In this document: piece after piece, positions 1-33,853 of the stretch
Layout of the letters: each line of letters begins with the position of its first letter
Numbering within the stretch: the stretch's first letter is position 1
Source of the DNA: Lutibacter sp.
GTDB taxonomy: Bacteria; Bacteroidota; Bacteroidia; Flavobacteriales; Flavobacteriaceae
Assembly: GCF_030692605.1 (NCBI RefSeq)
Contig: NZ_JAUYUD010000100.1
Span: forward strand, 1-33,853
Reading direction: 5' to 3'
Length of the DNA stretch: 33,853 nucleotides
Made by a program: the position numbers and the translations under genes
Notes under the pieces: model-generated
What the model was told of the DNA's origin: nothing
The model's database searches: none
What the model saw: the letters and a program-made list of their open reading frames with translations, nothing else

Positions 1-78
1 TTTGTCTCTTTCTTCTTTAAAATGAAGCCTACAAGATTCCTCGCTCCCAAAATTTGCTGTAAAACTGAATAAATTCAT
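1..78 (-). CDS. IS1595-family transposase, N-terminal fragment cut by window edge
   Basis: Reading leftward from the ATG at 78-76 gives 26 codons that stay open to the edge of the window. The residues TANFGSEESCRLHFKEERD are the conserved start of IS1595-type transposases, which continue into a zinc-ribbon and a DDE-type ISXO2 catalytic domain; those parts lie outside the window, so I cannot say whether the gene is intact. A Bacteroidota -7 element (TATATTTG on the minus strand, 98-91) sits 12 bp upstream of the start codon, which supports both the start and expression from inside the element. The family assignment rests on recognising the motif, not on a search. Confidence 0.82.
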   Translation of the reverse strand, partial: MNLFSFTANFGSEESCRLHFKEERDK

Positions 79-133
79 CGTTTTTTTTATCAAATATAAC
101 GCTTTTTTATTAATTATGGGTAATTACGGACAA
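1..133 (-). mobile_element. Right end of an IS1595-like insertion sequence (boundary estimated)
   Basis: The stretch holds the transposase start plus about 55 bp of AT-rich non-coding DNA. I place the outer end near GGACAA (128-133), because from 133 onward the rightward reading frame becomes family-like coding sequence for the next gene. The terminal inverted repeat cannot be confirmed because the other end of the element is outside the window; an 8-bp target duplication would be expected just after the true end. Confidence 0.5.
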
Positions 134-168
134 TCAAAATAAATTTTTATATTTTTAGCAATATTCAT

Positions 169-963
169 GTGGCAATTGCGGGTTTTTGTTTAACAGAAAT
201 TACCTTGCTTAAATTTGGTGTGACGAATGGATATTCTTCAATTTTTATTTTTTTTTCAATTATTTTAACCTATAATTTTATTGGATATTATGAAATTAAA
301 ACCAATAACGTCCATTGGATTAAGGAATGGTATAAGCAATACAGAACTAAAATTATTCTTTTATGCGGTTTCTCTATATTGGGATTAGGTTATTCCTTTT
401 TTTATACTGATTTTAATAATATCACATTAATAATTCTACTTCTATTTTCTATAATTGCCCTATTTTATGTAATTCCAATTTTTAATTGGCGATCATTTGA
501 GTTTTCATTTCGAAACTTCCCTGGTTTAAAAATATTTAGCATTTCAGTTACTTGGGCAGGAATGACTGTTTTATTTCCTTTAAGTGAAGCAAATTATACA
601 CTTAATTGCTCGGTAGTTTTAGAATTTGTGCAGCGAATTATATTTATTATTATTATAACTTTACCTTTTGATATTAGAGACATTTATGATGATCCCGAAA
701 AGTTAAAAACTATTCCACAGGTTATCGGTATTGGTAAAACAAAAGTTTTAGGTTATTTTTTGATTCTTTTTTTTGTGTTGCTAGACATTTTGAAATATGA
801 AAAATTTTCAAATGAAATTGTTGTAATAATTTTAGTAGCAATTGTATGTGGCTTGGTTTTAGTGTATGTTACACCTAATAGAAGTAGGTATTTCACAGTT
901 TTTTTGGTAGAAGGGATTCCTGTTCTTTGGTTTGGGCTATATTTGTTTTTAGAACTTTATTAA
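169..963 (+). CDS. UbiA-like integral membrane prenyltransferase-family protein, probably truncated at its start by the IS
   Basis: About 264 residues with eight or so hydrophobic segments and a cluster of aspartates, D168-x2-D171-x2-D174-D175, within LPFDIRDIYDD. This resembles the second Asp-rich motif by which UbiA-family enzymes bind the Mg-diphosphate of an isoprenoid substrate. The first Asp-rich motif is degenerate (around NFIGYYE, residues 36-42), so the activity is uncertain. The only usual start in frame is the GTG at 169, yet the 12 in-frame codons before it (133-168, reading IKINFYIFSNIH) look like genuine protein and have no start codon; an in-frame stop lies at 121-123, inside the IS end. 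I infer that the original start was removed by the insertion. The methyltransferase gene starts 1 bp after the stop, so the two probably form an operon. Confidence 0.6.
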   Translation: MAIAGFCLTEITLLKFGVTNGYSSIFIFFSIILTYNFIGYYEIKTNNVHWIKEWYKQYRTKIILLCGFSILGLGYSFFYTDFNNITLIILLLFSIIALFYVIPIFNWRSFEFSFRNFPGLKIFSISVTWAGMTVLFPLSEANYTLNCSVVLEFVQRIIFIIIITLPFDIRDIYDDPEKLKTIPQVIGIGKTKVLGYFLILFFVLLDILKYEKFSNEIVVIILVAIVCGLVLVYVTPNRSRYFTVFLVEGIPVLWFGLYLFLELY

Positions 964-964
964 T

Positions 965-1774
965 ATGAAAGACGCTTACAAGAAATATTTTGAGGTTAAC
1001 AAGGAAACTTGGAACAATAAAGTATCAATTCATGCCAATTCAGAATTTTACAATGTTGATGGTTTTTTAAAAGGTGAAACATCACTTAATAATTTTGAAT
1101 TAACTGAAGTTGGAAATGTTAATGGAAAGAAATTATTACATCTTCAATGTCATTTTGGATTAGATACCTTGAGTTGGAGTAGGTTAGGTGCAATTTGTAC
1201 TGGAGTTGATTTTTCTAAAAAAGCAATTGATAGAGCCATTGAATTGAATAAAAAATTGGATTTAAATGCAACATTTATTGAAAGCAATGTGTATGATGTG
1301 GAGGCAACTGTAAAAGGAAAATTTGATATTGTTTTTACGTCTTATGGCGTTGTTGGCTGGTTGCCAGATTTGGAAAAATGGGCTCAAATTATTGCTTCTA
1401 AATTGAAAAAAGGAGGTAGTTTTTATATGATTGAATTTCACCCCATTGTTTGGATGTTTAGTTATACAGAATCTCCGCCTCAAATAAAATATTCGTACTT
1501 AAAAGGTGAGGTTATTTACGAAGAATATAAAGGAACATATACTAATAAAAATGCTGAAATTATTAGTAAAGAATATGGTTGGAACCACGGATTAGGTGAA
1601 GTGATTAGTTCTTTGGTAAATGCTGGTTTGGAAATTGAATTTTTGCATGAATTTGAAAAATCGCCTTACAATAGTTTTCCAGACATGGAAAAAACAGAAG
1701 AGGGGATGTTTGTGTTGAAAGAGAATGCAAGACTATTCCCTTTATTATACTCCATTAAAGCTATAAAAAAATAA
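965..1774 (+). CDS. SAM-dependent class I methyltransferase
   Basis: A cytosolic protein of 269 residues with a Rossmann-type methyltransferase core. The SAM-binding motif I is the variant LLHLQCHFGLDTLSWSRLG (residues 57-75), in which QCHFG replaces the usual DxGxGxG; strand 2 ends in GVDFS (80-84), and motif IV is FDIVFTSYGVVGWLPD. This variant is common in a Bacteroidota/Firmicutes group of uncharacterised small-molecule methyltransferases. The substrate cannot be told. The gene follows the UbiA-like gene by 1 bp, so it may act on the same compound or may simply share its transcript. The stop codon lies inside the terminator hairpin that follows. Confidence 0.8.
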   Translation: MKDAYKKYFEVNKETWNNKVSIHANSEFYNVDGFLKGETSLNNFELTEVGNVNGKKLLHLQCHFGLDTLSWSRLGAICTGVDFSKKAIDRAIELNKKLDLNATFIESNVYDVEATVKGKFDIVFTSYGVVGWLPDLEKWAQIIASKLKKGGSFYMIEFHPIVWMFSYTESPPQIKYSYLKGEVIYEEYKGTYTNKNAEIISKEYGWNHGLGEVISSLVNAGLEIEFLHEFEKSPYNSFPDMEKTEEGMFVLKENARLFPLLYSIKAIKK

Positions 1775-1796
1775 AGCCTCCAACTGGAGGCTTTAT
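1771..1796. terminator. Bidirectional intrinsic terminator
   Basis: A perfect 11-bp stem (ATAAAGCCTCC / GGAGGCTTTAT) closes a 4-base loop, between the convergent methyltransferase and the CdsZ-like gene. It overlaps the methyltransferase stop codon at 1772-1774 and ends 2 bp before the stop of the opposite gene. Confidence 0.85.
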
Positions 1797-1797
1797 A

Positions 1798-2568
1798 CTA
1801 TTTAAAAAGTTTGTCAATTTTTTCTTTTTCTTCTTCTGCAAGAGCGCCATCTACAAGAATTCTACCACTGTGTTCATCTGTAATAATTTTTTTGCGACTC
1901 GCTATTTCAACAATTCGTTGAGGTGGAATTGTAAAAAAAGAACCTCCAGAGGCTCCTCTTTCAACAGACACTACTGCTAATCCGTTTTTAACTGAAGAAC
2001 GTATTCTTTTATATGCATTTAATAAATGAAGGTCTATTAGCTCAGCATATTCTATAGATTTTTCAGATAAAACTTTTTCCTCTTTTAGGGTGTCACCCAT
2101 AATATCATTGAGTTCATCTGATTTATGTTTTAGCAAATTTTGTTGTAAAGCAAGTTTTTCATTTGTTCCTTCAATTATTTCATTTTTTTGTTCCAATTTC
2201 ACTTTAAATTCTTTAATTCTTTTCTCAGCTAATTGAATTTCTAATTCTTGATATTCAGTTTCTTTGCTAATAGAGTTAAATTCTCTGTTATTACGAACAT
2301 TTTTTTGCTGTTCGGTATATTTTTTTACCAAAGCTTTTGAATCTTCAATAGCTTGTTTTTTAACTGCAATATCGTTTTTAATTGAAGTAACCTCATCGGC
2401 AAAATTGGCAAGTCTTTTATTTAAACCAACTATCTCATCTTCTAAATCTTCAATTTCTAAAGGCAACTCTCCTCTTACACTTTTAATTTCATCGATTCTT
2501 GAATCAATCAATTGTAAATCGTAAAGCGCTCTTAATTTTTCTTCAACTGTAACTTCTTTTTTAGACAT
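1798..2568 (-). CDS. CdsZ/C4-type zinc-ribbon family protein lacking its zinc ligands
   Basis: 256 residues: a long alpha-helical coiled-coil hairpin (about 10-180) followed by a small C-terminal domain of the zinc-ribbon family that typically sits beside nif3-like genes. In the usual family the C-terminal domain has two CxxC pairs. Here the corresponding places read S207-G-G-S210 and D231-E-H-S234, so all four cysteines are gone while the surrounding frame (FFTIPPQR and GRILVD) is retained. My recollection is that other flavobacterial members also lack them. Members are thought to be nucleic-acid- or ribosome-related, but the function is not settled. The nif3-like gene ends 2 bp upstream of its start, indicating one transcript. 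Confidence 0.8.
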   Translation of the reverse strand: MSKKEVTVEEKLRALYDLQLIDSRIDEIKSVRGELPLEIEDLEDEIVGLNKRLANFADEVTSIKNDIAVKKQAIEDSKALVKKYTEQQKNVRNNREFNSISKETEYQELEIQLAEKRIKEFKVKLEQKNEIIEGTNEKLALQQNLLKHKSDELNDIMGDTLKEEKVLSEKSIEYAELIDLHLLNAYKRIRSSVKNGLAVVSVERGASGGSFFTIPPQRIVEIASRKKIITDEHSGRILVDGALAEEEKEKIDKLFK

Positions 2569-2570
2569 AT

Positions 2571-3668
2571 TTATAGGTAATAAATTGGGTTTGTATTTTT
2601 CTTTGACAAAATGATTGCAAAATTAGGGAATTTTTTTGTAAGAATTTCAACTAAAAGATTTTTTGTGAATTGTTCACTTTCATAATGTCCAATATCTGCA
2701 ATTATCAACTCATTTTCGGCTTTATAAAATTCGTGGTATTTAATATCTGCTGTTATATAAATATCGGCACCCATTTTTTTTGCATTATCTATGGCAAAAC
2801 TTCCAGAACCTCCTAAAACAGCTACTTTTTTAATTGGTTTATGAAGTAATTTAGAATGCCTTATACCTTGTGCATTCATCGTGTTTTTTAGTAATTGTAA
2901 AAAAGAAAGTTCGTCTATTTCTTCTTTTAATTCACCTATCATTCCCAAGCCTATTTCTTGATTCAAATTATCTAAAGAAACAATATCATAAGCAACTTCT
3001 TCATACGGATGATTACTAAAAAGAGCAGATAAGATATTTTTTTCTTTATGTTTTTCATAAATTACACTTATAAAAGTCTCTTTTTCAGAATGGAATTCAC
3101 CTTTCTGACCGATCGTAGGATTTGAGTTTTTATTTCCCTTATAAGTGCCAAAACCTTCTGTATTAAAACTACAGTTCTCATAATTTCCAATAGTTCCTGC
3201 GCCAGCATTAAAAAGTGCCAATCTAACTTCTTCTGCATGATTATTGGGTGCGTAAGTTGTTAGTTTTTTTATGGTATTTTTTTGAGGAATTAGTATTTTT
3301 TGATTTTTCAGTCCTAAAATTTCACAAATTTTAGCATTAACACCTATAATGCTATTGTCTAATGCAGTATGCATTGCGTAAATGGCAATGTCGTTTTTAA
3401 TGGCTTTTATTACCACACGCTCAACATAATTTTTGCCATTTAATTTTTTTAAACCAGAAAATATAATAGGATGAAAACTCACAATTAAATTACAATTAAT
3501 TGCAATGGCCTCATCTACTACATTTTCCAAAGTGTCTAGGGTTACCAAAACTCCTGTAACTTCAGTTGAATAATTACCTACTAAAAGTCCAACATTATCA
3601 AAGTCTTCGGCATAATTTAAAGGCGCTATTTCTTCAATGCAAGTTGTAATATCTTTTATTTTTATCAT
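2571..3668 (-). CDS. Nif3-like dinuclear metal-centre protein (YbgI/YqfO family)
   Basis: 365 residues, the long form of the family: an N-terminal Nif3 half with metal-site residues in SFHPIIFSG and the HTALD motif, a central inserted PII-like domain (about 130-235), and a C-terminal half with VLGGSGSFAI and ADIGHYESE, whose H and E complete the dimetal site. Family members form hexameric toroids that bind two metal ions per subunit. The biochemical role is unresolved; a GTP cyclohydrolase-like activity has been proposed for some. A -7 element lies 20 bp upstream of the start. Confidence 0.88.
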   Translation of the reverse strand: MIKIKDITTCIEEIAPLNYAEDFDNVGLLVGNYSTEVTGVLVTLDTLENVVDEAIAINCNLIVSFHPIIFSGLKKLNGKNYVERVVIKAIKNDIAIYAMHTALDNSIIGVNAKICEILGLKNQKILIPQKNTIKKLTTYAPNNHAEEVRLALFNAGAGTIGNYENCSFNTEGFGTYKGNKNSNPTIGQKGEFHSEKETFISVIYEKHKEKNILSALFSNHPYEEVAYDIVSLDNLNQEIGLGMIGELKEEIDELSFLQLLKNTMNAQGIRHSKLLHKPIKKVAVLGGSGSFAIDNAKKMGADIYITADIKYHEFYKAENELIIADIGHYESEQFTKNLLVEILTKKFPNFAIILSKKNTNPIYYL

Positions 3669-3687
3669 AATACATAATATCTGTAAA

Positions 3688-3695
3688 CAAATATA
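3688..3695 (-). promoter_or_regulatory. -7 promoter element for nif3-cdsZ operon
   Basis: The minus strand reads TATATTTG, an exact match to the Bacteroidota -7 consensus TAnnTTTG, 20 bp upstream of the nif3-like start codon. I found no clear TTG at the usual distance. Confidence 0.5.
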
Positions 3696-3749
3696 ATTGA
3701 TACCATTTAAAGATGCTATAATTAGTAATTTAATTTGTTATTTGTTTTG

Positions 3750-3757
3750 TAATTTTG
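3750..3757 (+). promoter_or_regulatory. -7 promoter element for lpxK
   Basis: TAATTTTG matches TAnnTTTG and ends 6 bp before the ATG at 3764, so transcription would start at or within a few bases of that codon. The in-frame TTG at 3755 lies inside this element and is therefore unlikely to be the start. Confidence 0.5.
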
Positions 3758-3763
3758 GAATCT

Positions 3764-4801
3764 ATGAGATTATTACGCCTAATAACTTTTCCATTTTCAA
3801 TTATATACGATTTTGCTACAACATTTCGTAACAAGTTGTATGATCTAAATATATTGGAATCCAAAGAATTTAAAACTCCTTGCATTGTGGTTGGAAATTT
3901 AAGCACTGGCGGAACAGGAAAAACACCACAAATTGAATATTTGATTCGATTATTACAAGAAAAGTATAAGATTGCTGTTTTAAGTAGGGGTTACAAACGT
4001 AAAACAAGTGGTTTTTTAATTGCAAATCAAAAAACTACGGTAGAAGATATTGGTGATGAACCTTTTCAATATTTTAAAAAATTTTCAAAAATTATTGTAA
4101 GTGTTGATTCTGATAGAAAGAGAGGAATTTCCCAATTGGAAGAATTGAAAAATCCACCTGATGTTATATTATTAGATGATGCCTTTCAACATCGTAAAAT
4201 AAAAGCTGGTTTAGCCATCTTGCTTACTTCTTATAATAATTTATTTTGTAATGATTTTTTGTTACCTGCAGGAAATCTGCGTGAAAGTAGAAAAGGAGCC
4301 CAAAGAGCACAAATTATTATTATTACAAAATGTCCGGATGATTTAAATGAGGAAAACAAAACTGAAATTATAGAAAAATTAAAACCACTGAAGCATCAAA
4401 ATGTGTTTTTTACGAGAATAGGGTATGATAATGATTTGAAAGGGAGTTCTTCGGAAAATTTAAACTCGTTTAAAGGGGGTGAGGTTGTTTTAGTTACGGG
4501 TATTGCAAATCCAAAACCAATGTTGAATTACCTTTCTAAAAACGAAATTGTATTTCATCATTTCAATTTTCCTGATCATTATGCGTTTAAAAACAAGGAT
4601 ATTGACACTATTGAAAAAGCATTCAGTGAAATACAATCAAATAAAAAAACTGTTTTAACTACAGAAAAGGATTATGTTCGTATCTTTGCAAAATTCAAAA
4701 ATTTGCATTATTTATTAATAAAAACTCAGTTTATAACGGATCAATTAAGGTTCGATAATATCATAAAAAATTATGTGGAACAAAGTTCAAGAGACCGTTA
4801 A
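3764..4801 (+). CDS. lpxK: Tetraacyldisaccharide 4'-kinase
   Basis: The inner-membrane kinase that phosphorylates the 4' position of the lipid A disaccharide precursor, making lipid IVA. The protein has 345 residues from the ATG at 3764, normal for the family. It shows an N-terminal membrane-associating helix, the P-loop GNLSTGGTGKTP (about residues 46-57), the Walker-B-like DVILLDDAFQHR with the family DDxxQHR signature, and the LPAGNLRES motif. I prefer this ATG to an in-frame TTG at 3755 because MRLLRLITFPFS is a typical LpxK start and the TTG falls in the promoter. The last 29 bp overlap the next gene, implying coupled translation. Confidence 0.95.
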   Translation: MRLLRLITFPFSIIYDFATTFRNKLYDLNILESKEFKTPCIVVGNLSTGGTGKTPQIEYLIRLLQEKYKIAVLSRGYKRKTSGFLIANQKTTVEDIGDEPFQYFKKFSKIIVSVDSDRKRGISQLEELKNPPDVILLDDAFQHRKIKAGLAILLTSYNNLFCNDFLLPAGNLRESRKGAQRAQIIIITKCPDDLNEENKTEIIEKLKPLKHQNVFFTRIGYDNDLKGSSSENLNSFKGGEVVLVTGIANPKPMLNYLSKNEIVFHHFNFPDHYAFKNKDIDTIEKAFSEIQSNKKTVLTTEKDYVRIFAKFKNLHYLLIKTQFITDQLRFDNIIKNYVEQSSRDR

Positions 4802-5585
4802 ATTTTTACAAAGTAAAGGTGTTTCAAAACCAGATTTTGGAATAATATTAGGTACAGGATTGGGAAATTTTGTAGAAAATATTAATGTTACTTTAGCTAT
4901 ACCATATAAAGAGATCCCTAATTTTCCAATATCGACTGTTCCAGGACATTCGGGTGAATTAATTATAGGTAAAATAGGAGCAAAAAATGTAATTGCAATG
5001 AAAGGTAGGTTCCATTATTACGAAGGATGGACGATGGAGGAAACTGTATTTCCAGTTAGAGTGATGAAATATTTAGGGGTTGAAAATTTAATCGTTTCCA
5101 ATGCTTCTGGAGGAGTAAATTCCGCATTTAAAGTTGGAGATATTATGTTGATTTCTGATCATATTAATTTTATTCCAGACCATCCATTACGAGGTAAAAA
5201 TGAAGATCGTTTTGGACCACGATTTGTGGATATGCACGAGCCTTATAGTAAAAAAATGATTGCCAAAATGGAACAAATTGCTGCTAAATTAAATATTCCA
5301 TTGCAAAAGGGAATTTATTTAGCGTTACAAGGTCCAACATTTGAGACTCCTGCTGAATATAGGATGGTTAAATTAGTTGGAGCAGATGCTGTTGGAATGT
5401 CAACTGTTCCAGAAGTGATTGTCGCAAAACATATGGGAATGACTTGTGTAGGAATATCAGTAATTACTGACTTGGGAATTGAAGGAATTATCGAATCGGT
5501 ATCCCATGAAGAGGTTCAAGAAGTTGCTAAAATCGCTGAAAAAAAAGTAGGAATTTTAGTAAAAGAATTTATTTTAAATAACTAA
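4773..5585 (+). CDS. Purine nucleoside phosphorylase, trimeric type I
   Basis: Splits inosine and guanosine (and deoxy forms) with phosphate into the base and (deoxy)ribose 1-phosphate for purine salvage in the cytosol. 270 residues cover the whole PNP/MTAP-like fold: phosphate-binding GTGLGNF, PGHSGEL and GRFHYYEG, SNASGG, and the base-binding LQGPTFETPAEYRM followed by GMSTVPEVIVAKHMG. The start overlaps the end of lpxK by 29 bp in another frame. A strong hairpin terminator follows. Confidence 0.93.
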   Translation: MWNKVQETVKFLQSKGVSKPDFGIILGTGLGNFVENINVTLAIPYKEIPNFPISTVPGHSGELIIGKIGAKNVIAMKGRFHYYEGWTMEETVFPVRVMKYLGVENLIVSNASGGVNSAFKVGDIMLISDHINFIPDHPLRGKNEDRFGPRFVDMHEPYSKKMIAKMEQIAAKLNIPLQKGIYLALQGPTFETPAEYRMVKLVGADAVGMSTVPEVIVAKHMGMTCVGISVITDLGIEGIIESVSHEEVQEVAKIAEKKVGILVKEFILNN

Positions 5586-5605
5586 AGTTTATAAATAATA
5601 AAAGT

Positions 5606-5631
5606 AAAAAGGTGGCTAATGCCACCTTTTT
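5606..5631. terminator. Bidirectional intrinsic terminator
   Basis: An 11-bp stem AAAAAGGTGGC / GCCACCTTTTT with a TAAT loop, between the convergent nucleoside phosphorylase and Ppx/GppA genes. A/T runs on both sides suit termination in both directions. Confidence 0.88.
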
Positions 5632-5648
5632 TATGGGTTAAAAATATG

Positions 5649-6545
5649 TTACAGTTTTCCAAAATAAATACTTTTAACAATACCATCAGCCAAACCAATT
5701 TTAGGCACAAAAATAGTAGTCGCACCGCTCCATTCCATTGCAGATACATAAATTTTTGTTGCAGGTATAATAACATCGGCTCTATCAGGGTTTAAATCAA
5801 GTTTAGAAATTCGTTCTTCATAGGTCAGTTGTTGTAAAAACTGATATTGTGCTTTTAAATATGCTAAAGAAAGGGGTCTTCCCATAGGTTTTCCAGAAAG
5901 TTTAAATAGTTTGTTAATGTTTCCGCCAGAACCAATAAGAGATAAATTTTTAAGATTTTTAGTGTTTTCCTTAATCCAAGTTTCAATGTTTTTCCAAATT
6001 GCTGAAGTCCCCATTTTATCATTTAATAACCGTACCGTTCCAATTTTAAATGATTTAGAATTGACTATTTTTCCTTTTGAAAAAACAATAAATTCTGTGC
6101 TACCACCACCAACATCTACATATAAATAAGACTTATTTGGTTTAATAACATGGCTTAAATCTGTCGAAAAAATAATGATTGCTTCTTTTTTACCATCAAT
6201 AATATCGATTTTAACATTGGTTTTTTTGAAAATTTCATCTGCTACTTCTTGACCATTTATTGCTTCTCGCATGGCTGAGGTTGCACATGCTTTATATTTA
6301 TGAACACCATGAACTTGCATTAGTAACTTAAATGCTTTCATAGCTTTTATCATTCTGTTTTTGTTCTCTTCTGAAATATTTTTATGTATAAATGTATCAG
6401 CTCCCAAACGAATAGGAACACGTACTAAAGCTGATTTTTTAAAACTTGGGTTTTCATCATTTTCATCTGTTAAAACGTTGGCTACTAATAACCTAATAGC
6501 GTTTGAACCTATGTCTATACCAGCAAGTTTTTTAATTTTCATCAT
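5649..6545 (-). CDS. Ppx/GppA family exopolyphosphatase
   Basis: Predicted to hydrolyse terminal phosphate from polyphosphate, or pppGpp, using an ASKHA (actin-like) fold. 298 residues contain the first phosphate loop GIDIGSNAIRLLV near the start, the second loop VDVGGGSTEF in the middle and GSGGNI toward the end. It is the short form: only the two-lobed Ppx/GppA domain is present, without the C-terminal HD domain of E. coli Ppx or GppA. The start is ATG-ATG at 6545; the second ATG is also possible. The SixA-like gene ends 3 bp upstream, so both probably share a transcript. Confidence 0.88.
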   Translation of the reverse strand: MMKIKKLAGIDIGSNAIRLLVANVLTDENDENPSFKKSALVRVPIRLGADTFIHKNISEENKNRMIKAMKAFKLLMQVHGVHKYKACATSAMREAINGQEVADEIFKKTNVKIDIIDGKKEAIIIFSTDLSHVIKPNKSYLYVDVGGGSTEFIVFSKGKIVNSKSFKIGTVRLLNDKMGTSAIWKNIETWIKENTKNLKNLSLIGSGGNINKLFKLSGKPMGRPLSLAYLKAQYQFLQQLTYEERISKLDLNPDRADVIIPATKIYVSAMEWSGATTIFVPKIGLADGIVKSIYFGKL

Positions 6546-6548
6546 AGA

Positions 6549-7037
6549 TTATTTATAATTTTTAGGAAATTCTGTGATAAATGTCTTTCCGGATTTTATA
6601 TTTTTCCAATGTAAGGTGTCAAATTTAATACCCACCACACCGCATGTTGGAACGTTATCTACCTCTAAACTCCCAAATTGGTTTACAAAATCACTAATAC
6701 CATGGTCATGACTAAAAATAATGGCAGAATCAAATCCATCATCTAAGGCTTTCACCGTTTTTATTAAATAGCCATCGCTAAAACTATACAACGATTTGCT
6801 AATTTTAAGGTGTGCAAGGGGAAAATTAAAAGAGTATCCAAAAATCATAGCAGTATGTAATGCTCTATTGGCGCAGCTAGATATAAAAACATCTGGACAA
6901 GCAATTTTTTTTTGTAAAACATTGGAAACTAAATATGCATCTGTAATTCCACGTTTTTTTAACGGCCGGTCTATATCCTTAATTCCTTCATAATCCCAAG
7001 ACGATTTGGCGTGGCGCACTATGTAAAGTGTTTTCAT
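6549..7037 (-). CDS. SixA-like histidine phosphatase
   Basis: 162 residues of the histidine phosphatase superfamily. The catalytic histidine is in the opening motif TLYIVRHAKSSW (H9), the phosphate-binding arginine is in DRPLKKRG, and the second histidine is in IIFSHDHGISDF. The RHAKSSW form is that of SixA, which removes phosphate from phosphohistidine of phosphotransfer proteins in E. coli; in Bacteroidota the target is unknown. It lies directly upstream of the Ppx/GppA gene, which suggests, without proof, a shared role in phosphate metabolism. Confidence 0.85.
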   Translation of the reverse strand: MKTLYIVRHAKSSWDYEGIKDIDRPLKKRGITDAYLVSNVLQKKIACPDVFISSCANRALHTAMIFGYSFNFPLAHLKISKSLYSFSDGYLIKTVKALDDGFDSAIIFSHDHGISDFVNQFGSLEVDNVPTCGVVGIKFDTLHWKNIKSGKTFITEFPKNYK

Positions 7038-7161
7038 GTGTTTTTATTTTTTTGCATGTCTTTTAAAGGTTTATTTTTTATAGGTTACAACTGTATGCTA
7101 TTAAATACTCCGTGATTGCTAAAAATTTTAACATGCTTGTTTTATTTTTAATTGTAAAATT

Positions 7162-7193
7162 CAAATATAAAATTTAAGGGGCTAATCGTTCAA
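7162..7193 (-). promoter_or_regulatory. Promoter for sixA-ppx
   Basis: On the minus strand TTG (7193-7191), a 21-bp spacer and TATATTTG (7169-7162) fit the Bacteroidota pattern TTG-N17-23-TAnnTTTG. It overlaps the end of pdxH and would give a leader of roughly 120 nt before the SixA-like start at 7037. Confidence 0.45.
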
Positions 7194-7818
7194 TTTTCCA
7201 ATCGAAATTTTCTTGAAGTGTGTATTTAATTCTATCGTGCATCCTGTTTGGTCTACCTTGCCAAAACTCAATAGAAATTGGTTTTACAATATAACCACCC
7301 CAATACGCTGGTCTCGGAATTTCCTTATTATTGAATTTTTGTTCAAATTCTTTTAAGCGATCATCTAAATATTTTCTAGAAGGAACTACTTCACTTTGAT
7401 TAGAAGCCCAAGCACCTAATTTACTTCCATCCGGTCGAGATTCAAAATAGCCATCTGAAAGATTCTCTGCAATTTTTTCGACGTAGCCTTTAATAATTAC
7501 TTGTCGTTCTAATGTTTCCCAAAAGAAAGAAAGGCAAACATTTGGGTTATTTTCTATTGATTTTCCCTTTTCGCTACTATAATTGGAGTAAAAAATAAAG
7601 CCTTCCCACGTATATTTTTTCATTAAAACAACTCGACTTTTTGGAAAACCATCTAATCCAATGGTTGCAATAGTCATTGCGTTGGTTTCAGTACCTCCAA
7701 ATTCATCTACTTCAAAATACCACTTTTGAAATAATTCAATTGGGTTTTCAAGGGCATCGGCATCAGAAAGTTCACTTTTTGAATATGCTTTTCTCGAATT
7801 GCTTAAATCGTTTTCCAT
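7174..7818 (-). CDS. pdxH: Pyridoxamine/pyridoxine 5'-phosphate oxidase
   Basis: The FMN enzyme that oxidises pyridoxamine or pyridoxine 5'-phosphate to pyridoxal 5'-phosphate, the last step of vitamin B6 synthesis and salvage. The 214 residues are full length, with N-terminal substrate-lid residues, the FMN-binding stretch SRVVLMKKYTWEGFIFYSNY, the SRPDGSKLGAWAS helix and the diagnostic C-terminal WQGRPNRMHDR. The product PLP is the cofactor of HemL, encoded further right. The symporter gene ends 9 bp before its start, so the two are co-transcribed. Confidence 0.95.
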   Translation of the reverse strand: MENDLSNSRKAYSKSELSDADALENPIELFQKWYFEVDEFGGTETNAMTIATIGLDGFPKSRVVLMKKYTWEGFIFYSNYSSEKGKSIENNPNVCLSFFWETLERQVIIKGYVEKIAENLSDGYFESRPDGSKLGAWASNQSEVVPSRKYLDDRLKEFEQKFNNKEIPRPAYWGGYIVKPISIEFWQGRPNRMHDRIKYTLQENFDWKIERLAP

Positions 7819-7827
7819 AGGATAAGG

Positions 7828-9297
7828 TTACTCTTTAGAAGTTGATTTTTTTAGTAAATATAAACCAATATAAGTAATTAATCCATTTGCAATTAATAGT
7901 TCGTACCCAAATATATATCCATTAAATAATTTAGGAGTGTATATATTTAGATAATAGCTAATAACAACCGATGCTACTGCAATAACCCAAACATACGTGT
8001 CGTTAATTTTATGCTTGGTAAAAATTCCAAAAGCAAAAAGTCCTAACAGCGGACCATAGGTATAGGAGGCAACTTGTAGCACGCTACTTATAACGTTTTC
8101 TTCTAACACATATCTAAATACAATGATTACTAAAATTAATAAAATTGAAATTCCAACATGTACTTTTTTTCGAAGAGATTCTTGTTTATGCAACTCTTTT
8201 CTCTCTATATCTAGAAAATCGATACAAAATGATGTAGTTAGTGCAGTTAAAGCACTATCTGCACTTGAATATGCAGCTGCTATTAATCCAATTATGAAAA
8301 ATATTCCAATAGCATTTCCTAATCCACTGTTTAAAGCAATTTCTGGAAAAAGTAAATCTGTTTTTATACTTCCATCTACAATAGGAACAGCAATTCCGAA
8401 TTTTTCGGAATAAATAAATAATAAAGCTCCAAGCATTAGGAAAACAAAATTAACTACAATTAATACAATTCCTAAAGTGATAACGTTCCACTGCGATTCT
8501 TTAGCCGATTTGCAAGTCAGATTTTTTTGCATCATATCTTGGTCTAATCCTGTCATTGCTATTGCAATAAACATTCCCCCTAAAAACGATTTTACAAAAT
8601 GTTTACTATCTAAAAAATTATCAAAAAACAAAATTTTACTATAATTTTTAAATTCTGTTGAAGTAAATAAATCTGCAATAGTCCAATCCAATTTACTTAA
8701 AATAATAGCAATAGTTGCAAATAAGGCGGTAAGCATAAAAACGGTTTGAAGCGTATCTGTCCAAACAATAGTTTTAATTCCACCTCTAAAAGTATAGATC
8801 CAAATTAATAAAATGGAAAATATAACTGTTATTTCGAAAGGAACTTTCCAAGAATCAAAAATAAAATATTGCAATACTGATGCTACTAAAAACAATCGAA
8901 AAGCAGAGCCTAAAACGCGCGAAACAAAAAAGAAAAAGGCACCTGTTTTATGTGAAGTAGTTCCAAAACGATGTTTTAAATATTCGTAAATAGAGGTTAC
9001 TTTTAAATTGTAATATATTGGTATTAGTACATATGCAATAACCAAATAGCCAAATAAATAGCCAAATACAATTTGCATATAGCTAAATTGAGAGCTTTGC
9101 ACCCAACCAGGAACAGAAATAAAAGTAACCCCAGATAATGAAGCGCCAATCATTCCAAAAGCAACCAAATACCAAGGCGATTTTTTATTAGCCTTAAAAA
9201 AAGTTTCATTTGTGCTGTTTTTTCCAGTAAAATAGGCTATAATCAAGAGTAAGGAAAAATAAGCAGCTATTAATGAAAGTATAAAAATTGGTGTCAT
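7828..9297 (-). CDS. Sodium:solute symporter (SSF family)
   Basis: 489 residues with about 13 transmembrane helices, the LeuT-type inverted-repeat fold of the SSS/SSF family. Family features are the TM1-2 segment [18 protein letters not shown], the conserved [15 protein letters not shown] motif, and the Na2-site helix [17 protein letters not shown]. These proteins import sugars, amino acids, sialic acid or other solutes with sodium; the substrate here cannot be inferred. It lies upstream of pdxH on the same strand. Confidence 0.9.
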
Positions 9298-9338
9298 AAA
9301 TTGGATGATGTTTTAGATTAACAAAGAAACTAAAATTA

Positions 9339-9369
9339 TTGAGAATATCATTTGCGAATTGTACATTTG
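9339..9369 (+). promoter_or_regulatory. Promoter of recR
   Basis: TTG (9339-9341), a 20-bp spacer and TACATTTG (9362-9369) match the Bacteroidota promoter pattern. The -7 element ends 4 bp before the ATG at 9374, so the transcript should be leaderless or nearly so. Confidence 0.6.
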
Positions 9370-9373
9370 CCAA

Positions 9374-9985
9374 ATGAATTTTTCTTCAAAACTTCTAGAA
9401 AATGCTGTAAAGGAGGTTTCTCAATTACCAGGAATTGGTAAAAGAACCGCATTAAGACTGGTTTTGCATTTGCTAAAACAACCAAAATCACAAACGCAAC
9501 AATTAGCTAATTCTTTGGTTAATTTGGTAAATGATATTAAGTTATGTAAAAAGTGCCATAATATTTCAGATGTTGAGGTTTGCGAAATTTGTAGAAATCC
9601 AAATAGAGACGAATCAATTATTTGTGTTGTTGAAGATGTGAGGGATGTAATGGCTGTTGAAAACACCAGTCAGTTCAAAGGGCTGTATCACGTATTAGGT
9701 GGAAAAATCTCGCCGATAGAAGGAATTGGTCCTCATAATTTAACCATTAATAGTTTGGTTGAAAAAATTAAAAATGGGGATGTGGCTGAAGTTATTTTTG
9801 CGCTAAGCTCAACCATTGAAGGCGATACCACAAATTTTTATATTTTTAAACAATTGGAACAATTTCATATAAAAACATCGACCATTGCACGCGGAATTGC
9901 TGTTGGCGATGAATTGGAATATGCCGATGAGGTTACACTTGGTCGAAGTATAATTAATAGAATTCCTTTTGAAAAATCGTTGTAA
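9374..9985 (+). CDS. recR: Recombination protein RecR
   Basis: Acts with RecO (and RecF where present) to load RecA at gapped DNA. From the ATG at 9374 the protein has 203 residues, the normal length: an N-terminal helix-hairpin-helix region ([12 protein letters not shown]), a four-cysteine zinc finger (CKKC-x8-CEIC), a Toprim domain opening with [12 protein letters not shown] and including the GRS segment near the end, and a C-terminal Walker-B-like region. A TTG five codons upstream (9359) lies inside the promoter and is rejected. It converges with the acyl-CoA synthetase gene, with no obvious hairpin between them. Confidence 0.95.
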
Positions 9986-10008
9986 TTAATGCTCAGTCTG
10001 AAAATTTT

Positions 10009-12066
10009 TTAATTTTTTTCAATGTAAATTCGCGCATCTACTGCAATAATTTCTTCAGATGTTGCTAATAACGGATTTAAATCTAACTCACTAATTTCCG
10101 GTGCTATTGAAACTAAATTTGAAATTTTTGTAATTATTTCAGCAAACGTATTTTCATTAATACCAGCCTGATTTCGAATACCTTGTATTATTTTGTATGA
10201 TTTTAAACTTCGAATCATTTCCAATGCGTCATCATTTGAAATTGGGGCTAATCTGGCCTGTATATCTTTAAATACTTCAATGTAAATGCCACCTAAACCA
10301 CATAACACCAGATGTCCAAAATTAGATTCTCGTTTGGCACCAATAAATAATTCTAATCCTTTTTTCATTGGTTGTAAAAGAACAGCAGTTGCACCTTTAA
10401 TTTTCATTAATTTATAAAAGGATTCTGTCATTTTATGCACAGATTCTACGTTTAAAACAATACCGCCAACGTCTGATTTATGAACAGGTCCAATAACTTT
10501 CATAACTATAGGAAAGTTGATTGATTTTAAAGCTTTTTCGCAAGAAGCAACACCAGTACAAACAAATTCTTCAACTATTGGAATTTTTGCTGCTTGTAAA
10601 AGTTGTTTTACTGTGTTTGGATCTAAATAACCTTCTTTACAATTGGCTATTATTTCACGTATTTCGTTATAATTTTCACTTAAATTTTTCTCTTGAGGAA
10701 TGCTTATAGGTGTAGAATTAAAAATTTTTCCAAGGGCATTTCCAAATTGCACTTCATCAAAAAAGGCAATATTTCCTTTTGATATAAAATGTTCAATTTC
10801 GTTTTTAACATTTACAACCGATGGTAAAATGGCAAAGATTGGTTTTGAGCACGAATTTATTTTTTTATTCAAAACATCGTACACGTCATATACTTCAAAT
10901 AAACCGGGACTTCCAAAAATAACCACCATAGCGTCTATTTCTGTAAATTTATGTTCACAGTAATCAATGATGGTTTCTAATTGTTCGGCATTTCCGGTTG
11001 CCAAAAAATCAATTGGGTTGGATGCTGAAGATCCTAAAAATAATTTTTCAAGTAATTCTTCACTTACTTTCCCTTTTATTTCTGGTACATTTAATCCGCT
11101 TTTAGATAAAGCATCGGTAAGCATAACAGCTGGTCCTCCAGCATGGGTAATTACAGCTATATTTTTTCCAGTTAATGTTGGATGAAGAAAAATAGAAGCA
11201 ACAGTTATTAATTCGTTTCTACCATAGCAGCGTACAATTCCTGCTTTTTTAAATAAAGCATCTACAGCGACATCAGAATTTGCCAAAGCACCGGTATGGG
11301 AACTTGCAGCTCTGCTGCCTTCGTCTGAACTACCCGCTTTGATAGCAGCAATTTTACAGCCTTTTTGAATTAATGAAGTTGCGTGTTTTAATAGTTTTTG
11401 AGGATTTGAAATGCTTTCAATATAAAGTAACTTTACCTTAGAACTTTGTTCATTGAAATCTTCATCCAAATGTTCTAGTACTTCTTCAACTCCAATTTGA
11501 GCTGAATTTCCAACAGTATGAATACTTGAGAAAGTTAATCCGCTTGCTGCAGCTGCTTCAATAATAAAAACCGCTGTTGCTCCAGATCCTGAAATAAAAT
11601 CGACTCCTTTTGAATTTAATTTTGGGATTGGTGTTGTAAAAACTCCTGCATAATTTTGATTGATTAATCCTATATTATTGGGGCCTAATAAACTTCCACC
11701 GACAGCATTAATAGTTGTAACAATTTGTTGTTCTAGTTTGGCGCCATCTTCATCTTTTTCACTAAAGCCAGCCGAAAAAATGATAAAACCTTTTGTATTT
11801 TTTGTAGTTGCTAATAGTTGGATGGTTTCAAGTGTAAATTTTGCCGCAATGGCAATAATAGCTACATCTACATTAGGAATTTCAGAAACTTGCGAATAAC
11901 ATTTAACCCCTTGAACAACAGTTTCTTTAGGGTTTACTGCAAACAGCTCTCCCTTAAAATTATGGCTAATAAGGTTGTTTAAAACGCTTCCGCCAGGAGT
12001 TTGTTTATTGTTAGATGCCCCAATAACAACAATACTTGCAGGGTTAATTAATTTTTCGTGTATCAT
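10009..12066 (-). CDS. ADP-forming acyl-CoA synthetase (acetate-CoA ligase family, alpha-beta fusion)
   Basis: Converts an acyl-CoA plus ADP and phosphate to the free acid, CoA and ATP, the substrate-level phosphorylation step of several fermentations. The 685 residues hold the CoA-binding Rossmann domain (about 1-130, IVVIGASNN), the succinyl-CoA-synthetase-like flavodoxin domains (about 150-430) and a C-terminal ATP-grasp domain (about 465-685). The phosphohistidine motif SSHTGALA lies in the middle. In some organisms these are two subunits; here they are fused. The gene starts immediately after the iorB stop, so its likely substrates are the arylacetyl-CoA or branched acyl-CoA products of IorAB. 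Confidence 0.88.
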   Translation of the reverse strand: MIHEKLINPASIVVIGASNNKQTPGGSVLNNLISHNFKGELFAVNPKETVVQGVKCYSQVSEIPNVDVAIIAIAAKFTLETIQLLATTKNTKGFIIFSAGFSEKDEDGAKLEQQIVTTINAVGGSLLGPNNIGLINQNYAGVFTTPIPKLNSKGVDFISGSGATAVFIIEAAAASGLTFSSIHTVGNSAQIGVEEVLEHLDEDFNEQSSKVKLLYIESISNPQKLLKHATSLIQKGCKIAAIKAGSSDEGSRAASSHTGALANSDVAVDALFKKAGIVRCYGRNELITVASIFLHPTLTGKNIAVITHAGGPAVMLTDALSKSGLNVPEIKGKVSEELLEKLFLGSSASNPIDFLATGNAEQLETIIDYCEHKFTEIDAMVVIFGSPGLFEVYDVYDVLNKKINSCSKPIFAILPSVVNVKNEIEHFISKGNIAFFDEVQFGNALGKIFNSTPISIPQEKNLSENYNEIREIIANCKEGYLDPNTVKQLLQAAKIPIVEEFVCTGVASCEKALKSINFPIVMKVIGPVHKSDVGGIVLNVESVHKMTESFYKLMKIKGATAVLLQPMKKGLELFIGAKRESNFGHLVLCGLGGIYIEVFKDIQARLAPISNDDALEMIRSLKSYKIIQGIRNQAGINENTFAEIITKISNLVSIAPEISELDLNPLLATSEEIIAVDARIYIEKN

Positions 12067-12666
12067 TTATAAAATTACATTCTTTGAAAATATTTCTTTT
12101 GCAATTTCTTTTCCTTTTTCAAAAGCTTCCAAATTTTTTGCTACAATTTTCTCTCCTTTTCGTTCAAAAAGTGTTTTAATAGCTTGTTGCAAACAATCAT
12201 CACTTAAAGGAAGTTGTGATGAAGCTGCGCCTAATAAAACAATATTTGTTGCTCTAGAATTACCTAAATCTTTGGCAATTTTTTGAGCATTTACCAAAAT
12301 GCTGTTTGGATACGATTGTATTTCAGTATATAATTCTTCTAAATCAGGGTATTTTGAAACATTTAAAAATGGATTTGAATCTGTAACCAACAAACCATCT
12401 TTTTTTAAGAATGGTAAATAGCGTAATAATTCCATGGGTTCAACAGAAATTATCATATCTGCTTTTCCTTGAGGAATTAAATCTGAAAAAATTACTTTGT
12501 CTGATATCCTAACATGAGATTCTACAGCGCCACCACGTTGGCTCATTCCGTGAACTTCAGATTGTTTAATGTTGAGGTTAGAAGCCAATGCAGCAGTATC
12601 TAAAACAGCTGCAATAGTTAAAATTCCTTGTCCGCCAACACCTGCTAATATTATATTTATTTTCAT
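12067..12666 (-). CDS. iorB: Indolepyruvate:ferredoxin oxidoreductase, beta subunit
   Basis: 199 residues matching the gamma-type domain of pyruvate:ferredoxin oxidoreductases: opening INIILAGVGGQGILT, then QSEVHGMSQRGGAVESHVR and MIISVEPMELLRYLP. With IorA it oxidatively decarboxylates aryl 2-oxo acids (indolepyruvate, phenylpyruvate and similar, made by transamination of aromatic amino acids) to arylacetyl-CoA. It lies 2 bp after iorA and abuts the acyl-CoA synthetase gene, a layout typical of co-produced subunits. Confidence 0.9.
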   Translation of the reverse strand: MKINIILAGVGGQGILTIAAVLDTAALASNLNIKQSEVHGMSQRGGAVESHVRISDKVIFSDLIPQGKADMIISVEPMELLRYLPFLKKDGLLVTDSNPFLNVSKYPDLEELYTEIQSYPNSILVNAQKIAKDLGNSRATNIVLLGAASSQLPLSDDCLQQAIKTLFERKGEKIVAKNLEAFEKGKEIAKEIFSKNVIL

Positions 12667-12668
12667 AC

Positions 12669-14285
12669 TTAATTTATTGCAATTTCTAATAAATGTTTAA
12701 TGTTATCCTTTTTTTCTTTTGATAATTGAACACAAGGGCGTTGAGAAATAATAACTGAAACGCCATCATAATTTATTTCATTTCGAATCAATTCAATATT
12801 TTCTTCTAAATTTTTATGAAGAGGCGTTAATACTTTTAAATGTTCTGGATCAACACCAATTCCTTTGCAAATAGTTACCAATCTTCCAGAAGCTGATGAA
12901 TCTTGAGCACCTGTCATTGCAATGGCAGAATTATCAGAAATAATAACAGTCATTTTGGTGTTTTCCACAACAGCCTCTAACAAGCCAGTCATACCAGAAT
13001 GCGTAAAAGTTGAATCACCAATAATTGCAATTGCCGGGTGAATGCCCGCATCAGAAGCGCCTTTAGCCATGGTTATGGAAGCACCCATATCAATAAGTGT
13101 ATTGATGCTATTAAATGGAGGCAAAACGCCTAATGCATAACAACCAATATCTCCAAAAACTTTTTGATCGTTATTTTCTTTGCCAAGCTCATTAATGGCA
13201 TTAAATAAATCTCTATGACCACAACCTACACATAATTCGGGTGGTCTTGCTGTAACTATATTTGGTATTTCTTTAGGTTTTATTTGTGTAAAACCTAAAG
13301 CTTTAGATATGTTATCTGGATTTAATTCACCCACCCTGTTTAAATGACCTGACAAACGACCAATCACTTTTTTGTTTTCTCCTAAAAAGTCGGACACTAA
13401 TTCTTCAATAAAAGGATAACCATCTTCTAAAACTAAAATTTTTTCACAAGTATCAAATAATTGTTTAACCTTTCTTTTTGGTAAAGGGTATTGAGAAATT
13501 TTTAGAATTGGATATGGGCAATTTCCATCTTCAAAATTTTCCATTACATAATTAAAAGCAATTCCTGCAGCAATAATTCCCATGGATTTGTTTGAACCAT
13601 CAATAAATTTATTAAAATTACTATTTTCGGAATTTTCTCTTGAATTAGTTTGAATATCAATCAAATGTTGATACCTGTTTCTTGCATGTACTGGAATTAA
13701 CTGAAATTGATGAGGGTTTTTTGATAAATTAATGTTGTTTTGTAATTCTCTTTTTCCAGTTTCAACACCAGATCTTGAATGAGATAAACGAGTTACCATT
13801 CGCACCATAATAGGTAATCCAGTTTTTTCAGATAAGAGAAAAGCATGTTTGGTTATATCGTAAGCTTCTTGTTGGTTAGACGGTTCTAATATTGGAATTA
13901 ATGCAAATTTTCCATAATAGCGTGAATCTTGTTCATTTTGAGAGGAGTGCATAGAAGGGTCATCTGCCACAACAACAACTAAACCTCCATTTATACCAGA
14001 AACAGACATATTCATAAAAACATCGGCAGCAACGTTTAGTCCTACGTGTTTCATTACAGTCATTGATCTTTTTCCAGCATAAGACATTCCAAGCGCAGCT
14101 TCCATTGCTGTTTTTTCGTTCACCGACCAGTTAGAATGGATTTTCAATTCTTTTGCAATTGGTGAATTTTGTATATAGGTTGTAATTTCTGTAGAAGGAG
14201 TTCCGGGATAGGCATAAACACCTGATATTCCAGCATCTATTGCTGCTTGTGCTAAAGCCTCATTTCCCAATAATAATTTTTTCAT
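12669..14285 (-). CDS. iorA: Indolepyruvate oxidoreductase, alpha (TPP) subunit without a ferredoxin domain
   Basis: 538 residues with the N-terminal pyrimidine-binding domain (LLGNEALAQAAIDAGISGVYAYPGTPSTE region), the transketolase-C-like middle, and the TPP-binding domain starting at RPPELCVGCGHRD, with GDIGCYALG and IGDSTFTHSGMTG for Mg-diphosphate binding. The protein ends soon after SVIISQRPCVQLS, where archaeal and many bacterial IorA proteins continue into a domain with two 4Fe-4S clusters. That domain is absent, with the next gene only 2 bp away, so electrons must leave by another route. A strong FNR/CRP-like promoter lies upstream. Confidence 0.9.
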   Translation of the reverse strand: MKKLLLGNEALAQAAIDAGISGVYAYPGTPSTEITTYIQNSPIAKELKIHSNWSVNEKTAMEAALGMSYAGKRSMTVMKHVGLNVAADVFMNMSVSGINGGLVVVVADDPSMHSSQNEQDSRYYGKFALIPILEPSNQQEAYDITKHAFLLSEKTGLPIMVRMVTRLSHSRSGVETGKRELQNNINLSKNPHQFQLIPVHARNRYQHLIDIQTNSRENSENSNFNKFIDGSNKSMGIIAAGIAFNYVMENFEDGNCPYPILKISQYPLPKRKVKQLFDTCEKILVLEDGYPFIEELVSDFLGENKKVIGRLSGHLNRVGELNPDNISKALGFTQIKPKEIPNIVTARPPELCVGCGHRDLFNAINELGKENNDQKVFGDIGCYALGVLPPFNSINTLIDMGASITMAKGASDAGIHPAIAIIGDSTFTHSGMTGLLEAVVENTKMTVIISDNSAIAMTGAQDSSASGRLVTICKGIGVDPEHLKVLTPLHKNLEENIELIRNEINYDGVSVIISQRPCVQLSKEKKDNIKHLLEIAIN

Positions 14286-14319
14286 AAAATGTAACTTAAT
14301 TTAGTTGAAATATTTGGTG

Positions 14320-14362
14320 TAAAAATATGCAATAAGAATATTTTTATCTATGATTTATGTCA
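14320..14362 (-). promoter_or_regulatory. FNR/CRP-like class II promoter of iorA-iorB-acs
   Basis: TGAT-TTAT-GTCA (14351-14362) is a dyad of the TGAY-N4-RTCA type, flanked by TA on each side. On the minus strand TATTTTTA (14327-14320) resembles the -7 consensus with A for the last G. The distance between the two centres is exactly 33.0 bp, the same as at two other operons in the window. This places the dyad near -40/-41 of the expected start, as in class II activation. Confidence 0.68.
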
Positions 14363-14533
14363 TAATTCAATTTATAACAGGTTGATATTTAGATTATTAA
14401 ATACGTAACGATTTTGGACTATTACTAATGATTTTAATTTAATTTGATTGGAAATAATGAAAAGTTTCTAATATCAAATAAATTTTTTGCGAATAATGTA
14501 ATTTTAATTTAAAGAAACACCTTTAGAAAGTAA

Positions 14534-14568
14534 AAAAGTTAATCGAAGTGAGGATTCAATTAACTTTT
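14534..14568 (-). terminator. Probable terminator of hemH transcripts
   Basis: AAAAGTTAAT (14534-14543) and ATTAACTTTT (14559-14568) form a 10-bp stem, extended inside by a GAA/TTC pairing (14545-14547 with 14555-14557). Read leftward from hemH it is followed by more T residues. The stem is AT-rich, so its strength is uncertain. Confidence 0.55.
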
Positions 14569-14704
14569 CTTAAACAAACTCTAATTTTAATAAGAATTTA
14601 ATTATTCTGTTGCAAATTTAAAAAATGTATTTATTTATTACAATGATTAGGGTCATCTAGAAGTATGATTGAAATCACTCTATTCTTGTGTGATATAAGC
14701 TTAA

Positions 14705-15724
14705 TTAGTTTTTTTTAGACCAATTATTTATCCAAGTACTTAATGTATTGGCCCATTCGTCGTTGTCATTTAAACAAGGAATGGTTGTAAAGTGTTCACC
14801 TCCATTTTCAATAAACGAATGTTTAGCTTCCATGCCAATTTCTTCAAGAGTTTCTAAACAATCTGAAACAAAAGCAGGAGTTACAACGGCTAATTTTTTA
14901 ATATTATTTTTTGGAAAATCATCAATGGTTAAATCAGTATATGGCTGCAACCAAGGATCGCGTCCTAAACGAGATTGAAACGAAGTGCTATAAAAGTTAT
15001 TTGGAAGTTTCAATTTTTCAGCCACTAATTTGGTGGTCTCATAACATTGGTGTCTGTAACAAAATTCGTGTGCTACTGAAGATGTATTACAGCAACTTCC
15101 ATCAATTTTACAATGTGATTTTGTAATATCCGATTTTTTAATGTGCCTTTCTGGAACACCATGATATGAAAAAAGTAGATGTTCGGGATTAGTTTTTACA
15201 AGTTCTTTTTGAATACTGTTGCTTAAAACTTCAATATAATTTGGGTTATTATAAAATGCAGGTAGGTTTGTTATTTTTAAGTTTGGATATTTATTCTTAC
15301 TTATTTTTTTTGCTAAAACTACAATTGTTTCAGTAGTAGCCATTGCGAATTGAGGGTACAGTGGAATTAAGAAAATCTCAGTTACACCTTTTTCAACTAA
15401 TTTTTTGATTCCATTTTCTAAGGATGGGTTTCCGTAACGCATGGCTAATTCAACTGGTGTTGTTGTGTTATTTTGTACTTTTTTATGCAACCTCTCAGAT
15501 AATACAATTAGTGGTGAACCTTCTTCCCACCAAATTTTTTTATATGCTTCAGCAGATTTTTTCGGTCTTGTGTTTAGAATAATTCCTTTTACCAAAAAAG
15601 CTCTTAAAAGATAGGGAGTATCAATAACTCTCTTATCCATTAAAAATTCGTCTAAATAATTTTTAACATCTTTTACACTCGTACTTTTGGGAGAACCTAA
15701 GTTTACTAATAAAGCTCCTTTCAT
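14705..15724 (-). CDS. hemH: Ferrochelatase
   Basis: Inserts Fe2+ into protoporphyrin IX, the last step to protohaem. 339 residues show the N-terminal GALLVNLGSPKS, the active-site histidine in HLLFSYHGVPERHIKKSD, the SFQSRLGRDPWLQPYTD block, and VVTPAFVSDCLETLEEI with the second active-site acid. A cysteine-rich insertion (HCKIDGSCC to FCYRHQC) is typical of Bacteroidota ferrochelatases as I recall them; whether it binds a cluster is not shown. It is transcribed away from the other hem genes, downstream of the AraC-type regulator on the same strand but with 94 bp between. Confidence 0.95.
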   Translation of the reverse strand: MKGALLVNLGSPKSTSVKDVKNYLDEFLMDKRVIDTPYLLRAFLVKGIILNTRPKKSAEAYKKIWWEEGSPLIVLSERLHKKVQNNTTTPVELAMRYGNPSLENGIKKLVEKGVTEIFLIPLYPQFAMATTETIVVLAKKISKNKYPNLKITNLPAFYNNPNYIEVLSNSIQKELVKTNPEHLLFSYHGVPERHIKKSDITKSHCKIDGSCCNTSSVAHEFCYRHQCYETTKLVAEKLKLPNNFYSTSFQSRLGRDPWLQPYTDLTIDDFPKNNIKKLAVVTPAFVSDCLETLEEIGMEAKHSFIENGGEHFTTIPCLNDNDEWANTLSTWINNWSKKN

Positions 15725-15818
15725 CTGTTTATGTTCGTTTTTCTTAATTTAATTGGTAAAATTTCATTAATAATGATGCGCTAACTTGCTAAAAAATATT
15801 ATTGGATAATTTAGAATA

Positions 15819-16712
15819 TTATGTTTTGGAAAATTGCTTTGGAGTAATGCCATAGGCCCTTTTAAATGCGGCAATAAAATGACTTGAAGTGCTGTAACCT
15901 AAATGAGACGCTATTTCATTAACATTTAATTGTTGTTCTTGTAATAATGTTTTAGCAAGTTCCATTTTATAATTTAGTAAAAAAGTAAAAACAGGAACTC
16001 CGTAATATTCTTTGAAATCTGTTTTTAGCTTTTTAATATTTAACCCAACTTCTTTAGCTAAATCTGCCAAAGATGGTGGATTGATCATTTCCTTAATTAT
16101 TAATTGTTTTGCTTTTTTAATTTTTCCAATTGTTTCTTCAGTTGCAACATATGGGCAACTTTCATTTTCAGTTTTGTTGGGAGTACTAAAATAATAACTT
16201 ATTAATTCGTACACTTTTCCTTTTATAAAAATTGGTCTAAGTGGGTCGTTTGTATGGTTGGAAATTATTTGATTTAATATAGGTTTTATAGTTCCAGTAA
16301 ATTCTTTTGGTTCAATAATTGGGTTTTCAGATTTTAATTTACTGTAATTAAATAATTGTGTGCCATTTATTGAAAATAATGAATGGAAATATTCAATTGA
16401 AATAAAAACTGCGAGTAATTCTGAATCAGATGGAAGCTTAAAAAAGAGATCCATTTTGTCATCTTTAAAATACACCATACTCGAATTTCCTTCCTTTAAA
16501 TCAAAAGCGCAATGCTCAAAATTTAGAGCAATTTTACAAGTATTTGAAGTGCAAAAATAAATCTGAATGTAATTATTTGATAAGGAATGTTTAAAAAACT
16601 CCGTTTCATTCGATAAATTATTTAAATGAAAGACTTTAAAAGAACCTGATTCGTTAAAAAGAAATTGAGTACTTTTGTCGATGTTTCTGTAAGTTACTAA
16701 AGAAGATTTCAT
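15819..16712 (-). CDS. AraC-family transcriptional regulator next to hemA
   Basis: 297 residues. The last 100 form the double helix-turn-helix domain of the AraC/XylS family (LADLAKEVGLNIKKLKTDF for the first helix pair, VNEIASHLGYSTSSHFIAAF for the second, ending in the usual YGITPKQF). The N-terminal 190 residues are a divergent sensing domain with no motif that I recognise; the spacing KKLKTDFKEYYG resembles PchR-like regulators of siderophore or haem functions. It is divergent from the hemA operon, and direct repeats ACTTNTGTCGAT lie between the genes and once inside its own 5' coding sequence, so control of hem genes and of itself is a fair inference. Confidence 0.88.
   Translation of the reverse strand: MKSSLVTYRNIDKSTQFLFNESGSFKVFHLNNLSNETEFFKHSLSNNYIQIYFCTSNTCKIALNFEHCAFDLKEGNSSMVYFKDDKMDLFFKLPSDSELLAVFISIEYFHSLFSINGTQLFNYSKLKSENPIIEPKEFTGTIKPILNQIISNHTNDPLRPIFIKGKVYELISYYFSTPNKTENESCPYVATEETIGKIKKAKQLIIKEMINPPSLADLAKEVGLNIKKLKTDFKEYYGVPVFTFLLNYKMELAKTLLQEQQLNVNEIASHLGYSTSSHFIAAFKRAYGITPKQFSKT
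16669..16682 (+). repeat. 14-bp copy of the hemA-upstream repeat inside the AraC gene
   Basis: GTACTTTTGTCGAT here is identical to 16953-16966 in front of hemA. It lies in codons 11-15 of the AraC-type gene, near its translation start. It could be an autoregulatory site or a coincidence with the -7-like sequence TACTTTTG. Confidence 0.45.
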
Positions 16713-16746
16713 ACGTTATTTTTACATTTATTTTAATTTACTTTAG

Positions 16747-16754
16747 CAAAAATA
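16747..16754 (-). promoter_or_regulatory. -7 promoter element of the AraC-type gene
   Basis: The minus strand reads TATTTTTG, an exact TAnnTTTG match, 34 bp upstream of the start codon at 16712. A possible TTG (16773-16771) lies 16 bp upstream, which is short. The two dyads at 16800-16846 are centred 55 and 90 bp upstream of this element. Confidence 0.45.
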
Positions 16755-16799
16755 GGAATAATAATTTACACAAAAAAATGTGAGTTTTAATTAATTAAC

Positions 16800-16846
16800 T
16801 GACATTTGTCATATTTCTAAGGGCTTATTTTTACTGATGTTTATCA
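16800..16846. promoter_or_regulatory. Two FNR/CRP-like dyads between araC-type gene and hemA
   Basis: TGAC-ATTT-GTCA (16800-16811) and TGAT-GTTT-ATCA (16835-16846) are both perfect TGAY-N4-RTCA dyads, 35 bp apart centre to centre. The second is the core of the enterobacterial FNR consensus. Neither shows the 33-bp spacing seen at the other operons. The first sits 55 bp (33 + 22, two more helical turns) from the -7 element of the AraC-type gene, which would suit class I activation. Confidence 0.55.
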
Positions 16847-16898
16847 TAGTTTATTTCAAAACAACATTTATTTAGAATCACTCTAAATAATCACAGTA

Positions 16899-16968
16899 AC
16901 TTATGTCGATAATAATAGTACTTATGTCGATATAATTGAAAAAAAATATGTTGTACTTTTGTCGATAC
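16899..16968 (+). repeat. Direct repeats ACTTNTGTCGAT upstream of hemA
   Basis: Three copies start at 16899, 16920 and 16955: ACTTATGTCGAT twice, 21 bp apart (two helical turns), then ACTTTTGTCGAT 35 bp further on, overlapping the putative -7 element of hemA. Tandem half-sites at 21 bp are the pattern expected for an AraC-type protein, and the divergent gene encodes one. The assignment is inference. Confidence 0.6.
16954..16961 (+). promoter_or_regulatory. -7 promoter element of the hemA operon
   Basis: TACTTTTG matches TAnnTTTG and ends 27 bp before the ATG at 16989. The nearest upstream TTG (16936-16938) is at 15 bp, shorter than usual, which would suit an activated promoter. It overlaps the third ACTTNTGTCGAT repeat. 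Confidence 0.5.
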
Positions 16969-16988
16969 TTATTGATAATACATTAATT

Positions 16989-18254
16989 ATGAGTGAAGAA
17001 AGAATGTCTACTAAATTATACAACGTAGGCTTAAGTTATAAAAAGGCAGATGTTAAGGTTCGAGGAGCATTCAGTGTTTCAAAAGAAAATCAAATTTTAT
17101 TATTAAACGAGGCCAAAGCTAAAGGGATTGAAGGGCTTTTTATACTTTCAACTTGTAATAGAACCGAAATTACTGGTTTTGCAAAACATCCTTTCGAATT
17201 AATTAGTTTACTTATAAAATATTCAAAAGGAAGTGTTGAAGAATTTATCAATGTTTCTAATGTTTATAAAAATAAAGATGCTGTTAGACACCTTTATAAT
17301 ATAGGAACAGGGTTAGATAGTCAAATCTTAGGTGATTATGAAATTGTTGGTCAGTTAAAGGAAGCTTTTAAACTTGCTAAAAAGTTGGGTACAACCAATG
17401 CTTATTTAGAACGTTTGATGAATTCGGTTTTACAGGCTAGTAAAGAAGTAAAGAATTCTACAAAACTTAGTTCTGGAACAACTTCAGTTGCTTATGCAAC
17501 TATACAATATCTTATAGATTCATTTGAAGAGTTAAAAACAAAAAAAATATTAATTTATGGGTTGGGTGATATTGGAAAAAATACTTGTAAAAATGTATTA
17601 GAATACACCAATAATAGGAATATTACGTTGGTTAATAGAACCGATGAAAAAACAAAACAATTTAAGGAAGAACATCCTGAAATAAATGTGGTAGCATTTT
17701 CAAAATTAGCTGAAACCATTTCCGAATCTGATATTTTAATTGTTTCAACAGGTGCAAATGTTCCAACTATAAATTGTGATCATTTAAAAAGTGTTGAAAA
17801 AATATTAATTTTGGATTTATCAATGCCAGAAAATGTAGAACCTTGTGTTAAAGAATTGCCAGGAATTACATTGGTTAATGTGGATGAATTATCTAAAATA
17901 ACAGATAAAACGCTTGAAATTAGAAGAAATGAGATTCCGGCAGCCGAACTGATTATAGAGAAACATAAAAACGAATTTAATGAATGGATTTCTACTAGAA
18001 AATATGTTCCAGCTGTAAATGCCCTAAAGGAGTCTCTTATTGCAATTCAAAACGATGAAATTAGTTTTCATTCAAAAAAAATAAAGAATTTTAATGCAGA
18101 ACACGCTGAATATGTGACTGCTAGAATGATTCAAAAAATTACTACTCAATATGTGAAACATTTAAAAGATGAAGAAACTGCTGTTGATCAAAGTATAAGT
18201 GTAATAAGTAGAATGTTTAATATTGAAGAGTTAATTTTAAATGAACACGATTAG
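16989..18254 (+). CDS. hemA: Glutamyl-tRNA reductase
   Basis: First committed enzyme of the C5 tetrapyrrole pathway; reduces glutamyl-tRNA(Glu) to glutamate 1-semialdehyde with NADPH. 421 residues from the ATG at 16989: the catalytic domain with the nucleophile C56 in LSTCNRTE, the Rossmann domain with IYGLGDIGKNTCKN, and the C-terminal dimerisation helices. A TTG at 16959 would add ten residues but lies in the promoter; an ATG at 17004 is a further possible start. Its last 14 bp overlap the start of the next gene, so hemA and hemCD are translationally coupled. Confidence 0.95.
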   Translation: MSEERMSTKLYNVGLSYKKADVKVRGAFSVSKENQILLLNEAKAKGIEGLFILSTCNRTEITGFAKHPFELISLLIKYSKGSVEEFINVSNVYKNKDAVRHLYNIGTGLDSQILGDYEIVGQLKEAFKLAKKLGTTNAYLERLMNSVLQASKEVKNSTKLSSGTTSVAYATIQYLIDSFEELKTKKILIYGLGDIGKNTCKNVLEYTNNRNITLVNRTDEKTKQFKEEHPEINVVAFSKLAETISESDILIVSTGANVPTINCDHLKSVEKILILDLSMPENVEPCVKELPGITLVNVDELSKITDKTLEIRRNEIPAAELIIEKHKNEFNEWISTRKYVPAVNALKESLIAIQNDEISFHSKKIKNFNAEHAEYVTARMIQKITTQYVKHLKDEETAVDQSISVISRMFNIEELILNEHD

Positions 18255-19824
18255 GATAGGAACGAGATCAAGTCAACTCGCACTTTGGCAAGCAAATACT
18301 GTTGCAAAACAATTAGAACATTTTGGGTGTACTACAGAGATTATTGAAATTGACTCTATTGGAGATATTGTTTTAGATAAACCGTTGTACGAATTAGGTA
18401 TTACCGGTGTTTTTACAAAAAATTTAGATGTTGCACTTTTAAACCATAAAATTGATATTGCAGTACATTCTTTTAAAGATGTACCAACAAAATTACCGGA
18501 AGGTATTGTTCAAGCAGCCATTTTAAAAAGAGGTGATTTTAATGATATATTGGTTTTAAAAAAAGACGAACATTTTTTTGCAAACGATAATCCAACTATT
18601 GCAACTGGAAGTTTAAGACGAAGAGCACAATGGTTGCATAGGTATCCGCATCATACAGTTGTTGGATTGAGAGGGAATGTAAATACACGGTTAAAAAAAT
18701 TGGAAGATAATGAATGGGGAGGTGCTATTTTTGCAGCAGCCGGTTTAAAACGACTTGATTTGTTACCTGAACCTGAAGGTTATCTTAAATTAGATTGGAT
18801 GGTTCCTGCGCCTGCACAAGGTGCAGTTATGGTAGCAGCTTTAGCTTCAAACCCAGAATTATTGGAATTTTGCAGTCAAATAAATCATTCAGATACCGCT
18901 ACTTGTGTAGAAATTGAACGTAAATTTTTACAAGTTTTGGAGGGTGGTTGTACAGCACCAATTGGAGCTCTAGCATTAATTATAAAGGAAGAAATTAAAT
19001 TTAAAGGCGTTTTATTTAGTCCAGACGGAAAAAATAAAATTGAATTTGCAAAATCTGTTGAAGTTGGAAATTCAGATACCTTGGCAGAGTATGCTGCAAA
19101 TTTCATTTTGGAACGAGGAGGAAAAAAATTAATGCAGGAAATAATTCTTTTTGAAAAAGAAATTTCAATTTACTCAACAAAAAATTTAGCAGTTGATCAA
19201 ACAAACTTGTTAGCTGAAAATATTGGAGCTTCTATGAGCGATTTTATTACGATTAGAAGTAATAGACTTAAACCAGTGGTAATTAAAAAACCAATTGAGC
19301 ATGTTGTTTTCACGAGTCAAAATGCGGTTGAAGCAATAGTAGATAATTTTTCAGCGGTGGAATTAGATTTCAAAAATATTTATTGTGTTGGTAGAAGAAC
19401 CAAACGATTAATTGAAAAGAAAATAGGAAAAGTAACACAGGTAGAAAATTCTGCAGCGCAATTAGCAAATTATTTGGTTGCAAATTTGAAAAAAAATGAA
19501 ATTACTTTTTTTTGTGGAAATAAAAGAAGAGATGAATTAGTTACCATATTAGCAAAGAATAATATGATAGTTAATGAAATTGAGTGTTATCAAACATCTT
19601 TAACTCCTAGAAAATTAGAAGATAGATTTAAAGGAATTTTATTTTTTAGTCCTTCTGGAATTGAAAGTTTTTTAGAGATGAATACTCCGGCGAATCAGGT
19701 TGCTTTTTGTATTGGAGAAACAACAGCTTTTGAAGCAAAAAAACACTTTAAAAATGTAGAAGTTGCTGAACTTTCTACAGTTGAAAGTGTAATTAAATCA
19801 GTAAATGATTATTTTAAAAAATAA
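18241..19824 (+). CDS. hemCD: HemC-HemD fusion: porphobilinogen deaminase and uroporphyrinogen-III synthase
   Basis: 527 residues combine two consecutive enzymes. Residues 1 to about 300 are hydroxymethylbilane synthase: RIGTRSSQLALWQA at the start, HSFKDVPTKLPEG, RGNVNTRLKKL, and C237 in GGCTAPIGA, which carries the dipyrromethane cofactor. From about 310 to the end is a HemD-type domain (HVVFTSQNAVEAI, FFCGNKRRDEL, FFSPSGIESFL) that closes the ring with inversion of ring D. Fusion may help pass on the unstable hydroxymethylbilane. Fused forms are known in Bacteroidota. It overlaps hemA by 14 bp and is followed after 16 bp by hemB. Confidence 0.93.
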   Translation: MNTIRIGTRSSQLALWQANTVAKQLEHFGCTTEIIEIDSIGDIVLDKPLYELGITGVFTKNLDVALLNHKIDIAVHSFKDVPTKLPEGIVQAAILKRGDFNDILVLKKDEHFFANDNPTIATGSLRRRAQWLHRYPHHTVVGLRGNVNTRLKKLEDNEWGGAIFAAAGLKRLDLLPEPEGYLKLDWMVPAPAQGAVMVAALASNPELLEFCSQINHSDTATCVEIERKFLQVLEGGCTAPIGALALIIKEEIKFKGVLFSPDGKNKIEFAKSVEVGNSDTLAEYAANFILERGGKKLMQEIILFEKEISIYSTKNLAVDQTNLLAENIGASMSDFITIRSNRLKPVVIKKPIEHVVFTSQNAVEAIVDNFSAVELDFKNIYCVGRRTKRLIEKKIGKVTQVENSAAQLANYLVANLKKNEITFFCGNKRRDELVTILAKNNMIVNEIECYQTSLTPRKLEDRFKGILFFSPSGIESFLEMNTPANQVAFCIGETTAFEAKKHFKNVEVAELSTVESVIKSVNDYFKK

Positions 19825-19840
19825 AACTATAATTTAATAA

Positions 19841-20812
19841 ATGATGATAAACCGAACAAGACGTTTACGTAAAACAGAAAATATTCGTCGTTTAGTTAGA
19901 GAAAATAAACTAACCATAGACGATTTAATTTATCCTTTATTTATTGAAGAAGGCGAAAACATTGAAAAAGAAATTGTATCAATGCCAGGCATTAAAAGAT
20001 GGTCGTTAGATAGAATTTCAAAAGAATTAGATGAGGTTGTAGCACTAGATATTCCTGCAGTTTTATTATTTGGAATCCCAACTGCGAAAAATGAAACGGG
20101 TTCCGAAACTTGGAATGATAAAGGAATTATGCAACAAGCAGTTCGTTTTATCAAAAAGAACTATCCGAGTTTATATGTAATTACCGATGTGTGTTTTTGT
20201 GAATACACAAGTCACGGGCATTGTGGAATAATTCATGAAAATGATGTTGATAATGATGCAACACTTCCAAATATTGCAAAACAAGTTATTTCTCATGCAA
20301 AAGCAGGAGTAGACATGGTGGCTCCATCAGGAATGATGGATGGTATGATTGCTACAATTCGTGAAGCGCTGGACAATACTGGTTTTCCAAATCTTCCAAT
20401 TATGTCGTATGCAGTAAAATATTCCTCGGCATTTTATGGTCCTTTTAGAGATGCGGCCGATTCTGCGCCAACTTTTGGAGACAGAAGAACATACCAAATG
20501 GATCCAGCAAATAGAGATGAAGGAATGCGAGAAGCAACTTTTGATGATCAAGAAGGTGCCGATATTTTAATGGTAAAACCAGCCTTAGCGTATTTAGATA
20601 TTATTAGAGATTTAAAAAACAATTTCGATCGACCAATTGCGTGTTATAATGTTAGTGGTGAATATGCGATGATTAAAGCTGCTGCTGCCAATGGATGGAT
20701 TGATGAAGAACGAGTTATGATGGAAAGTTTGCTTTCAATGAAAAGAGCAGGAGCAGACATTATTATTACTTATTTTGCCAAAGATGTTGCAAAAGTATTG
20801 TTAAAAAAATAA
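19841..20812 (+). CDS. hemB: Delta-aminolevulinic acid dehydratase (porphobilinogen synthase)
   Basis: Condenses two 5-aminolevulinates to porphobilinogen. 323 residues (or 322 from the second ATG) in a TIM barrel. The metal-site segment [14 protein letters not shown] has the three cysteines of the zinc-type enzyme; the active-site lysines are K246 in [11 protein letters not shown] and the one in [13 protein letters not shown]. In the operon it functions before HemC, though it is encoded after it. The TAA stop overlaps the ATG of a 27-codon ORF (TAATG). Confidence 0.96.
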
Positions 20813-20895
20813 TGGTTACTGAGCAAAGTTGTAATGATTATTTAGATGAAAATTATTTTAACTTATCCCAATCACCAAAAAATTATATAAAATGA
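20812..20895 (+). CDS. 27-codon ORF bridging hemB and hemL
   Basis: The ATG overlaps the hemB stop (TAATG) and its TGA overlaps the hemL start (ATGA), so it fills the whole gap and could couple translation of both neighbours. The product begins [20 protein letters not shown] and is acidic, with one cysteine, and has no membrane segment. I recognise no family. It may be a real small protein, a coupling device, or the remains of a longer gene. Confidence 0.4.
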   Translation: MVTEQSCNDYLDENYFNLSQSPKNYIK

Positions 20896-22193
20896 AAATA
20901 GAAAAGTCAATTGAATTATACACTAAAGGTAAGGTGAATTTAGTGGGTGCTGTTAACTCTCCTGTTCGTGCTTTTAAAGCCGTTGGAGGTGTACCTATTT
21001 TTATAGACAAAGCTAAAGGAAGTAAAATTACCGATGTTGATGGTAACGAATATATAGATTTTGTATTGTCATACGGACCAATGATTTTAGGTCATAGACA
21101 CAGTAAAGTGGAATCTGCAATTAAAAAGGCCCTAAAAAAAGGGTACTCTTTTGGAGCTTCATCTTATGGTGAAATTGAATTGGCAAAAATGGTTTGCGAC
21201 GCTTTCCCTGGAATGGATAAAGTTCGTTTTGTAAATTCAGGAACCGAAGCAGTATTTAGTGCTATTAGGTTGGCAAGAGCTTTTACAGGAAATAATAAAA
21301 TTATTAAATTTTCTGGTTGTTATCATGGGCATTCAGATGCGTTGTTGGTTGCAGCAGGTTCAGGTTTAGCAACCTTGAGTATTCCCGGAAGTTTGGGTGT
21401 ACCAGAAGATGCTGTTAAAAACACCTTGATTGCTGAATATAACAATATTGATAGCGTTGAAAAACATTTAGCAAAGCATAATGATATTGCAGCTATTATT
21501 GTAGAACCTATTGCTGGTAATATGGGAGTTGTGGTGCCAACTAAAGAGTTTATGGAAGAATTAAGAGATCTAACCAAAGCAAGTGGTGTTCTTTTAATTA
21601 TGGATGAGGTTATGACTGGTTTCCGATCTAAATTTGGCGGAGCTCAAGAATTACTTGGTATTCAGGCAGATATAACTTGTTTAGGAAAAGTTATTGGAGG
21701 TGGATTTCCAGTTGGAGCTTACGGAGCAAGAAATGAAATTATGGAAATGGTATCGCCATTAGGAGGGATGTACCAAGCAGGAACATTGTCGGGTAATCCA
21801 ATTGCTATGGCTTGTGGAATTGCTACTTTGAAAGAGTTAAAAAAGAGAAATCCATATAAAGATTTCGAAAAAACAGCTTCTTTTTTAGAGAAAGTAATGA
21901 AGGAAGCAGCTACAAAATTTGGAGTTGATATTCAAGTCAATAAATTTGGATCTATGATAAATCCGTTTTTCACAAAAGAAAAAGTAACAAATTTTAAATC
22001 GGCTCAAACAAGTGATACAGATAAATTTAAAACCTTTTTCTGGAAAATGATGGAACAAGGAGTATTTTTACCTCCATCTCAATTCGAATCTTGGTTTTTG
22101 TCTTCAGCAATAAGTAAAAGAGATATTTATAAAGTAAAAGATGCCATTTATAAAGCAATGGAAGCGGTAGCTAATAAGGCTAAAAAAATGTAA
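20892..22193 (+). CDS. hemL: Glutamate-1-semialdehyde 2,1-aminomutase
   Basis: A PLP enzyme of aminotransferase fold type I that converts glutamate 1-semialdehyde to 5-aminolevulinate. 433 residues with the N-terminal PVRAFKAVGGVP, NSGTEAVFSAIRLAR for PLP phosphate binding, the LIMDEVMTGFR aspartate that contacts the pyridine nitrogen, and the Schiff-base lysine K266 in GKVIGGGFPVGA. With HemA it completes the C5 route, so the organism does not need an ALA synthase. Confidence 0.96.
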   Translation: MKIEKSIELYTKGKVNLVGAVNSPVRAFKAVGGVPIFIDKAKGSKITDVDGNEYIDFVLSYGPMILGHRHSKVESAIKKALKKGYSFGASSYGEIELAKMVCDAFPGMDKVRFVNSGTEAVFSAIRLARAFTGNNKIIKFSGCYHGHSDALLVAAGSGLATLSIPGSLGVPEDAVKNTLIAEYNNIDSVEKHLAKHNDIAAIIVEPIAGNMGVVVPTKEFMEELRDLTKASGVLLIMDEVMTGFRSKFGGAQELLGIQADITCLGKVIGGGFPVGAYGARNEIMEMVSPLGGMYQAGTLSGNPIAMACGIATLKELKKRNPYKDFEKTASFLEKVMKEAATKFGVDIQVNKFGSMINPFFTKEKVTNFKSAQTSDTDKFKTFFWKMMEQGVFLPPSQFESWFLSSAISKRDIYKVKDAIYKAMEAVANKAKKM

Positions 22194-22229
22194 TCAATTG
22201 ATACTAATTAATAGATAGTAATAAAAGAA

Positions 22230-23252
22230 ATGATTAAAAACGATTTATATTTAAGGGCCCTAAAAGGTGAAACAGTAGAACGTCCACCAGTATGGATGAT
22301 GCGTCAAGCGGGGCGTTATTTACCAGAATTTATTGCAATACGAGATAATTACGATTTTTTTACACGTTGTAGAACTCCTGAACTAGCTTCAGAAATAACA
22401 GTACAACCCATTCGAAGATTTGGGATGGACGCTGCTATTTTGTTTTCTGATATTTTAGTGATACCTCAGGCAATGAATATTGAAGTTGAAATGAAAAATG
22501 GAGTAGGACCTTGGTTACCAAACCCAATTAGAACTGCAAAAGATGTGGAAGCAGTTGTTGTGCCTGATGTAACAGTTGAATTAAAGTATGTAATGGATGC
22601 TATTAAAATAACCAAGCAAATGTTAAATGATGATATTCCATTGATTGGTTTTGCAGGTTCACCTTGGACCATTTTATGTTATTGTGTACAAGGCCAAGGG
22701 TCTAAAAATTTCGATTTAGCTAAAGAATTTTGTTTTACACAACCTGTTGCGGCACATTTATTACTTCAAAAAATAACGGATACAACAATTGCTTATTTAA
22801 AAGAAAAAGTAAAAGCAGGTGTAAATGCAGTTCAAATTTTTGATTCTTGGGGAGGAATGCTTTCTCCAGTTGATTATCAAGAGTTTTCTTGGCAATACAT
22901 CAATCAAATTATTGAAGCTTTAAAAGATGATGCTCCAGTAATTGCTTTTGGTAAAGGGTGTTGGTTTGCATTGGAAGAAATGGCAAATTCAAATGCTGCT
23001 GCATTGGGTGTAGATTGGACTATTACCCCGCAAATGGCTCGTAAGTTTACTGGTAATAAAATAACATTACAGGGTAATTTTGATCCTTCAAGATTATTAT
23101 CACCTCCAAAAGAAATTAAAAAGTTAGTTACTAAAATGATTGACGATTTTGGGAAAGATAAATACATTGTAAATTTAGGTCACGGTATTTTACCAAACAT
23201 ACCTTTAGACAATGCCAAAGCATTTATTGATGCAGTAAAAGAGTATAAATAG
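22230..23252 (+). CDS. hemE: Uroporphyrinogen decarboxylase
   Basis: Removes the four acetate carboxyls of uroporphyrinogen III to form coproporphyrinogen III, without a cofactor. 340 residues show the signature [16 protein letters not shown] with the substrate-binding arginines, [12 protein letters not shown] with the catalytic aspartate, and [11 protein letters not shown]. It follows hemL by 36 bp. Downstream the operon is interrupted by a four-helix-bundle cassette before hemN. Confidence 0.96.
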
Positions 23253-23274
23253 TGAATAAAGTTACAAGTTTAAA

Positions 23275-23680
23275 GCTTTAAGCTATTAGTTATGGTAAAT
23301 TATAAAAATTATAAGGTTTGGCAAAAATCACATAACTTAGTGTTTGAGGTATATAAAACGGTAAGCTTATTCCCTAAAGAGGAACAGTTTAATTTAGTTT
23401 CACAAATAAAAAGAGCTTCAATTTCAATTCCAACAAATATAGCAGAAGGATGCGGAAGAGAAACTCAAAAGGAACTTATAAGATTTTTATATATTGCATC
23501 TGGTTCAGCTCACGAATTAGACTATTTGTTTTTAATATCAACCGAATTGAATTTTATTTCAAAAGGGGAATCAGCGATTTTGCTAAATGAAATTGATGAA
23601 ATTAAAAAAATGTTGGCTGCTTTAATAACTAAAATAAAGTCAACTATTTAAAAAAAAGCTTATTACTTATAGCTTATAAC
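23275..23680 (+). mobile_element. Candidate four-helix-bundle insertion cassette with imperfect inverted ends
   Basis: The 18 bases at 23275-23292 and those at 23663-23680 are inverted repeats matching at 14 of 18 positions; they closely flank the four-helix-bundle ORF. A perfect 12-bp palindrome TTAAAGCTTTAA (23270-23281) overlaps the left end. I see no transposase. The unit sits between hemE and hemN, genes that otherwise form an uninterrupted pathway. Confidence 0.5.
23292..23651 (+). CDS. Four-helix-bundle protein (23S rRNA intervening-sequence family)
   Basis: 119 residues, almost wholly helical, with the family landmarks NYKNYKVWQKSHNLVFEVYK at the start, the QIKRASISIPTNIAEGCGR core, and ARLAxGSAxEL-like GSAHELDYLFL. 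Members are encoded in intervening sequences of 23S rRNA in Leptospira and relatives, as free-standing genes in many Bacteroidota, and related proteins (avd) assist diversity-generating retroelements. No retroelement or rRNA is present here. It has no expected role in haem synthesis and is probably a passenger in the operon. Confidence 0.88.
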   Translation: MVNYKNYKVWQKSHNLVFEVYKTVSLFPKEEQFNLVSQIKRASISIPTNIAEGCGRETQKELIRFLYIASGSAHELDYLFLISTELNFISKGESAILLNEIDEIKKMLAALITKIKSTI

Positions 23681-23690
23681 CTAAAACTAA

Positions 23691-25049
23691 ATGACAAACT
23701 TAATTCAAAAATACAATATACCTGGTCCAAGATATACAAGTTATCCAACAGTTCCGTTTTGGGATGCTGAAGGGATTTCTTTAGAAAATTGGAAAAAAAC
23801 CGTTAAAAAATCTTTTGATGAAAGTAATGATATTGAAGGTATTAGCCTTTATATTCATTTACCTTTTTGTGAAAGTTTATGCACGTTTTGTGCTTGTCAT
23901 AAGAAAATTACAAAACGTCATGAGGTTGAACAACCGTATATTGAAACCGTTTTAAAAGAATGGGATTTGTATTGCGATTTATTGGTTGAAAGACCAAAAA
24001 TTAGAGAAATTCATTTAGGAGGAGGAACTCCAACTTTTTTTTCTGCCGAAAATTTAAAGGAACTAATTGATGGTATTTTTAAAAGAGCTGATAAATTTGA
24101 AATTTTTGATTTTAGTTTTGAAAGTCATCCTAATTTAACTTCAGAAAAACAATTACAAACGTTGTACGATTTAGGTTCTCGAAGAAATAGTTTTGGAATA
24201 CAGGATTACGATCCAAAAGTTCAAAAAGCCATACACCGAGTTCAAAGTTTTGATCAAGTAAAAAAGGTACACGATTTATCTAGAAAAATTGGGTACGAAT
24301 CTATAAGTCATGATTTAATTTTTGGATTGCCTTTTCAGACTGAAGATAGTATCCGAAATACTATTAAAAATACCATTGCTTTAAAACCTGATAGAATTGC
24401 TTATTATAGTTATGCCCATGTGCCTTGGATTAAAGGCGTTGGCCAACGAGGTTTTGAGGATAGTGATTTACCTAAAGATGAGGAAAAAAGGCATTTATAC
24501 GAATTAGGTAAACAATTGTTTTTCGATAATGGATATGTAGAAATTGGGATGGATCATTTTGCATTGCCAACAGATTCTTTACATGCAGCTATGAAAGCTA
24601 AAAAATTGCATCGTAATTTTATGGGCTATACGGCTGGTAAAACGGAATTAATGATTGGCTTAGGAATGTCTTCTATAAGTGATTCTTGGTATGCTTTTGC
24701 CCAAAATGAAAAAGATATTGATGATTATACTGAAAAAGTAAATGCTGGAATTATTCCAATATTTAGAGGTCATTTACTAACAGAAACCGATTTAATTATT
24801 AGAAAACACATATTAAACTTAATGTGTAATCTTGAAACGGAATGGAAAATTGGACTGAGCGATCAAGCTAAAAATGAAATTGTTGACCGTTTAAAATCGA
24901 TTATTGATGATGGTTTATTAGATGTAACTTCAACTGGAATTAAGGTAAAAGAGGAAGGGAGAATGTTTGTGCGTAATATTTGTATGGCTTTTGACCTGCG
25001 TTTAATTGAAAATAAGCCTGAAACGCGTATTTTTTCAATGACTATATAG
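23691..25049 (+). CDS. hemN: Oxygen-independent coproporphyrinogen III dehydrogenase (radical SAM)
   Basis: Decarboxylates two propionates of coproporphyrinogen III to vinyl groups without oxygen, giving protoporphyrinogen IX. 452 residues: radical-SAM cluster cysteines C60, C64 and C67 in CESLCTFCAC plus the extra C69 typical of true HemN, then IHLGGGTPTFFS for SAM binding and the C-terminal HemN domain. The N-terminal KYNIPGPRYTSYP is also diagnostic and separates it from HemW. No oxygen-dependent hemF is in the window. A strong terminator follows, marking the operon's end. Confidence 0.95.
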   Translation: MTNLIQKYNIPGPRYTSYPTVPFWDAEGISLENWKKTVKKSFDESNDIEGISLYIHLPFCESLCTFCACHKKITKRHEVEQPYIETVLKEWDLYCDLLVERPKIREIHLGGGTPTFFSAENLKELIDGIFKRADKFEIFDFSFESHPNLTSEKQLQTLYDLGSRRNSFGIQDYDPKVQKAIHRVQSFDQVKKVHDLSRKIGYESISHDLIFGLPFQTEDSIRNTIKNTIALKPDRIAYYSYAHVPWIKGVGQRGFEDSDLPKDEEKRHLYELGKQLFFDNGYVEIGMDHFALPTDSLHAAMKAKKLHRNFMGYTAGKTELMIGLGMSSISDSWYAFAQNEKDIDDYTEKVNAGIIPIFRGHLLTETDLIIRKHILNLMCNLETEWKIGLSDQAKNEIVDRLKSIIDDGLLDVTSTGIKVKEEGRMFVRNICMAFDLRLIENKPETRIFSMTI

Positions 25050-25068
25050 TTTAAATGTAAATTTTTTA

Positions 25069-25105
25069 AAAAAAGCCTGAACAATTTAATCGTTCAGGCT
25101 TTTTT
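25069..25105. terminator. Bidirectional intrinsic terminator, hem operon and cytochrome operon
   Basis: AAAAAAGCCTGAAC (25069-25082) pairs perfectly with GTTCAGGCTTTTTT (25092-25105) around a 9-base loop. It separates convergent hemN and the leftward cytochrome operon, with A/T runs on both sides. Confidence 0.9.
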
Positions 25106-25116
25106 CGTTCTAAGAG

Positions 25117-25524
25117 CTATAATTCTTCAACTAATGTGTTCATGTAATTTAGGATAAACCACATGTGTGTTTCGTCAGAAATTTTCTTTTTAAAATTAGG
25201 CTTTTCATGAAGTCCATTATAACTTTTGTAGAATTTTACTCCGTCTAATTGTTCTTTAAATTCTTTAGTGGTGAAATTTATTATATTGTAATTAAACTCG
25301 TAACTTTTTTCACCATCCCCTTTTCCATTTTTTCCATGACAAGATTTGCAATGCTTTAAAAACAAAGCTTTGCCCATTTCTAAATTGTCTTTATCAACAT
25401 AAGTGGGATTTTTCATTTTTATGTATTTGTCCGGAATTTTCCATTCCTCCTGTAAGATTTGGTCAAATGAATAAAGGCCAAAACTTACTATTCCTATAAT
25501 CAATAAAAATTTTAGAGTTCTCAT
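25117..25524 (-). CDS. Monohaem cytochrome c with the axial Met replaced by Lys
   Basis: 135 residues: an N-terminal signal or anchor helix (about 4-20), then a class I-type cytochrome domain with one haem motif C59-K-S-C62-H63. It is a tandem paralogue of the next gene, sharing the EEWK-P-KY-KMKN opening. Where the paralogue has DMPNYEKK with the sixth haem ligand M108, this protein has HEKPNFKK: K108 (codon AAG, one base from ATG). The loop after the haem motif (residues 72-84) has also diverged. The haem may be His-Lys or five-coordinate, or another residue may serve. It is last in the leftward NrfD operon. Confidence 0.85.
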   Translation of the reverse strand: MRTLKFLLIIGIVSFGLYSFDQILQEEWKIPDKYIKMKNPTYVDKDNLEMGKALFLKHCKSCHGKNGKGDGEKSYEFNYNIINFTTKEFKEQLDGVKFYKSYNGLHEKPNFKKKISDETHMWFILNYMNTLVEEL

Positions 25525-25545
25525 AATTGTTTTTTTTAATTCAAG

Positions 25546-25950
25546 TTATTTTTTAGCACCCATCGTTCTCATATAATGAATAACTAACCACACATCTTCC
25601 GAGGTCATTTTCTTTTCATAATTAGGCATGTCTTTTCTACCAATATAGCTTTTATAAAATATGTCACCATCTGATTGACTTTGAAATTTTTTAGATGAAA
25701 AATCGCCTAAATCACCTTCAACCTCTTTTGCTTTAGGGCCATCTCCTAGACCATCTTTCCCATGACAAGATTTACAATGTTTAGCATACAAAGATTTACC
25801 TAAAGCTATGTTTTCAGCACTAGATGCAGTTGTATTTTTCATTTTTTTATATTTTTCTGGGACTTTCCATTCTTCTTGAAAAAGGGTATTGAATGATAAA
25901 AGACCCAAACTAACAATTCCGATAATGGTTAAAAATTTTATTGTTTTCAT
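25546..25950 (-). CDS. Monohaem class I cytochrome c
   Basis: 134 residues: an uncleaved or cleaved signal helix (about 4-20), then CKSCHGKDGLGDGPKA with the haem cysteines C59 and C62 and proximal H63, the GDLGDFSS stretch, and the distal ligand M108 in RKDMPNYE. It belongs to the same subfamily as the cytochrome domain of the lipoprotein at the far right of the window. Its place just after the NrfD and beta-domain genes suggests it takes electrons from that membrane complex on the periplasmic side. A 56-bp AT-rich gap precedes it. Confidence 0.9.
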   Translation of the reverse strand: MKTIKFLTIIGIVSLGLLSFNTLFQEEWKVPEKYKKMKNTTASSAENIALGKSLYAKHCKSCHGKDGLGDGPKAKEVEGDLGDFSSKKFQSQSDGDIFYKSYIGRKDMPNYEKKMTSEDVWLVIHYMRTMGAKK

Positions 25951-26006
25951 GTTTTTGTTATTTAAATTATTATTATGTTAATAAATGAACTTTTTTAAGT
26001 TTTGGG

Positions 26007-26903
26007 TTATATTTTTAATTTTAATTCGTCCCCTTCTTTTTTAATCTTTACTAAATTTATGATTGTGTAAACATAGTTTGCCCAAACTCCAACTAACATA
26101 ATGGTTAGAACACTGTACATCCATAGTGGTGCAATTGCTGACCATAAAGAGTTTTTTTCTTTGATTGAATGACTGTGAAATATTCCCCACTTAATATTTT
26201 TATTTTGGGTGACATTCCAATATTCATCATGGTCAACAACCATTGCATAAACTAATAAATTACCGTTAATATCGCCTGGAATATCAGAAGGGAATGTAAA
26301 TTCATAAGAGCCATCATTTATTGTACCTTCTTCAATTTTCATTTTAGAAAGCATAGCCTGAATGTAAAAACTAATTTCAATTTCTTCAGCAGGGATTTTT
26401 TCGCCTAATTTGTTTATTGTAAAGGCTGAAACTGAAACAGTTTTCACACTATCAATTTCTGTTAAGTTTAATTCTATGTGTAAATCTTTAATACTAATTT
26501 CTGCTGTTTCTTCATCTATTGCATTTGAACCTTCAAATAGTGCAGTTAAATTAATCGTTCCATCATCATCTATTAAATAGTTTTGATTTTCTGGAAGCGT
26601 TAATTGTGCAATTCCTTCGTTTGATGTGTTAACCGCACCTAATAATACTTCTTCTTCATTTAAAATATTGAAAAACTTAATTTCAGCGTTGCTAATAGGA
26701 ATTTTATCTTTTCTGTCTTTTTTATTAGTTGCTATAAAAGATACTTCCAATAAACGAGAATTGTCTGGCTGTTTAACCGTTGTTAAATTAAAACCCATCC
26801 TGTAATTGGACACATCATTTTCTTGAGCTATGCATACATTACTTAACAAAAAAGCAATAATAAAAGAAGTAATAAGTGGGTATTTAAATAGGACTTTTTT
26901 CAT
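26007..26903 (-). CDS. Periplasmic beta-domain protein with C-terminal membrane anchor, NrfD-operon subunit of unknown function
   Basis: 298 residues. A signal peptide ends near NVCIAQ (residue 26). Two similar beta-rich repeats follow: one opening LLEVSFIATNKKDRKDKIP and one opening VSVSAFTINKLGEKIP, each continuing into an EI-F-(F/Y) strand; they look like Ig- or MG-type sandwiches. A transmembrane segment (about 255-285) and a short basic cytoplasmic tail end the protein. No cofactor motifs are visible. It lies 11 bp after the NrfD gene and before two cytochromes, so I infer a docking or assembly subunit of the complex. Confidence 0.65.
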   Translation of the reverse strand: MKKVLFKYPLITSFIIAFLLSNVCIAQENDVSNYRMGFNLTTVKQPDNSRLLEVSFIATNKKDRKDKIPISNAEIKFFNILNEEEVLLGAVNTSNEGIAQLTLPENQNYLIDDDGTINLTALFEGSNAIDEETAEISIKDLHIELNLTEIDSVKTVSVSAFTINKLGEKIPAEEIEISFYIQAMLSKMKIEEGTINDGSYEFTFPSDIPGDINGNLLVYAMVVDHDEYWNVTQNKNIKWGIFHSHSIKEKNSLWSAIAPLWMYSVLTIMLVGVWANYVYTIINLVKIKKEGDELKLKI

Positions 26904-26914
26904 AATTTGATAAT

Positions 26915-28258
26915 TTATTTATTTTGCTCACCTAAATTTTTTATTCTTTTTTCTTCGAATCTTTCTTGATCAATAATTCCAGATATTGGTATAATTGGCA
27001 CAAATTTCATAATGAGTTTAAACATTAATATAAATGCTGCAATTCCTGCAAAACTTAAAGCGTACTCGATCCAAGAAGCAGTATAAAAAATGAATTCAGG
27101 CCGCGTATCTTGAATTGGGATATAGGGAGTTTCTAAAGTAGGAATAACAATTAAATACCGGTTTAACCATAAACCTAGAACAGCTATTACTGCTGCAAAT
27201 GTGACTGATTTTATTGTTCTTAATTTTTTAAAGAATAGAATAATTATTGGCACTAATACACCAATATAATTTGCGAAAATAAATTCCCAAAAATAGTGGC
27301 TAAATAGGGTTTCTAATAATTCCACATCATTTGTTTTATGACTAAACCATTTAGAGAAGTATTCGCTAAAAGTAAAATAGCCAAATAATAATGATATTAT
27401 GAGTAGTACAATACCTGCACCAATAAAATGAATTTTCCGAATATACTTTTCTAATTTAAAAGATGTTCTAATTAAATACATTGTTATTATAATTACTCCC
27501 ACACCTGAGTATAAACCTGCAATTATAAAATACGGAGCAAAAATGGTACTATTCCAACCTGGTTGAAGGGTTAAGCTGAAAATCCAAGCGAGAACAGTAT
27601 AAGCAACAACAGCCATTGCGATAATCATTACTGACATTATTTCAGTAATTTTATGTAACCTTTTACGTTGCGAAGTTGTATCTTGATATCCTATTGCTAA
27701 CACTCTATATACATTTTTTTGCCAATTAGGAACTTTTAAATCTGTAGTATCTCTTAAAATGGCAAAGTCAGGAATAAATGTTAAGTATAGGTAAATGAAA
27801 CACCCAATTAGGTCGGTCATTATTGCAATAATATCCCAAGTAATAGGAGATTGAATTCTTGGATAGATAAATAAATAGTGTAACCTGTCTAATCTACCGA
27901 TACATAGTAAGATAAAAATAGGACCAACTATTAACGATAAAACGGTTATAATTTTAATAATTCGGGCAATTGAATATTTCCAAGAGCCATTAAAAAAATG
28001 CAGTACGCCAGTAATAAATGCTCCGGAATAACTTATTCCAACAAAAAATATGAAATTGATGATATAAATCCCCCAAACAACATTATCTCTCATTCCAGTA
28101 ACTTTATGACCGTTTATAAATTGAAGGTAAAAGGCATATATCCCTACTGAAATAATTGCGATTAGCACAAAATACCAAAGTTTAGATACTAAACTAGATT
28201 TTTCTAACATTGGCGAAAATTCCTTTACTAATTCTCTTTTTCTTTGATTGAAATCCAT
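26915..28258 (-). CDS. NrfD/PsrC-type membrane subunit, ActC-like
   Basis: 447 residues with about ten transmembrane helices. The early stretch RDNVVWGIYIINFIFFVGIS and the following ITVLSLIVGPIFILLCIGR are like the quinol-site half of NrfD-family proteins, especially ActC of alternative complex III and PsrC of polysulfide reductase. The family oxidises or reduces menaquinone next to an Fe-S subunit and carries no haem. It is 18 bp downstream of the Fe-S gene, the usual pairing. Neither the other alternative complex III genes nor a molybdopterin subunit accompanies it here. Confidence 0.85.
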   Translation of the reverse strand: MDFNQRKRELVKEFSPMLEKSSLVSKLWYFVLIAIISVGIYAFYLQFINGHKVTGMRDNVVWGIYIINFIFFVGISYSGAFITGVLHFFNGSWKYSIARIIKIITVLSLIVGPIFILLCIGRLDRLHYLFIYPRIQSPITWDIIAIMTDLIGCFIYLYLTFIPDFAILRDTTDLKVPNWQKNVYRVLAIGYQDTTSQRKRLHKITEIMSVMIIAMAVVAYTVLAWIFSLTLQPGWNSTIFAPYFIIAGLYSGVGVIIITMYLIRTSFKLEKYIRKIHFIGAGIVLLIISLLFGYFTFSEYFSKWFSHKTNDVELLETLFSHYFWEFIFANYIGVLVPIIILFFKKLRTIKSVTFAAVIAVLGLWLNRYLIVIPTLETPYIPIQDTRPEFIFYTASWIEYALSFAGIAAFILMFKLIMKFVPIIPISGIIDQERFEEKRIKNLGEQNK

Positions 28259-28276
28259 AACTAAGAGTTCTTTGAA

Positions 28277-29260
28277 TTAAATTTTACCTTGTTTTTTTAG
28301 TTCCTTCACATAATCAACATTTTTGTAACGTTCTATAATGTCTTCGTCAACATCAAATCCTCGTTCTAGTGGGAACTGTCTATTTACGGCTGGTAAATAA
28401 TAAACATTTGGCCTTGTTCCTAAATGTTCTAAATACCTGTAGCCTGAACGTTCTTTAATTAATTTTGAAAACCGAACTGTTTCTTCACCATTTGTTACAA
28501 TATCTTCATTTATATCTCCAAAATAAATAACACCCATAGGACAAGCTTTTGCGCAATGTGGTAATTCTCCTTGTCTTAATAAATCAGGGCAAAAATCACA
28601 TTTCATAATGGTTCCTTCCGTTCCAGGAATTCCAGTTTCAGGAGAATATGGAATAGCTGTGTTCTTAAATTTGTCCTTATGTCCCCAATTAAAAATACGA
28701 GCAGAGTATGGACAACTTGTAACACAAAACTTGCACCCAATACAACGTTCAGCATCCACCAAAACAATATTATCATCACGCTTAAAGGTTGCTCCGGTTG
28801 GGCACACGGTTACACAAGGAGGGCTGTCGCAGTGAAAGCAAGGTTTTGGAAACCAATACGGATCAGCTTCTTTATTATCCTGCATAAGTTGAATTTTTAA
28901 AAACTCTTCGTTGTAATCTAATTGATGACCTTTTTGGCAAGATTCAACACAATTTCTTGCATTTTTACATTTAGCCAAATCTATCACCATTACAAATTTT
29001 CTGTTTGGGATTCCTTTTCTAGATTCAGCTGAAGTTATATGAGCTTCAGGATATTTATTAATATTAGTAGCATCAACCTCAACAATTTTACCTTCAGGAG
29101 TTAATAACCTTATTTTTTCACCAGAAAGAGCTGATTCTTCTTCATTAATTAGGTTAGAAAATAAAGAAGCTCCAGTGGCAACTGTAACAGTAGATATGAA
29201 TCCTAATTTTAAAAAATTACGTCTATTAGTTCCACTTTTTTCAATTTTGTTATTTTCCAT
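28277..29260 (-). CDS. Tat-exported Fe-S protein (HybA/PsrB/NrfC type) with an altered first cluster
   Basis: 327 residues. A twin-arginine signal (NRRNFLKLG, R13-R14, then a hydrophobic run to about 36) predicts export. Four ferredoxin-like clusters follow: C98-x2-A101-x2-C104-x3-C108 then H112; C141, C144, C149, C153; C173, C176, C179, C183; and C221, C224, C236, C240. The first set lacks its second cysteine (Ala in its place), so it may hold a 3Fe-4S cluster, use another ligand, or be empty. The protein should carry electrons between the NrfD quinol site and the cytochromes. First gene of the leftward operon, behind a 5' leader of about 217 nt. Confidence 0.88.
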   Translation of the reverse strand: MENNKIEKSGTNRRNFLKLGFISTVTVATGASLFSNLINEEESALSGEKIRLLTPEGKIVEVDATNINKYPEAHITSAESRKGIPNRKFVMVIDLAKCKNARNCVESCQKGHQLDYNEEFLKIQLMQDNKEADPYWFPKPCFHCDSPPCVTVCPTGATFKRDDNIVLVDAERCIGCKFCVTSCPYSARIFNWGHKDKFKNTAIPYSPETGIPGTEGTIMKCDFCPDLLRQGELPHCAKACPMGVIYFGDINEDIVTNGEETVRFSKLIKERSGYRYLEHLGTRPNVYYLPAVNRQFPLERGFDVDEDIIERYKNVDYVKELKKQGKI

Positions 29261-29438
29261 AATTCTATTTAGTTAATAAAATCAATTAAAAATAGTACCA
29301 ATCAAATTCAATTGATCAAATGCATATTTTTTTACGAAAGAAAACGGATGTGTAATTTTAACCTCTATTTAGGATGTTGTTTTTAAATTAAATTCAAAAA
29401 CATTTAAAGGTATAAATCAAGATAATTTTAACTTTTTT

Positions 29439-29466
29439 AGATGTATGTGATACATAAAATACATCT
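29439..29466. repeat. Inverted repeat in the leader of the leftward NrfD operon
   Basis: AGATGTAT (29439-29446) and ATACATCT (29459-29466) are perfect 8-bp arms, and a third ATACAT at 29450-29455 can pair with the left arm instead. It lies about 12-40 bases downstream of the inferred transcription start, so it could be an RNA hairpin or an operator. Confidence 0.5.
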
Positions 29467-29483
29467 TAGTAAATTATCTTATA

Positions 29484-29526
29484 TAAAATTACGGACAGAA
29501 GCCTTGCCTTTGTATGACAATTGTCA
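29484..29526 (-). promoter_or_regulatory. FNR/CRP-like class II promoter of the leftward NrfD operon
   Basis: The perfect palindrome ATGACAATTGTCAT is centred at 29520.5 (core TGAC-AATT-GTCA, 29515-29526). On the minus strand TAATTTTA (29491-29484) is a TAnnTTTA element centred at 29487.5, 33.0 bp away, the same spacing as at iorA and at the rightward operon. Confidence 0.7.
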
Positions 29527-29778
29527 TTTAATTAAAAAAAAATTGCAAAAAATAGGATTATTAAAAAAAAAATATTATAAAAAATGCAATTTAATTGGCT
29601 ATTTATTTAAGTTTAAATAGGTTTCAACTATTTTATTTATAATTAAAGTGATTTTTTGATTAAACTAACTATAAATAGTATAAATGTTAAAATAGGGTCA
29701 AAAGTCTATTAAACTACTTTTTATTTTTAATGTATTTGTAAACTTGATTTGGCTTATTCTGTGGAAAGTATTGTTGGT

Positions 29779-29800
29779 TTATTGACGAATAAGTCAATAA
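29779..29800. repeat. Inverted repeat TTATTGAC-N6-GTCAATAA
   Basis: Perfect 8-bp arms around a 6-base spacer. It resembles the FNR/CRP-like dyads but its two TGAC half-sites are 6 rather than 4 bases apart, so a different regulator is likely. It lies about 240 bp upstream of the inferred start of the rightward operon. Confidence 0.5.
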
Positions 29801-29813
29801 TATGAACGGTTTC

Positions 29814-29942
29814 TTGTCTTTTTAATAATTAAATGTAGTAGATTAATATATTTTTTGTCTTAATATTTCATTCAAAATTGTCTTTGTTCTAAATAATTAA
29901 TTGTCTTCTCGAATTTAAGATTTTAGTGTCTTAAAATTAGTA
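29814..29942 (+). repeat. Cluster of five TGTCTT direct repeats
   Basis: TGTCTT starts at 29815, 29856, 29879, 29902 and 29937, four of them as TTGTCTT; intervals are 41, 23, 23 and 35 bp. Far fewer would be expected by chance in DNA this AT-rich. The cluster ends about 50 bp upstream of the FNR/CRP-like dyad of the rightward operon and could be an activator-binding array. Confidence 0.5.
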
Positions 29943-29988
29943 TTTAAAGACTTTTATTAATTATTTCAACTGTAAGTTGCTGACATAA

Positions 29989-30031
29989 TGACAATTATCA
30001 TTGATAATATTATTTTGAATATGTAACTTTA
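29989..30031 (+). promoter_or_regulatory. FNR/CRP-like class II promoter of the rightward NrfD operon
   Basis: TGAC-AATT-ATCA (29989-30000, centre 29994.5) is followed by TAACTTTA (30024-30031, centre 30027.5) at 33.0 bp. A further inverted repeat ATTATCA-T-TGATAAT overlaps the right half-site. The expected start is near 30037, leaving a leader of about 80 nt before the first gene. Confidence 0.7.
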
Positions 30032-30117
30032 GTAACAGATCAACTAAAAGAAAGATAATTTTTTGCTATGTAAAATTAACCAACTAATTTTTTTTTAAAC
30101 TATTTAAATTTAATATT

Positions 30118-30321
30118 ATGACTAAAAAAGGTAGAAAAACATGGGTTACTGTTTTAATTATTATTGTTTCTCTTATAGTTTATGGTTTCTACATGTATAT
30201 AAGAGCTAGTGATGGTAAATTTGTTCCATCATTTACTGGAGTTCTTTTTGCATTAATTCCAGCCATATTGATTAACATTATTTGGAATAAAAAATCCAAA
30301 AAAGTAAAAAAAAGTAGTTAA
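30118..30321 (+). CDS. Small two-helix membrane protein
   Basis: 67 residues: a basic N-terminus (KKGRK), a transmembrane helix at about 9-28, a short loop, a second helix at about 39-56, and a very basic tail (WNKKSKKVKKS). The positive charges at both ends predict that both lie in the cytoplasm. I recognise no family. As first gene of the rightward NrfD operon it may be a small subunit or assembly factor. Confidence 0.6.
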   Translation: MTKKGRKTWVTVLIIIVSLIVYGFYMYIRASDGKFVPSFTGVLFALIPAILINIIWNKKSKKVKKSS

Positions 30322-30358
30322 TTAATTCAATAAGTATGAGATTAAAAAACCCACTTAT

Positions 30359-30811
30359 ATGCCAAAAATAATTTTTCGCTTATTCTTGTCCTTTGTTGTA
30401 TTCGTAAGTATTTTTATATTAATACAGCGTTATTTAACACCTAATTCGTTTGGTGAGTATGGACATTATAGAGCCAGTGCAATTGATGACAATATGTTAT
30501 CTGTACCTTTTTATAAAGGAGAAGAAGAATGTGCTTCTTGCCATCAAGAAGTGTATGATTTAAAGTCAGCTGATATCCATTCTGGGATTCGTTGTGAAAG
30601 TTGTCATATGCCTAAAATTGCAGCTTCTAAAGATTGCAAAATTAATCCTCCAAAAGTTGAAGGAAGTCTTAATTTTTGTGGACAATGTCATGCTATCAAT
30701 GCAGGACGTCTTAAAAAAGGAGTACCAACTTTAAATTTTAAAGATCACAAAGGAGATCAAAATTGTATCGAATGTCATAATGCACACGCACCATGGGAAC
30801 TGAAAGAATAG
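30359..30811 (+). CDS. Membrane-anchored tetrahaem cytochrome c
   Basis: 150 residues: one N-terminal transmembrane helix (about 5-24) that anchors the protein facing the periplasm, then four CxxCH haem motifs at C58-H62, C79-H83, C107-H111 and C136-H140. H74, H130 and H143 are available as distal ligands. The arrangement recalls NapC/NrfH or NrfB-type donors but is too divergent for a firm assignment. Its last 19 bp overlap the Fe-S gene, so the two proteins are probably made together and exchange electrons. Confidence 0.85.
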   Translation: MPKIIFRLFLSFVVFVSIFILIQRYLTPNSFGEYGHYRASAIDDNMLSVPFYKGEEECASCHQEVYDLKSADIHSGIRCESCHMPKIAASKDCKINPPKVEGSLNFCGQCHAINAGRLKKGVPTLNFKDHKGDQNCIECHNAHAPWELKE

Positions 30812-31569
30812 TAAATAAAAGAAGAAAGTTTTTCCAAACTAGCGCTGCTTTGCTTGGAGGAACCTTATTGTATTCAATAATTAAACCTTTTGAAGCAATT
30901 GCACAAACTGAAGAAGAACCTACAATAGATGATAAAAATCTTCCTTTATGGGGAATGGGTGTTGACATTGAAAGTTGTATTGGTTGTGGAAAATGTGCTG
31001 AAGCTTGTAAAATTGAAAATAAGGTACCAGAAGAACCATTTTATTTTAGAACTTGGGTAGAGCAATATACTGTTAAAAATGATGGAGAAGTTAAAATAGA
31101 ATCTCCAAACGGTGGTATTGGAGGATTAAAACAATCTGTACCCGATGAAGATATATTTAAATCTTTTATGGTGCCTAAATTATGTAACCATTGTACCAAA
31201 GCACCTTGTGTTCAAGCTTGCCCTGTTGGTGCAACATTTATAAGTCCAGACGGTGTGGTTTTGGTAGATGAAACCTATTGCATTGGTTGTAGTTATTGTA
31301 TTCAGGCGTGCCCTTATGGCGCCCGATTTATGAATCCAGTGACAAAGGTCGCTGATAAATGTACTTTCTGTTATCATAGAATTACGAAAGGATTAGAACC
31401 TGCTTGTGTTGAGGTTTGTCCAACAAATGCAAGAGTATTTGGAGATTTAAGAGATAAAAAAGGTGATTTGGTTAAATTTTTACAAGATAATCCAACTCAA
31501 GTATTAAAACCTCATTTAAATACGCATTCAAGAGTATTTTACAATGGGCTAAGTTCAGAAGTTAAATAA
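30793..31569 (+). CDS. Tat-exported four-cluster Fe-S protein (NrfC/PsrB type)
   Basis: 258 residues with a twin-arginine-like signal (KRRKFFQTS, R10-R11, followed by a hydrophobic run) and all sixteen cysteines for four 4Fe-4S clusters: C62-x2-C65-x2-C68-x3-C72, LCNHCTKAPCVQACP, YCIGCSYCIQACP, and KCTFCYHR...CVEVCP. Unlike the paralogue in the leftward operon, the first cluster is complete. It should pass electrons from the NrfD quinol site to the tetrahaem cytochrome, as NrfC is thought to do. Overlaps the cytochrome gene by 19 bp and is followed after 2 bp by NrfD. Confidence 0.9.
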   Translation: MGTERIVNKRRKFFQTSAALLGGTLLYSIIKPFEAIAQTEEEPTIDDKNLPLWGMGVDIESCIGCGKCAEACKIENKVPEEPFYFRTWVEQYTVKNDGEVKIESPNGGIGGLKQSVPDEDIFKSFMVPKLCNHCTKAPCVQACPVGATFISPDGVVLVDETYCIGCSYCIQACPYGARFMNPVTKVADKCTFCYHRITKGLEPACVEVCPTNARVFGDLRDKKGDLVKFLQDNPTQVLKPHLNTHSRVFYNGLSSEVK

Positions 31570-31571
31570 TT

Positions 31572-32768
31572 ATGGAAGAACATTATCAACATTTGTATGA
31601 AGCACTCTCACAAGTAGATGGCTATATTTACCCAAATGAAATAGATTTGCATTGGGGTTTAATGATTGTTTTATATCCTTACATCACAGGATTAGTTGCA
31701 GGAGCATTTATATTGGCTTCTTTAGAAAGAGTTTTTAATATTAAGGCTTTAAAACCTACATATGGTATCGCTTTATTAACTGCTTTATCATTTTTATTTG
31801 TGGCTACATTGCCGTTAGTTAGTCATTTACAGCATCCCTTACGATCTTATGAAATATTTATGACTCCAAATCCAACCTCAGCAATGGCAATTTTTGGATT
31901 TGTTTATTTATGGTATTTAATGGTAGTGCTATTGTTAGAAATTTGGTTCGATTATCGACTTGATTTTGTAATATGGTCAAAAACGAGTACCGGATTTAAA
32001 AAGTTATTTTATAAAGTAATTACATTAGGAATTAATGATACTGATGAGAAATCGGCTAAGTTGGATGATAAATTGGGGTATTTTATAACTGTATTAGGGA
32101 TTCCTTCAGCATTTTTATTACATGGGTACGTTGGATTTATTTTTGGATCGATTAAAGCTAATCCTTGGTGGTCAACAGTATTGATGCCTGTAATTTTCCT
32201 TTTTTCAGCAATGGTTTCAGGAATTGCATTAGTTATGGTAATATATATGGTTGTAAGTTGGGCACGTAAAGTAAAAATTGATATGCTATGTTTAGATACC
32301 ATTGCGAAATATCTTTTTTATATTTTAATTATAGATTTCACCTTAGAATCGTTAGATCAAATACACAGACTTTATGAGGCCGAAGAATCTTTTGATATTA
32401 TTAAAGTATTGGTTGGAGGTAAGTTAAATATAACATTAATTTATATGCAAGTACTTTTTGGGACTATCATACCACTTTCTGTAATTGGATTTTTTCAAAT
32501 TTATAAACCTACTGAGAAAATTAGAAAAATTTCTTACTTTTTTGTAGGGATACTAGTACTAATAGGAATTTTCTTTATGAGATGGAATGTTGTTATTGGT
32601 GGTCAATTATTTTCAAAAAGTTTGAGTGGATTTACTACTTTTAATGCTGTTTATTCAGGTTTGGAAGGTTATTTAATGATGGCAGTTTGGTTGATTTTAC
32701 CATTATTAATTTTAACTTTTTTATTATGGTTAATGCCACCTTGGAAAAAGGTTTCTAGCCATGAATAA
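31572..32768 (+). CDS. NrfD/PsrC-type quinol-site membrane subunit
   Basis: 398 residues with eight to ten transmembrane helices. LHWGLMIVLYPYITGLVAGAF near the start, followed by a helix ending in SHLQHPLRSYEIFMTPNPTSAM, is the conserved half of the NrfD family that forms the menaquinol pocket next to the Fe-S partner. It differs clearly from the ActC-like protein of the leftward operon, so the two modules are not recent duplicates. Last gene of the rightward operon; a repeat element follows. Confidence 0.88.
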   Translation: MEEHYQHLYEALSQVDGYIYPNEIDLHWGLMIVLYPYITGLVAGAFILASLERVFNIKALKPTYGIALLTALSFLFVATLPLVSHLQHPLRSYEIFMTPNPTSAMAIFGFVYLWYLMVVLLLEIWFDYRLDFVIWSKTSTGFKKLFYKVITLGINDTDEKSAKLDDKLGYFITVLGIPSAFLLHGYVGFIFGSIKANPWWSTVLMPVIFLFSAMVSGIALVMVIYMVVSWARKVKIDMLCLDTIAKYLFYILIIDFTLESLDQIHRLYEAEESFDIIKVLVGGKLNITLIYMQVLFGTIIPLSVIGFFQIYKPTEKIRKISYFFVGILVLIGIFFMRWNVVIGGQLFSKSLSGFTTFNAVYSGLEGYLMMAVWLILPLLILTFLLWLMPPWKKVSSHE

Positions 32769-32784
32769 TTTTTTAAATAATGTA

Positions 32785-32938
32785 GCTGTCTAAAAAAGTA
32801 AAACTTTTTTCAACATGAACATGACTATGAGTCTAGTGATGATTGATAGGGATGATGAGATTCTGAAATAACACTTCGACAAGGGCAGTGTGACATTTTC
32901 AGAATGACTGTAATTTTTTACACTAATTTTTAGACAGC
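32785..32938. mobile_element. MITE-like element of 154 bp with 12-bp terminal inverted repeats
   Basis: The ends GCTGTCTAAAAA (32785-32796) and TTTTTAGACAGC (32927-32938) are perfect inverted repeats. Inside, ATTCTGAAA (32860-32868) pairs with TTTCAGAAT (32897-32905) and, within that, ACACT with AGTGT. It encodes nothing. It lies between convergent genes and might also end transcription in both directions. I cannot see a clear target-site duplication. Confidence 0.6.
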
Positions 32939-32980
32939 CTTATTTTAGTATAATTTAACAAAATTAAATTCAAATAACTT

Positions 32981-33697
32981 TTACTTGGCTAAGGTTCTCA
33001 AATAATTAACAATTAGCCATCTATCTTCATCATTTGGTATTTTCTTTGTATACTCTGGCATATCATCTCTACCAAAAGATGTTTTATAAAATAATTCACC
33101 ATCTGTTTGTTTTTGAAAAACTGCAGAAGAAAAATCTCCTAAATCTCCTTTCATTTCAGCCGCTTTTGGTCCATCACCTAAACCTTTTGCTCCATGACAA
33201 GATTTACAATGTTTAGTGTACAATGATTTTCCAATAGCTGCATCAGTTTTTGAATCAATGGGATTTTTCATTGTAACATATTTAGAAGGCACTTTCCAAT
33301 CTGAAATGTTGGTTGTAATTTTGGGCACTTGAACAACTACTTTTACTGGAGTTTCATCCTCAATAACTTTTTTTGGTTGTTCGGTAACCACCACTTTTGT
33401 TTCAATTTCAACTTTAGTTTCTTCGTTCACCTTCGTCTCAGTTGTTTTTTGCGTAACTACTTTTCTAGGTTCTTTTGTAGTAATTTTTGTAATTGTCGTA
33501 GTTTTTACAATATCTTTTGGTACATCTCCTTCAAGAATTTCAATTCCTATTTTACCAATTGTATCAGTTTTAATTATTACAGTTTCAGTGATAATTGAAT
33601 CATTGAGACTATCTGTTTTTTCCTGTTTTTCTTTTGTACCACAATTTTGAAAAAGCAATGAAGTACTTAAAATTGTCAAAATAAATAATTTTTTCAT
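32981..33697 (-). CDS. Lipoprotein cytochrome c on a long Thr/Lys/Val linker
   Basis: 238 residues. A type II signal peptide ends at SLLFQNC (lipid cysteine C19). Residues about 30-130 are a low-complexity linker rich in Thr, Lys, Val and Glu, such as KTTTITKITTKEPRK. A class I cytochrome domain follows with C164-K-S-C167-H168 and the distal ligand M213 in RDDMPEYTKK. The domain is closely similar to the 25546-25950 cytochrome, including WKVP-KY--MKNP and GDLGDFSS. The tether should let the haem domain reach across the periplasm, and because Bacteroidota lipoproteins may go to either membrane, its site is open. No FNR-like dyad at 33 bp spacing was found upstream. Confidence 0.85.
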   Translation of the reverse strand: MKKLFILTILSTSLLFQNCGTKEKQEKTDSLNDSIITETVIIKTDTIGKIGIEILEGDVPKDIVKTTTITKITTKEPRKVVTQKTTETKVNEETKVEIETKVVVTEQPKKVIEDETPVKVVVQVPKITTNISDWKVPSKYVTMKNPIDSKTDAAIGKSLYTKHCKSCHGAKGLGDGPKAAEMKGDLGDFSSAVFQKQTDGELFYKTSFGRDDMPEYTKKIPNDEDRWLIVNYLRTLAK

Positions 33698-33853
33698 TTT
33701 ATTTTGTTTTATTAATTAATAATGCGAATTAAGGGTTAAAAATCACAAGAAAAAAGCAAAAAATTTATGATAAAAAGCAATAAAATATTTGCATAAAAGC
33801 CTGATAATCAGTATATTTATAGTGAATTTCAAACATTATAAAAAACATGATTA

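Follow-up and report, generated by a model that had tools for sequence, protein, structure and literature searches.

The ATGAY-N4-RTCAT dyads of Lutibacter sp. are very likely the operators of a low-oxygen regulon that spans the Flavobacteriaceae, placed at a class II position (-41.5) and read by two Crp-superfamily proteins: an FNR-type protein and a fusion of a response-regulator receiver to a Crp output (receiver-Crp). We establish the operator, its spacing, targets, conservation and dependence on the two regulators computationally, in a stretch of 33,853 nt (hereafter, the window), in the whole Lutibacter genome and in 199 genomes of the family. In the window, the relevant elements are:

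14351..14362, minus strand: operator 1, a dyad of the ATGAY-N4-RTCAT class upstream of iorA (centre 14356.5, predicted -41.5)
14320..14327, minus strand: -7 box TATTTTTA of the iorA promoter (ATG 34 bp away)
29515..29526, minus strand: operator 2, TGACAATTGTCA, upstream of the left Fe-S/NrfD operon
29484..29491, minus strand: -7 box TAATTTTA of the left Fe-S/NrfD operon (ATG 223 bp away)
29989..30000, plus strand: operator 3, TGACAATTATCA, upstream of the right operon
30024..30031, plus strand: -7 box TAACTTTA of the right operon (first ATG 86 bp away)
14613..14655, minus strand: a fourth dyad and box match, absent from the list of the original prediction

The distance of 33.0 bp that had been proposed for the three named dyad/-7 box pairs is borne out in each by direct reading of the sequence, the module being a 12-bp dyad, 23 nt and an 8-bp box. 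The pattern TGAYN4RTCA-N23-TANNTTTR matches the window four times, as compared to a mean of 0.03 and a maximum of 1 in 100 shuffles. The match at 14613-14655 is probably fortuitous: the transcript predicted from it would run into a hairpin ending in U6, which makes it doubtful; a terminator consensus scan lists none at these positions, and the hairpin stem has few G-C pairs. The final base is A in each of the three named boxes, which had been interpreted as a sign of activator dependence. This is not a regulon-wide trait: of the 31 genomic sites, 19 have G and 12 have A at this position, counted with a search pattern that admits only these two bases.

The whole Lutibacter genome carries these 31 modules against one for the reversed pattern. 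In a scan of gaps from 8 to 38 nt (31 spacings), gap 23 holds 30 of the 71 counted matches – its 31st site being masked where the same dyad also matches at a shorter gap – followed by gap 22 with five and gaps 24 and 15 with four each, the mean per gap other than 23 being 1.4. The 199 Flavobacteriaceae genomes contain 2706 modules against 102 reversed ones; the reversed control thus yields approximately 0.5 matches per genome, so that single sites can be chance. In the same genomes approximately 180 matches are found at gap 43 and 150 at gap 28, as compared to the 2706 at gap 23, and with gap 43 near background we rejected class I use at -61.5. That the modules as a set reflect chance or the base composition of an AT-rich genome is vanishingly improbable: while both TGAYN4RTCA and TAnnTTTR abound in DNA of this kind (the window has 30% GC), the reversed, shuffled and gap-scan controls, those at gaps 28 and 43, and the iorA footprint described below all stand against it.

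Nor are the genomic modules placed at random: they clearly concentrate at one gap and upstream of anaerobic and respiratory genes, including those for 2-oxoacid:ferredoxin oxidoreductases, HydG, cbb3 oxidase, FeoB and sulfur respiration, in support of a class II regulon of the Crp/Fnr type that takes in such genes across the genome. The start lies within 110 bp in 23 (24 if L008, whose TTG frame is doubtful, is counted) and within 250 bp in 26 of the 28 sites with a measured start. Individual sites vary in quality: L005, which sits in a hairpin-like repeat as judged by eye, and L020 look fortuitous, as perhaps is L018, with its start 634 bp off.

The promoter geometry suggests how such a regulator would act. 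According to PMC9723704, sigma-A promoters of F. psychrophilum carry a -7 box TAnnTTTG at -12 to -5; taken together with the spacing of 33.0 bp, this places the predicted dyad centre at -41.5. Both this position and the single-spacing peak relative to the core promoter are those of class II, and E. coli FNR has a class II position resembling it. We infer that a Crp/Fnr-family dimer would bind at -41.5 and activate the sigma-A promoter, whose TAnnTTTR box lies at -12 to -5, through a class II contact; this would account for the rigid 33-bp spacing.

The operator consensus is a full palindrome, ATGAY-N4-RTCAT. The T...A flanks of the FNR operator, TTGAT-N4-ATCAA, occur in 0/30, 0/35, 1/34 and 0/51 sites of four sets, and since the outer bases differ, E. 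coli FNR matrices may miss such sites. Dyads without a box partly share the A/T flanks (A before in 62/88, T after in 48/88), so these flanks are not by themselves proof of function. The genes behind the modules of the window are:

12669..14285, minus strand: iorA-like, indolepyruvate ferredoxin oxidoreductase alpha (POR_N, TPP_enzyme_C; IOR_alpha below the curated cut-off)
12067..12666, minus strand: iorB-like (POR domain)
10009..12066, minus strand: CoA_binding, Succ_CoA_lig and ATP-grasp_5 fusion (by domain matches), named by domain order and presumably ADP-forming acyl-CoA synthetase-like
28277..29260, minus strand: DsrO-like 4Fe-4S protein (below the DsrO curated cut-off)
26915..28258, minus strand: NrfD/DsrP-like membrane subunit
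26007..26903, minus strand: 298-aa protein (no Pfam/NCBIfam match at the limits used)
25546..25950, minus strand: cytochrome c
25117..25524, minus strand: cytochrome c
30118..30321, plus strand: 67-aa ORF, first in the right operon
30359..30811, plus strand: multihaem cytochrome c-like protein
30793..31569, plus strand: TtrB/DsrO-like 4Fe-4S protein (below curated cut-offs)
31572..32768, plus strand: NrfD-like membrane subunit

In the window, the regulon would thus switch on 2-oxoacid fermentation (iorAB and the acyl-CoA synthetase) and the Fe-S/NrfD quinol-cytochrome modules. The three promoters are unequally solid, however, with conservation of the iorA and left Fe-S sites and none of the right one. 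A module precedes iorA in 47 of 80 loci, and the left module is present in 20 of 25 Lutibacter loci, the window locus included. Among 10 Lutibacter loci of the right operon, the sole instance at gap 23 is that of the window. Five (L266, L269-L271 and L274) have no dyad in the flank scanned, L268 has one at gap 22 and L272 carries a full module in the opposite orientation; a divergent gene lies upstream in five (L266, L267 and L269-L271). The evidence for operator 3 is weak.

The original prediction placed the regulator gene outside the window, and indeed none of the nine HTH_Crp_2 matches in the genome lies on the contig of the window (C89). It also assumed a single regulator. This part has to be revised, as site counts across genomes follow two Crp-superfamily proteins, the FNR type and receiver-Crp alike. 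Genomes with both regulators (49 of the 199) have on average 26.2 sites, those with FNR only 11.0 (n=68), those with receiver-Crp only 15.8 (n=37, 6-37 each) and those with neither 2.0 (median 1, n=45); as the genomes are kin by descent, rank tests of this difference overstate independence. Restriction to genomes at least 90% complete and of at least 2.5 Mb yields 26.2, 10.9, 16.3 and 1.7, respectively. Fewer than five sites are found in 8/68 FNR-only genomes, and in 41/45 of those with neither regulator, which is near background; the other four have at least five (29 in G048 and 16 in G147, both incomplete, 10 in G138 and 5 in G051), so a third reader of the operator may exist.

Could FNR be the sole regulator, with receiver-Crp associated through lifestyle, since genomes rich in anaerobic genes keep both? 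We regard this as unlikely. While genomes with both regulators do have the most sites, the 37 that lack FNR and retain receiver-Crp have 6-37 each, and of six kinase/receiver-crp operons, three (L158, L159 and L161) have a dyad no more than 60 nt ahead of the kinase frame and a fourth, L151, is preceded by a full module (site L015). Genes resembling ccoN and hemN are targets in both single-regulator sets, and sites upstream of both were located in two receiver-Crp-only genomes. Either regulator would seem sufficient on its own for the regulon, cbb3 oxidase and hemN included; UspA, cbb3 oxidase and hemN would be shared targets served by either. Operators of FNR-only and receiver-Crp-only genomes show no clear separation, and the helix [IT]A[TKV]E[ST]xIR is present in 10 of the 11 FNR-type and receiver-Crp proteins inspected, the deviant AAKEACIR occurring in one of five FNR proteins.

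We give similarly little credence to the possibility that another Crp-type protein (such as four related small ones) or a MalR-like carbon sensor reads the operators, FNR and receiver-Crp merely co-occurring with them. Among the nine HTH_Crp_2 matches, two small Crp genes do adjoin sites (L001 and L005), Crp/Fnr homologues of Flavobacteriales are predicted in PMC8510549 to sense carbon as MalR-like regulators, and a few of the genomes with neither regulator still carry sites. Against it, the helices of the small proteins differ (SRVVVSR, AREVISR and SREAISR), sites fall to near background in the 41 genomes already mentioned, and in 25 of 27 parsed loci the 300 bp upstream of fnr itself contain a dyad.

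The FNR-type protein, which we favour as one of the two readers, combines a cNMP-binding-type and an HTH_Crp domain in a Crp fold. E. coli FNR ligates its cluster through C20, C23, C29 and C122. The FNR-type protein L031 retains the CxxC and the C122 equivalent and lacks that of C29; C4, C7, C53 and C106 are invariant in 27/27 parsed orthologues. We speak of an FNR type rather than of strict FNR because the C29 equivalent is absent and C53 invariant. As judged by sequence, C4, C7, C53 and C106 would probably hold an O2-labile Fe-S cluster, a possible new ligand set in the FNR family. The 'FNR type regulator' entries 5cvr/5e44, which we liken to E. coli FNR, share the Crp fold, the aligned CxxC and a VC(E)IP cysteine aligned to C106; they differ in possessing a third N-terminal cysteine, Ala in place of C53, the helix VETISR instead of TESAIR, and T/A instead of A/T as outer operator bases. 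The best match among solved sequences is the Crp/Fnr protein 2gau, presumably from Porphyromonas (E 2.5e-26), its alignment starting at residue 17 of the FNR type, past the CxxC. In 23 of the 27 parsed loci the dyad lies at gap 8-11 of fnr's own promoter, and from this position, about -27.5, the protein would repress its own gene.

The receiver-Crp protein combines Response_reg, cNMP_binding and HTH_Crp_2 in approximately 350 aa (3/3 scanned), and its gene adjoins that of a kinase with a FixL/DosP-like PAS domain. The PAS domain of the G027 kinase, the only one aligned and inspected, resembles those of DosP and FixL in sequence (~1e-17) with the proximal His aligned, and would be a candidate for heme ligation. 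The FixL-like His motif is present in 5/6 kinases and absent in L151; the Lutibacter kinase matches FixL at 1.8e-5 only, and the G034 kinase has LOV-type proteins as its top matches, via its second PAS. A receiver-cNMP-HTH_Crp response regulator would fuse the functions of FixJ and FixK in one protein. Both regulators probably sense oxygen, and it is reasonable to take oxygen as the signal of the regulon. In F. psychrophilum, which shares the -7 box type, cbb3 oxidase and heme genes respond to oxygen, rising under its limitation (PMC9723704); the main text of that paper mentions neither Crp nor Fnr.

A search by title and abstract start, mostly outside subscription journals, returned no Flavobacteriaceae FNR operator or receiver-Crp oxygen regulator. 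For this family, a large one among the environmental Bacteroidota, the present analysis offers an oxygen regulon that spans the genome and can be put to the test, along with a rule for annotating promoters that asks for a single spacing and a single -7 box. The closest known circuit is rhizobial: PMC7888657 describes how FixL-FixJ-FixK or hFixL-FxkR-FixK and FnrN converge on the anaerobox. As proposed here, two O2-sensing routes, through a FixL-type kinase and a cysteine-cluster FNR protein, meet on one operator that sits at a conserved position and activates cbb3 oxidase genes, and a promoter-proximal copy serves to repress the FNR gene as well (PMC7888657); by co-occurrence and sequence, the operator upstream of cbb3 oxidase in the Flavobacteriaceae appears likewise common to a putative Fe-S FNR and a FixLJ-FixK type. 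The differences are as instructive. In rhizobia FixJ and FixK are separate, whereas here receiver and Crp output are fused, so the separate fixK step is missing; the operator is TTGAT-N4-ATCAA there and ATGAY-N4-RTCAT here; the promoter type here, TAnnTTTG, is unlike that of rhizobia; and 37 of our 199 genomes have the fusion without an FNR orthologue. On balance we lean towards an operator class that is the family's own, read interchangeably by an FNR with alternative ligands and a heme-PAS-driven FixJ-FixK fusion, whole lineages having switched from the Fe-S to the heme sensor with operator and spacing unchanged: sensor swapping with the regulon kept, a natural experiment.

We re-read the window sequence and found that the three pairs of a Crp/Fnr-like dyad and a -7-like box in the original prediction, located before iorA, the leftward Fe-S/NrfD operon and the rightward operon, are correct in all positions and in their centre-to-centre distance of 33.0 bp. 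Expressed as the composite TGAYN4RTCA-N23-TANNTTTR (gap 23), the module occurs four times in the window versus 0.03 times expected from the shuffled window. The fourth match is probably fortuitous:

14613-14655, minus strand: fourth composite, behind the ferrochelatase gene

Its predicted transcript meets a hairpin with a six-U end (83-nt stretch, -18.9 kcal/mol, z -4.2); a consensus terminator scan found none at this composite.

The window has further features of note. The stretches 16959-25049 and 14705-16712 hold heme biosynthesis genes for GlutR, porphobilinogen deaminase/HemD, ALAD, a class III aminotransferase, URO-D and a radical SAM protein, together with an AraC-type regulator and ferrochelatase in divergent orientation. 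Two dyads (16800-16811 and 16835-16846), both without a box at gap 23, lie between the divergent genes, upstream of the one for glutamyl-tRNA reductase. An inverted repeat, AGATGTAT/ATACATCT (29439-29468), is part of the left Fe-S operon's long leader; it resembles an NsrR-type site, but with a wider spacer, and as RNA it forms a weak hairpin (z -1.7). A 298-aa protein (26007-26903) encoded between the NrfD-like and cytochrome c genes matches no Pfam or NCBIfam family at the thresholds applied.

For E. coli FNR and CRP, -41.5 is the class II position. According to a start-site study in F. psychrophilum, the -7 box occupies -12 to -5 (PMC9723704); since the box centre is then at -8.5, a dyad centred 33 bp upstream is predicted at -41.5, in agreement with the class II geometry (dyad at about -41) proposed originally.

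A scan of the window's own genome (3.117 Mb, in which the window is one contig) for the composite, as had been suggested, returned 31 composites (14 + 17) versus a single match to the reversed pattern, and the target set is mainly anaerobic/microaerobic. Among gaps 8-38, gap 23 accounts for 30 of the 71 listed matches, with a mean of 1.4 for each other gap; gap 22 holds 5 and gap 24 holds 4, and the spacing may thus tolerate a shift of one base. We took the distance from box to start for 28 sites; of the other three, two lie at the end of a contig and one has no locus. The distance is at most 110 bp in 24 and at most 250 bp in 26 (median about 60), the former count falling to 23 if the doubtful TTG frame at site L008 is exchanged for a pntA-like ATG (229 bp). 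Site L018, with a start 634 bp away, has no target assigned to it.

Targets were named by best family match, several being under curated cut-offs, in some cases because the protein is truncated at the locus edge. They comprise pyruvate:ferredoxin oxidoreductase, 2-oxoacid oxidoreductases of VorB/Kor and OAFO type, and indolepyruvate oxidoreductase; pyruvate phosphate dikinase, methylmalonyl-CoA epimerase and an mmdA-type carboxylase; HydG, a pntA-type transhydrogenase and FeoB; ccoN, ResB, cytochromes c and a multihaem cytochrome; a DsrO-like Fe-S protein, a PhsA-like molybdopterin enzyme, a type III sulfide:quinone reductase and a rhodanese; a YgaP-type membrane protein, a histidine kinase and a Crp protein (downstream of L005, a doubtful site); and, at L027, an outer-membrane FadL-type protein. 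The targets of L009 and L016 have no NCBIfam match. One locus, L153 (contig C41 of genome G000), holds four of the 31 sites together with sulfide:quinone reductase, rhodanese, PhsA-like and small Crp genes, and a gene that we take to be YeeE-like. Related small Crp proteins are encoded close to YgaP- or YeeE-like genes elsewhere, and may be sulfur sensors.

Conservation differs between the modules. Among the best 80 of 279 iorA relatives, of which the closest named are Lutibacter (the basis of the genus name used here), searching up to 450 bp upstream detected the gap-23 composite in 47 loci. It is present in none of the 19 loci labelled Saprospiraceae, Bacteroidales, Parabacteroides, Ignavibacteriae or (two) just Bacteroidetes, and thus in 47 of the remaining 61. 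Other spacings in the 80 loci are gap 17 (ten times), gap 5 (three times) and four singles; at L074, L078, L081 and L096 (Salinimicrobium, Salegentibacter and a relative), iorA lacks the gap-23 module, and a TACTTTTA box there is separated from a dyad by gap 17. Of 25 Lutibacter loci, our own included, 20 carry the left Fe-S module, four lack it and one is not assessable; the right-operon module at gap 23 was found in its own locus only, among 10 compared. Across 199 Flavobacteriaceae genomes there are 2706 composites versus 102 reversed matches, with at least one composite in 177 genomes and a maximum of 53, while control gaps 43 (class I position) and 28 (half a turn off) yield about 180 (at most 5 per genome) and about 150 (at most 4). 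In 145 genomes of the same class outside the family there are 685 versus 44 reversed, and the module therefore extends beyond Flavobacteriaceae at lower numbers.

The original prediction assigned the operons to one regulator. This needs revision, as two Crp-type proteins each track site numbers: an FNR-type protein (orthology cut E 1e-57) and a receiver-Crp fusion (1e-70; L032 or L033 kind), both cuts being placed at gaps in the match listings. Mean sites per genome are 26.2 with both (n=49), 11.0 with FNR only (n=68), 15.8 with receiver-Crp only (n=37) and 2.0 with neither (median 1, n=45); at least five sites occur in 49/49, 60/68, 37/37 and 4/45 genomes, respectively. When genomes under 90% complete or 2.5 Mb are dropped, the means are 26.2 (48), 10.9 (52), 16.3 (35) and 1.7 (11), each regulator class exceeding 'neither' at p <= 2.1e-6, a value that ignores kinship among genomes. 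Four genomes with neither protein stand out: the incomplete G048 (29 sites) and G147 (16), and also G138 (10) and G051 (5).

For genomes among the matches listed, we inspected sequence downstream of all 35 sites in two receiver-Crp-only genomes and all 34 in three FNR-only genomes. An ORF starts within 400 bp at 35/35 and 32/34; of the 35 starts, two overlap the box, and one gene is common to two sites. Both sets include proteins that we take, in part by their resemblance to own-genome targets, to be ccoN-like, HemN-like and UspA-like. Flanking bases were counted in own-genome, receiver-Crp-only, FNR-only and all iorA-locus modules: T directly follows the dyad in 24/30, 34/35, 29/34 and 48/51, A directly precedes it in 17/30, 20/35, 24/34 and 33/51, and the FNR flanks T...A occur in 0/30, 0/35, 1/34 and 0/51. 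Box-less dyads favour the same A/T flanks, so this signal is partly not promoter-specific.

The own genome has nine HTH_Crp_2 matches. In its FNR-like protein L031, a CxxC (C4, C7) and C106 align with the CxxC and the VC(E)IP cysteine of a solved 'FNR type regulator'. Of 30 orthologues fetched (L120-L149), 27 were parsed: all have C4, C7, C53 and C106, whereas C59 occurs in 25 and C29 in 17. The fnr-type gene is divergent from a cbb3 cluster (named by resemblance) in all five neighbourhoods read, those of the own genome and of L157 and L162-L164. A dyad lies within 300 bp upstream of it in 25/27 loci; in 23 the gap to a box is 8-11 (gap 9 in 18, centre about -27.5), a predicted geometry suited to self-repression.

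L032 and L033 are receiver-cNMP-HTH_Crp proteins encoded after histidine kinases. The best solved-sequence matches of the PAS domain in the G027 kinase are DosP (1.5e-17) and FixL (1.9e-17), and the proximal His of FixL is aligned; the Lutibacter kinase matches FixL weakly (1.8e-5), and the best matches of the G034 kinase come through its second, LOV-like PAS. A FixL-like His motif is found in 5/6 kinases inspected, and the helix A[TKV]E[ST]xIR is common to 10/11 inspected FNR-type and receiver-Crp proteins. At L155, L156, L158, L159 and L161, receiver-Crp genes sit among several genes that we take to be UspA-like and others, presumably ABC/MlaD-like or thioredoxin-like; some of these neighbours carry composite sites too.

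Judged from sequence, the composite set is most likely a two-input low-oxygen switch, in which the FNR-type protein and the receiver-Crp fusion would feed one low-oxygen regulon via a common predicted operator. On the features tested, it falls outside both strict FNR and strict FixLJ-K. The comparison to draw is with the rhizobial anaerobox circuit (PMC7888657): the proposed switch would work alike, but with its own operator, FixJ-FixK fused in one protein and an FNR whose cysteine set is altered.
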